A DNA stretch of 64,000 nt from assembly GCF_964019385.1 (NCBI RefSeq), contig NC_088643.1, positions 18,597,775-18,661,774 of the forward strand, read 5' to 3'. This DNA is from Sycon ciliatum. Its lineage: Eukaryota > Porifera > Calcarea > Leucosolenida > Sycettidae. Below are positions 1-64,000 of this stretch, piece by piece. The position numbers and the translations under genes were made by a program. Under the pieces are notes generated by a model that was not told the DNA's origin, made no database searches, and worked only from the letters and a program-made list of their open reading frames with translations. Every line of letters starts with the position of its first letter. Position 1 is the first letter of the stretch.

Positions 1-368
1 TTGGAAGTTTTCTCCCGGGATGCAGCGTAGAACAGGGCTACTTGCAATCTTTGAAATGGTCTATTCTTTCAAAGGCTGCTCAACGACGGCGCTGAAAAGA
101 CATCTCGACACCAAACAGCAGTCCGAAGTGAAGCAGCAGCAACCCCAAATGCCGGCGGTGATAATTTGAACCAGCTGGAAAAAATCGAACTTAGAGCTTG
201 CTCGTTAGTGGGACTGATGGCTCGTTTGTTATAGATATGCTCGTTTCAACACCAATTATTTTGAATTTTGTACTGGGCACTTTGATCTGGTGAGTGTTTT
301 CAAGGTTACCCTGCAACCACCTCTATAATACAAAGCTGGCGTTCTGCACGCCACAGGGTGTGGCAACA

Positions 369-1190
369 CTACTCGAACACACATGTACCAGCCATAGAAT
401 ACAGTGTTTCACGAAGAGGGGCTCTATCTAACCTTGTGACATAGTCTCCACCCTTGATGTCATAGATATGGTACAGGATGCCCAGGCGAATGCCAGATAT
501 ACGCCGCTGCTCCAGCTCCTGCACAACCACATGGAAGCATAGCGCACAAAGCCAGAATTAGAACGTTTGACATTCATAGTCATTTCAACCGCTTCGGTGG
601 TGGGTCGGATTTATTCACCTCCCACCGCTTTAGGAGCTGCATCTGCGCCTTGATCCTTGAGGGTGATGTTCCTACGAATGCGGACAACTCCGTCCAACTG
701 AGTCTCACGTGAACCTTGAAATTCATTTTCTAATTTTTCTAATTTTTCTAATTCCTTTTCCATTCCCTTAACTAGTGAGTACCATTTCCAGAGGGGCACA
801 TATGCCAATGGACCCGGCATAACAAATAAATAACTTCTTATACCCGTACTGTCCATGAACGCATCTCGCACAGCCACACCGGGCTCCACAGTCAACATGT
901 GCATGCGGCATATGGGGCACGGAGCATGTATCGGTGTACTTCATATTCACGCTGTTCCACAGCCAATGCACTCACCAATTGAAGTATTTCCTTGTGCCGC
1001 TGCTGCCGAATAGAACGTAAAATCAACTGACGACCTACACAAACACAAGCAACAAGGAACAGAGGTAATTCATGAATAAGATCATGCAGCCATCTTTCAT
1101 CCTTGGCTTTACCAATTACAGTGATGATGCGGAACTCATCTCTTCGTTAATGAAGATGGCCAGGCTACAAAGGGCTTTGCCATAACTTAG

Positions 1191-1259
<69 letters not shown>

Positions 1260-1598
1260 AACATGCACACACACATACAAACATACACATGCACATGCAC
1301 ACACAAAAGTACATGTAAATCCACAACACGGAAAACATGTAGATGCTCGGACATGGAACAGAATGAAGAAACAAAAGGATTTGTCATGAGTACCTTTAGT
1401 GAGCGCCTTGACGAAGACACTTGCATTTGGTATGGCCAAGTACCATGCATTGACATTGCACATCACCAGCACGCCACTGCTCACTAGTAACCTGAATTTA
1501 TAACACACACACACACGCACACACACACGCACGCACACACAGACACACACAGACACAGACAGGCAGACACACACACGCGCACATACGCACGCACACAC

Positions 1599-1684
<86 letters not shown>

Positions 1685-3908
1685 ACATACGCATCACAAT
1701 GCAAGTATTCCACATTACAACTTACTTGAACTTAGGCTAAATTCAGGCTCAAAAATCGATTTCTTGATTATCCCACTAGTATCCAAGCTTCAGACCTGCA
1801 GCCCCACACATCAGGTCATGCTACGACAAGATCGGCCCTTGGCAAGTTATGACTTCGATGATGTATGGTGATGACTGCGGAATTCTTACTACTACATTAT
1901 TATAGTAGTCATTGCTATTTTTAAATTATAATTTCCTTATGGGGCACACTCCACAGTGTCAAGTTAAGCACCAGGCAGAAACAAGCCTATTCTAAGAGAA
2001 CCTGTGGAAAGAACCCCAGAGATTTTCAGAGCGCTTCTGGTTTCTGGCCAAAATACCTAAGCTTAATTTTGTGGCATAACACCAGCAACTGTCCAATACA
2101 GGACTGAACACCATGGTGCGGTACGGAGGCGGGGTGGAGCTGTTTTCAGCCAATCAGCGCCCGTTTAGCCATGGTCACAGGAGACGAGGCGAAATAAATC
2201 CCGCGCTGGATTCATATCCATGTAACTCCCGGTGTGTTGGTAAGGGCATGTTTGATTGGTGAATCCGGATTCAGATCAGATTCACTGGAGCAGTCAGAAC
2301 AACAGTTCCCAATCAAACAGAAAACAGAACAAACAGATCATATTTTTGCCAGAAATATTGTAGAACTCATGATAGCTCACCATGCCGCGAACTTCAAAAT
2401 TTCCACAGAGTTGATAGATTTTTTTACGTTCCTCAAGATGAAAAAATGTCATCGTAGATTTTACTACAGATTGTAGAGATTGTTGATTGTTGTTGTTAAT
2501 CATTTGACGTGTCTACTTCTGGCTTGTGATTGATTGCAAGCATGGATCGTTTGCGACGCAGGAAAAGGAAGAAGAGGAGACAAGCTGCTGCGATTGTCTC
2601 GGCGGTTCTGTGTATTCTGCTGTCTAACGGAGGTGTACTAGCTGGTCGTTGTCCGCGACTTTTGAATGATCTAATTGATCTAGCAGTTTTTGATACATCT
2701 GCTGCTACGCTGCTGGCCGTGCAAGGGCGTCGTGAATACGTGCCAAGACAGCATGGTTACGGTGAAGTCATTATCCCCCAGCAAACAGACAGTGACTTCA
2801 GATCACATTTTCGTCTCTCACAACGTACTGTGGATATTGTTGTCGAAAAGCTCCAGGGTTCTCCACTTTTCTCAGTTACAGCAGACCATGGAGGGAGACC
2901 AGCAGTACCAGTTCGAAAGCAGATCCTGATAACCCTGTGGTGGCTGGGTTCAAAGAGCACGATACGCGAGGTGAGCGATAAAATGGGTCTCTCAAAATCG
3001 ACAGTTTGGTTTGCTGCAAGGCGTGTGTGCCAAGCATTAACAGAACTAGCCCCACTTTTGATTTCTTGGCCGGAAGCTCAAGGAATTCTGGATACGGAAA
3101 GGAAATTCCATTCCCTTAAATCAATGCATGGCATTGTGGGCGCAATAGATGGTTCACATAATACCGATCAAGGCGCCGAAGGAGGCAAAGGACGTCTACC
3201 TGAACCGCAAGAAATTTTATTCAATGGTATTGCAAGCAGTATGCGACGCCAATCTCTTGTTTACAGACGTGTAAGTTGGCTGGCCGGGCTCTGTATGATG
3301 CGCGCGTCTTCAATAATTCTCCACTAAAGCAACATGCCCTCGATGATCAAGCCAAGTTTTTCCCCAATGAAACCTTCATCATTGGTGATTCGGCTTATCC
3401 GTTGCTTTCATGGCTACTGACTCCTTACCGTGACAATGGTCATCTGACTGAAGCTCAACGCCACCTCAACTTCAAGCACTCCGGCTCCAGGATGGTTATT
3501 GAGAAGGCGTTTGCGTTACTCAAAGGGCGTTGGCGGCAGCTGCAATACTTGAACACGTCAAACGTTGAAAATGCACCCAATGTTATCACCGCAGCATGTG
3601 TGCTGCACAACATGGCGATTATGGAACATGATAATGGGAACGACTTTCTTCTCGGTCTACCAGAGGAGCCTATACACAACGCACCACTCTTTCATGCAGC
3701 GGATTCATCAGGTGAGCACAAGGGAGACATGATCAAGAATTATCTGCTTGATTGACAAAGCTCATCAATTCTATTCTGTGCTGATATTCCTTTTTGGTTT
3801 GTCTTTCTCTTTGCACTCTCATATTGATTTTGGACCGGCGATATCATGCAGTAATCTTGCGTACATCAGGCTGTAGCAGATGCGCATCTCTGTCTCTCTC
3901 TCTCTCTT

Positions 3909-3948
<40 letters not shown>

Positions 3949-4024
3949 GTTCTCTCTCTCTCTCTCGTTCTCTCTCTCTCGTTCTCTCTCTCTCGTTCTC
4001 TCTCTCTTGTTCTCTCTCTCGTTC

Positions 4025-4075
<51 letters not shown>

Positions 4076-5526
4076 CTCTCTCTCTCTCATCCGAAAACAT
4101 TTCATCTCGGCGTGTGCGGCTTCGTAATCAGGGACAGGTTGAGAGAATGGGACCAACAGAAGCCACTCTTCCTCTCAGGATCTCCAGAATCCATGACGAA
4201 GGCGAAACAAACTACTTGAAGTTGAAAGGCAAACACAACTGGAGAAGATGCTTCGAAGCTTCGAAGACAAACACAAATTCAATAATGGAAGTGGAGACCT
4301 CCATGCACTTGACCACGTCATTTACAAAATCCCGAAACATGTCTGAATCGGTTCGAATCGAAACAAAAACTAAACTCATTGCGTAGCCCTGTCTGGTTTT
4401 CATTGGGCTTTGCAACTTGCTCTGGCTGCTCCAGCCTTGGGGGTCGGAGTGACCAGAACATGTTCCAAACACTCCAAAAGCAGTGCAGACCAATCAAACG
4501 CCCCTGTTCTGAACGATCCTGTTCCGGATCCGACCAATCGAATGAAATGCCCCTGTTCTGAACAATCCTGTTCCGGATCCGACCAATCAAACGCCCCTGT
4601 TCTGAACGATCCTGTTCCGGATCCGACCAATCAAACGCCCCTGTTCTGAACGATCCTGTTCCGGATCCGACCAATCAAATGCGCCCTAAGTCACACTGCT
4701 CCCACACCGTACTTGTACCCTGGCCGGGAATCCCTAGTCTCTGGCGTAGGGTACACCACTGGTACACACCACACAGTAGGTGCTACAAGGCCCAGGCCAT
4801 GTACAATGTAGTACCTACTGCGTAGCCTACGGGCATCCATATTGCACTCTCGCAATTAAAAACCTGTCTTGAATAGTGCCCCTGTCGCGAAGAGCGAATA
4901 AAAAAGGCCCTCTCTTTCATAGTGCCCCAGGCTTGAAATCAAGCACTCATGCCAATTTGGTATTGCTTTGCTTGTGTTCCTGTCGCAGTTTCTGTTGAGC
5001 CATACTTCTCTTCCATTTGCCACCCCTTGATGTAGGCACCATAGTTTCAGGGTTATACGTAATTCCGTATACTGATGACAATACAATTGCACAAGCATTG
5101 AAATAATAATGCCCTCTCAGTCTCTTGAGCAGTGCCCTCTCGTGAGTAGTACTTCGGGACCCAAATCGTGCAAGTACGGTATTTGGGCATAAAAATAATG
5201 CACTCACGTCACATCACTCTCCGAGAACTCCAACCTTTCCTTCAGAAGCTCCTTGCTGACCGTCACATCGCCGTGAACACCTTCCAGCAGTGAGTCCACT
5301 AACTTGCCTGACAGCGAGAGAAATCAAAAACAAACCGGTGCACTTTGCATTAATAATGATACAGACAAGAGTAACAGTACAGTTACAGATCCTAGACAAA
5401 TACAGTGTACCTTGCGTGCGGTACCGTTGTTACTTCAGAACTCTCCCTCCCTCTCTCTCCCTCCCTCCCTCTCCCTCTCCCTCTCTCTCTCTCACTCTCA
5501 CTCTCTTTCTCCCTCCCTCCCTCCCT

Positions 5527-5574
<48 letters not shown>

Positions 5575-8500
5575 TTCTCCCTCCCTCTCTTGGGGTAGAT
5601 ACAACACGTCGGCATACGCCTCTGACATGAGAAAATATGATACACTCTGACTAGCCACGTGACCTCTTAGTCTACAGCTACAAACATGATAAAAGGACAC
5701 ACACACGGCCATACCTATGTCAGATTCGGTGTCCGTCGACACGCAGCAGCCCTGCACATGTCGCTTGTAGTCACTCTGGAAGACGACCGCGTACTCATCG
5801 AGTCCCGTCGTCAAGTGGAACTGCTGAACAACACCTCGTTGAGACAAATCAACCTTCAGCAACAACAAAATAAGTGAGAAAGGAAGAGGTGAAGTTGAGA
5901 GCCGCTTCAGAGGAAGACCTGATGTCCAGGTGCAAAGAAGCTGCTATTGGTTGCAAGCTTGGAGCTTATTCTACAGCATACTGGGTACATGTAGGCATGC
6001 ACATTACTGTCTGCAATACAGGTAGCACACCAGTATACAAATAAAACCTAAGAAAAGAAAAAGCTTCAGGCTCCTCACAATCAACATCCTCAATTACTAG
6101 TAACTCTTCCACTAGTGCCCTTCTCATCAGGTGAAACACAGTCAGAAAGAAGCTGACCAAGCACTGCACAATGATATATAAACAGTAGTGATGTGATAAC
6201 AACAGCACAAGCAAGAGTAGCTAAAAACAACACGGTGAAACGCATAACCTCCTACACACAGGAGGAATGGCAAAGAGGTGCCAGTGCGAAGAAACCAAGC
6301 AAAGAGTGTAATGTACTGCGACAACAATAGACTACCAAGGTACAGAAGTAACAAGCTGTTGACGACCGGCCAAACAGCCCAAGTGTGAAATTGTTTCATT
6401 TTTTGTCATTCCTTTATATGCGTGAGAGTCAGATTATGCATTTTAGGGTGTTGTTTTTAGCTACTCTTCTTTGAGCCGTTGTTATCACACCACTACTGTA
6501 CTGTATACAAGTCATTGTGCAGTCCTTGGTCAGTTCCTTTTTGCCTGTACTCCATCTGATGAGAAGGCAGTGAAAGTACTGGTGGTGACAGTCAAATTTT
6601 TCTTCAGACTTTTCCCTTTTCCATTCCCTCAACCAGTGAACATGAATGGCTTGACTAATCAATAAGGCCGGGAGAAAGCGGGAAAACTGCACGGCAGTAC
6701 GTACCAGCTGTCGATCGACCAGCGTCCTGTCGTTGACCACGGCGTAGAGCTGGTGCTTCAGAGCCAGTGGTGGCATGGCACCGCCTAGAACACCGGCTGA
6801 CGGGAATCTGGCCGAGACTAGCTGAATGGCCGCCTCGGTTTCGCTCGGTACAGCCGCCAGTAAGTCGGCATCATCTGCAGGAGAAATAAACACAGTAACA
6901 TGCACAGCACAGGGTTAGAGGTTTGGACTATGACGAGAGAGCTTGGAAGCTCAGGGCCCTACGCTATGCTTTGTTGCCTAGCTCATCGTGCATGTTGTTA
7001 GAACTGATGGAAATGGTTTTTTTCCTTTGATTAGCTACATCATTGTATTGCAAAAACGTTTCAATGAGTTACTGAAGTAACGTCTTCTGCATAGCTACGG
7101 GACCGGCGCTGACTCTGCCGATCACGGGCGTTCTGGAGTCGACGGGATGTCTGTGCTGACGTTTCCTGGGACCGGCGCTGACTCTGCCGATCACTGGCGT
7201 TCTGGAGTCGACGGGATGTCTGTCCTGACGTTTCCTGGGACTGGCGCTGACTCTGCCGATCACGGGCGTTCTGGAGTCGACGGGATCTCTCTTCCGACGT
7301 TTCCTGTGACCAGCGCTGACTCGCCCGTTCACGCTTATTTTGGAGATGACGGGATCTCTCTTCCAAAGTACGTTTTTGCTGACGCATCCTATCACCTATT
7401 CGGCAACTAACGTCCATTCCAATTGCATTTCCTCGTCTCCCTATTTCTTTCCAGAAAATCTCCCTATACATCAGGGAGTCGTATACATAATACGACGAAT
7501 ATTGTGGCCAGCTGTTTGTGGCCAGCTGTATTTGATGGTACGGTACGGGACAGATACGGGATAGCGCCAGCAAATATTGTGGCCAGCTGTTTGTGACCAG
7601 CTGTGTTTGCTGGTACGGTACGGGACAGATACGGGATAGCGAAGGCGTGACACAAACAAACAAACAAATAAATAAACACCAAATTAAAGCTGTGTGGACC
7701 CTGGCTAGCGCCAGACGTTACTGAAGTAAGTTGAAGTAACGTCTCCTGCATAGCTACGGGAATTAAAGCACCAGTAATGGAACATGATTCCATGATGTCA
7801 TGTCGGCATCTATCCGCATAGATGGTACTCTGTTGGACCCCAAATCCGTTGGAACTGGCTTACGCCAAGGTTGTACTATGGCGCCGGTATTATTCAATCT
7901 ATACATGGGCGCTGTTGTCGATAGGTGGCATGTTATGATTGCGGATGGTGACGAGATCGGGATTGACATTTCCCAATACCGAGTGAATCGTTTATTCAAC
8001 ACAAGGCTAAGGGATCTCACCCGGGTTCGAATTACTGAGTGCCAATTTGCCGATGACTCGGCGCTGCTTGCCAACATGTATGCTGGAGCTGAATGGGCTC
8101 TCTCTCTCTCTCTCTCTCTCTGCCTTCCAGACAGTCGCGAGCGTGTTTGGCTTGACCGTCAACATAGCAAAGACTAAGTACATGCCTGCCGGGAGTGGAG
8201 TATTACCACCAGACAGAGCTCCTTTAGATGGCACAGTAGAGTGTGTAGATGCCTTCCGCTACCTGGGATGCCAGGTTACGCCCGATGCTCGCAGCACATT
8301 CGATGTATCGCGGCGAGTCGCTGCTGCCTTGGGTGCATTTTCAGCTTGAAAGAGACCATTTTCTGCAATGATGATTTCCACATCGGTGCAAAACGAGTGG
8401 TATATGGCGTCACGGTCCTTGCTATCCTGCTCTATGGCTCAGAGAATTGGACACTGAGACAGAGGGACGTACGGAAGCTCGAGTCATGTCACCTGCAATG

Positions 8501-10585
8501 TATAAGGTCAATGCCTTATCGGTGGATCGGGGATGGCAGATCAGCAACCGAATCTCTTCCCTCCAGGTTCATCGCATGTGGGGTGGTGACCATGAGCGTG
8601 TCGTCGATAAGGTTCAGAGGCGCCGGCTCCGGTGGCTGGGACACGTTGCTCGGATGGGGAATCGCATTCCGCTGCAGCTGGTGTACGGTGCCTTGCCAGC
8701 TAAGCACCCGCCTCGTGGCTCCAGGAAGCGGTGGAAGGATGCTGCAAAGGCTGGCCTTACCTCCATCGGCATTCCAGTTGAAGACTTCAATGACATCGCC
8801 CGGGACAGGGAGAAATGGCGGCCGAGGTGCCGTGACGGAGTTGAGCACATCGTCAACATCAGGACTCTACTGGTAACGAAGCCGTTCCAATGCCCGGTAT
8901 GCCACCGCAGTTGTCGTCGACGGCAGGATGAGAGTCGCCACAAATGTAACGCGACAAGACACTCCCGTCGAGTGCCCTGATGGACAGCACAAATCCGAGT
9001 CTGCCCCTTTGGGGGCCACATAGCCGGACACAGCAGTGGTACAAGGAAGGAAGGAGGGTGTGTGTGAGTGTGTGTGTGCACATGTGCGTGTGTATGGCGC
9101 TTCGCGACGGCCCAACTATTCCATTTGAAGATCAGCCTCAAGTGATAACTGCTTGTAGCTTGGGCATGTCACCTCAATGCCACATGCATGTTTTGGGGAT
9201 TAGTATGTAATAGGTTGCCTGATGATTGTACTGTATTGAGCAAAAAACCGTTGCAACGAACTAGCCTTGCTCCACTGTTCTACTGTGGGAATTACAGTAA
9301 AACCCGTCAATCGTTAAATGTGCGACTCGTTATAATAACATGTCTTACAGTATGTACTCTTGGTAGAATGCATTCTACCAAGAGTACATACTGTAAGACA
9401 TGTTATTATAACGAGTCGCACATTTAACGATTGCCCCAAATCCATAGGTTAACGAGAACATACGGTAACGATCTTGCAGTCTTCAGGCATATCACATACG
9501 TGGCCTTACAGCCTCAACAGAACTTATTATAACGAAGCAATGTCACCCGTTAAAACGTTAGATTTGCTTCCTCATTATATTTACATGTCTTACAGTAACC
9601 CCCCAGAGTGCGCAAGTTCACCTATCAGATCTGGGACGGCGAAATCCGTGTTGCACGTCATAATAACGACATCATGAGCAGGGGAAGTGTGGACGTACGT
9701 GGTGCACCGCGTCAATGGAATGAGGCGAGTCCGACCCAAAAAACGACGTACATCACGGATTACGCCGTCCCACAACCCCATCCCAGGTGCGCACTCTGGG
9801 GGTTATGACTGTACTCTTCATTCTACTAACAACACCTCATGCCGTACGCACCAGAATATGCTGACTAATGCATATTCGACCACTCGTGCACTTCAGACAT
9901 GCATGGTGCTTAGTTGGCCAGCAGTGCTAGTGGCCTTGCCTATCATAAGGTTTTTTTTAAAGATATTGATAGAAACAAAAACCAATCCACAACCAACGGA
10001 TACCGATTCGTTTTGACAGAAACGTTTTTCTCCAGAATTCATCAGTGACTACTTCTGCTTGATGACGGGCGAGAATGAAGGAAGCAGCTCATGGTCTGTC
10101 AAAACAAATCGGTGTCCGTTGGTTGTGTATTGGTTGTGCTTCTATCAATAATTGCCATCTGATCTTGTCTCCGACTACAGTCCATTTCAAAACTATAGAC
10201 GCGTAGGGTTTGAAATATTTCAAATTTGGCTGGAACTTTTAGAGAATACTTTTCGGAATATTGCTCAGGTCCGCTCCACAATTACTCTCATATAGTTTCT
10301 AAACGATTGGATAACAGACGCCAAATTTGGAAAAAATTATGCACAAAGTGATCACAGATTTTATGTGGTATAGATGCTGGCATAACGGTTTTTGCCTAGG
10401 TACGCGTCTATAGTTTTGAAATGGAATGTAGAAGGTTTTTTTTAATACAATGCAATTTTCTCTCTTCTGTTTTCTCCTCGTCAAGTCAGCTTACCCAAAC
10501 CAGAATCCTCGTCAATGCTTCGAGCTTTCTTCGCCACTGCTTCGCTGGTTTCTGAAGCTACCTGCGGCGGCAATGAGCGCTTCAT
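369..10585 (-). CDS. STK19: STK19 (winged-helix nuclear protein), complete, 7 exons
   Basis: Exons in transcript order: 10495-10585, 6705-6874, 5715-5853, 5208-5307, 1394-1491, 976-1034, 369-518. They total 807 nt (268 aa) with consistent phases and GT-AG ends; the exon 3 acceptor is AAG. Recognised by stretches like human STK19: PPLALKHQLYAVVNDRTLVDRQL, with VVQQFHL and EYAVVFQSDYK in exon 3, SSGVLV..AWYLAIP in exon 5, GRQLILRSIRQQRHKEI in exon 6 and IRLGILYHIYDI in exon 7. The N-terminus is basic (MKRS..KKARS), as in the family. The family was first labelled a kinase but is now seen as a DNA-binding winged-helix protein of transcription-coupled repair. The start is the ATG at 10585, the only one giving a phase-1 donor that fits exon 2. 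Uncertain points: exon 1 rests on phase and composition, and the C-terminal 15 residues could be intron read-through. Introns carry Harbinger, LINE and Helitron-like insertions. Confidence 0.9.
600..720 (+). repeat. Dispersed repeat R1, partial copy
   Basis: Starts GGTGGGTCGGATTTATTCAC and contains CTGCATCTGCGCCTTGATCC. A longer copy is at 49670-49990, and an inverted partial copy is at 33390-33480. No ends or coding capacity recognised. Confidence 0.7.
1193..1254. repeat. (CA)n microsatellite, (UG)n in STK19 transcript
   Basis: An uninterrupted CA run in STK19 intron 5, about 140 nt past the exon 5 donor. The transcript strand reads UG. Confidence 0.97.
1503..1686. repeat. Long (CA)n microsatellite next to STK19 exon 5 acceptor
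   Basis: An imperfect then perfect CA array with CG, GA and TA variants. In the STK19 transcript it reads (UG)n and stops about 11 nt before the exon 5 acceptor (TTATAAATTCAG). Confidence 0.97.
2542..3755 (+). pseudogene. Harbinger (HARBI1-like) DDE transposase, frameshifted
   Basis: A DDE_Tnp_4-type nuclease. The N-terminal half is open from the ATG at 2542 through the helix-turn-helix (TIREVSDKMGLSKSTV) to GAIDGSH, which carries the first catalytic Asp. A +1 base near 3155-3160 then shifts the frame; the next frame reads on as a normal Harbinger sequence through LNRKKFYS and FTDV. A TAA stop follows at about 3272, and a second shift at about 3295 restores DARVFNNS. The second Asp (IIGDSAYPL) and the Glu (RMVIEKAFALLKGRW) are intact in the last ORF, 3276-3755. 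The copy is therefore a recently inactivated autonomous element. No Myb/SANT companion gene was seen. Confidence 0.9.
3889..4090. repeat. (CT)n low-complexity tract
   Basis: CT repeats with interspersed CTCGTT and CTTG units inside the Harbinger element. Confidence 0.95.
4488..4686 (+). repeat. Harbinger subterminal tandem repeat, four ~44-bp units
   Basis: GACCAATC recurs at 4488, 4532, 4581, 4625 and 4669, each followed by a CCCCTGTTCTGAAC and GTTCCGGATCC core. The unit is the inverted complement of the single-copy 5' subterminus at 2247-2290 (TTTGATTGG..ATCCGGA). The 3' end has thus multiplied its presumed transposase-binding region. Confidence 0.88.
5442..5590. repeat. (CT)n/(CCCT)n tract in STK19 intron 3
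   Basis: A mixture of CT and CCCT repeats between exon 4 (5208-5307) and exon 3 (5715-5853). It reads purine-rich in the transcript. Confidence 0.95.
6073..6260 (-). repeat. Dispersed repeat R1, inverted copy
   Basis: Read on the minus strand it matches 6440-6640 and 49670-49810: TTTTAGCTACTCTTG, then GTTATCACA, CTTGGTCAG and CTGATGAGAAGG. Together with the next copy it forms an inverted pair about 180 bp apart in STK19 intron 2. Confidence 0.65.
6440..6640 (+). repeat. Dispersed repeat R1, direct copy
   Basis: Contains TTTTAGCTACTCTTC, GTTATCACACCACTACTG, CCTTGGTCAGTTCC and CTGATGAGAAGGCAGT. It parallels the copies at 6073-6260 (inverted) and 49670-49990. Confidence 0.65.
7099..7355. repeat. 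69-bp tandem repeat, about 3.7 copies
   Basis: GGGACCGGCGCTGACTCTGC starts at 7099 and recurs at 7168, 7237 (one change) and, diverged, at 7306. The 69-bp period equals 23 codons, so the reading frame is kept on the minus strand. Confidence 0.93.
7496..7645. repeat. Tandem duplication, ~77-bp unit
   Basis: AATATTGTGGCCAGCTGTTT occurs at about 7498 and 7575, and each copy ends in GGTACGGGACAGATACGGG. Outside it, TTACTGAAGTAACGTCT plus CTGCATAGCTACGGGA occurs at both ~7067 and ~7725, bracketing the region as a long direct repeat. Confidence 0.85.
7800..8980 (+). pseudogene. Non-LTR retrotransposon (LINE) reverse transcriptase, 5'-truncated and frameshifted
   Basis: RT motifs are seen: GLRQGCTMAPVLFNLYM, then ECQFADDSALLA (the catalytic FADD box), FGLTVNIAKTKYM and FRYLGCQ. 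Downstream come VLAILLYGSENWTL and RRRLRWLGHVARM, and a C-terminal zinc-knuckle-like CPVCHRS..DESRHKC. There is no endonuclease domain, so the 5' part is missing. The frame changes at a (CT)n insertion at 8099-8122, near 8348 and near 8510. It is antisense to STK19, in intron 1. Confidence 0.9.
9308..9433. repeat. Perfect 126-bp palindrome, no spacer
   Basis: The 63 bases at 9308-9370 are exactly the reverse complement of 9371-9433; the centre is GAATG|CATTC. The arms include TACTCTTGGTAG and CGTTATAATAAC. Confidence 0.97.
9599..9805. mobile_element. MITE with CCCCCAGAGTGCGCA ends
   Basis: Starts AACCCCCCAGAGTGCGCAAG and ends GTGCGCACTCTGGGGGTTA. The same end type (CCCCCCAGAGTGTGCAAC) bounds the element at 22090-22346. 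No coding capacity. Confidence 0.7.
9966..10148. mobile_element. 183-bp MITE with ~55-bp TIRs, TA target
   Basis: TTGATAGAA and an Arg-free AT-rich arm at the left mirror the right end CTATCAA; both arms share CAACCAACGGA and TTGTTTTGACAGA-type sequence. Flanked by TA on both sides. Confidence 0.8.
10178..10428 (+). mobile_element. Mariner/pogo-type MITE, family M1, copy 1
   Basis: Left end CAGTCCATTTCAAAACTATA; the right end is its near-complement, both followed by GACGCGTA. Flanked by TA. The inverted copy at 17100-17358 is highly similar; a diverged relative lies around 50665-50820. Confidence 0.85.
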
Positions 10586-10600
10586 AATTGCACACAGGCT
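10495..10600 (-). promoter_or_regulatory. STK19 first exon and start-codon region
   Basis: The ATG at 10585 opens MKRSLPPQVASETSEAVAKK and ends in GGTTTGG|GTAAGC. The one leftover base plus AT of exon 2 makes GAT, keeping the frame. No TATA box recognised upstream. Confidence 0.6.
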
Positions 10601-12138
10601 CGGGCCTGGAATCCGTTACATTCACACAATTGTTTCAAACGTTTGAACCAGGAATAGCAAATACTCAATAAAAACTCGCTGGTGGAAAGGTAATAGACCT
10701 CACTATGAGACGTGAAGACACAGCTGGTTATGTGGCCTTCAAAGAAATCATGCAACACTAGACGAAGCTTCCACTGGCACTGAGCTTCAGCTCCACCATT
10801 AATTTTTTACAGTGAGCTGAGCTGAACATGAATGAACATGTTTCGTGCGTGTGATGAACTCAGCAGTCTGTCGATGACAGATGTGGCATGTAGGCGTCGT
10901 CATCTTCGTCACGATGTAAGCCGAACATGACGTCATGATATAGTCAGTCTAGTCTAGTCGGATCGGATACCAAGGCATGTTTGTGTAGATGTATCTCAAG
11001 TCAAGACGGCAAGATCAAGACAAGACTCTACTCTTTTCTTTACTCTTGTCTTTCTGGATTCCTGTCTTTTGTGCCGTTGTTGTAACCAGTACTACTCCTT
11101 GGTTGTAACCCCACGAAACCCAGGTTAGCAGATACTTAGTACTAGTATATTTTTCAGTCGTCGGCATGTACCGGTGATAGAAAAGTAAGAAACTTGCAGC
11201 ACAAGCCTCCATTGTCAAGAATAAGACCTCTTCCAATAAAAGTCTTGAAATGCAAACATGCAACCATGAGTGCACAAACACTCTACACGTATCTGCTTTC
11301 CAGCACATACATAACCTGATACACATACACACACACACACACACATACACACACACACACACACACACAGATGCACCTACTGTAGCGGACATGGAAATCC
11401 AGTCGATTGACCGGGGCCGGCGCCCTCACTGGCCCTCAGCGTGTACAGAACGCTGCGTGCAGTGCACAAAGTCATGTTGATCCGATGCGACCAGCGCGCT
11501 GCAGCGCATAATTCATGTCCACGTTATCCACGCCTGCATGGCCAGCGTCCTGGGGCCACTAGACGTGCGACCGAATTTCCATGTCCACGACAGTACATCA
11601 CACAGAACAGACACAGCAAGGCCACCAGCCCAACACCATTTTTAAAACAGAACATGCGATGATGTACTTCGATCAGACAGCAAGAATGGAGCGAATATAC
11701 AGCATGGACAGCAATACGAAGAGAAGATTCAAGACCATAGCATGGCAACACGAGAACGAACATGTCAAAGGAAGTTTTTTTTTACAAAGGCTGTTGCGAG
11801 CAACATCAGACCGAACCCCCGGCAAGCACGCCATGCAACAAATAGGACACATGCACGAGTTGTTACACATGGGCATGCGCATGCCACGTACGAGTCGCTC
11901 GTACTAATTTAAAAAAAAAATGGGAAAAGAGAATAGCGCCATGGAGCACGGTCACGTGGCATGGCAATGTCCACACGGCCATGTAGCTACAATGCGACAG
12001 GACAAAATTGATACAAGCGGAGCAACGCATCGGTCAAGAAGAGAATACCGGGCAGCAAGACGTGCAGGGGGCGAAGACGGCGCGCTTGCAACGACGAGAG
12101 TGGAACCGGCAGCAAGTAGGGGGTGGCTGACAGGCTCA
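10586..12138. other. Intergenic: STK19 upstream / MAGOH downstream
   Basis: No conserved coding exon found on either strand. Holds a (CA)n array at about 11328-11368 that would read UG if MAGOH's 3' UTR extends there. No AATAAA on the minus strand was seen close to the MAGOH stop. Confidence 0.6.
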
Positions 12139-12352
12139 TCAGATGGGCTTGATCTTGAAGTGCAGACCGATTAGTGAGAAGACCATGCACTTGATATCTT
12201 GTACCAGGTAGTAGAAGTTACGGAGGCCCTCCGGATCCCTGCACAAACCATGGATAAGACAGACACCGACACGTTTGCTGAATATGGAAAAAAATGTAAC
12301 AGTTTCACAAAGCAAATTGCTCTCTCTCTCTCTCTCCTCACATACACACACA

Positions 12353-12417
<65 letters not shown>

Positions 12418-15400
12418 CGAACCCGGTGGGAGCACCGGCAGCAGCATCGATGCATCCATTACCGTTATCATCAGCTGCAATGGCAGCAGAAACAGGAGGA
12501 TAAGGCCCTTACTTGGACTTGGTGACGTCGATGAGTGATCCAATCTTCGATGTGGTAAACGAGATGTGCTGATCGTCAAAGACAATTTCCAGCTCCTGAC
12601 GACCAACACGGTCAGGTGACGGCCACATCTTGTCATCTTCCTTCATCACCTGATCAACCACAGGCAAGATTCAGGATCCACGTAAGCCACCAATGGATAC
12701 AGACTACTAAGTATTTTCAATGCTTTGGTGGCATTCAAGACAATGATAGCCTGCACTAACACTAGCACCGTGGCTGCCAGTTCGATTCTGTTTAGCTCGT
12801 AGTTGCACACATGAGAATTACCTGGCTGAACAGTTAGCTGTCTGCAGCATGGAGCAAGGTATGATCATGTCAACATCGTAAAGAAAATTGCAATAGCGCC
12901 ACTGTAATACGATCCGGGAAACAAGGCACTAGTACATGATTTTACTGGCACGGCATAGCCAAAACATTACAGTCGGCGTTGCAGCTCCCTTCACGTTTTG
13001 GCCACCCCTTCCAAAGTCAAAAGCACCACTGTACAATGCAAGAATCGACGTATCGACACCTCTGTTCTCTCAATGCAGGATGGATTGCCTACGGGTGTGT
13101 AAAGAGTAGATCACTGTACTAGTTCATTGCTACAGTTGTGTCAAAATGGCGATCGGCCTACATTATCATGCTGTACTCCATGTCATGATGTGTGGAGTGA
13201 TGCAGATTTGTACAGCTATGCACATACTTTCCCAGTCACCCCTCTTCAATTTCAAATAGGCTACAGCCATGGCATGTCCAGCAACAACATTACAAACCAG
13301 CCGTACCTCACTGTCATCGATAACTCTCATCAGCTCCTGTACAACAGCTTTGTGTACAACACACTGCAATGGCAAAAAAAAGAGAAGAATCCGTAACAGG
13401 CATGGTCATGATGGTGAAGAGAGAGGGGTGGCGGTGACGATAATAGAGGTGAGAGGGAACTGTTTCTTCAATACTCAGAGGCTACACTGCAGCCAATCAA
13501 TCCTCTCTCCAGCACCTTCACAATTAAGTTCCAGCACCTTCTTCTCCCTGATGAAACCCCAAGGACGGAAATTTGGAGACTAATTTAATTTCAATTGCAG
13601 TGGAAGAACTTGGTTGTAAAGGTGTTGGAGAGATGAGCAGTATTGTTCACAGAACTATTCCGTAGCAAAACCCAACAAAACACGAGTAGTGCTGATATTG
13701 AAGACCTTCCAAACAGCAGCTTCCCTCCTTCAGAGCTCAAGGATTATTATTCGCACGCCACCATATAGAACACCCAGCAGGAAACACAATAAAAGAAAGG
13801 AAGAAACGTACTTGAAGTAACTGAGTAGGTCCTTCACTGCTCGTCAGACCCCTAAGCCAAATCCACGGCTTAACACTATGCTCCAATACAAGCAGCAATA
13901 ACTAGCACAGAAATCTCCCGGAGAAAATCAGAACCAGGCACTACCTCGTCACTGATAGCAACAGTACCGGCCTAAGGGTGAAACCCACTCAATGAATATT
14001 ATATAGCAACGGTGCATTCCAACACACGTCGCAATCCAAGTAACACTGGGGAAATGCAGTGTAGATGAATTTCACTGTATGGTCCTGGAGGGGTTCTCGC
14101 TGATCTCCCATTAATTATAACATGTGGAATGCTGGTAAGTGGCCTTGCGGGCGGGTGTAGCTTATCTTTCGTTTGATAAAGCAGCAGCAGCAGCAGCAGT
14201 GGATCTTACCTCCTTGCGGATCATTGTATCGTTCTTGTACTTGGAATTATTTACGTATCTGAGGCGGCCTGCAAGGACATGTAACGGGGGTACAAACAGG
14301 TGCCGTTTGAAATGCGGGATTCAACGCGGGACACTACTCGCTCTAACTGCCCTGGTACAGTGTAGCCACCATCCCACTGAATGACATACCATACAACACT
14401 CATGGCTAGACTTTGCGACACCCACTTCCAGTGAAAATAGAAAGGTTCCACGCTACGTAAAGTCGAGCAATTTGACTTGAGTAGGCAGGGGGAAAAAACG
14501 TGAATTTGTACTCCACTTTAATACGGAAAGTTGTCTATGTAGAGTACGTACATGGGGCTCCGTGGGCGAATTGAGGGATTTTCATGACTCTCTCTCTGGG
14601 CCGTACACTTCGCATCCGGGGTTGCAATGGGCAGCTACGTGATTCGAAAACTCCACGGATCTGCATGCAGTGTACGTACAACTTCCCGTAGATTGACCAC
14701 GGTTTTTAATAACGTATGTTGTGCGAAACCTCTCTATTGCTGTGTCTATACAAGCATGTATGTTCACAGCACCAGTGCAAATCCACTACCTTACCACCTG
14801 TACAAAATGTTTGGCCCAACAGGGTGGGGCATTACACTTTGCTGTGCACTTTATTGTACCGCATGGTACTTGTGCCAAGAGGGTGCAGCTTCAGACTTTT
14901 GCTGCAGGGGCGTCTGCTAGGGGCAAAATTCCCAGATACATCATAGTTGGTGCGGATATGCGGCGGGAAGTGGCGTAACGCGTACAATTGAGCTGCAGTT
15001 GTGCAACAGGAGACCTGCTTGAAAGCTGCTCATAGGTACTACATCACTAAAATGTAATCCAGGACGTTCGCTGTGACAGCAACACAGTCCAGTTACATAC
15101 TGTATTATTCTTGGTTTCATTTACTCTTCCTAGTATCTACTTGCTCTCCACATGTGAAGCGTTTGTTAGCTACTACAGTGTGAGTCTGGGTCATCGGCGG
15201 TGGTCATGTCCAGAGCCCCTTGATAAGCTACTTGTGCCTGGGCTATCCTAAACAAACACTAACTACAATAAAGTGAGCCAGGAAATGTGGGTACAGTATG
15301 CCTATTTTCTCCGTTACTACACGTAAAGACGCCTTGCACATAATCCTATTAATTCAGACAAATCGAAAAAAGAACTGGGCCTATTAGTATTATTAAACTC

Positions 15401-15737
15401 ACATAAATATAACACAGTGTGATAAACGTGAACACTACGCTACTTTTCACGGCCTTGTATACAAAACTATTACAAATGATAAAAACCCAGGCTTCGTAGG
15501 CAATAGAAAATGACACCATACAAAAATGGATGTGAAAATGTGAGGGGGGAATGGAACGCCACTGCATCTATTCAGTAGCTCAGTTGACAAGAACGCCTGC
15601 TTTTACACCTGTTATGTACTCGATAACTTTAGGACCTTACCGTCGGGTCTAACTTCAAATTCCAAGAATTCATGGCCAAATTTTCCTTTGTGTCCAACAT
15701 AGTAACGGAGATAGAAATCCTTTTCCCTGCTCGCCAT
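12139..15737 (-). CDS. MAGOH: Mago nashi homologue (exon junction complex core), complete, 5 exons
   Basis: Exons in transcript order: 15641-15737, 14210-14268, 13307-13363, 12513-12649, 12139-12238. They sum to 450 nt, a 149-aa protein close to the usual ~146 aa, and every junction is in frame. The protein is nearly identical to MAGOH throughout: [20 protein letters not shown] in exon 1, [19 protein letters not shown] in exon 2, IDDSE in exon 3, [20 protein letters not shown] in exon 4 and [11 protein letters not shown] at the C-terminus. MAGOH pairs with RBM8A/Y14 and locks eIF4A3 on spliced mRNA, so it acts in mRNA localisation and nonsense-mediated decay. The first [13 protein letters not shown], matches the family start. 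Intron 4 holds a (CA)n tract on the plus strand, so (UG)n in the transcript, about 100 nt upstream of exon 5. STK19 starts about 1.55 kb downstream on the same strand. Confidence 0.98.
12343..12415. repeat. (CA)n in MAGOH intron 4
   Basis: A nearly perfect CA run preceded by (CT)n. It reads (UG)n followed by (GA)n in the MAGOH transcript, about 100 nt upstream of exon 5. Confidence 0.96.
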
Positions 15738-16087
15738 GACTCTGCAATTTCCGTTACAGTACTCTCCAAACGATCTAAATTCCTCCTGCTCTAGCTCAGG
15801 AGATCAACACTCTTCTGTAAGAAAGAAGGCTTGAACTAATAAATTACTTGCATCTTCTTCGTGCAGGCAAAATAATCAGCGCCCACTATAAAAATTATTG
15901 ATGTTCTTTTTGAATTTTGCTCATGCGAAAGCGAAAAAAAAGCGTCACCCACGTACGCAGCCATTTTGTCTGGTTGCGAGTGGCAACTGGCTTCTGTGGC
16001 GTCGTCATCTTCGGGTTCCCTGATCTGACCAGGCCAGGGTGTACGTACTGTACTCTGTAGATCTACGACTCGTACTAGATCTACTTA

Positions 16088-16357
16088 CCGTATTATAAGC
16101 ACAGTCTCATAATAGCACGTCTCCAATAATAAAACACCTTGGGCGGCATTCAAAAAATAAAGTGCTCAGTTTCCATTATAAGTACACTGTGTAAATTCAT
16201 TATCTGTACGTGCGAAAAAAACCCTGAAATGTGTGCGTCTGACATGAATTTGGCATGGCAACATGCCTCAGTGTGTGAAATGAGGTTGATTAATAGCACG
16301 GGGCGGAGGTACATTGAAAAAATAAAGGACCGTGCTTATATTAGAGATAAAAAACCG
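16088..16357. mobile_element. MITE family M2, copy 1 (degenerate ends)
   Basis: Begins CCGTATTATAAGCACAGTCT and shares most of its length with 23912-24223 (GGGCGGCATTC..AATAAAGTGCTCAGT..GGGGCGGAGGTACATTGAA). The right end is altered by an A-run. Flanked by TA. Confidence 0.82.
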
Positions 16358-16605
16358 TAGATCTACTCATTCATATGTCAAGTCCGGGCCATGGTACTTT
16401 TGGTAGAATCCGAGGCTACCGAGAGTACACATCGTGACCTCTCCCCCGGACAGCTAGCTGTTTCGCCTTTCAAGGGTAGGTCTCCTTGGCCTTGGCTGAG
16501 CTCAGAGCCACTGACTAAACCGATTGCAAGGACTCAGCACCCACGTTGTGTCGTGGCCGGCTATTCTCAGCGGTCCTACGGCTACTAGTACGTGTCAGTT
16601 ATCAT

Positions 16606-16643
16606 CAAGAGTTCATAACATTCATGGGGGTTATGAACTCTTG
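16606..16643. mobile_element. 38-bp CAAGAG...CTCTTG micro-element
   Basis: The arms CAAGAGTTCATAAC and GTTATGAACTCTTG are perfect 14-bp inverted repeats. The flanks TTATCAT and TTGTCAT match at 6 of 7 bases, a 7-bp target duplication as at the other members. Confidence 0.75.
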
Positions 16644-17099
16644 TTGTCATGGTTACCAGTATCCCAAGCCAGTTGGCACGAAGTCAATGTGTGCCTGCCC
16701 TCAAGTTGGTGATGGTCATCCCCCCCCCAGGCGGACCTCAGACCCAAAGCACAGAGAAACTAGGGTGGGGGGAACCCTCAGGTCCGGTACTGAGTAAAAC
16801 ATAGAAAGACAAAGCAAAAGTAGGTGAGAAGAAAGGCTGCAACTCAGGGAACTGGCCAAACCCGGCTCAAGCGGATAAGTCCGCTTGGGCGGTGTTACAT
16901 GTACTGTTAGTGTCCACATCTACATAATTATCGTATGCGCTGTTGTACTTCTTGGCCACCCCAGACATCCATGATAGTCACTATGGCATATTGTGTTATG
17001 TTATGCATCTAGCCTGGACTTGGCGGGTTTTAGTTGCTGTGCATGAGTTGAGTCAGGCCTCTTGTTATTTTGGATTGAGGAAACAGAGAATCATGACTA

Positions 17100-17358
17100 C
17101 AGTCCATTTCAAAACTATAGACGCGTACCTAGGCAAAAACCGTTATGCCAGCATCTACTAGTATACCACATAGAATCTGTGATCACTTTGTGCATAAATT
17201 TTTCCAAATTGGGCGTCTGTTATCCAATCCTTTAGAAACTATATGAGAGTAATTGTGGAGCGATCCTGAGCAATATTCCGAAAAGTATTCTCAAAAAGTT
17301 CCAGCCAAATTTGAAATATTTCAAAAACCCTACGCGTCTATAGTTTTGAAATGCACTG
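17100..17358 (-). mobile_element. MITE family M1, copy 2 (inverted)
   Basis: Carries the same ~250 bp as 10178-10428 in opposite orientation, with CAGTCCATTTCAAAAC at the left and its complement at the right. TA on both sides. Confidence 0.87.
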
Positions 17359-18229
17359 TACACTAGGCGGAAGCGGAACTCCTATCATGAACAAAGTCTA
17401 TTCAAGTCCGAGCTACTCTAAGCTGATCCAAAAACCTCTTCGATATCTGGCAAGTTCAGTGAACTTATACTACGCTAACGTCTTTTTTCCAGCGAGCAGC
17501 TGCGAAGAGAAGGATCGAGCAGGCAACAGCAAGCAGAGGTCAGCAGGAGCCAGCGCCATACCATGGTAAGGAAAGTAACAATGCAAGCAGCCAGCCGGAA
17601 AGACCGTGAATGCGGCAACTGAGTCATGCTACCACATTGACTATGTCAATGACTCATGTGCAAGCATCACTACAGCATTCTGAGCACGTTTCCTCCAGTC
17701 AACCGAAACTGAAAAAAATCTGAGCATAATAACGCTAGCATGCAGCCTACTAACTTGGAAGCGCATCTAGTATTTTTCAACAAAACTACATGAATATATG
17801 GATGTACCTAGATGCTGGGACTGAAACCCCGTTAGTAAATAGAAATCTGAGATTCCCTGGCAAAACGTGGCGAAATTGTTCACCGATTACAATATAGTTT
17901 GTTAGAAAGACACAAGGTAATCTATCTGCCACAGATGATATTCGTGCGCAATTTTTTGAATCAAAGCTGTCACCCATTGCTTCGTGAAAACTGAAAAGTC
18001 TGCGCTTCTATTCAAGAGGGGCTTGTATTAATTCAAAATGGTTGTTGCAGGGGGAGGTGGGTGCATTATTCAAGAGGGGCTTATATTCGAGAGAGGCTTC
18101 TAATTGAGTGGGTATCAGCGGGTAATTAATTTATTTGATGGTTCAGAAATTATCTACTAACGAGGGAGGACCTATAACAGTGGCCGTAAGCTTGACATGA
18201 TGACACTTGTGCCAGTATAAAAACAAATA

Positions 18230-18404
18230 CCGTAAAGTCTTGTATAAAAGCCGCGGCGGCTTCTATGACTTTCTTGGTGAAATTTTGCAGGCTTCTATAT
18301 GAGACAGGTATGTATATCAACACTAAAAGCAGGCTTATGTGTGATTTGATGGGCCCAAAATTGCGGCTTCTATTCAAGTGCGGCTTTTATACAAGACTTT
18401 ACGG
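18230..18404. mobile_element. 175-bp MITE family M3 with perfect 25-bp TIRs
   Basis: The left CCGTAAAGTCTTGTATAAAA, continuing to GCCGC, is exactly complementary to the right end. TA duplicated at 18228-18229 and 18405-18406. The terminal pattern CCGTAA.GTC..GTATAAAAGC recurs in the 32310-32916 element. Confidence 0.92.
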
Positions 18405-18621
18405 TAATTAAAACAAATAATTATGTAGAACTACTTCGAATTACTACCGTTGCAAATTTTAAATTCAATAAATCCTAAATAGAAAAATCTGATACATAAT
18501 CTGCTAAGAATAACCTACTACCATCGCAATGTGGTTAGATGTACATGCTATATGTTATGCCATTCTAGTGGCATCATCTACTGCCGGAAATGTCACACGG
18601 GGAGACGCTGATTATGTGCAG

Positions 18622-21600
18622 TCACTTCAAGCTCTCACTTTTTTCTGCACCAGGTGATGGAATTCCACAGCAGGATGGCTGGCCACGCGGATTGGCCATC
18701 CGATACGCGTACACTGCCCGCGCTGTTGGGTCACCTACAGCAATGGCAACGAAGAGAGCACACACGTTTGACATTGAAAAGAGAGAGTACAGGCCGTTCA
18801 CTGAACTGCAACAATGATAGCAGGTGCTAGGGTCATCTTAGAAATGACGCAACCGCTTGAATCTAGACCCTCTCCACTACATAAGATGACGATTTGGGAA
18901 TAAATCCTTTGGCAGAAAAATGTAATAAAACTCGGATGTTGAGCAATAGTAGTATGATTGTACAGAGTATGGACCTATGTGTTACTCGTAACATACTGTA
19001 GAGGCAGAAAATTTCGTCGGTCAATAATTTCGTCCAACTCCAAAGAAAAGGAGTTCGTCCGGTTGAAAATTTCGTCCATGGGTCATAAGAGTGTATAGAA
19101 ACACTGGACAAATCGATATTCGTCCTACATTTAATTTAGTCCAAAAGCTCCTTGGACGAAAAAGACGAAATTAAATTCCAGACGAATATTTCTGCTTATA
19201 CAGTACAGGTCCTTACCCTTAACAGAAAATTTCCTTCTAATTTCAAGTACAATAAGTACAACTCTTTCGTTTGCCTCCAGACACAAGGGATGAAAACCTT
19301 TCTGAACACCTCATTTCGCGCACTGTACTCACTTTCTGTGGAATCCACTTCAAAAAATGTAACCACACTTGAGCAGAGGCTGATGGATAGCGAGGCAAAT
19401 CCTCCCATGGAGTTACCACCGTGCCAAAACTTCAGCAATCCTTCGGGTACTGAGCTCTATACATGTACAGGGAAATAGGGAATCAATCGGCCTGCTTTAG
19501 TGGAGGTACAAACGTGTCTTCTCGCACGCCAGGCGGATCATCAGAATTTAGTTTGAATAAAAAAAAGAGTAAATTATCGTATCCGTTCCCGAAGTGCAGG
19601 GAGAAAACGGTTCAACATACAGTAAAGTCTGTCATTGCCGACCATTCAAGGACACCCACACATGGTCCAAATAGTCCCCCTACTGAACCAGGGCCAGTTT
19701 CCTGCAAGTGACACCCTTTGGTCACAGTTCTAGTGGTCCTCTGGAACAGGCGGTCGGTCGCCTTATCAGACCGCTCCCCTACACACACACAGGCTTACTG
19801 TCAATAGCGCCACAAAGAGCCGGTATCAATTGTGGACAAATAGTGGCTGAGCGCATACAGTAGAGGAGCCGCAAGATGTGAAATTTGAGCAGAGCTCTTA
19901 GTACCGGTACCACTGACTTAGCCAAGAATCACCCTCGACAGTTGAACACAGGCCCGGCGGAACCAGTCCGGTTGGTCAGGCCCTGGCTGGACCAACGTTT
20001 TAGCCACCAACACGTGCGGTGGCCGTGCGCACCCGCCATATCATGCAGGGCCGCCGGAACCGGTCCGGTTGGTCAGGTTTTCACCGGACCAACATTTTAG
20101 CCACCAACACCTACTAATGCTGTGGAGGTCATGTGTACCCGCCATATCATACACAAACTATGAAAGGCACTGAAACTACCGGACCAATCAAAAACTGCTT
20201 CCCGCGGTCCTGTCATGCACAATGCGTGAAGGGCTATTGTATGGCCGGACCAATCCAAAACTGCTTCCACTGGTACTGGAATGTACGCAAAGGACCAAAG
20301 CCAGCACACCTATGTGGAATTGAGCAGCTATTCAGGGCACCTACCTTCCGTTCAGTGCTGCTGGAGCTGAATGTTGCCGAGCCCACAACAAACATATCCA
20401 CCTTTTGCGTCACAGAGTGGATATGCTGCAGGTTATGGTCGTGACCAGAGAAATACCTGAGCACAGGAAAAAGAAGAACAAAGCAGAACAGATCGCAAAC
20501 CACATTTCTGTTTCTGTGGACCACTGTTAAACACTCAATACTAGGAAACAATGTGATACCTGGTCTGGTGGTTGGAGAGGGTGTCAGTGGCACCGATCCA
20601 CTGGCACGGATGCAAAATAGCACACAACCCCAAACATTACAGAACTCAGTGCAGTTCCCATGTATGCAGGGCAACATCTTAAATTAAAAGCAAGCTAGTA
20701 AACTTATGCCTGCTCTCCCTTGCTCATTGGTGCAAGAAAACACACAGAATTGTAACATACAAGCAAGAGTACATTTTAAAGGGGAAGTTAAGGCAAAAAT
20801 TAAAATTTCACCAGTTGTAGTCTTCGGGGTGCTGAGTCGAATGGTCTTGGTCCGAGAAAGCTGAGATGCTCCCTTCCTACTTGAATCCCAATCGAACTCG
20901 CGCACTTCCACCGAAACTGGGTGACTGCGCCCTACTAGGTGGGGATTTGTATGCAAAATGTCACTAAAAGCGCCATTTCGTTCTTATAAAAGCACGGATG
21001 ACCACGATTGACCCATATGTTGTAGTCTTTTGGACGCTGAGTCGACTGGTTTTGGTCCGAAAAGGCTGCGATGCAGCTTTCCTCCTTTATTCCCAATCGA
21101 ACATGGTTGAACAAGCGGTCACGTGCTCCTGCGTACACCAGCCACCTGGTCACCGTGCCTGCAGGGCAGGCGCGTCGGAAGGACTTTGGAGGTGGGGCGG
21201 CCATGGAAGGGGGGTCCGGGGGTCGTCTCCCGGGAAAAAATTTCAAAAATTGAAGCCAATTGCAAGCATTTCCGGGCATTTGGTGCCATTTCAGTGTACG
21301 GTATCTACAATGAAAGACTTTTTGATTCTGCAAAAAAACAAGAAGATGCTACGATCGGGGACAAACATTACCCTCCCCAGGGAAAAAAATTCAACAATTG
21401 AAGCCAATTGCAAGCATTCCCAGGCATTTGGTGCCATTAGATCTACATGGACTTTTGATTCTGCAACAAACCACGATCGGGGACAAGGATTTGCCACGTT
21501 TGCGCTGAGATCATCGCGCTTTGTTGCAGTGTGCTAAAAAAAAAAAAAAAAAAAAAAAACGGCCGAAAAAGTGGGGCGGCCATGGCCGCCCCGGCCGGTG

Positions 21601-24600
21601 CGGTTCCGACGCCCTTGCAGGGTACAACTTACTAGCCTCTTTGACCTTTTTTGGGTGCAGTCCTGTCACTCGAGTTGAACCTTGGTGTGAAAGTTGTCGC
21701 CTGCTGGTGTGGTGACCAGGTGATTTGGGCACCCAGGAGCACGTGACCGCTTGTTCAACCATGTTCGATTGGGAATAAAGGAGGAACGCTGCATCGCAGT
21801 TTTTTCGGACCAAAACCAGTCGACCCAGCATCCAAAAGACTACAACATATGGGCCAATCGCGGTCATCCGTGCCTTTATAAGAACGAAATGGCGCTTTTA
21901 GTGACATTTTGCATACAAATCCCCGTCTAGTAGGGCGCAGGCACCCAGTTTCGGTGGAAGTGCGCGAGTTCAATTGGGATTCAAGTAGGAAGGGAGTGTC
22001 TCAGCTTTCTCGGACCAAGACCATTCGACTCAGCACCCCGAAGACTACAACTGGTGAAATTTTAATTTTTGCCTTACTTCCCCTTTAAACCCCCCAGAGT
22101 GTGCAACGCCTGATCCAGCTCTGCATAGGGTCCTGGTCGAGCGTAATCGGATCTTTGCGTCATAATACCGTACACATCTGAGGGGAGCCCGGGGAGTCGC
22201 GGGTACTCTAGGATCAAAAACAACGGTGCCCTGCCTCGAGACCGGCCTTGCGCTGGTGTGGAGTGTACGCATGACATCAGAAGATCCGATTACGCTCACC
22301 AACACCCTATGCAGAGCTGGATCAGGTGTTGCACACTCTGGGGGGCTATGTACTCTTGATACAAGTAAGCACGTGGGTATTACTCACATGGCCACGCCGT
22401 GTCGCTCCAATAATGGCAGCAATCGCCTAACCAGGAGAGAACTTGATCCATGGCTGCCAACACTGTAAACTGGTAGACCAAACGAAAAAGAATCACAGAA
22501 GACAGAGGTTGGACAAAGGCATTTTTTTTTCATTCTGACAGAAACACCAGTACTAGTTCAGCCCACTCAGGGTGGATTCCTGCACTGAGCCATGTGCATT
22601 TGAACCTAAATTACCGTTCCCCATCTAATTGTGAAACAGATATCTTCCTTCCCATCTCGCAAATAGTCATGGAATACCTTGCGTAGTGAGAACTGACAGG
22701 GCTACCCACCCCTTCCCTCATCGACATAATATTATACCGTATTTTCCGGAGTACATGTATAGAAATACGGTACATGCACATGCACGCCGGGGAGTCGTAA
22801 AATACCGGTATTTTACGACTCCCTGATGCACGCACAGACATGTCACGCATATTACGGGCACAAGCTTACTCGGATGATGGCCAACCACTATGATCCAGTC
22901 GGCCGTACTCTTGGAGAGCCGAGAAGATATCCAGCTCCATTGCTTTTCGTCAGTCGCAGCTTCTCGGAAGAAGCCGAACAGCAACGTTTGTGTGTCTAAG
23001 AACAGGATTTGATAGGAGAGGGTGGAAGTGCTGCAAGGAAGTAGGAAGAAACAAAACAGTAGAGGATATGCAATATATTTATAGTAAAGAAAAAAGGTTC
23101 TAAAATGGTTGTTCCTAATCGATTTTCTTGAGACTATCATCAGGGAAAAATCGTCTCACAATAGAGGCTATACGGAGAAACAAACTACTTATAGGTTATA
23201 GCAAGAGTACATAAACAAGAGTGTGCAACTCCGGATCTCTCCTGCACAATCTCCAGATACCCCCGCCCACGGCGGAATTTTTTGTTGACGTCACCTTTTT
23301 TCAGAGAAACGCGGACTTTGCCGCAGAGCAGTGTGAGAGCACGTGCTGGGCACCGACCTTGTAGTGTAAAGCCCGGCCAAGTGCACGAGGGAAACCTCTC
23401 CAAAAGGCTCGCAGCGCGTGCGTCGTCGAAAAGATTACGTCAACAAAAAATTCCGCCGTGGGCCAACCCATCCGCGAGTTGCACACTCTTGTTTATCTAC
23501 TCTTGGTTATAGGATAGTGGGAAGTATACAAGGTGAGGCGTGAAAAGAAAAAATAAAGTGGGAGAGAAGACGAAAGAAATTAGAAGAAAAGATGTGAGAG
23601 TGTTCCGACGGTGTGAGCTACTACAAAAGGTGAGTGAAATGAAGACTCTTCACCTAGCATTTACACACGTATTCATTCGCATGCACCTACACCTCACAGT
23701 TCCTCACTCTATCACATTCACCTGCTTCCACGCCTTCATTTCACCTTGTATACTTCCCACTATCCTATAACCTATAAGTAGTTTGTTTCTCCGTATAGCC
23801 TCTATTGTGAGACGATTTTTCCCTGATGATAGTCTCAAGAAAATCGATTAGGAACAACCATTTTAGATACATGTATTCTCATTCATCATTTTGTAATGTC
23901 CGCTTCACTTACCGTATTATCTCTAATATAAGCACAGTCTCCAATAATAGCACGTCTCCAATAATAGAACACCTTGGGGCGGCATTCAAAAAATAAAGTG
24001 CTCAGTCTCCATTATAAGCACACTGTGTAAATTCATTATCTGTACCGGCGAAAAACCCCTGAAATGTGTGAGTCTGACATGAATTTGGCATGGCAACAAG
24101 CCTCTGAAATGAGGTTGAAATAATAATGGAACAGTCTCCAATAAAGGAACGTCTCCAATAATAGCACGGGGCGGAGGTACATTGAACAAATAAAGGACTG
24201 TGCTTATATTAGAGATAATACGGTATGCTATTAATCGCATTAATAAAGTTACTAAACAATCAGCTCATGAGATAACACTGCACGACACTGACCGACGGTA
24301 CTGAAGTTGTATAACTAACTGGCTAACAGCTCTAGCACATCTTGGATGCGCACTCCAACAGCCTTCCAACTTGGAAGGTTCAAAGTTATAGAAATAACAT
24401 GAGTTTATAGCAGTGTTTATATTCCCATAAACATTACGACACCGGTGTTTATTCTATATGTGCTGTGAAACTGCAGTAGAACATACATGTAACCTGAAGG
24501 TCTATAAAATGATGAAAATCTGTACTTCATAGCTGCTTTTAAAGGGGAAGTTAAGGCAAAAATCAAAATTTCACCAGTTGTAGTCTTCGAATTGCTGAGT

Positions 24601-27600
24601 CGAATAATCGTGGTCCGAGGAAGCTGAGACGCTCCCTTCCTACTTTATTCCCAATCGAACTCGCGCACTTCCAACAAAACTGGGTGACTGCGCCCTACTA
24701 GATGGGGATTTGTATGCAAAATGTCACTAAAAGCGCCATTTCGTTCTTATAAAAGCACGGATGACCGCGATTGGCCCATATGTTGTAGTCTTTTGGACGC
24801 TGAGTCGACTGGTTTTGGTCCGAAAAGGCTGCGATGCAGCGTTCCTCCTTTATTCCCAATCGAACATGGTTGAACAAGCGGTCACGTGCTCCTGCATACA
24901 CCAGTCACCTGGTCACCGTGCCTGCAGGGTACAACTTACTAGCCTGTTTGACCTTTTTTGGGTGCACTCCTGTCACTCGAGTTGAACTCGAGTTGAACCT
25001 TGGTGTGAAAGTTGTCGCCTACTGGCGTGGTGACCAGGTGATTTGGGCACCCAGGAGCACGTGACCGCTTGTTCAACCATGTTCGATTGGGAATAAAGGA
25101 GGAACGCTGCATCGCAGTCTTTTCGGACCAAAACCAGTCGACCCAGCGTCCAAAAGACTACAACATATGGGCCAATCGCGGTCATCCGTGCTTTTATAAG
25201 AACGAAATGGCGCTTTTAGTGACATTTTGCATACAAATCCCCATCTAGTAGGGCGCAGTCACCCAGTTTCGGTGGAAGTGCGCGAGTTCGATTGGGATTC
25301 AAGTAGGAAGGGAGCGTCTCAGCTTTCTCGGACCAAGACCATTCGACTCAGCACCCCGAAGACTACAACTGGTGAAATTTTGATTTTTGCCTTAACTTCC
25401 CCTTTAATACATCCGAGGTTAACTAAAATATGATTGATATAGCACACTGCAAATGTACTTGTTACAATATCCAATGGCAGGTTACAGTAGGGATTCCAGT
25501 CAAAATTTCAAATTCATAATTCAAGCTAGCTTGTTCTTGGACAATGTCACCGAGGTAATGAGAAATCCAATGGTACCAATTTTATCAAAATCGGTCCAGG
25601 CATTCGAAAGTTATAGCCATTTTTCTACAGCGAAATGGGTGTATTTTTCTCTGGCGATCAAATGGGAAATCAGCTCAAAACATGGTCAAACTACTGCATA
25701 GCCACCACCTAGCTACATACATTTTCACACGAATCAGATGAAATTTTGTTTACAGCCGGCCTCTTATCCTTGCCTTGAGCGGATGGCATATGCACGCTTC
25801 GATTCGGCAACCTACCCCTCTTCTTCACACGGCTTTGGCCGACAAGGACGTCAAGTCACCAGCACGGCTTTGGCCATTGCGGACAAGGATGGCAAGTCAC
25901 AAACACGCCAATGTTGCCGATGCCGTCATCTGCAGAGCTTGCAAGTTGTGAACCAAATCCAGAAGACGCTGTCGATGGGAGCTGGGATCAGGCTGATCAT
26001 GGTGAGAGATACTGCATCAGCTCCAACACCAACCAGTTCGATCGGTAATGACGGCAGCTCACTGTTCTCCGCCAGCGCACGAGTCGTAAATCCAAGCCGC
26101 CGCCTGTTCTCCTTGTTCCTCGCAAACAGGAGATAGTACAGAATCGTGTACTACGTCGTGCTCACTAGGCACAGCGCAATCCTGGTCTTCGTGCTGCTTG
26201 ATACTCGCGATCAGCTGACTGCGCTGGGGGTAACACCTAGTTTCTAGTGTAGATCTACTCTTCTTCCTCGCTCTTGAAAAAATCGCCATGTCGGAGGTGC
26301 TTTTAGTCCTACTCGGCGCACTCAAATTTTGTTGCGCTGCTCTACCTTGCTTGAGAAAAACACCGGCACGGGTGATTCCGAAAGGTATTTGGGTGCTGAA
26401 GCTGAAAATCGGTTTAAGAATCCCCCAAGATGCCATTTTAGACTTGAAAATCGCCTTCAATTTCTTCTTTGACTGATTGCAATGGCCTAATTTCGCCGCA
26501 CGGCGATCAAGAACCCCACATTGGACAGCTGAAAACCTCAGGAAGCCACTGGTGACTTCAAAAATCCTCCAGAACTTACGATATCCCAGCGCACTGGCCT
26601 AGAATGAGCCGTCATCGCGCGACCAAACTTTTGTGTGTAGCGCGTGGAGAAAGTCCTCGAACCCAGTCGGCCAGATCCTGGAACCCCTAGTTACAGCCAG
26701 GGCAGGTCTACTTTTTACTGAAGTTTCACTGTACTAACCCCATAATCATGATTGTTATGTATCCGTGCAATCCGTGCAGTCAAACTCCATGATTATAGTT
26801 ATACTCATAGACAAAATACATACTCCGGGATGTGGAGACTCGATAACGAGCTGAAGAACTCACTTGGTGACCTGGATTGAAAACTGCTTGGTGTAGTAGC
26901 GAGATGGGAAGTTCCAGCGCGACGACCTTGCGTGATAGTCCAGCAGAGCTTGAACCTCACCTCTGTGGTCGTGATTGCCGAGGATAACGTACCATGGGAC
27001 TTGTAGAGACGGGTGAGAGAACTGCTCCTATGATACAGGGTGAAGAGGGGGCATAAAAACGGCACAGTCAAGGAAAACTGGCCGTGAGGAGAACCGCAGG
27101 CAAGCAGGCTTCCATTCAGCTAGAATGCGTGCAGCAACCCAGTAGCTAGTCAGAGGGTGGTGCAGAATGCCAACTCCCAGGCCGTGCTTACCGGCGGTTA
27201 GATGCTATGCAGGGTTCTAGCCAAAGGGGGGTAGGGGGGGGGGGCAGCGCCCCCTACTCCGTTTGCGCGCCCCCCTGTGAAAAAGTGCCGCCCCCTTCTC
27301 ATTTTTCCGATTTTTGTGTTTTTTCACGCCATTCAACGAAAATACAGCCGATAGTCACTACTAGAGGGTTCATAAAGGCACATTTGTGAGGGATGAAGTC
27401 GGGACTTCACCCTGTACGTTACATTTTGCATGGCAAGACAATTTTGGACAATGGAAAAAATTGGTCATGGGGTAACCTTTTCCCATGCCCGCCCCCCTAC
27501 TATTTTGACCTGGCTAGAACCCTGCTATGATGGTGCAGGGTTCTAGCAACTCGGTGTAAGAAATCTGAAGAGGGTGGGTTAAGAGTCTTCAACTGAAGAC

Positions 27601-28353
27601 GGAATGCACTTTTCAAACTGAACTTGGTATGTCGGGGGGGGGGGGGGTGCACCTGTACCACTCCCCTTTCCTTTTCATCCCCTCCCATTTAGCGTGAGGC
27701 TGAATTACAACCATGTGCAATGTACATAATTGTACATATGCCGGAAAAGACCAGAAATGTGCACTCACCTCGAACGTCCCCTGGAACCGCTTGTCGTCCA
27801 CCGAGGTCACGCCGTATGGGTAGAAGAGATCTCCCGGTGAAAGCACTTTGTCGACGCCAAGTTGCTTGGCTGTTCGCCCCGCCGCGCTGCCAACCGACGC
27901 CGAGATGGAGGTTTTGTACGGTGGTGTGCCCTGGCCACCCCAGTCACCGATGATGAGCGTGTTGCCGGTGATGTCATTCTTACTGCCACAGCCAGGCTGG
28001 CTGGGTAGGGGAAGTCCTGTTATTTTCAGCTCCACTGCAAATACACCTGCAAACGACCAGCAGCGAACCAGCCAGTCGAAACCTGGAAAGATAAAGCCGC
28101 TCCATGTAGATTGCGAACTCACTCTCCTGTGCAGGCGATGGGTGTGTTGAAACAAGGGACTTACGCTTGACAGAAACGCGCAGACCAGTGCAAGGACTAC
28201 AACGAGCACCAGGAGCTGTGATCTTGGCCTGCACTGGCTGCAGTAGTGTCTGATGCGAGCTTCGACCACAGACCTCACCTCCAGGAAATCAAACGGGGCC
28301 GGGCTAGAGCTCGGCTTCCGCCATGGTTGGACAGAGCGGTCACGCTTGAACAT
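18622..28353 (-). CDS. Purple (tartrate-resistant, ACP5-type) acid phosphatase A, 7 exons
   Basis: Exons in transcript order: 27769-28353, 26864-27021, 22870-23030, 22388-22469, 20345-20456, 19333-19456, 18622-18734. Total 1335 nt (444 aa), with phases closing at every junction. Metallophosphoesterase motifs appear in order: IGDWGG, LSPGDLFY, ILGNHDH, VVGHHP, FSGHDHNLQ. These supply the Asp, Asn and His ligands of the di-iron centre and the Tyr of the purple chromophore. The usual GDNFY is GDLFY here. Exon 2 starts FSHPSLQVPWY, like human ACP5 (FSD.SL..VPW). The N-terminus is a basic tail followed by a hydrophobic segment at about residues 46-62, so a type II membrane or signal-anchor form is likely, with the enzyme facing the lumen or outside. 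A GTAAGT after the hydrophobic segment could be a donor, but the phases do not fit, so I keep one first exon. Intron 2 holds three large repeats. Confidence 0.92.
19620..19780. mobile_element. Probable MITE, CAGTAAAGTCTGTC family
   Basis: Left CAGTAAAGTCTGTCATTGCC after TA; right region GGTCGCCTTATCAGACC. The layout is like 63666-63824 (GGTGGTC..GGTCGCCTTGACAGG). The right boundary is unclear. Confidence 0.5.
20780..22084. mobile_element. Long-TIR fold-back element K, copy A (TTAA target)
   Basis: Begins AGGGGAAGTTAAGGCAAAAA and ends with its complement, with TTAA on both sides. The arms correspond to the 352-bp arms of copy B. The loop holds a nested element at 21167-21614. TTAA targets fit Kolobok or piggyBac; the AGGG ends make Kolobok the better guess. 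In phosphatase A intron 4. Confidence 0.85.
21167..21614. mobile_element. Nested hAT-like MITE inside fold-back copy A
   Basis: The uninterrupted loop in copy B reads CCTGCAGGGTACAACTTAC. Here it is split, with CTGCAGGG at the left and TTGCAGGG at the right (7 of 8), and ends CAGGCGCGTCGGAA and TTCCGACGCCC. An 8-bp duplication and CAGG-type ends suggest hAT. Contains an A-run at about 21537-21559. Confidence 0.75.
22090..22346. mobile_element. MITE with ~68-bp TIRs, CCCCCCAGAGTGTGCAAC ends
   Basis: Both arms read CCTGATCCAGCTCTGCATAG and further to GCGTAATCGGATCTT. The left end abuts the TTAA of fold-back copy A; the right end continues CTATGTACTCTTG, as in the CAAGAG family. The left side may have lost the outer CAAGAG part. 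Confidence 0.82.
22790..22823. repeat. Perfect 34-bp palindrome
   Basis: GGGAGTCGTAAAATAC is followed by CGGTATTTTACGACTCCC, giving 17-bp arms with no spacer. A close relative is at 52331-52370. Confidence 0.95.
23103..23863. mobile_element. MITE with ~100-bp TIRs, interrupted by a nested element
   Basis: Left AAATGGTTGTTCCTAATCG and onward through AGTTTGTTTCTCC complement the right arm ending CGATTAGGAACAACCATTT; TA on both sides. The left arm is split at GGTTATAGGATAG by the 304-bp element at 23202-23505, while the right arm retains the uninterrupted sequence. In phosphatase A intron 2. Confidence 0.9.
23202..23505. mobile_element. 304-bp CAAGAG...CTCTTG MITE, 7-bp target duplication
   Basis: Starts CAAGAGTACATAAACAAGAG then TGTGCAACTC; the right end is its complement with one change. 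GTTATAG is duplicated at 23195-23201 and 23506-23512, and the empty site survives in the opposite arm of the host MITE. Internally the arms extend with GCGGAATTTTTTGTTGACGT. Confidence 0.93.
23912..24223. mobile_element. MITE family M2, copy 2, perfect TIRs
   Basis: Left CCGTATTATCTCTAATATAA plus GCACAGTC; right GACTGTGCTTATATTAGAG and on to ACGG. TA duplicated. 312 bp. Confidence 0.93.
24543..25403. mobile_element. Long-TIR fold-back element K, copy B (intact reference copy)
   Basis: Arms 24543-24894 and 25052-25403 are 352-bp inverted repeats with small differences; the loop is 157 bp. TTAA flanks at 24539-24542 and 25404-25407. Each arm contains two diverged sub-repeats beginning GTTGTAGTCTT and ending near CCCAATCGAAC. 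No protein seen. Confidence 0.9.
27210..27524. mobile_element. hAT-like MITE with CAGGGTTCTAGCCA ends
   Basis: Left CAGGGTTCTAGCCA, right TGGCTAGAACCCTG, then G- and C-rich runs inside. Flanks share CTATG. A further CAGGGTTCTAGC start lies at about 27537, so another member may abut. In phosphatase A intron 1. Confidence 0.75.
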
Positions 28354-29063
28354 GACATTATGTACCGGCAGGTCTACTCCTACAACAAAGCAGCATTTGA
28401 CTGATGATTTTGCCAAACTGTCCAGGCAATTGAGTTCACCAAACACCGTACTTATTTTCTCAAAACTTTCAAAACAGCCATCATTCGTACAGTTCACACT
28501 ACATACAGTGTACTTTGTCAAGCAAAGCGCAGAAACGGATCATCAAGTACAGCTACTTAGTCTTTGAGTATCATCCTCCTTCTCTGAGGTTTCTCCTCCC
28601 ATTCGTCTGCGAGGTCGAAGGAAGCAAGAACTTCCCCTGCTGGCCGGTTTTGTGGACAAACGTCGAATCCTGACAATTATGTACGTGATGTAGCTCCATG
28701 TGTTTCATAGCATAGTAGATCTACATTCTACAGTACATGTGCAGCAAAGAGGTCATGACCCCTCGACCTCCAAACTCCTAGAAATGACGAAAATTTATTG
28801 TCAGGATTGCCGATTGGCAGCGTGATCAGGGAGGCCCGGAGCTGCATGCTTTCGCCAAGACTCAAGAGGCAAGAAGACGAGAACAGGAGAAGCCTCAAGT
28901 CCAGACTACAGCCTTGAAGAGGCCCGAATCGCAGAATACAGACTACTGAGTACTGTACTACCATGAGGCATGACTACTGCACTGAGTACATGTATGTAGG
29001 ACGACGATGACGACGTTTTTGACTCGTTCATTTTTGAATTATTTTGATCATGATTCATTGTTG

Positions 29064-29113
29064 CAAGAGTACATTTAATTAACCCCCCGGGTTATCATGG
29101 TTATGTACTCTTG
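29064..29113. mobile_element. 50-bp CAAGAG...CTCTTG micro-element, 7-bp target duplication
   Basis: CAAGAGTACATTTAATTAAC at the left, GGTTATGTACTCTTG at the right. ATTGTTG is repeated exactly at 29057-29063 and 29114-29120. Confidence 0.88.
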
Positions 29114-29688
29114 ATTGTTGATTGTCGATATCCATGATCGATGTGTACGTGTCGCGTCGTCAGGTTGACTCGGCCGCCGGCGGTGCCGCACCGCTGCATG
29201 CAGGTGGACGATTCTTTGAGAAGATTTCATGAGTTGAATGGTAGTGAAAGAGAAGCCAAAGGAGAACTAACATAGACAGGTCTATATCTACAACTGGGGG
29301 TAGAGTCAGAATTTGCTGTCCTGCAGATCAGCATGGCAGAATCCAGAAAGTAGAGTTACTTCAGATGTAAACACAACTCAAAGATGTTGAATGGAGCGTG
29401 AATGGCAGGTCATTTTCATGCAGCGGTGCAGACACGAGTAAGATTTCGTCTCGTGAATATCACGACGCCCACGTTATAGTCCTACGGTTTCTCTTGCAGG
29501 TTAGTACATACAGGCAACTTGTGACTTACGATAGGTGAATTGGGGATCATCTAGCAGCTTGACGACATACATGATCCTGGTTTTACAACCATTAGTGCAT
29601 TCCTCACCCCTACATTTGACCCCCAAAACACTTTTTCTAGGAATTATAAAATAATTTTAAGCCGACCAGCGCCAGATTTCTCACTTAA

Positions 29689-30882
29689 CCTCTTTAGCAC
29701 GACGCTACCTGAGCGCGCCCCACGCGACAACACCTGTAAAAGTCGCATTTTCCCATGAAAGTACTAGCTGCTCAAGGATCGATAACTTTACCTTCCCTTG
29801 GACGAATTCCACGATCTTGAGCTTCCTGGAAAGGTCTTGAGACGAGTGACAAACTGGTGTCAAACCTAGCTCGGAGCGAAACCAAAACCCCGTGCTACAG
29901 TCTGGCAAACTTCATCCACGCGCTCGACAGACTTGAGCACGGCCAAGACTAACCAAGCTCAAATATTCAGCTGCCATTTCGGTCTCCTTGCTCGTATCGA
30001 GCTCAAATTTTTTGTGAGGACTCACGGGATCCACTACCATCATTTGAATCTTGTTTCCATGGCAGCAGGTAGCGCACAAGTGATCCATGATGGAAAATAC
30101 GCGTTCTGCAGACTGCGCAAATAAATCGAGTTGAAATTTGCCGTGTCGAGTCGCATATCTCAACAACCGGTGGTCGCATCGCTTCGGCGATTGTTTCTAT
30201 CGCCAGCTGAGAGTTTTCTCTTGCAGATACATGTTTCGATTGTGAGAATCGACCAAGTATTGAGTGAGTTACGATAGTTTGAACAAGTCACTATGGACTC
30301 AACACGGACCCCACGACTATGAGATGCGCGTTCTGCAGACTGCGCAAATAAATCGAGTTGAAATTTGCCGTGTCGAGTCGCATATCTCAACAACCGGTGG
30401 TCGCATCGCTTCGGCGATTGTTTCTATCGCCAGCTGAGAGTTTTCTCTTGCAGATACATGTTTCGATTGTGAGAATCGACCAAGTATTGAGTGAGTTACG
30501 ATAGTTTGAACAAGTCACTATGGACTCAACACGGACCCCACGACTATGAGATGCGCGTTCTGCAGACTGCGCAAATAAATCGAGTTGAAATTTGCCGTGT
30601 CGAGTCGCATATCTCAACAACCGGTGGTCGCATCGCTTCGGCGATTGTTTCTATCGCCAGCTGAGAGTTTTCTCTTGCAGATACATGTTTCGATTGTGAG
30701 AATCGACCAAGTATTGAGTGAGTTACGATAGTTTGAACAAGTCACTATGGACTCAACACGGACCCCACGACTATGAGATGCAGGTTCACTGTACAGTGTA
30801 CAGCGCGCGTCGTACTAGTACGACGGCCGTGGGGCATGCAACTCATGTGCGTCGTACTAGTACGACGCTCGCGCTAAAGGGG
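29689..30882. mobile_element. piggyBac-like MITE P, copy 1 (expanded)
   Basis: Ends CCTCTTTAGCACGA and TCGCGCTAAAGGGG are complementary with one mismatch in each half; TTAA on both sides. A CCY start with TTAA target fits piggyBac. It contains three exact-length 227-bp units where copy 2 has one. Confidence 0.86.
30101..30781. repeat. Three tandem 227-bp units inside MITE P copy 1
   Basis: GCGTTCTGCAGACTGCGCAA starts at 30101, 30328 and 30555. The identical 77-codon frames at 30160-30393 and 30387-30620 show the units are the same sequence. The tandem repeat is therefore recent. Confidence 0.95.
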
Positions 30883-30885
30883 TTA

Positions 30886-31310
30886 AGCGGGATTCACAGA
30901 AGCTTTTTTTGCGATGCGACACGCGATGCGACGCGATCTGCGATGGATGCGTGCGATGCGAACGCGCGAAATACCATTCACAGAAGAAGTCAGCGATGTG
31001 ACAAAGTTTTGCTGATTTGGGTACGTCACCATGATATTCGCGCGGTTTGACACAACTTATAAAAATTTATAGGCAACTCTTGCACCTTTGTACAACTTTG
31101 CTGTAGAAAAGGTCAAAATCGTACACCAAATCGCTTGTCGCATCGCATCGCATCGCAAAAGTTGAGCCAAGCTCAACTTCTGCGATGGCCTGCGATGGCC
31201 CAGTTGCGGCAGTTGCGTGGGGTGCGACATGGCTGCGATTTGGGGTTTTCCCGGTTTCGCGTCTGTCGCATCGCGTGTCGCATCGCAAAAAAGCTTCTGT
31301 GAATCCCGCT
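30886..31310. mobile_element. MITE with GCGATGCGAC-rich TIRs, TTA target
   Basis: AGCGGGATTCACAGAAGCTT at the left, exact complement at the right; the arms go on with GCGATGCGACACGCGATGCG. TTA at 30883-30885 and 31311-31313. Shares both boundary trinucleotides with its neighbours. Confidence 0.87.
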
Positions 31311-31313
31311 TTA

Positions 31314-31926
31314 GGGAGCATCTCATAAGTTCGCACTTTTTTTGTAAACGTAACGCATTTCGAATAGACTTTACCCCCCTACCTCCCCCCACTATTTGAA
31401 AGTCTTATCGCACATTTTCCGTGTACATGTAGATCTACTATTGTACATGTACATGTACATGAATGTTTTGCTAGTGTGGAAGTGAATGGCATACAGTAGT
31501 ACCGCATCTACTGAGTACAAGTACAACCAATGACATGTACACGCACATAAACAGAGTTTCTCCACAAAGACTGTACAATGTACTGTGAAAGCTGGCCAGG
31601 TACACGGTTTGATAATGCTGGTGTGAAATTTGACACCTCTGATGGTTAGCCTGCGTGATTGATTGCATGCAGTGCAGGGTTAGCTCAGCTGATCTGCGAA
31701 CGTACTACACTGTACTAGGTAGATCTACACCTGAACACCATGATATGAACACGCCCTAGGCCCTGCTGAAGCGGTCTAGCACATGCACCATGTGCACAGC
31801 ACAGTATTGTACACATCCAGAAAATGTGCGAACTGTCATTTTTCTATTCGAAATGGGCGCTACCCCCTACCCCCGTTTCGAAATGCATTACGTTTAGAAA
31901 AAAATGCGAACTTATGAGATGCTCCC
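31314..31926. mobile_element. PIF/Harbinger-type MITE, TTA target
   Basis: GGGAGCATCTCATAAGTTCG at the left, complement at the right; the arms extend through a T-run to CGTAACGCATTTCGAA. TTA at 31311-31313 and 31927-31929. Confidence 0.87.
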
Positions 31927-31971
31927 TTAGGATGGGTTCATTTTTGTCTACTTGGTAGAGTAGAGTAGAAC

Positions 31972-32306
31972 CAAGAGTGTGCAACACCCTATCTTGATCT
32001 GCAATGGATTCACCAACAGCGGAATTTTTGATTGCGTCATTCTTTGGAAGAAGTATGCCCAGGTGTATATGCTTTCCCGTGCTTGTTTTGTAGATACGGC
32101 ACAGAGTTCATCAGGTTCAGGACATATCGATCTATCGTCCGTTGTTCTGCCTTGACTACCGTAGCTGCGATCTGCAATTGTTGTGTACTTTGATCGCTGG
32201 CTGCGGCTACGCATGGTGGCATTAGTGAGCCAAACAACCGCGAAAGACTGATGTCATTTAAAAATGCCGCCGTGGGCTAGGGAATCGTCGAGTTGCACAC
32301 TCCTGG
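31972..32306. mobile_element. MITE with AAGAGTGTGCAAC ends
   Basis: Left CCAAGAGTGTGCAACACC, right GAGTTGCACACTCCTGG. Internal GGAATTTTTGATTGCGTCA and GCCGCCGTGGGC echo the 23202-23505 element. The right end abuts the next MITE. Confidence 0.75.
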
Positions 32307-32309
32307 TTA

Positions 32310-32916
32310 CTGTAGTGTCGCGTATAAAAGCATGACCTGTATAGAAGCATGATCTGTATAGAAGCATGACCTGTATAGAAGCATGATCTGTATAGAAGCA
32401 TGACCTGTATAGAAGCATGATCTGTATAGAAGCATGACCTGTATAGAAGCATGACCTGTATAGAAGCATGATCTGTATAAAAGCATGACCTGTATAGAAG
32501 CATGATCTGTATAAAAGCATGATCTGTATGGAAGCATGATCTGTATAGAAGCATGACCTGTATAGAAGCATGATCTGTAAAGAAGCATGATCTGTATAGA
32601 AGCATGACCTGTATAGAAGCATGATCTGTATAGAAGCATGACCTGTATAGAAGCATGACCTGTATAGAAGCATGACCTGTATAGAAGCATGACTCGAATA
32701 GAAGCCGATTTTCCAAAGCGTGCCGTAACACAGAAGCATGGTTTGAATAGAAGCACATGTACTTGCACACTACATGTGTGACAATGTACACTGTACAGTG
32801 TAGACTGAAAATGTTGACATGTAGAAGCATGTTTTGAATAGAAGCATATCTTGAAGCACGGGTTGAATGACGGCTTGTACGGCCGTAAGCACCTGCTTTT
32901 ATACGCGACATTACGG
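32310..32916. mobile_element. MITE family M3 with internal minisatellite
   Basis: Left CTGTAGTGTCGCGTATAAAA then GCA; right TGCTTTTATACGCGACATTA then CGG, so TIRs of about 23 bp with two mismatches. TA at 32308-32309 and 32917-32918. The interior is filled by an 18-bp tandem repeat. Confidence 0.9.
32329..32692. repeat. 18-bp minisatellite, about 20 copies
   Basis: Unit AGCATGAYCTGTATAGAA, alternating C and T at the Y and with rare AAA and GGA variants. The unit resembles the TIR-internal GTATAAAAGCA and appears to derive from it. Its period, a multiple of 3, creates long spurious ORFs. Confidence 0.96.
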
Positions 32917-33098
32917 TAAGAACGGATAAAGGAAAGATGGTAGATGGTAGTTCACGAATGCTCGTCCATCCACCAGTTCGGTAGAACATCGATGTATAGT
33001 CCGTTTACCAGTTTGCAGTAGTTACAGTACGACGTACGATGTAATGGAGACCAGCACTCAGGGTCACACTTTTTTTTCCTTTTTTGTTTTGCTGCTTA

Positions 33099-33348
33099 CT
33101 GTAAGTCGACAAATTTTCGGCCCATTCAAATTTCAACCTCCCAGGGCTAAAACACATTTCGGCTGCAAAAAATGTTCGGCCTGTACTGCATGCACTACTA
33201 GTCTTACTGCTGTTGCCTGTATAGACTGTCACATTGAACCTTGCAAAACAAAATTTCGGCTGCAGCAAATTTTCGGCCAAATATGATCAGGGCGAAAATA
33301 GTCGAAAATAAAATATGCGCCGAAAATTTTGTTGACTTACGTTAACAG
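33099..33348. mobile_element. MITE with TTTTCGGC-rich TIRs
   Basis: Left CTGTAAGTCGACAAATTTTC, right GAAAATTTTGTTGACTTACG and ACAG; TA flanks. Interior repeats of TTTCGGC. Confidence 0.72.
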
Positions 33349-33640
33349 TATCATGAAAATGGTGGAAACTGGAAAAAAAAAAAAAAAAAAATTCACGGTT
33401 CGCGTGAGACTCGGCCAAAGGCCCAGTTTTCCGCATCCGCAGGAACGCCACCACCCTCTTGGATCAAGAAACTGGAAAGCATACGCGAATTTCCCATCTT
33501 CACCGTATCCGTAAAACGGTGATTTGCTGGGTTATCTATGACTCATGATGACCTATAACACCACAACTTCGCCATGGGATTTGTTTTATGCAGCATAGAT
33601 GCGGAGTTGCACACTCTCGTTTATGTACTGTTTTTACCAC

Positions 33641-33887
33641 TGTTACGGAATCTCAGCTATTCCGTTCCCCGGGACGCAGGACATAAAGGACAAGACTAGT
33701 TTTGTTTTACATTTATATATTTTGACATTACGGAAATGAAGACTACACTGAAAGGGACGAACAAGAAGACTGACAAAAGGACTCTCGACTACAAAATTGC
33801 GCATGCTCATATCACACATGCACGCGACTAGACGAGACAGTTTGGGGAATACCATCACACAGGAAAACAACACATCATTTTACAACA
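33641..33887 (-). mobile_element. 3' LTR of a retrotransposon
   Basis: On the minus strand it starts TGTTGTAAAATGATG and ends GATTCCGTAACA (TG...CA), 247 bp. It is immediately preceded by the purine tract AAGGGGGCAGG (33888-33898), the plus-strand primer. Confidence 0.75.
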
Positions 33888-34018
33888 CCTGCCCCCTTGA
33901 TGACATTCCACAAAATTAAAAAAAACCGACACCACGTTCCACATGCACAACAGCAAAAGGAACCACAGCCAAAGAGAAAAATCAAAAAATAACCAGCTTA
34001 CATCGTAGCACAACAAGC

Positions 34019-34078
34019 TTTGAGTGGCTTGGGTTTTTTGGCTTGCTGTAGCAAGCCAAAAAACCCAAGCCACTCAAA
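34019..34078. repeat. Hairpin: 29-bp arms, 2-nt loop
   Basis: TTTGAGTGGCTTGGGTTTTT runs on to GGCTTGCT, then GT, then the exact complement. It lies inside the LTR element's leader region. Confidence 0.93.
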
Positions 34079-34772
34079 CGGGCAAGCAAGGCAACAGAAA
34101 TCAACCAGGAGCCAACGTTCATCAAACCAGGCCGCGACACAGGGCCAAACCAAAAACATAAAACCGAAAAATGCAACTGGAAACAAGTAAAGATTAAATT
34201 TTGTGCATGCAACAAGCTTTCACGTTCCTCGGAGCAAGACCCCACTGCCACGGACGACCAACCATGCCGTCTCCACGATTCCTGCAGCCTCATATCCATC
34301 CAGGATCCTTCGCACCTCAGCAACAGCAAAACAAAAACTGACAACAGACCAGCACAAAATAAATCTACTAAACAAAACTATACGGAATAACAGAACGACG
34401 AGAAGAGCAACAGAACGACAACAACCAAACTCAACAACACAGCAACAAGCAACGAACTGAACAGCGAGAGAAACACGATCAGACAACGCAGCGAGCAAGA
34501 CAACAAGACGAACAACAAAGGACGACACACAGTCGGTGATACCAGACTCGTCCACTGGCCTCTGGCGAGCCACGGCCACACGCTCCATGCGATACTGCCG
34601 TCCCGGGCTCCAGTCCACAGGTTCAGCCCACCACCTCCTCTGCCTCCTTTCCATCGACTTGCGCTCCCACCTCTCCTGATCACCTCCATCCCCAGGCTTA
34701 CCCTCTAGTTGTACTATTTGTTGTTGACGACGACGACGAACAGACTCATGACAAACTAACTCATCCTCTGCG

Positions 34773-34790
34773 TCCCGGGTTTCGGCACCT
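34773..34790 (-). promoter_or_regulatory. tRNA-Phe primer-binding site of the LTR element
   Basis: The minus strand reads AGGTGCCGAAACCCGGGA, matching 17 of 18 bases complementary to the 3' end of animal tRNA-Phe (..TCCCGGGTTTCGGCACCA). It starts 3 nt after an LTR-like end (GATTCCGTGACA at 34794-34805). Confidence 0.78.
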
Positions 34791-34966
34791 CGTTGTCACG
34801 GAATCACAGCCATTAACACACGGGGTAGTGCCCAATGATACGGCCGCACCACTGGAATACGTTGCGACACGGGACTCACCGGCAGCTTCATGTCAACGCC
34901 GTCTCGTTGCTGCCACCGTAGATTGCCCGACGACCCGCTTAGCTGCAGTCCAAGCACTCGGGCCTT

Positions 34967-35488
34967 CTACAGCTCTTGCGCAGGTTTGGTTGGCAGACCG
35001 AACCGAGCCAGCGTGTCCTTCACAGACGCCATGATGGACCGCGGCATGAACAAGTCGTCCACGAAGTTATCGACGTTGGGGAAGTCACGCGTCACGAACT
35101 TCACGATGGTGTCCATCACCTTCGGGGCTATGCTGAGCCCGAAACCCAATCTCCCGCGCGTGTACATCTTGCCGTCATACACGACCACTTGATACTTTTG
35201 CAAACTGGGGTGCATGCGCACCTGCAGATACGCTTTGCAGATGTCGAGAACAACGTTCTCTGTTCCTCGCTGGCACCACTCACGGAGCTTTTGATCAGTA
35301 GCTGGCGCGTCAGCTCCATGACTGGATTTGATCATCTGGTTCAGGCACCTGTAGTCAAGGCATGGCCGAACAGGCGTCGTTGGCTTGTGCTCTTGACTCA
35401 CAGCGAGAAGCGGCAGTACAGCCCCAGGTGAACCGGGCATTTCCTCGTTATACGGGACAAGCCAGCCGTTGCCCATCCACATGCGCAC
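34967..35488 (-). pseudogene. LTR-retrotransposon reverse transcriptase fragment
   Basis: Reads RPCLDYRCLNQMIKS, then VVLDICKAYLQVRMHP with the first catalytic Asp, GFGLSIAPKVMD, and NFVDDLFM with the catalytic pair. This order is that of Gypsy/BEL-type pol. Both ends are broken. The primer site lies downstream of it on its own strand, so it is not collinear with a normal element. Confidence 0.85.
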
Positions 35489-35581
35489 CTCTTCCTGGAA
35501 CTTCTCTTCCTCCGCTTCCGACGATTTTCCTCTGCCATACTCGCCGATCCCTATTGGCCGAGTAGGTGCTCCTCCATTGAC

Positions 35582-35876
35582 TCAGCGCCACTTCACCGGC
35601 CAATAGCTACGGTCAGCATGCCAACGAACTTCGGAATCATCAATCGTTAGCAGCACGCCACACCACAGATTCCAGTCGGATGAGCTCGCCTCAATGCCCC
35701 ACTTGCCACGGACAGGATCTCCGGCAGCTAACTGTGCCTCCAGATCACGACATAACTTCTCTACGGTGCTCGGGATCAGCGAATCCCAGCCTCGCTGTGA
35801 CGGATTCGCCAGACGTTTCAGATAGCTGCAATACAGACGCAGCCATGAACACAAGAAAACAACATCATTTTACAAC
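35582..35876 (-). pseudogene. LTR start fused to a pol fragment (connection/RNase H region)
   Basis: On the minus strand a second TGTTGTAAAATGATGTTG start at 35876 follows AAGGTGGGG. After about 35 bp it runs into coding sequence LKRLANPSQRGWDSLIP..WNLWC, typical of the region before RNase H. RNase H should come after the RT, but here it lies before it. Confidence 0.6.
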
Positions 35877-36344
35877 ACCCCACCTTGTTCCACCGAAGGG
35901 GGTAGGGATTTGAATTTGCGCAATCAAGTGAGATGTGACTGTATGCAGTGTTTTGAATCTTTGATGCTGCAGTCTGCACCATTTCCAGTTTTTCATTCTG
36001 CTGTGTCTGTATTATGTTGTTTGTTGTTTGTTGTATCAGCATTGCTTTATACACGGGGCCACCAGGAACGCTGCACTGCTGCTGTCCGTTGCATTGTCCG
36101 GACTTGCTACGGGAGACACTGACGACCCAGTGCAGCGGGAATAGCACAATGCTCTTGCAGTTCCAGGCTGTCGGCCAGCACGTTTTCCTTGCCGGGTGAC
36201 GTGGCAGTCAGGTACTTTCTGTGTGACGGTCATGGCTGGCTCATCTGGCAACACAACAGACGGCTGGCAAGTAAAGTAGCGGGATCATAACGCAGACGTC
36301 ACTTTCCACACTGACAGCTACTAGTCTGCACAAGTGCTTGGGGC

Positions 36345-39300
36345 ATGGGGAATAATAGCGGCGCTGCGTCATGCCCGAGGCTGCTTAGCTCCGTGGTGTC
36401 GCGCCACGCCTGCCATCTTGTCTGCATCGCTGTGTTATCATCCATTACTCTCCTCCTCTGGTGGACGAGCAGTGGTATGCTGCCGCTATGGGCAACGACA
36501 ATGACTTCGGGCAGGCTGCTCGAGCCCGTGGAGGAACCTCCTCGGGCAACTCTTCTCCACGGCGGCTTAGCCAGCGCGATTGCCCCGCCGTGCCTGGCCC
36601 GCTCTAGCAAGGCTACTAGTGAGCTACTCGTCATCGGTGACTGGGGTGGCAGGGGAAGATCACCGTACATGACCCCCGTGTCTCGCGCCGTGGGTGTCGT
36701 GTCCGGCCAGCTAGCGCAGGCACTGAGCGCCGTGGCAGTCCTGTCGCCTGGGGACGCGTTCTACCCCAGCGGCGTGAAGAAAGTGAACGACTTCAGATTC
36801 AGAGTCACGTTTGAGGTGAGCACCAGGTGCCAAGTGCCCATGGCTTCCTTGGATCATCAAAAGTAACTCAAACACTGTATTCGCTGACCAGAATCCATAA
36901 GTAGAGTTTCACATTCAGGCTTATTTTATACTCTTGTCATTGGTTGGCAAGGAAACTCCACTCTCTTCGTGTCAATGTTGCAGGTGAATACATGAAAACC
37001 TTGCCCGAACCAGTTTGGGCGCCCGTATCTACATGTGCATGTATAACCAAGAGCTTAACTGTATGCTAGTATGCCACACAAGTGATTTGTAGGCAAACTT
37101 CGCTTGTCCTATCCCCTGGACAGACCGACGTTTACTTCTGCATTTCACTTAGTCTGAAAACTCTACGAAAATGATGAAATGAAATTCCATTTCACCGGCA
37201 ATATGCTGTATAAATTGACATCGTTGTGCTTCGTCACATTATCACCATGTTTTGATTTGAGAAGCAATGGCACGAACGGCCTCATCAGGTTTACATCAGG
37301 TTTACAACTACACTGTAGCTTCATCTCTTCGTGTGATAAAATAAAATTCTCTGCTAGTATTTCTGCTTGTACAGTGGACTGACTGATGCTGCCTGCCTTG
37401 CTGCCGGCTGTGCACGCTTTCCATCCCGGCTATGCCATCACTTTAGGAGCAGTTCTCTCACCCATCGCTACAGATTCCCTGGTACATGGCCTTGGGTAAC
37501 CATGACTACGAGGGTAAGCTCAAGCCGTTGATGGAGTACGGCAAAACGTCCCGGCGCTGGAATCTGCCTTCGCTCTACTACAGCCATGTCTTTTCGATGA
37601 ACCTCTCAGAGTAAGTTGTGCAGTGCATGTGTACCTGTGTCGTTTGCAAATTTAGAATCTACACCTGCCTGTGGCCCTTGGCGGCACTGGGGCTTATGAA
37701 ACATTCTCCTATCCTATTTCCTGCGTCTTGGTTTCTGATGTAACCTTGCACTGCCTGTCCTGGCCAGGGTTGCTGTGGTATCCGGTAGGCAGCCTGTCAG
37801 TGCATTGGAGATTTGCTGCTGTAGGCCGTGCATATTAGGAGAGATGTGGCTGTGAATCCAATTGTAATGAATGGGGGAGCCATCGGCCATTATTCTAATA
37901 GCTACTTCAAGTAATTTACACTTGGATTCCCATTAATAGTCTACTTGTATATGCATGCTTACGCTGTAAGAAGTGCCTGACATTTGAGCAAAACATCACT
38001 TTAAGACATGCGCTCACTCATTGTGCAATTTTGCCGGGTGTGCGGGGATCAATGCACACCGGCGTGCTGTGCACACCCCGTTTACTTACCGGTATGAATA
38101 GTTGAATACCTCCTGTTGTTTTATGGTTTGCCTTGCGTGATGCTATGCACACCAGGTCTAGCTCTGTCACATATCAAATACTGTTCCTGGACACCAATCG
38201 CCTGGTTCGTCAATTCAAGCGCCTTCCTGAGCGGGACTCCGACCAGTGGGATTGGATCTCAGACCAGCTAGCGAGCAGCACAGCCGACTGGATATTTGCA
38301 GTCGGCCATCACCCGAGTAAGTTTCACGTCTTCTCGCCCTCATTGCTGGCCTTTTCGTGGCATGCAAAGCTGGCTGTCTGGGTAGCAGTGTGGTGCGATA
38401 TTTATAGTCAATACCGTATTTTGTGAGCGATAAGTCGACCCCGGTTATGAGTCGAACCCCCATATTTGGGGCCTGGATTTCCTACAATAATATAGTTCAA
38501 CCCGGTTGTTAGTCGACTACCCCTTTTTTCATACCCCTTTTTAGTTTGCCTTTAGGTCTTAAACGGCCGGCTTACATGTGCACTGTACAAGATAAGATTC
38601 TTTTTCTGTCAATGGTGTACGATAGTTATCTAAAGCATCTGGGAAGACTGTTGTGTGTTTCAAAACTGGAAACGTTCTTACTCTGTCAGATTTAAAAGAG
38701 TGTGACTGTGTACGTGTGGTTTGTTTTGCCTGCTTCCAGTTTACAGCGTCGCCGACAGAGGCACAAACCCGATCCTTGTTCAAGAGCTCCTGCCTCTCTT
38801 GGACCGCCACGGCGTAGCACTGTAAGGAGTCGAAGCCTATGTTTTTAAAATGCGGCACACTGCGTTTCCTGACGTAGTAACTTTTAAGTAGACCATGACC
38901 AATTCAAAGACCATTCTCGAATGTATGACCGCTGGAAATCCTGCGAAAGGTTGTTGCCTGTCCCTACTAAAGACACTGAAAAACCAGCCTCATTCATTTC
39001 CCAGTTGAGGTGATTTGCCTGAGGTAAGGAGAGAGAAGCAGAGGTGCTCTCCATAGGTGGATAATAGCTAATGGCTGTGCTACTGTGTAAAATTAGGGTG
39101 GCACCTGCACTAAGTATTGTATTGCTGCAAGAAGAAGACATGGCATTATATGTACTTCAGTGCTACAATAGTACAGTTGTGCGCGGTGAAATCCGACCCA
39201 GAGTGCACGTTTGGCGCCCTCAATTTGCACGGCCGTTGACACCCTGGAAGTTAGTTGCACGGATGCGGCTGGACGTACACATGTACAAATGCAATGATGT

Positions 39301-41178
39301 AATCAGAACTGGCACAGGGGCCAGGGTGCCAGTTTTATACTTTGAGTCGGATTTCACAGAGCGTGACTGTAATATTTCATGCACGATACACTCCCTTCTC
39401 TGTGGCAAAAATGAATTCTTCGGTGAGATTCTAGTCATAGAGGGGTTTGTGTGGTGGCTGTGAAATCACTCTGGGTTTTAGCCTGGATGTCTCGGCCTTT
39501 CCCTGGCTGTTTGTGGCTGTGTGTAATTTTTAGGTATTTCTCCGGGCACGACCACAACTTACAGCATGTGCGTACATCGAATCACAGTGTCGAGATGTTT
39601 GTCGTGGGTGCTGGTAGTTACACGACGGCAAGTATGGCGCACAAGGTAGGTCACATGCGTTGCAGCTACGCTGCTTGTAGTGTGATCCAGTTTTGTTAGT
39701 ATTTCATTTCGAATTGTTACGGTTGTCTGCGACCTCCTGATGACGGTCATGATGACCAAAACGTTGGACCATTCACAAGCCTTTATGTGAAATGCAGCTG
39801 TTAATGTCTTAGGAAGCTGCAATTAGTGTCATGCAAAATGTTGCACTTTATTTCAAGTACACGTTATGTACTGTAAAACCGGAAAGTTTAACGACCAAAA
39901 AGTATAATGTTTTTGTAATTTTGGCATGATAACGTGAAGTTTAACGATGGCTACCTGGCCACCCAGCTGTATGCGCATCTTTACACAGACATCTCAAACC
40001 GGGTTTTTGTATTTGTAATGTTACTAATGTATCCATATGGCAGAGATGTTTCACATGTGTGTTCGAAGCTTGTTTCTTGGCATGACTTTAATCCTAGTAC
40101 TTGTATATGTGTGTTGTGCTGCTTATTTGTAGGCAACTGTTCCGATTGAATTCTTGAAGTTCCACAGTGGTGCCTGGCAACGAGGTGGCATAGCATCCGT
40201 GTCTGTCGGTGGCTGTGCGAGCACGGTGACACTGCACCATGTCAATCCCACAACAAGTGAGTTGCGCCGACAATGTGCGTGGCCTGTGTATGCTACGGGC
40301 ATGTCTGGAAACGAAGATTATCAGAGTAAGGTTGTCAGCGCCCCATAATAGGGAGGTTTTGCTCTACGTAATTACGTATGAAAATCCGTATGTCGTACGC
40401 GCCGGGGAGCGAGGGCAACTTTCATACGTAAATCTCTATACGGATTTCCGTAGGAAAGCTCTTTCCTACGTTGGGCCCTCCGTAGGACTTTTTGAAATAT
40501 TTTTTCGCATTTGACCATGGCAACATTCAAGCCGCGCGAAACACAAGGTACACAGACCGTACACCACGTGCAAAATATATTGGAAAACGCGGTTTCGGTT
40601 CATGGTGCATGCGGTGGGCGCATGCAGCCAACGCGTCTCCAAAGCAACAACGCATGTTTAGCAGTCGTGGAGAAATCACGTAGAGCGAAACCCAACAGCT
40701 CTGATTTTTATTTTTTTACGTATGAAAATTCCGTGCAGTTCATACGTTATTTTCATACGTAATTCCGTAGAGCGAAACCTCCCTATTATTATTATTATTA
40801 TTATTACTATTATTATTCACACATATCCGCCGGATGAGTACGCGTGGCCCATGCGTCATGGGGACCCATGAATACAAACCAGCATATGTTCCCTCAGCAA
40901 GCAAAGATAAAGGAGAGCCCACAGCGAAAACAAAAGCGAAGAGAGATGAGGCCATAGGCAATGAAAACTCAGCTCCCCATAACTGCACTGTATTCTTGGG
41001 GCTGCTCGTCCGTGAAAGTTTCGAAAGTGGAACGGGGACCAACTAAGCTTCCCTGAAGATCTTTGTTTTCTTCTCTTTCCTTTGCCTTTCGCCAGATCCT
41101 CCTAGTGCCACAATTGCATACAGCTATACAGTGGCCAACCCGCGCAAGCGACCGGCCTGCTGTGTACCGGAGACATGA
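36345..41178 (+). CDS. Purple (tartrate-resistant, ACP5-type) acid phosphatase B, 7 exons
   Basis: Exons: 36345-36815, 37453-37610, 38156-38316, 38740-38821, 39534-39645, 40133-40256, 41096-41178. Total 1191 nt (396 aa), all phases consistent. Motifs in order: GDWGG (residues 98-102), GDAFY (136-140), GNHDY, VGHHP, SGHDHNLQ; all expected metal ligands are present. As in copy A the Asn of GDNFY is lost (Ala here) and GHYP is GHHP. Internal exons of 158, 161, 82, 112 and 124 nt are identical in length and phase to copy A, so the two arose by duplication of an already intron-bearing gene. The N-terminus has a hydrophobic segment at about residues 24-40 before the catalytic domain, again suggesting a membrane anchor. 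The C-terminus ends in an RKRPACC motif; copy A has PSCC at the same place. Intron 6 carries a 433-bp MITE. The gene is head-to-head with copy A. Confidence 0.93.
40351..40783. mobile_element. MITE family M4, copy 1, in phosphatase B intron 6
   Basis: Left GGGAGGTTTTGCTCTACGTA, right TCCGTAGAGCGAAACCTCCC; TA flanks. Shares about 90% of its length with 62371-62813. Imperfect arms continue with ACGTATGAAAATCCGTATG. An (ATT)n run follows. Confidence 0.9.
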
Positions 41179-42100
41179 GCGTCCAGCCTTACTGCTGGAT
41201 GGAGATCGACGCTACGTTGAACGGACACGTGCCCGTGCAGACTTAAATAGCCATCTTGAGTTTACCATTATTTATTCGCTTTCCAATTGAGTTGCCCCTC
41301 CCCCATGCTGTCAACACTGCACTGTCATCACATACCCAGGCATCATCACCCTGCTGTTGTTAGGAATCTCCATGGTCGACACTACACTAGTAGTAAAGCC
41401 TCTTGGACGAGCAGAATGAATTGCACATAATTATCATCAAACAAATCCAGTAAACTACTACGAAGTATAAAATCAATTTAAACACTAGTATGTCAATTGG
41501 AACACAAAATAAGACACTACTCTAGTAGCCCATAGCATTTGATCAAAGGAGGAACAGCGTTCTCTATTCTCCTGGCCTCGGTGCTTCGAAGCTTCTCAAA
41601 CGTGTTTCTTTCACGATCCTACAGCTGATGTGCATGTACCGCAAAGGCTTACTTGTATGTGAAAACTATAATAATAATAATAATAATACGAAGTGTCAAG
41701 TAAAGTCGGCGGAATAGCGCGAGCTCCAGTGTGGGGAGCAAACCCTTTCTTAATAATAATAATAATATATTATAATTATTATCTTCGACCAGTACTATTC
41801 CCAGTTCAACCAGTTGAACAATAGATCAGCACGTATACAATGTATCGGTACGTGTACAATGCTGAGATTTTCAACCCCAAACTATCACACGATGTGTCCG
41901 CAACACAGGATACGACACTCTGCGTCTCTAGTCTTCTACTCTGTACTCTGCTGCTTGTCTACAAACATTTAGAATACATTACATGTACTGGTGTTTTCTT
42001 CATGAAATATTCAGTGAGCTGGATATCAAATTCATTTCGAAGCGAATGTGGTTTAGCTTCCAGGCCAGGGAGCTTATGTAACTGTTACTCTTGGTGCTGT

Positions 42101-42133
42101 CAAGAGGACATAACCCCGGGTTATGTACTCTTG
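42101..42133. mobile_element. 33-bp CAAGAG...CTCTTG micro-element, 7-bp target duplication
   Basis: CAAGAGGACATAACCCCGGG is followed by TTATGTACTCTTG. The two halves are complementary except one base. GTGCTGT is exact at 42094-42100 and 42134-42140. Confidence 0.87.
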
Positions 42134-43367
42134 GTGCTGTGTGTACTTGGTATACAGCATGAGTCGCTAGTGCATCGCTGTGCCACCGCCTTGCCAACGT
42201 GTCTCAACTGATGATGTAATTAGGTGCTCTTGACACAAGCAAGAGTCAGCATATCATCAAGAGTACAATCATACTAGTACTCTTGATGTAATTCACGTAA
42301 CATCTGTACACGTTTTGTTCCACTTTTTGACAAAATAAAACAGCTGTGCTCCTCGGTTTATGTATACTGCACTGGAGTGCAGCACCGCACAGAAAGATTG
42401 TACGTTTGCATGAACATGACTGTACAGCAATGCTGACAAGAGGACATAACTCCACTCTTGATGCTGTTGTACGAGTATGGGAGCAATATGCAGTCCAGCA
42501 ATGGTTACTGATACCGGGAATAGGGACAATAAAGTTGTACCAATGACGGATAATACCGTAAAGTACCGTTGATCCCCCCCTGTCGATTTTCTACATGTGA
42601 AGCGACTTCGGCGTACACAACGAAATACGATGTTGAACCGACGCATGCACTGCTGTACACAATACATGCCAATCCCGGATGAAAATGAGCACAATCCAGC
42701 ACATCGAGTCTGATCCTCTACGTTGTTGTACATCGTACTGCACTTGACAGCCTTGATCTAATTCCCGCCCCCCCCCCCCCCCCCCCCCCTGCCGAAAATC
42801 CAGCTGGGAAGCGACATGGCGTGGGGGGCAGACCAATGGTACTTTACGGTACATTATATTGACGCCCTGTTTTTGATTCCACAAATCATTATGCCCACGT
42901 TGCTTTGTACAGACAGATCAGGCACATGTAGGTACCAGTACACTAGTACTAGTAACACCCAATTCAACTCCTGCGGATGCATCACTTACTCCAAACGCAC
43001 TCATCCACTCAATTCCAACGTGACAGAATGTTCGTCAAGTACATGTACTGACTACGGTTTTAAAACGCACGCGGCCAGCTTCAAACAGGCTCGAGAGTGT
43101 AGATGTAGGGATAAATTTGACGACTCGAAGCAAGTTTGCTTCAAGCCTTCGTGCTGACAGTGGAGCAACACAACAGCAATAGGGTCAATAGCTTCCACGC
43201 GATCCAGTAGCACACAGCCAGCCCTATTCGGAATAGGAAACCAAATGAAAAATGAAACCATCCGTACAATGAGAAACATCAGACAACTGGCATAAAAGCA
43301 TAGCAAAACAGCACTGGATTAAAAAAGCAGCATGCACCTGCATAATTATGGTGCAATGTGCACATTG

Positions 43368-43368
<1 letters not shown>

Positions 43369-43428
<60 letters not shown>
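43369..43428. repeat. (CA)n directly downstream of nucleobindin stop
   Basis: Thirty CA units, 45 bp past the stop. In the transcript it is (UG)30 in the probable 3' UTR. Confidence 0.97.
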
Positions 43429-43430
<2 letters not shown>

Positions 43431-43472
43431 CAATGGGTGATATAAACACTGCGAGAATGTGTATTTCTATGT

Positions 43473-44410
43473 CTAGTGTGCAGCTTGTGGTTGCTGCTGC
43501 TGCTGCTGTTCATGATGGGGAGGTTGCTGCTGCTGCTGTTCATGATGGGGAGGTTGCTGCTGCTGCTGTTCATGATGGGGAGGTTGTTGCTGCTGCTGCT
43601 GCTCATGATGGGGAGGTTGTTGCTGCTGCTGCTGCTCATGATGGGGAGGTTGTTGCTGCTGCTGCTGTTCATGATGGGGAGGTTGCTGCTGCTCATGATG
43701 CTGCTGTTGCTGCTCGTGATGAGGTGGTTGCTGCTGTTGCTGTTGCTCATGATGAGGGGGTTGCTGTTGCTCGTGATGTTGCTGCTGCTGCTGTTGTTCG
43801 TGATGAGGGGGCTGCTCGTGTTGTTGCTGCTGCTGCTCGTGATCACCTGGTTGTGGGATGGCATGCTGCGGTTGAACGTTGCCATCGGCCACGGGCTGCT
43901 GGTGCTCAGGCAGCATATCATGCGGAACACCCGCGTCGCCGCCCTGCATCTGGGTCTCATGCTGGCGACGCTGCTCCTCCATCAGCCGCTCATACTCCTC
44001 ATACTCTTCATCGGTGTAGTCATCGTCGTAGTCGAGCCCCTTCCACGAATCATCGTTAGCAAATGACTTCAGCTTGGTGGACGCCAGGAACTCCTCCATC
44101 GACAGAAGTCCGTCACGATTCTTGTCGACTTCGTGGACGACATGCTGGCGCATACGCAGCAGCTCCTCGTGGTACTCGGCAGAAGCTGGGTCATGATGAA
44201 TCTTCTCGACTTCGTTTACCAGCATGCCCTCAACCTCGCCGGCATCCAGCTGTCCGTCCTGGTTATGGTCCTGCATGTGGAAGAATGTCTCCACATTGAA
44301 CGAGTCTGGGTCGAAGCCCTCATCCTCCCACTCCTGTCGTAACTGCTGCTCGCTGCCAGGATGGTGAACCTAGGAGCACATATACACAAACACCGCCACC
44401 ACGAAGAGAG

Positions 44411-44442
<32 letters not shown>

Positions 44443-45867
44443 CGAGAGAGAGAAAGAGAGATATGGAGATAGATAGATAGATAGAGAGAACAAAGAGAGA
44501 TTAGGTTGCGAGGCCTTTCCAGGACGAGCAGCTCAAATGTTATACAATACCTGGACACCAGAAAAAGAGCATACGAGTATGTAGGGTGAGGTCAAGGAAA
44601 TGACAAGAGCCCTCCAGTACAACCTCCAGGGAGTAGCAAGCATGATATAGGGCTTGAAAGTGCTACGTCACAGCATAGCAACAATTTCAAAAATTCAAAA
44701 ACTGGATCCACTTGGATCCAGTTTTTGTATGGATCCAAGCACATTTCAAGCGGTCTTACCCACAGCATGGTGATGTAGCCAGTGAAACTGACTGATTTGG
44801 CTACTGGGGGCGGGGTTACAACTGGTGGCGAAATAAAAGTCACACCTGCATGCGACATGAGTGGGTTGCTATGCACCCACATACATAGGCAATAGCAAAG
44901 TCACACCTTAGTGGATCCAAAAATAGAAATCTGATGTCAACTTACTACTCCCTGGCCGTTTTGACGTCATCACTTTCAAGCCCTATTGAATCTGTTTGGA
45001 CCAGTCGAATGATGCAATCCAAGAAGTGATGAACATGCTTTTAAAAAGATATGCATTCCAAACTGTTTGTGCATCTCACCTACAGTGCTGGCCAAAGAAA
45101 TCCAACCTCATGAATAAATCAGTGCCGGGCGCTACGCAGCCCTAGCACTACGCATACTGGTCTGTGTACTGGAATGCGGCACTACTTTATTCATGAGGTT
45201 GGATTTCTTTGGCCAGCACTGTGCTTGTCAGCTGGATAGAAGCCACTGCAAGCCTACATGCACTCACCTTGGGGTGATCCCTGGCCTTTGCAACCTCAGC
45301 CTGGTGCTTCTCGTCAGCCTCTAAGCGGTCCTTCTCGGACAGGGATTTGAGTTTCTGTCGGCGCTCGTACTCTCGCTCCATCTCGAACTTAACAAAGTCG
45401 TCGTGGTGACGCTTCTCCGTGTTCTCCATCTTCTGGTTCTGCTCCTGCAGCATGCGCTCGATTTCGGCATTGTCCTCGGGCAGTTCATCCAGATGCAGGC
45501 CGTCGGGTCTCTCGTCAAAATCATTCTCCTTGTCAAAGCGATGCCGCTGTAATCTCCGCTGCTCATCCACTTCATCTCTCCACTCTTCCTCCTCAAGTGT
45601 GCGTTCATCCTTGTGTCCGCCAGGCAATTCCATCAATTTTGCCAGCTCATCGGGAGACAGCTTTTCCAGCTCCTTCTTCAGCTCCGGATCACCGCCAAGC
45701 TCGGTCATAAGCTCATCAAGATATCTTTGGTACTCTGCTCTGCGCTCTGGGGACAAGGGAGCACCGGTCACAGGCTCCTCTTTCTTCTGGTGGCCTTTCT
45801 CCTTTGGTATGGGAACGGCAGCACAGAGGGCTGCGCATAGCAGCAGACCAAGGCCAAGGCTCCTCAT
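43473..45867 (-). CDS. NUCB: Nucleobindin (CALNUC/nesfatin family), complete, 2 exons
   Basis: Exon 1 is 45268-45867 and exon 2 is 43473-44369, giving 498 aa; the junction is phase 0 with a GTGAGT donor and CCTAG acceptor. The start is the ATG at 45867, followed by a clear signal peptide (MRSLGLGLLLCAALCAAVP). Next come an acidic and basic coiled region with LSPERRAEYQRYLDEL and ERRQKLKSLSEKDR, then two EF-hands with loops DHNQDGQLDAGE (residues 234-245) and DKNRDGLLSMEE (282-293), the latter followed by FLASTK as in vertebrate NUCB1/2. Nucleobindins are Golgi, secretory-pathway and cytosolic calcium binders. The C-terminal ~110 residues are a Gln/His/Pro-rich repeat (PPHHEQQQQQ units), far more regular than the usual leucine-zipper and Gln-rich tail. 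The whole EF-hand region and tail sit in one exon. A (CA)n tract follows the stop and would read (UG)n in the 3' UTR. Confidence 0.96.
43484..43840 (-). repeat. Coding CAG/CAT/CCC minisatellite (Gln/His/Pro tail)
   Basis: Units of 24-33 bp encode CCTCCCCATCATGAACAG plus a variable number of CAG codons, i.e. PPHHEQ(Q)n. About 12 units with length changes all in multiples of 3. Confidence 0.95.
44404..44486. repeat. (GATA)n/(GA)n in nucleobindin intron
   Basis: ATAG and AG repeats; on the transcript strand a pyrimidine-rich TCTA/TC tract 35 nt upstream of the exon 2 acceptor. Confidence 0.93.
44650..44983. mobile_element. 334-bp MITE in nucleobindin intron
   Basis: Left GGGCTTGAAAGTGCTACGTC, right GACGTCATCACTTTCAAGCCC with a small offset; TA flanks. 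Contains a 14-bp-arm hairpin CAAAAACTGGATCC at about 44695. Confidence 0.85.
45083..45221. mobile_element. 139-bp Tc1-type MITE with perfect ~36-bp TIRs
   Basis: Starts CAGTGCTGGCCAAAGAAATC, whose first 14 bases equal the Tc1 terminus of nematodes. The right end is the exact complement. TA is present on the left but reads TG on the right. Confidence 0.9.
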
Positions 45868-46621
45868 CCTCACAGAGAGAATTGCAACTCCACGACAGAC
45901 GTGATCAAGATCAGCAATTTATTACAGGTTGGCAAAAAAATCGTCCGAGAGCCCGTAGTCAGCAAATTTGGTAAGCCAGAAGCACGTGAAGTTGAAGAGA
46001 ATGCAAAACTAATGGCAGTGAAGAGCCTTCTTTCCACATGTGAATGAGAGAAGGTTGCTGATCAATAATATCACTTCCTTTGTTCAGAATCAAAATATCA
46101 AGTGGTAAAAGGTTCTGGAGTTAGTTTTTCTCCAGCCCAGGATGCGTGCAGCTGACGTATCGTGACGTAGATCTACGTGTACGGTGTAGGATCGATCGAT
46201 CACAGACGTGGAACTGTCACCATCGCAACTAAAACTCAGCTATCGGGGGAAAAACATAATTATTTGAGCCGTTTTTTTCTTTTTTTCGGTTTTGGCCTAG
46301 CAATTCGCGCAAGCAAAACTAAAGTTACTTTTTAGGGAAAGTCCCATTCCCTACACAGTACAGTCAGTACGTACGCGCTCGCACGTGCTCTGAATGCAAT
46401 GCAAATCAAAAACAAAAACTACTGTTTTGCACAGGGCTAGGCTATGATCGATCATGATGATAGCGGGGGAGACAATTATGTCATGTACTCAGTAAAACAA
46501 GTCGTACAAACGACAAAGATTTGAAAACCTCTTGCCTCCTGTGTTGGTCCGGTGAGGAAGTCTCTTACATCAGAAGAAATAAAATAGTTTGGAGGAGGTG
46601 CAAGAAGCTCGAAGAGCTGCG
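45868..46621. promoter_or_regulatory. Shared 5' flank of nucleobindin and ASZ1
   Basis: 754 bp between two divergent start codons, containing both 5' UTRs and probably a bidirectional promoter. Contains no repeat or exon I can recognise. A TTTTTTTC-rich stretch lies at about 46271-46290. Confidence 0.6.
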
Positions 46622-49600
46622 ATGGATTTTAATTTCGGCAACTTTGAGCGCCTCGCAGATGCTGGTTTCGATGACGATGATGATGATGATGATTTGTGTA
46701 TGGTTCCCACTGTCCGTGTAGCTCCAGGTCCCCCTGTACCAGTGCTACCACGAACTACTCCCAAGTCCAACATAAGCACGAGCAATGACGGTTCTACTGG
46801 CGCTCCCGGCACTACTAATGGAGGAGATCGGAAGTGGGGAGATGTCGCGCCTGGCGCACAAACAGGTCGCGGGAGAGGTCGATTGCGGAATACTGGTCAG
46901 CAGCAACAGCACGCAGGCACTGACCAATTGTCCTCAGGCGGACCACAAAACCCCTGGACGCGCAAGAGTGGTCGTAGTGATCGGCTTAAGCAGGCTGACT
47001 TGGAGAGCCTTAACATGGCAATACGACTGGGAAGACTTGAAGTTGTAGAATCCCTTCTCTCTGAAGGTGAGAACGAAAATGTTATTTTACTACAATACCT
47101 AAAAAAATGATATTGTCACTAATGGTATTCATGATAGCAAGATTGAAGAGTCCGTACCGGTAACATGCCCCCCGCCCCCCCCCCCCCCTCCCCTCCCAAG
47201 AATGTGCAGCTAGCTAGCATTGCATTCACCTAGCGCCGGGCGAAATCCCTACATTACGTCGTGTACGTCACGTCCCTGAATGGACATCGGCAGGAAGAAA
47301 TGACGACACTGTAGCTTGTGCCAACCGGCACGGCAAAGAACATTGCACTACCGTTGAGGATCAGTTGATAAACACTGATATCCGTGTAACACAGCGAGAT
47401 CTTCCCGCTTGACGCATTCTCTATTTCATCAATCATTTGAAATTCTAAGTATCTTCGAGTAAAGCACCAGAAACAATGGTGTCAAGGTCCGTGGCTTTGT
47501 CGAAGACCCGAGGGATGATGATTTGTTTGAAGCTGTTTTCTTTGCACGAGGAAGCCTAACCCCATGCAAGCAAAAACAAATTACTTGAAAGTTGCACAAC
47601 CATGTACAGTGGAGATTGGATATAACGACCTTGGGCATAACGACAAATCGAGTTTAGCGACACAATTCTGGTGCCTAAGTCGTTTAGCAAGTCCTTTCTG
47701 TACATTATAGATCGGGTATAACGACCTCGAAAATAACGACAGATCGATTTTTGTGCCCGAAGACCTGAAAAACAGTGAAAATACATCGGATATAACGACT
47801 TTCCTCTTGTACTAGGCAGACTGGCAATCCAGGCATGTCTGGAACATGGTATATTATGGCTGTGCCACGTGCCCGGACCTCCGGGTCACTCATGTGTGCT
47901 TTATATTGCACGTTGTAGCCGCAGTGCAGCGGTGCGGGATGACTTTACCTTGAACAATGCATGCAAGACACATGACTGTACAATCATACACATCTGTTAT
48001 CCACATGTACCATCATGTACATGTATATCTACAATGCATTTCTTTCTTTTTGATATACATATTGCATACTAAATGTGAAGATCGGGTTTAGTGGCAGATC
48101 GAATATAGCGACATTTTGCTTTCTCCCGAAAGAGTGTCGTTATATCCAATCTCCACTGTACCGTATTTTTCCGGTTGTAGGTCGGCCTTTTATGACTAAA
48201 AATGGAAGGAGAAAGGGTGGGGTCGACTTATAATATTCGCGGGATCCGCGTTAGCATCACTTGAATGTTCAGAAACACACAAGCTATAGCCTTCGCTTCC
48301 GCAGGCCACCACTATGCCTTTACACCTTAGTGGGGTCGACTTACAGCCGGGATTCGACTTATAACCGGGAACTATCAGTATCCTAAAAAAATGACCTGCA
48401 CTGCATGCACGAGTGCACCATGTGTACACATTTTTGCCAGTTTAGTGGCCTTTTTCAAGGATTGGGACCTTATACCCTCCACTAATGAATGTTTACATGA
48501 TTTGTTGATGTGTTAGTAGCAGGGAGTAGTTAGTAGTGCTTCGTTGGGTGATAACTTTAACCTCTTTAGCACGACGCTACCTGAGCGCGCCCCACGTCAA
48601 CACCTGTAAAAGTCGCATTTTCCCATGAAAGTACTAGCTGCTCAAGGATCGATAACTTTACCTTCCCTTGGACGAATTCCACGATCTTGAGCTTCCTGGA
48701 AAGGTCTGGAGACGAGGGACAAACTGGTGTCAAACCCAGCTCGGAGCGAAACCCAAACCCCGTGCTACAGTCTGGCAAACTTCATCCACGCGCTCGACAG
48801 ACTTGAGCACGGCCAAGACTAACCGAGCTCAAATATTCAGCTGCCATTTCGGTCTCCTTGCTCGTATCGAGCTCAAATTTTTTGTGATGACTCACGGGAT
48901 CCACTACCATCATTTGCATCTTGTTTCCATGGCAGCAGGTAGCGCACAAATGATCCATGATGGAAAATACGCGTTCTGCAGAGCGCGCAAAAAAATCGAG
49001 TTGTAATTTGCCGTGTCGAGTCGCATATCTCAACAACCGGTAGTCGCATCGCTTCGGCGATTGCTTCTATCGCCAGCTGGGAGTTTTCTCTTGCAGATAC
49101 ATGTTTCGATTGTGAGAATCGACCAAGAATTGAGTGAGTTACGATAGTTTGAACAAGTCACTATGGACTCAACACGCACCCCACGACTATGAGATGCAGG
49201 TTCACTGTACAGTGTACAGCGCGCGTCGTACTAGTACGACGGCCGTGGGGCATGCAACTCATGTGCGTCGTACTAGTACGACGCTCGCGCTAAAGGGGTT
49301 AAAAAGCAGAACTGAGACCTCCGGATACGGGGGTCGACCTATAACCGGGGTCGACTTACAACCGGTAATGCGACATTCATCTCTTGCATATAGGGCCATG
49401 AACTTCATAATAAATATAAGGACATGCATGGTCTTATATTTTCGTTCGAATAACGTTTGATTATTATTCGAACGAAAAAGGACTGAAAACAGCGACTTAT
49501 CGATATATAAAACCATGGGAACAGTTCCAGCTTCAGGCCCTTCTTCTCGGTGTTATGGTCTTGTATGCGCCAGATTACGGTAAAAATTCACCCCTACGCT

Positions 49601-52600
49601 GTTTAGTAGGTTGTCAACAACTTGTTAGTTTGTCGATCCTTCTATGTGTATGTGTACGAGGTTGTGCATTTTACCGTGTTGTTTCTGACTACTCTTCATT
49701 GCGCTGTTTCTATCACATCTCCGTGGATAAAAATTCATTGCGCTTGGTCAGTTTCTCTTTGCCTGTATTCCTCCTGATGAGAAGGCAATTAAAGTTACGC
49801 TTGGAAAAGTTTGGATGCAGTGAATGGGATTTCGGTCTTTGACCACTTTGTGGTGGGTCTGATCTACTCGCCTCCCACCGCTTAGGAGCTGCATCTGCGC
49901 CTTGATCCTAGAGGGTGGTGGCGTTCCTACGGATGCGGAAAACTCGGCTTCCAGCCGAGTCTCACGCGAACCGTGATTTTTTTGGAAAAGTTTCCAAGAG
50001 CCTGAAGCTTGTTCCTTTCTTGAGTATGAAATCTAGTTCAGATTTATTTCCAGTTATCCATAGTTTTTCAGAATGAAACTGGCCTCAACCAACGGACCCA
50101 CTCACCCACAAACGAAAACTTTTTACTGTAAGTGTAAGGTACCGCGAGAGCGCCCCACCTTGATTTTACAGCCAGGGAAAGGGCATTTGTATGGGAGAGT
50201 GCAACAGCGCCTGTACGGTGTGCGGACCTTGGTGTACTATGGTAGCACTTATCAGGGTTTTTTTTTGTGGAGCTTGTGTCCGCTCCAAGGTAAATTGAGT
50301 AAGGATTGGCTGCACGACGTGCAATGTGTGTACAAGGTACGTGTCGTGAGACCTTCACACAGGACACCACCTCCACAATACGACCACGAAAGGACGAGAT
50401 GGCGGTGCGCTCTCGCGGTACTTTACGTTAGTTTCCTGAGAAAAAGGTCAATAATTTTGGAAAGCTCCCAAACTCAGCCACGGCTTTGTTGCAAATGGTC
50501 TTAGATTATAGTAGTGAGTGTTATCTGCAACAGCAGGCGAAGCATGAGGCAGATGCAGGTTGCAACACATCAGCCGCTAAGGCAGGCTGAAGGACGCGTT
50601 GCCTGTACACCAGCGTAGGTGGTGTATATGGCAGCGGACAGGAGCTCAGCTGCATCCCTATTGGCGTTTCAAAAGTATAGTTCTCTAGACTTTTTCGAAT
50701 TTGGTTTGAGCTTTTTGAGGAATTTCTTCGGGATATTTGCTCAGGCAGTTCCCCAGATTTTTCTCAAAATTAGAGATTTCTAGGCCATTGGATAACAAAC
50801 GCCCAATTTCGGAAATTTCGAATACCAGCAGCTGCTATTTTGATGACTGAACTTTAAACGATAACACATATTCACTAGTTGAGAGAATGGAAAATGGAAA
50901 AGTCTGAAGAAAAAAATCGACCATCACCACGATATCGTTTTTGTTTTGTTTCGGTCTGGTTTTTTGTTCGTTACAGGACCCGGTGCCGGTGATGGCCGTA
51001 TTCCTGTGGATACACCCATGCCTGGTGGTTGGTCACCGTTGATGTGTGCTGCGTCGAGTGCCTTGCCGGAGATGGTGGCTCTCATTCTGCGCTTCGAGCC
51101 GAACGTCAACTACGATTGCGGTCAGTGGCACACGCACAGTGCATGGGCATTGAACACGCTTCTGCATTTCGGTGTACAATCCGATTGTTTTGATGTTCAG
51201 AAATCTTAATTTTTGGTTATTGCGACGTTTGTTAATGTCACTGCAATTGAACCTTCTCTGTATTGTTGAACAGGTAAGAAGACTGCACTAATGGTAGCCT
51301 GCGATACTAGCTCGTCCCAGGAGACTGGAGTGCAGGAAAGTGTCAAGGTTCTCATTGAAAGCGGAGCAAAGGCCAATATCAGAGACAGGTAGGTTCTTGG
51401 TGTAAGCAAGAGTGCGTAACTCCCAGGAGTACTACTAGCAAACTAGTATACTACTTCACTATCAGTGCTGTCCTGTCAGAATGTCAAGGTGACATCAATT
51501 TTTTATGATGCAATACGTGTTGTACGCATATCATCCGACGTATCCTGGACCAGTATCGGACGAATCCCATTTTGATCCTGCACAAACTTGTTCAAGGAAA
51601 TATGTGTGGTGCGTTGACACCCAGTGCACGCATCGTAAATCACCCGGGCGAGGAGCATGCAGTATAATAGTAACGTCGACTTGAAATTCCGTCAAGACGG
51701 CACTGGTATGCGGGAGTTGGACACTCTCGGGGTTATGTACAATACTCTTGTTGCCAATGTTTGGCGTTGAAGAAACCTGAAGTTTTTGCTCTTTCTTATT
51801 ATCCCCTGTTTATTTTGGCATTTCCTCCGCTCCGGAAGTTTGAGCTCACGCTTCCTGCCGACTGACTTGACACTTGACTAGCGCTCACGACTGGAGCACA
51901 CAAAGAAGCACGTCGAACCATCCACTTGGCGAACCTGCAAGAAAGCACCACTCCCTGCTTAATGCTGCATACGTCAGTGTTCCCATCACTTCATATGTGA
52001 CACGGACTCACTGGGTGTGTGTGTCACACTGGAAACGGAGTCTTACAGTACTGTCGGGCGCCGAAGAACGGACCGCCGAAGAACGACCAGGCTAGAATTT
52101 CACCAATTTTTAAGAATAGTGTAGGCTGGATTTTTTGCAGATAAGAACGGAAACCGTAATTATAATGTATACTCGGACGTATAGCTCTGCATTAATGTAC
52201 AATAATGTAAGACTGTACCATCGAATAAGAACAAACCTGCTGTGTTTGCTAAAAATAAGAACGGGCTAGGCTAGAGCCCTGACCCCCAGTTCTTCAGCGC
52301 CCGACAATGCTTTACTGTTAGTTGGTATCACCAGGGAGTAGTAAAATACCGGTAGTTTACTACTCCCTGGTACGAGTATCACTAGTGATGTTTGGGCTGC
52401 TTGAGTGCAGTGTATTGTAGTGCTCCTGCAGCACAAATTTCATTTGCCTACTCAAGCTCAACTGAGGAGGGGTGAATTCCCTCAAAAGACTCTGTCTTAA
52501 GCAGAGAGCGGCGCTTTCTTGCACGCTCGCCATGTGGAAGGTTCGACGTGCATCTCGCATGCCCCAGGCGGCAGTCGCGAGTCACTCAAGTGTCAGTTAG

Positions 52601-55600
52601 TCGGCAGGAAGCGCAAGCTCCAACATTCGGAACAGCCACCTATTTCAGATATTACCAGCAAAATTGCAACATCTTGTTGCTCATGACAAGCAAGGTCCCA
52701 TGTTCGAGTCCTGGTGGGATTTGCTTTTTTTCTCTTTTGAGGCAGTTCACTTCCCTGACAATTTCACAAATCCCAACATCTCAGTTTATATATTTACCCT
52801 GGCTGTCGACAAAATTAAGACAGCGCAGTGCGTATGTCTCTGTATGGATATGACTGCATGTTCTATATTGTGCGTGTGTGCGCGTGTGTGTGTGTGCTGT
52901 TGTTGTTGTTCTGTAGCCATGGTATGTCACCGCTGATGATGGCGGCACGCAAGGGGCGTCTCGCCGTGTGCCGCATGCTGCTACAGCACGGGGCGTCCGT
53001 GTGTCTCGCCGATTTAACGGGAACCACGGTGAGTGTTTGCTGCCAACGGGATTCCCGTGTGTGTCTGTCTGTGTCAATATCTGTATCTATTTCTTTCCGT
53101 ATCACAGCTGCCCAGTGCCCGACATCTGCTAAAATGGCATTGTTGGTGGCCAGTAGCCTTCGTGATGCCCCTGCCTGTATATACTGTCATACTGTATTGT
53201 GCAAATAATATTTTCCATCGCAGCAATGTTCTGGTCTCAAAGTGTCAAGCCAAAAATGCCCGAAAATAGATTTGTGGATTTACAGTACGTCTGCTATGGA
53301 AAACGAAAATTCTGGACTGTTTTTCGAGCCAGTGCGTGCACTTAAAGCAAGGCGTATTGTTGTCTTTTTGTGTGAAATGCAGGGACATTTTACTTCGGTG
53401 TTTGTGCAACATTACGGTAACCGTGTAATTCTGGAATTTTGCTATTTTTGTGCAGGCTCTGATGTGGGCAGCGCAAGAGGGACAGCTGGCCATCGTGCGT
53501 GTGCTTGTGCTGGCTGGTGCCGAGCTGAACCAGGAGAACAACGCGTCCGAGACCGCCGAGAGCATGGCATATGCAGCGGAGCATACTCCTGTAAGGAACG
53601 CACTGGTGTGCTTGTGTGTGTGTGTGTGTGTGTGTGTGCACGCGTGTGTGTGTGTGTGTGCGTGTATGCGTGCGTATGTATGTGCATGTGTGTGTTTGTC
53701 TAACTACTTCAGCGGAAGCACGACGAAATCCAAAGAAAATCTAAACCGAATCTGCTTATGCTTGTAAGCGCCTGTGGCTGCCTTTATTCAAAAGAGGGCT
53801 ATATTTCTTTCACCGTCCCTACCCCTTTCACCTCTCCTGGACGAAATACTGAAACGGTACGCTGTGGATTACACAGGCGACTGGTTTAATTTCATGACTA
53901 TGGCTTAATTGTTATGGCGTGCACTGACATGTGTTGCTGCTCAGGTATGCGACTACTTGGAGCAAGTGCGTAACGAACGGCGACACCAGCCGCTGGACCA
54001 CGTCTCCGATGATGATGGTGGCAGGTGAGCTACAATAATAATAAGTCTACTTCAAAATATAATTATATTTATCAGTCTAGGGTCCACGGTTGTGTACCAC
54101 GGTTGTGTACATTCAGTGTCCGTGCCATTTTGTTTTTCACGTGGTACTTGGTGTAATAAATAGTGGTAGCCAGGTCCCTCCAGTGTGGAGCAACCCCTTT
54201 CCTATGCTATGGTACGGGTGTAATCGGTGAAAACCGTCTTTCAGCCAATCACGTTTTCTATCGATTCGTTTTCAAGATCGACTTACTAGAGAACCATGCC
54301 ACATTTAGGGAGGATTCCTTGACTGAAGGGCTATAAGATTGCGGAAAGCATTTTTCAAATCAGTTCTCCAAGACCCGAGAACGGGCACTGAAAAGTCCAG
54401 TAATAGGGGTACGTACTGTTGCTCAACATTTGCAAGCTTGATTTCCCTGGGTGAAGAAACATCTCCCCTTAAAAATCTTGATTTTTCCTTGTGAAGTATT
54501 ATCTCCCCCTTGGAGCTGAATTTTTCTCAAGCACGTTTGCTATGCGTGCTGTGTGCATCTGTAGTGCGAAAGCCAATCGGTCTAAAAGTGCCGTGGGACA
54601 ATTGGAGATATTTCTGGATGGTCTACGACTCGGTCATCTCATCGAGTTGTTCAAGGTGAGCGGCTAGCGCAGTCTATTTTCAGTGCTTTCGGTGCATCTC
54701 TTTCATACCTAAATTTTCAATACGCTGTAGCAGCACAAACACTGGCACGCATCATCCAGTAGGGACTGCTTCTCTGTACCTAAATTTTCTGTTCACCTCA
54801 CCTGGTCTTTTGGCCCGATATCTAAACTTTTGAAGTTTTGAGCACCTTCATATTATAATTGTGAATCTCCTGCACTGCTCTGTTCATCATCCACACTGGA
54901 TCGGTCTTTGTGTTTTTATCCCCCGTGTGTCCGTGACTCCTGCGAATCGGTTCTGTTTATTCGCCTTCGCTTCGATTTCTGTGCCGGTTAGGAAAACAAT
55001 ATATCGTTTGCTCAGCTGGCGACCATTTCTGAAGATGACTTGGCGAAGGTGAGCTATATTTCTCTTGTTGACAATGGCATCCAGCTGCTGTCGTACTCTC
55101 TTAGTCTACCGTATGCAGTTGTAGTTTGCAAGAGGTACACAAAAGGAAGTAACATAGGCCTGTTTTGTTGTTACTTTCATGGCAAAAAAAACTATCATCA
55201 GCCAACATAACTACGCTCTGCCCATTCCGGGCATTTGAGCATCATCACAGGTTAAGGCGCACTCTGCCTCTGTGCAGCTGTAGTTCAGGGGGATTCGGAA
55301 CACTGTTTAACACTTCAGTATAAAGTATCCTGGATATACCCTACGGGGAAACAGGTCAGTATCAACTACACTCCATAGAACATACAGCCAGACCTCGCTT
55401 ATCCGGTCCTCTTTTATCCGGATCGCTCGCCAGCCGGAAGAAAATCGTTGGTTACCGATTTACAGCATATGCCATGCATACATACAGTATATGTGTATGA
55501 TTATCCTATCCGGATATTTTTTGTGGAAACGGATGTGTGCGGTTATGCGAGGTCCGACTGTAACATACCATGTACTGTTGTTGGATTTGTGCATGGTCGT

Positions 55601-58600
55601 TACCTTACTGTAAAACCAGGAAACTGTTGCGCCGGTGTTAGTTTGCAATTTGCTTGCGCCGACCAATTTGCACCTGGACATGTTTGCGATTGGAGTCAAT
55701 TTCGTAAGTTTTATTACTGCAACTCTACGTTTTGCGCCGGCTTACTTTTGCGATTTCACTCCTATCGCGAAAATCGCAACGGTTTCCCGCGCAAAGGTTT
55801 CCCCGTTTTAACAATGCGATAAATAGAACAAATGATGCCAACATAATACCATGTAACAATCATGAAATGCAAAAATGTATAAAAAAATGTGGGCTGGGCA
55901 TTCCTTGGCCGGGTGGGTGCCAGAGCAGAAGGAACAGCAGTGCTTGAAGCGGCAGAAGGAACAGCAGTGCTTGAAGCGGCATTGATTGAAGGAGCAGTTG
56001 CTCGTATTGAACTTGCGGCAGATGGTGGACTGTCCGGGTGTGTGAACACTTCCTCCACCTATTGCGCCCGAGGTGGCATGCAGCGTCCGGCTGTCGGAGC
56101 CACGAAAAAGACAATTGTTGGCCAGGTGGCCCACCTTCCGGCACTTGGAACACGTGGGCAGTGCCTGGCCCGTGAAACACACTGTGTAGAGTGCCGTGTC
56201 AAGCGATGAAAGCGGGGTGCGTGCACGAGCCACCGATTGCCGAACCCGGATGTCATACTCAAGCACCGCAGCCAGGCGGTACTTTGCTGCGGCTTGCACA
56301 ATACGTAGCTGGTGTTCTGCTAAGCTAGCAGCGCAGGCCGGGTCGTTAGAAGTAGCTATGATCGTGAAGATAGACCATGCTTCTAGCCACAAAGCTAAGG
56401 AGTCAATTCGCCTCTTGGAGGCTTGAGAGGCGGAGATCAACAAGCTATCGCCGTCCTCGCCTAATTTGACCCGCTTAGAAAGAGGCTGATCGACAGAGGG
56501 CCTCTCATACTTGGCGGGAAGTAGGAGCGCCAGATCAAAAAACTCAACCTTGCAAATTTTTGCAATGGATTCGTTACTCACATGACATACGCATGCAGGG
56601 AATGCGAGGGCAGAATCTACAATGTAAACTGGCCGGCATCTCAGCACGGGCAGAATTCTAATACATACCGGCTTGGTCTGATGGCCCATCAGACGCTCCC
56701 CGATCCGGTCCTCGAGATGCGGAGTGGGCCGACAACGCCGACGAGACCGAAGCCGAAATCATCTCAGCAGGAGACAGCTGCTGGTCAGGAGTGAAGGCCA
56801 TACTGAATTTGGCAGTACGTTCCCAGGAATACGACTGTGGGAAGGCTACTATGCTCCTCGGCAACGACTTTCGCCGGAAAGGAAACCTTGCATTCGATGT
56901 CACACTACCTTGATTTTTTTCTTTTTCTTTTTCTTATTCTAATTTTTATTATTTTTGCGGGTTCGTTTACTGGTTGCCATGGGGCCTTTGGCTTGTTGGT
57001 GTCGTGAATGTTAACTACGGTTTGCAATGTGCAAACCTCCATAAAAAATGTGATTCATAAACGTTTTAGGAGTTGTCGGCATGTCCACAAATATCAATAT
57101 ATATTTTTAAGAGAAGATATTCGTTCGTTTGGGGGAGGGGGTTTGGGCCCTGTTCGTCTCGTCTTTGTGAAAAAAAATCCAACTCTATCTATGGATGGAC
57201 ACTGTGTAGACCTACACAAAGTGAAAGTCAACCTCGTGAACATAGCCAGGGCAAGGTTGTGCGACCGTGGCAACGTGAACCTACGGTATGGTGATTTTAG
57301 AGTTGCAGTTGGTCACGTTTCATAAGGAGATTGCACTTCATTAAAGGGGAAGTTAAGGCTAAAATCAAAATTTCACCAGTTGTAGTCTTCGGGGTGCTGA
57401 GTCGAATGGTCTTGGTCCGAGAAAGCTGAGACGCTCCCTTCCTACTTGAATCCCAATCGAACTCGCGCACTTCCACCGAAACTGGGTGACTGCGCCCTAC
57501 TAGATGGGGATTTGTATGCAAAATGTCACTAAAAGCGCCATTTCATTCTTATAAAAGCACGGATGACCGCGATTGGCCCATATGTTGTAGTCTTTTGGAC
57601 ACTGAGTCGATTGGTTTTGGTCCGAAAAGGCTGCAATGCAGCGTTCCTCCTTTATTCCCAATCGAACATGGTTGAACAAGCGGTCACGTGCTCCTGGGTG
57701 CCCAAATCACCTGGTCACCACGCCAGCAGGCAACAACTTTCACACCAAGGTTCAACTCGAGTTCAACTCTAGTGACAGGACTGCACCCAAAAAAGGTCAA
57801 ACAGGCTAGTAAGTTGTACCCTGCAGGCACGGTGACCAGGTAACTGGTGTACGCAGGAGCACGTGACTGCTTGTGTCAGAACGTCACGTGTGCTCAAAAG
57901 GTTAAGAAAATATCGATCCTCTGCATAAACATGTGTATGTTCATTTTGAGGGGGGGGGGGGAGGGGGAGAAATGAATTGTCTTGGAAAAATATCGATATT
58001 TACGGACGGCCCCTTATAAGCCACGCCAACCTGTTGACTGAGTGTGGCGTATACTCCGGAAACACAGTCATGTTGCACGGGTGTGCTTTGCTGACGTTTG
58101 TTTTTACGGCTGTGCGTGCGGTTTCAGATGGGCGTCGTCGACGGTCAAGCACGGCACGTCATTGCTGAAGGGGCGCGCCGTTTGGCAAACCCGTCCGAAC
58201 AAGCATCCGCTGGTAGGGAGAGTGCAAGGGCAATGCATCGACATCAAATCAGGTATACAGTGTTTAATACTGCGTCCAGTAATGCTCAAATTAGCCCCGC
58301 AGAGTATGGAAGAGCGCCCTACCGCCGTGCCCCTTGGTCTTGCTGTGGAGCTAGTGTCCTGTCTGTAGGTCACACGACATGTACTGGCGTGGCCATTGAA
58401 ATCCGATGGGATGACCGGGGCCGGCGGCCTTACTGCTTTTAGCGAGTACATGTACAAGTACATGCACTGTAGTTCACGTGCCCCGTGTAAAAATGAACCG
58501 GCAGTGCTCGTGGCTGCAAGGCCATCACCCCTTGCCTGCTTGAACGGATTTCAGTGTCCACAACGGTGCCTTGTTTACATGTGGCTCTTTCAAACTTGCC

Positions 58601-61600
58601 AACCATACCGGTTTTCCCGGTATACTAGCGGAAAACTAGGTTAACTACCGGCATACCGGGGATTTTTGACATTGATCGAAAAACTACCGGAATTGGAACT
58701 GAACCATGGGTGTTACAGAAAAGGTTGATTTGTAGTATGACAAGGGCCGTGCGGCCCTTCATTCACAGAGTCGCACGTGTAGGGGCGATCTGATAATGAA
58801 GAAACTCAGGTTTCAGGCGCAAAAATGCTCAAAAATTGCGCAAAAAATGGAAATGGCCGAAATTGGCGAAAACCAGTAAAGTAAGGGAAATGAGTGAAAA
58901 TTAAGGGAAACTGGGTGTGTGACTAAGGGATTTGCTTTGGCTGGTTTGGCAAGTACATGTATGCTCTTTATAGTCAATCCCGTACTCCGTTTCCTTCAAG
59001 CGGACGCGAACTCCACACAAGCACATGCCAAGTGTGCCCTTAGTGCACGGTGGTTTTCACATCGTACAAACTTAGTTGCATTCTGCCATAATTTTCTTTT
59101 CCCTGTCCGTAAAATCAAGGTGGGACGCTCTCGCAGTACTTTATGGTATGTATTCATTTTTTCTGACAGCAAGGAAAGCAGAGAGTGAGAGGGGGAGGGG
59201 GGACGAGGGACCGACTACCCCATGGCTTGTGTTCTCGCAACTGCTAGTCTCAGCACGGTGTGCATAAAACAATCATGGCACTGTATGACACCGCATGTGG
59301 TGCATCAGTCACAAGAATGCGTCAAGCATGCAAACTAAACAAAGTCGCTACACGTAGTTTTCTGGCGTGGTTCGCCTAGAATAAGCTATGGCATGTGAGC
59401 AAGTATGCACGTGGAAGCAGCATCGGATAGGCTATCCCAGACATACACTATCCACTGTAGGTTGTGTTATGTTACCTTTATAGTTACTTCACCATAGCCA
59501 GGCATACCGGTGGATAGGCTTTGATTGGTGACGGTCAACGGTTGCCACCCCTGCTGAACACTCTCTCTTTCTCTCAGAGCCATCAGCCATCCAGTCCTCA
59601 TGGAGCCTGGAAATTGCCGCCTTGAAAGGTTTGTTCCAAGACACATCAGGCGCCTGAGCGTGCTTGGTGCAAGCTCACGTAACGACTGCATGGTGCACGG
59701 TGCAGTTCTTGGAGCACAGCGAGTCTTGGTGTCCTGGGGTGTCCTGGGGTAGGTGGCATTGGAATGAGTCCCAGACCAGGGGGCGCTTGCGCAACGGCAG
59801 TGGTTCAATGACACGGCGAAGGGTTTCTTCGGTGAGGCTGTTGTCCATCCATACTCTACCAGCCCAATGACAAGACTAATTACATGGTGCAGTTCTTTGA
59901 TCACAGTGAGTCTTGGTGTCCTGGGACATATGGCATCGAAATGAGTCCCAGGCCAGGAACTGCTTGCCCAACGAGAGTGGGCGAAGGAAGTCTCTTATTG
60001 AGGTGACACCTCCGACACAAACAAATGCGACATTCTTTTTTGTTACTGACTGGTTTCACTACAAAGTGTAGGTTGTTGTCCATCCAGACTCTACCAGCCC
60101 ATGACAAGACTTGGCTGCTGGAGAACTCCTGCACTACAGCTGGGAGAGGCCGCTTACGGTTTAGCAGCACTTGCGGCTAGCATTTCGTCAATGGTGTTTG
60201 TACGCTGTACAACACAACCTTTTCTATGGTTGTTGTAGACCCCAAAGAAACCTACCTGTAGCTCTATGCCTTCGGGTGTTTGCACGTAGTCGTAGTACTT
60301 GTAATCACTTGTCTGCTCAAACTTGAGCGGATTTGGAGACAAGGTTAAGCACGGCTTTTGTGGCCTCTCGGACATTCTCTCATGAGGAAAAAACACTTTC
60401 GTTACAGTCACATTGCTGGGATGCAGCACTGTTTGCTTACCTTTTGCCCTAGCTCCTGTAGAGTAGCATTGATTGATGCAAACTGTTCAGCAGAATGTTG
60501 CTTCATGGTCCTAAAGTGTTGCTTGGTCTGCGGGGAAAGAGTTCAAATAGAACCGAAGAGACTCCATTCCACCCACCAGCTTATGACATTTTGTGGCCAG
60601 ACGGATGCGGAGATTTAGCGTGTGTACCGAGTGTGCAGCGTTACTGTGATGTGGACCTTCTCGTGGCCCATAGTTTGCACCGTCGCATCTCTAACAAGTC
60701 GAAAACATCTTCGGTGAAAGACGGAGTTTAGAGATTCCGAGCTGAATTTCTTGTACTCTAGTGCCTCGCGGCTCGATACACCGTCCACCGATCGGGTCCA
60801 ACCTCACAGCAGTCTCGTCGCATGCAAAGACGTTGCCGCATTCTCGGTACCCTCCTTACGCAGGTACATGACGAGATTGACGATTTGGTCAATGGAGTCG
60901 GCCAGTGGACGTTGGCATGCCGTGGTTGTGGCTCTCCGGGTGAAGCTGTTTCCCCGGAGAAACTTGCCCAACCAACCCAAACTAACGGTGAAACCCTGGC
61001 AGTCAGCACGCTCTATCGTAATCTGTTTCACTTGCAGACGAATCAGACAGCCAGACACAGTGACACTTTGTCGCAGGCGTCGTTTTCAGGAATCCATTCT
61101 TGAGTGTGTTCGTTAACGCCTCGATACGCTTGCTTCCTCCTTCCATGGTTGAGCCTCTCGTCTTCTTTGAACCACCGCTTGTCACAGCCACCTCGATTCT
61201 TGCCTTTGTCCGTCTCCAATTCTACAGCTGTTTTCTAACAACATCTGGGTTTGAAGTTTCCTATACGAATTTCACTACCTTGAGCTTGTTCTGAGTGGGA
61301 AATTGGGAATGGCAATTCTTTTCTTTCCTGATGCTAAATGAGCAGCAGGAATTCGTTCATGTCCGTTCATGATGAAGGGGAAACATAAAATGCCAAACTC
61401 GGAGTCCGAGCCTGCAAACAAAATTTAGCTTCACTAAACAGCTACAGAAATGTGCAGAACTGGTACTAATTTAGGCTATCAGTACTACCTTCTGGTTCAC
61501 TGAGTTTGTACTTTTATCTCGAGGATCGCGCACTAGCTCTACACATGTATGCACGTGATCGAGTGTGACGTCAAACATGTATGCGCTGATCCATACAGTT

Positions 61601-61898
61601 CTCCGTTAACATAAGCGCTGCGCTTATGTTAACGGAGAACTGTACTTCTAGATCTTTGAAGCGCTCTTGGAGTACGCTTATACTGTAATCGATTCCGTGC
61701 TTGAAGTAGACATATTAAATATGGTATTAATATAATAATATTATACTCAACCTAGTTAATAATTATTATATATTATTATATAAAACAGAGGGGTTCCAGG
61801 CTGTCCAAGAGAGTGCTCAATACCGAGTGGTAGAGCTAGTTCAAACAATAGGAGGGCTTTCTCTGTCCTCCTATTGTTTGTTTTATAATATTATGTGC

Positions 61899-61955
<57 letters not shown>

Positions 61956-63370
61956 GTGTGTGTGGTGTATGTGTGTGTTGTGAGTGTGTGTCTGTGTGTG
62001 TGTGTGTGTGTGGTGTGTGTGTGTGTGGTGTGTGTGTGTGTGTGTGGGGGCGTGTGTGTATGTATGTGTGTGTGTATTGCCAGGTTGGATGATGTGTGCC
62101 AAATCCTGCGTAATCTCAATCGCCACCTCAAGTTCCAGCGCGAGGCGGCTGAATACCTGTTGACGGAATTGCAACGACAGCCATTGAATATTAACCTTAT
62201 ACAGGTAGGTGTGTTTGGTTTGGTGTGTCTGTCCGAGTGTCTGTCTTTCTGTGTGTGTGTGTGTGTATGTATGTGTGTGTGTTTGCCATGTGTGTCTGTC
62301 TGTCGGTCTGTCTCTCTGCGTGCACACGCTTGCTGCACTGGCATTGCCTTGCTGTGACTTGGTCACATTAGGGAGGTTTCGCTCTACGTAATTACGTATG
62401 AAAATCCGTATGTCGTACGCGCCGGGGAGCGAGGGCAACTTTCATACGTAAATCTCTCTACGGATTTCCGTAGGAAAGCTCTTGCCTACGATGGGTCCTC
62501 CGTAGGACTTTTTGAAATATTTTTTCGCATTTTCCGCATTTGTCAATGGCAACATTCAAGCCGCGCGGAACACAAGGTACACACACCGTACACCATGGTA
62601 CACCACGTGCAAAATAAGATGGAAACGGGGTTTCGGTTCATGGTGCATGCGGTGGGCGCATGCCGCCAACGCGTCTCCAAAGCAACAACGCATGTTTAGC
62701 AGTCGTGGAGAAATCACGTAGAGCGAAACCCAACAGCTCTGATTTTTACGTATGAAAATTCCGTGCAGTTCATACGTTATTTTCATACGTAATTCCGGAG
62801 AGCGAAACCTCCCTATTGGAGCTGGAGGTGTTTTTTAAATATATTTTCTAGTTACATGACCGCACGCACACCTCAGTAAGTAAGTAAGTGAGTCAGTTTC
62901 TCATTGCTGTCGGTTTACACGTTGTGTGAGTGAAAGGTAACTGATGGCAAATTATGCTAGGCACTTGCACCCCTTGAAGCTGCAAAGACGTAATTGTTTC
63001 CTTCTTCGGTTGTCGGCCGGGCCGAAAGTCGGGAATGCTCACGTCTTCCGTTGCCAAAGTTCTAATCAAATATCAACTGAAGGCCTTTTTAGTATCACAA
63101 CAAGGAAGACGAGCTGAAGTGACATTGGATGATTTTATCAAAAATGTCAAGCAATGGAAACAATGCGAAAACAGTCTGAAAGGAAAAGAGAAGTACGTGT
63201 AGGACGATAGAATAAGTGGTGGCTGTGACGGAGTACCGATTGTTCATTGTCTCGTCTGTGCACTGCAGGAACGGGATCTGAATGACCTGGTGAAGAAGTC
63301 CAGCGGCCTTCAGGAGGCGACGCAAACACTCTTCGACACTGCCGACGACACCCTGGCCTGCGCTGACATG
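46622..63370 (+). CDS. ASZ1: ASZ1/GASZ piRNA-pathway protein (ankyrin + SAM), partial: 3' end beyond window
   Basis: Exons: 46622-47066, 50977-51120, 51274-51388, 52917-53028, 53456-53590, 53945-54024, 54565-54655, 54992-55048, 58128-58252, 62084-62204, 63269-63370. That is 1527 nt (509 codons) with all phases consistent. Order of domains: an acidic N-terminus with eight Asp in a row, a Gly/Gln-rich linker, ankyrin repeats (about residues 130-317: [40 protein letters not shown]), then a SAM domain (about 356-410: [27 protein letters not shown]), then a helical region ([15 protein letters not shown]). This matches human GASZ domain by domain. GASZ tethers nuage to the outer mitochondrial membrane and is needed for piRNA production and transposon silencing in germ cells. 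The expected C-terminal membrane anchor would lie past 64000. The start is the first in-frame ATG before the acidic stretch. Introns 8 and 9 contain antisense transposon coding remnants, and several exons abut (GT)n tracts. Confidence 0.92.
47607..48158. mobile_element. 552-bp pogo/Tigger-type MITE
   Basis: CAGTGGAGATTGGATATAAC plus GAC at the left and exact complement at the right; TA at 47605-47606 and 48159-48160. Interior repeats of ATAACGAC and AGATCG. In ASZ1 intron 1. Confidence 0.92.
48161..49360. mobile_element. Element with CCGGTTGTA(G/A)GTCG ends, split by MITE P copy 2
   Basis: Left CCGTATTTTTCCGGTTGTAG then GTCG; right GTCGACTTACAACCGG. Internal GGGGTCGACTTATAACCGGG repeats. The host starts right at the TA of the previous MITE. 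A partial relative is at 38414-38530. Confidence 0.65.
48561..49298. mobile_element. piggyBac-like MITE P, copy 2 (single 227-bp unit)
   Basis: Same ends and interior as 29689-30882, TTAA at 48557-48560 and 49299-49302, but without the tandem expansion; 738 bp. Confidence 0.88.
49670..49990 (+). repeat. Dispersed repeat R1, longest copy
   Basis: Joins the 5' part shared with 6440-6640 to the 3' part shared with 600-720 (CTGCATCTGCGCCTTGATCC, GCGTTCCTACGGATGCGG). The rest of the family is therefore truncated pieces of one repeat. Confidence 0.7.
50122..50430. mobile_element. MITE with GGTACCGCGAGAGCGC ends
   Basis: Left ACTGTAAGTGTAAGGTACCG then CGAGAGCGC; right GCGCTCTCGCGGTACTTTAC. A partial copy of the end lies at about 59115-59145. 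Accounts for the 143-codon frame at 50073-50504. Confidence 0.75.
52046..52317. mobile_element. MITE with GTCGGGCGC.GAAGAAC ends
   Basis: Left CAGTACTGTCGGGCGCCGAA then GAAC; right GTTCTTCAGCGCCCGACAAT, then CTTTACTG. In ASZ1 intron 3. Confidence 0.75.
52331..52370. repeat. 40-bp near-perfect palindrome
   Basis: Arms CCAGGGAGTAGTAAA and complement; centre ATACCGGTAG. Shares GGGAGT.GTAAAATACCGGTA with 22790-22823. Confidence 0.93.
53613..53696 (+). repeat. (GT)n after ASZ1 exon 5 donor
   Basis: GT run with CG and AT variants starting about 23 nt downstream of the exon 5 donor (53591). Confidence 0.95.
55385..55560. mobile_element. 176-bp pogo-type MITE
   Basis: Left CAGCCAGACCTCGCTTATCC, right GGTTATGCGAGGTCCGACTG; TA on both sides. 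In ASZ1 intron 8. Confidence 0.82.
55808..56903 (-). pseudogene. Retroelement gag/ORF1-like fragment with zinc knuckles
   Basis: The main frame runs 56689-55808, preceded by a second frame 56903-56658 that looks like its displaced N-terminus ([20 protein letters not shown]). Motifs: a CCHC knuckle [14 protein letters not shown], then a C-rich region [23 protein letters not shown] and [11 protein letters not shown]. This layout resembles DIRS-type gag proteins. A 30-bp tandem duplication repeats [10 protein letters not shown]. No RT is adjacent. It lies antisense in ASZ1 intron 8. Confidence 0.65.
57345..57875. mobile_element. Long-TIR fold-back element K, copy C, right arm missing, loop inverted
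   Basis: TTAA at 57341-57344, full left arm (57345 to about 57693), then the ~157-bp loop in the orientation opposite to copies A and B (CTCCTGGGTGCCCAAATCAC first). It is cut about 20 bp into the right arm (CACGTGACTGCTTG). In ASZ1 intron 8. Confidence 0.87.
59467..61290 (-). pseudogene. pogo/Tigger-type transposase, decayed
   Basis: Successive frames read like a pogo transposase. First an N-terminal psq-type start KLKVVKFV (two stops nearby). Then the CENP-B-type helix-turn-helix [20 protein letters not shown], then [11 protein letters not shown]. Next comes a degenerate GHEK-like region near 60670. Last are AGRVWMDNN and NKPF-type C-terminal sequence near 59600. Each segment is in a different frame, so several indels separate them. 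A (VNPFRKRPLP-like) [14 protein letters not shown] precedes the WMD box. Antisense in ASZ1 intron 9. Confidence 0.7.
61594..61644. repeat. 51-bp palindrome beginning TACAG
   Basis: TACAGTTCTCCGTTAACATA then AGCGC, a single T, then the exact complement. The arms are 25 bp. Confidence 0.95.
61900..62076 (+). repeat. (GT)n directly before ASZ1 exon 10
   Basis: A long GT array with GG, TT and AT interruptions, ending within about 10 nt of the acceptor TATTGCCAG (62083). A second, shorter GT stretch follows the exon at about 62248-62282. Confidence 0.96.
62371..62813. mobile_element. MITE family M4, copy 2, in ASZ1 intron 10
   Basis: Left GGGAGGTTTCGCTCTACGTA, right complement; TA at 62369-62370 and 62814-62815. 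Confidence 0.9.
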
Positions 63371-63665
63371 GTATGTCCTCTGAGTTACTCTGTCTAATAG
63401 GGATTTTGCTGGCCAGAAAAAAATCCACTTCAATCAGCTGTGTGGTGTAGATTAGGCTAAAATTAGTGGCGGTCAATTCATATGCCTTGCAAGCTGGTGA
63501 ATGGTATAATCCCAGCACAAGTTGCTATGTCTAACATAGCTTGTTCGCAATCATCGCTTCAGCGATGAGCGTGTGTAGATAAGCAAGTTGTTTTGTAACA
63601 TAGCGTGTTCGCAATCATCACTTCAGCGATGGGCGTGTGTCGATAAGTAAGTCAGTATGTAAGTA

Positions 63666-63824
63666 CCGTGAAATCTGTCTAAGACGACCGCTGACGGGAC
63701 CTTCAAAACCTGGTCTCTGTTACCGGGTGGTCTCCTTGTTCAAGGTCATGTGACTGGAAATAGCATTCATCGGTGCTGGTTTCAGTGGTCTGTTAGAACA
63801 GGTGGTCGCCTTGACAGGTTTTAC
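63666..63824. mobile_element. Probable MITE, CCTGTC(A/T)AGGCGACC family
   Basis: Left CCGTGAAATCTGTCTAAGAC then GACC; right GGTCGCCTTGACAGGTTTTA then CTA; TA flanks. Confidence 0.65.
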
Positions 63825-63982
63825 TATAAGTATAAAGTACCGCATTGGCCAAAGCATCACTACACTATGTGATGTGCTATGTGATGTGCAGCCTCTGTTG
63901 GTGAAAAGAGTATGCATATATACATGTACGAGAATCCTTCTTTTTTGTTTTGTCCTACCTGTGTGTAGAAATCTCAGTTCCT

Positions 63983-64000
63983 CCCCCCCCCCCCCCCCCC
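63983..64000. repeat. C-run at window edge
   Basis: The last 18 bases are all C and continue past the window. Similar C- or G-runs of 9-22 bases are at 27232, 27637, 42768, 47169 and 57952. Confidence 0.95.

Follow-up and report, generated by a model that had tools for sequence, protein, structure and literature searches.

Among the described members of the P superfamily, Galileo of Drosophila makes 7-bp target duplications with a GTANTAC consensus at a palindromic target (PMC2775673, PMC4168063), and 1360 of D. melanogaster makes 7-bp duplications at a palindromic GTTNAAC target (PMC3276498), according to the available portions of these papers. For the Drosophila P element, the accessible part of one account describes a 17-nt staggered cut, made 17 bp inside the element end, and repair of the breaks by end joining or homologous repair (PMC7776569). 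In Anopheles gambiae, P-MITEs with P-type ends have been proposed, in the part of the report available, to borrow the P-element machinery (PMC1562414). The term 'footprint' is absent from the available text of both the Galileo paper PMC4168063 and the P-MITE paper PMC1562414, and the available text of PMC3276498 holds no scar catalogue for 1360. A search of the literature, largely of papers outside subscription, yielded no catalogue of natural P-type scars and no P insertion into its own duplication.

A sequence-only reading of the window (the whole 64,000-nt stretch of sponge DNA that was analysed) had described four loci with CAAGAG..CTCTTG ends and flanking repeats; their positions and letters match that description. 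We conclude, with a probability of about 0.92, that the tiny palindromes among such loci were left by the excision of a P-superfamily cut-and-paste transposon and of its MITEs.

Tiny palindromes and their 7-bp flanking repeats

The features of the window are collected in Table 1. Three members that bear duplications (20764-22358, 42437-42460 and 9379-9819) were found beyond the first four. In the MITE at 20764-22358 the end at 22358 is intact and reads CAAGAGTACATAGCCCCCCAGAGTGTGCAAC on the minus strand; a nested palindromic insert at about 20780-22084, bordered by TTAA on both sides, interrupts the left end. The first 55 bp of the element at 9379-9819, together with its left duplication, are repeated in inverted orientation directly upstream, so that positions 9308-9433 form a perfect palindrome of 126 bp. 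The 304-bp member differs from the tiny palindromes in being an ordinary MITE. A left end to partner the right end at 42074-42093 was looked for and not found.

Table 1. Elements of the window, in positions of the 64,000-nt stretch; 'scar' marks a tiny palindrome read as a probable excision product.
Feature	Position	Strand	Details
441-bp element	9379..9819	+	duplication ATTCTAC, exact; right end CTCTTC (one mismatch)
38-bp scar	16606..16643		14 nt left end + 7 nt filler + 17 nt right end; duplication TTATCAT (16599-16605) / TTGTCAT (16644-16650)
P-type MITE	20764..22358		duplication ATACAAG, exact, both sides
304-bp full-size MITE	23202..23505		duplication GTTATAG; outer end CAAGAGTACATAAA; inner motif CAAGAGTGTGCAACTC left, complement of CAAGAGTGTGCAACTC right
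50-bp scar with filler	29064..29113		duplication ATTGTTG
Decayed copy	31972..32305	+	CAAGAGTGTGCAAC ... GTTGCACACTCCTG; outer ends eroded
Right end of adjoining scar or element	42074..42093	+	TTATGTAACTGTTACTCTTG; 7 bp (GTGCTGT) from the 33-bp scar
33-bp scar	42101..42133		17 + 16 nt of ends; duplication GTGCTGT
24-bp scar	42437..42460		17 + 7 nt; duplication ATGCTGA/ATGCTGT
Decayed copy	51407..51750	+	left inner-motif-like sequence, right outer end; flanks unmatched

The proposal of a transposon family that makes 7-bp duplications is borne out, as 7-bp flanking repeats lie far above chance both in the window and in the genome. Among the 49 exact CAAGAG/CTCTTG pairs in the window (spacing up to 3 kb), seven have 7-bp flanks that agree with one mismatch or none (exactly in four of the seven), compared with approximately 0.07 expected by chance (binomial P ~6e-13); one of the seven pairs (42101-42460) joins the ends of two different tiny elements. 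None of the 49 has a duplication at the control lengths of 5, 6, 8, 9 or 10 bp, and five have one at 4 bp, a length at which a one-mismatch repeat easily arises by chance. The view that a 7-bp length is unusual does not hold for the P superfamily, since Galileo and 1360 make such duplications in the available descriptions.

The 538-Mb genome gives the same picture. Of the 36 tiny exact-ended elements whose flanks were read first, 29 have a 7-bp duplication with no more than one mismatch (an exact one in 23), four have one of 4 bp, and no duplication of 5, 6, 8, 9 or 10 bp occurs. When one flank was shifted by 3 in one direction, 2 of the 36 showed a duplication. A matching duplication is absent from seven of them, and the flanks of three loci (L048, L062 and L069) fit better as inverted copies than as direct repeats. 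In a set of 71 distinct CAAGAG/CTCTTG pairs of 20-60 bp, drawn from the loci collected and the window with viral contigs and duplicate loci excluded, 52 carry a 7-bp duplication (at most one mismatch; 38 exact), none carries one of 5, 6, 8, 9 or 10 bp, and nine carry one of 4 bp. A scan of viral contigs for the ends CAAGAGTACATAACCC alone matched three contigs.

Exact-ended tiny palindromes number 891 for the CAAGAGTAC ends and 307 for the CAAGAGTCC ends, and CAAGAGTACATAA occurs 6,175 + 5,356 times (11,531). A chance origin of these palindromes is so improbable that it can be set aside: the reversed patterns give 0 versus 891 and 60 + 43 (103) versus 11,531, the duplications occur at 7 bp and at none of the five control lengths, and nothing speaks in its favour. 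Imperfect-ended scars with a duplication occur three times in 71,259 flank bases and once in 117,292 bases at other loci, which is a rough density estimate to be read beside the four such scars of a window that was selected for scars.

Full-size elements and a P-type transposase

Related elements of approximately 200-425 bp are present in the genome, together with two transposase-bearing elements of 5,920 and 5,923 bp that are flanked by exact 7-bp duplications (ATTCGAC and TTATCGG). The MITE-size and 5.9-kb elements share the end CAAGAGT(A/C)CATAACCCCCC, the inner motif AGAGTGTGCAAC and 7-bp duplications. The larger, transposase-bearing element that the sequence-only reading proposed to look for therefore exists, in two copies whose ends are nearly those of the MITEs and scars. 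No transposase bounded by the CAAGAGTAC ends themselves was found; the bounded elements carry the CAAGAGTCC ends, which differ from CAAGAGTAC at 1 of 33 nt. The two ends of the bounded 5.9-kb elements agree over approximately 33 nt, a figure that describes the stretches compared and not a longer alignment. Two loci elsewhere in the genome (L005 and L011) and the 304-bp member of the window have the partner's ends, a duplication and many similar copies, and the MITE copies are 87-100% identical in the best 40 of 2,783 candidates. It is probable that the CAAGAGTCC transposase, or a relative of it, drives the CAAGAGTAC MITEs.

The transposase frame of the 5.9-kb elements is predicted to encode 824-839 amino acids of P type, with a putative P-type RNase H/GTP-binding insertion catalytic region. 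The Pfam model PF21787 scored over its cut-off in three of three proteins and was matched in 13 of 13, but these matches are not independent because the same model was used to find the proteins. A profile of the 13 relatives, which includes a second clade, gives a more independent match to the P transposase structure 6p5a in the PDB (E = 1.9e-17); the 824-amino acid protein alone had no match there. Together with the PF21787 matches, this result indicates that the sequence-only reading was correct in naming P elements as a lead. The 7-bp duplications and the palindromic target with GT...AC also agree with this superfamily, whose duplications are 7 or 8 bp long.

Transposases of the P element, THAP9 and Galileo families carry an N-terminal THAP zinc finger. 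No THAP domain is present among the families matched by the 13 proteins at E 0.01, in frames that were read without introns and at several loci that are cut, such that a THAP domain might lie in another exon. The profile of the 13 relatives matches C2H2 fingers of the GLI/ZIC type instead. The model PF12017 (Tnp_P_element) had no match in the genome and equally none in 14 control genomes, and is therefore uninformative.

Origin of the tiny palindromes

According to the excision reading, transposase would release the element and cut the other strand approximately 17-19 nt inside each end. As a consequence of this staggered cut, each side of the donor break would retain a 7-bp target copy and a single-stranded tail of the element end. 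Host end joining would then fill in, trim or add filler to the tails before joining them, and the product would read, in order, target copy, left-end remnant, right-end remnant, target copy. We infer this stagger and repair route. In 35 tiny palindromes, 13-21 nt of each end is retained (13 nt being the search floor, with up to 30 bp allowed between 13-nt ends), 66 of the 70 ends are 19 nt or shorter, and lengths of 15, 17 and 19 nt are commonest. The junctions are distinct in 30 of the 35, and none contains the inner motif. These three features are expected from repair after a P-type excision that leaves long 3' overhangs.

Most tiny elements might instead reflect aborted copy repair, in which synthesis from the sister copy stopped early, rather than direct end joining. 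Filler that looks templated at some junctions (L062) fits such a route, as do at least three elements of 55-67 bp that retain, on one side, the inner motif or a sequence close to it; the latter indicate that simple end joining does not account for every short form. As the general source, however, aborted copying is unlikely. No end retained in the 35 palindromes runs beyond 19-21 nt, even with up to 30 bp permitted between the 13-nt ends in the search, and 26 neighbouring plus/minus ends from the first 100 places comprise 7 spans of 31-42 bp and 19 of 207-424 bp, with no pair between 43 and 206 bp.

The sequence-only reading held that the tiny palindromes had moved as units, with a 33-bp palindrome able to transpose. 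This claim is unsupported; the evidence points to full elements that moved in and left. The corresponding alternative, that palindromes of 24-50 bp are transposons for which two bare ends suffice for transposase, draws on their exact flanking duplications and on short forms that recur at different sites (CCCCGGGG three times; CCCCCATTATG twice with different duplications). In addition, lengths in the CAAGAGTCC tiny set, for which only lengths were taken, spike at 27 bp (13 of 50) and 36 bp (11 of 50). A second family of 2,135 exact-ended tiny palindromes with 8-bp duplications has a 38-bp form in 19 of 50, and three copies that were read are identical to within one base and have different 8-bp duplications. 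However, fill-in joining predicts a product of 19 + 19 nt of the parental end, with which this 38-bp form agrees, and both the variety of junctions and the missing inner motif described above argue against mobile palindromes. We consider that origin very improbable for the palindromes as a group, and a minority of them may be mobile.

One site that appears in three states also favours excision. Because no second copy of window positions 41900-45900 as a whole was found (best 40 of 4,367 candidates scored), allelic empty sites were unusable, and copies of a paralogous repeat family were compared instead. Two empty sites were obtained, for the L057 scar (against L054) and for the 32-bp L054 scar (against L052); in each case the empty copy lacks the scar and one 7-mer. 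A third copy, C7:70927-71331, matches flank, MITE and flank (query 4-412 of 416, 94%) where L054 has its scar, and thus appears, from alignment coordinates, to hold a full element of approximately 282 bp. In 10 further copies of the repeat family, the match ends at the start of the scar.

Rows of scars and comparison with known systems

Some scars lie in rows, and in 47 of the 50 end-to-end junctions listed the gap is exactly 7 bp. Tentatively, and at somewhat less than even odds, scars act as landing pads: elements would come back to the same 7 bp and excise again, so that dissimilar scars would accumulate in a row with one recurring 7-mer between them, and the locus would then record successive visits of a P-type element. 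The element ends (TTG on the right, CAA on the left) would supply T and A three bases outside the GTANTAC core of the palindromic target. Since the preferred target often carries these outer bases, a target copy beside a scar would again be a fair target. The ends do not provide the A and T found four bases outside the core (16 and 17 of 31), which counts against this reading.

The P superfamily is already known; the variation on it lies in a transposase without a detected THAP domain, a natural record of scars, and the reuse of one landing site to which the rows point. Hundreds to thousands of natural P-type scars would make the cut stagger readable from one genome, together with the relative shares of blunt, microhomology and filler joins and the frequency with which elements leave or stay, which so far have been questions for assays. 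Repeated use of one target copy is testable. For repeat annotation, a perfect duplication beside a short palindrome is no proof of mobility.

Among known systems, as far as the available accounts describe them, Galileo is alike in its 7-bp duplication and palindromic GTANTAC-type target, and differs in its unusually long inverted repeats and THAP-bearing transposase (PMC3688188), where the sponge elements have shared ends of approximately 33 nt and no THAP domain was found. The likeness to 1360 concerns the 7-bp duplication and palindromic target rather than end sequences. The P-MITEs of A. gambiae are likewise MITEs with P-type ends, although their duplication is 8 bp. The Drosophila P element has a transposase related by sequence profile, and it differs in its 8-bp duplication, its THAP domain and its ends, with a stagger of probably 17-19 nt for the sponge element.

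Inverted-end elements and their 7-bp duplications

The tiny palindromes of this family (about 24-50 bp, almost two inverted ends only) are best read as excision scars of P-type elements, a reading to which we give a probability of roughly 0.9, since as sequences they match the product expected from P-type cuts. Re-reading of the window confirmed the four loci first picked out by the sequence-only reading, with CAAGAG..CTCTTG ends and 7-bp flanking repeats. The excess of 7-bp flanks over chance, on which that reading had staked the family, is present in the window: a mechanical test of 49 exact CAAGAG/CTCTTG pairs no more than 3 kb apart gave seven with 7-bp flanks agreeing at six or more positions, versus about 0.07 expected by chance. 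The same test gave 0/49 at 5, 6, 8, 9 and 10 bp and 5/49 at 4 bp.

Features in the window and at loci of the assembly (bare coordinates are window positions)
Feature	Position	Duplication	Remarks
Tiny element	16606-16643
Full-size MITE	23202-23505
Tiny element	29064-29113
Tiny element	42101-42133
24-bp member	42437-42460		Beyond the four loci
1,595-bp element	20764-22358	ATACAAG	P-type; holds nested insert
Nested insert	20780-22084		Palindromic; TTAA at both borders (AGGGGAAG..CTTCCCCT)
441-bp element	9379-9819	ATTCTAC	One mismatch in right end
Perfect 126-bp palindrome	9308-9433		Centre GTAGAATGCATTCTAC; left end and duplication of the 441-bp element, with inverted copy
Decayed copy	51407-51750
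Decayed copy	31972-32305
258-bp stretch	6212-6469		Related inverted ends CAAGAGTAGCTAAAAACAACAC; flanks without match
Bounded element copy L085/L033, 5,920 bp	C1:65906257-65912176	ATTCGAC
Bounded element copy L034/L086, 5,923 bp		TTATCGG
Second-family scar	22788-22825	ATGCACGC
Second-family scar	L070:711-748
Second-family scar	L070:931-968
Young-looking repeat, ~345 bp	44646-44989		39 best other copies 99-100% identical (40 of 4,367 candidates scored); nearby frames look like a nucleobindin gene on the minus strand
Two overlapping frames	2530-3755		Look like a Harbinger-type transposase
Minisatellite	32343-32682		17-bp unit (AGAAGCATGACCTGTAT and variants)

The window comes from a 538-Mb assembly of 313 contigs (G000), in which the end CAAGAGTACATAA occurs 11,531 times versus 103 for the reversed pattern. 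Among the first 100 places listed, 26 pairs of neighbouring plus and minus ends less than 2 kb apart fall into two groups by size: 7 measure 31-42 bp and 19 measure 207-424 bp. A strict pattern for tiny elements of the CAAGAGTACATAA family (13-nt exact ends, 0-30 bp apart) matched 891 places, its counterpart with the CAAGAGTCC end matched 307, and 9-nt ends 36-66 bp apart matched 246; each control gave 0. Several of the listed 36-66 bp places are pairs of consecutive scars, and no fewer than three of the listed elements with this spacing retain on one side the inner motif, a stretch that larger elements share inside the outer end, or a near copy.

The first 36 tiny elements were read with their flanks from 35 loci (L042-L076), and 35 are independent, since L059 and L060 both come from a single stretch that was duplicated. 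Of the 36, 29 are bordered by a 7-bp duplication with no more than one mismatch (exact in 23); other lengths gave 0 at 5, 6, 8, 9 and 10 bp and four at 4 bp. The seven elements without it are L042, L048, L050, L051, L055, L063 and L072. At L072 the duplication emerges once the neighbouring element is counted in, and GTGCTAC is common to L050 and its right-hand scar only. The flanks of L048, L062 and L069 are inverted, not direct, copies, which hints at fold-back repair. The inverted flank in L048 resembles the arrangement of the 126-bp palindrome.

Among repeats in the loci read, two empty sites were found: the L057 scar (GTGAAAC) versus an L054 repeat copy, and the L054 scar (GTATAAT) versus an L052 repeat copy, each copy being without the scar and one 7-mer.

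Probable scar junctions and candidate parental elements

The 35 non-duplicate tiny elements were scored against end variants of the parental elements, those occurring in the loci plus two more. Retained length per end is 13-21 nt, where 13 is the floor imposed by the search pattern (13-16 nt in 27 ends, 17 in 14, 18 in 10, 19 in 15, 20 in two and 21 in two). Among the 35 there are 30 distinct sequences. Twelve junctions lack filler, two have a 1-nt overlap and 21 carry 1-18 nt of filler, which includes C runs and apparently templated copies. The inner motif GAGTGTGCAAC, which comes after the outer 13-20-odd nt in 12 intact end types, is present in 0/35. According to PMC7776569, P transposase cuts 17 bp inside the ends, producing 3' tails of 17 nt, after which end joining or homologous repair mends the break. 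The proposal that 33-bp palindromes themselves transpose is not supported, because the retained ends and distinct junctions fit an excision product. Among 50 listed CAAGAGTCC palindromes, 27 bp recurs in 13 and 36 bp in 11, lengths for which the scar reading does not account.

The suggestion of P elements as a lead is upheld by transposase evidence. The P-type RNase H domain PF21787 has 44 matches in the assembly. Two copies of one element, bounded at both ends by CAAGAGTCCATAACCCCCCAGAGTGTGCAACTC, carry a frame of 824 aa from ATG (839 aa open). The transposase gene sought between family ends was thereby found in part: the frame is bounded by CAAGAGTCCATAACCCCCCAGAGTGTGCAACTC, and the MITE end differs from it at one base in 33. 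An alignment of 13 proteins from the assembly matches the PDB P transposase 6p5a (E = 1.9e-17) and also GLI/ZIC-type zinc fingers in the PDB. The 824-aa protein as a single query gave no PDB match, and no THAP domain was reported among the 13 proteins.

A genome search was made with the repeat that carries the 32-bp L054 scar (19 + 13 nt). Among the 40 of 2,672 candidates scored, some copies span the scar with length nearly unchanged; four are 46 bp shorter (234 versus 280 bp), close to the length predicted for an empty site; in ten the match ends at the scar start, for which we offer no explanation; seven contain the scar without a stretch after it; and in one, on contig C7, the match is split within the scar into halves 251 bp apart. 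A composite query of L054 flank, the full-size MITE L011 and L054 flank matches C7:70927-71331 at 94% (query 4-412 of 416), the best among the matches listed. By these alignment coordinates, C7 appears to hold a complete MITE, roughly 282 bp long, at the site of the L054 scar.

Target preference and rows of probable scars

Base preferences of the target were counted at 31 solitary sites: within the duplicated 7-mer, position 2 is T at 23 of them and position 6 is A at 27. Outside the 7-mer, at three bases, T stands on the left in 15 and A on the right in 14; at four bases, A stands on the left in 16 and T on the right in 17. Element ends would provide the outside bases at three, not those at four. 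Facing ends also form rows: GTACTCTTG-N(4-10)-CAAGAGTAC occurs at 175 places in the assembly (control 0). The gap, in 50 listed, is exactly 7 in 47, 8 in one and 10 in two; of the 47 gap 7-mers, 45 carry T at position 2 and 42 carry A at position 6.

Locus L065 holds three GTTGGAC copies with two different scars between them, and L066 five CTCATAT copies with four scars of different length. Because scars beside the same 7-mer differ, the rows hardly resemble tandem duplication and instead suggest that one target copy received insertions repeatedly, or that elements lying side by side departed in turn. It is known from flies that a P element can insert at another P element's duplication. Scars may serve as landing pads for returning elements, a tentative idea that we rate at slightly under even odds and against which stand the bases four outside, which the ends would not supply. 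By match coordinates, full-size MITEs also lie in pairs 2-14 bp apart (C12:5266306-5266891 and C8:34797443-34798036 of G000), which resemble scar rows.

A probable second scar family and known P-type systems

Palindromes of the form CAGGGAGTC..GACTCCCTG carry 8-bp duplications in six of eight read, with none at 5-7 or 9-11 bp. The form CAGGGAGTCGT..ACGACTCCCTG has 2,135 exact-ended places in the assembly (control 0); among 50 listed, 38 bp is the most frequent length (19), and 27 bp occurs in seven. The 38-bp form is consistent with 19 + 19 nt of a parental end present in loci L008 and L025. The L025 end lies upstream, by 738 bp, of an open frame with a PF21787 match, which does no more than hint that this family too may be P-type.

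The P superfamily is established, and so is the chemistry of its excision. Within the literature examined, three things seem to be new: a variant with 7-bp duplications in which no THAP domain was detected, how large the natural scar record is, and scars lined up in rows at one target. The Drosophila P element is cut with a 17-nt stagger, and the stagger read from the Sycon scars looks like 17-19; Galileo (GTANTAC) and 1360 (GTTNAAC) are likewise P-superfamily elements with 7-bp duplications, whose cores resemble the Sycon 7-mer.
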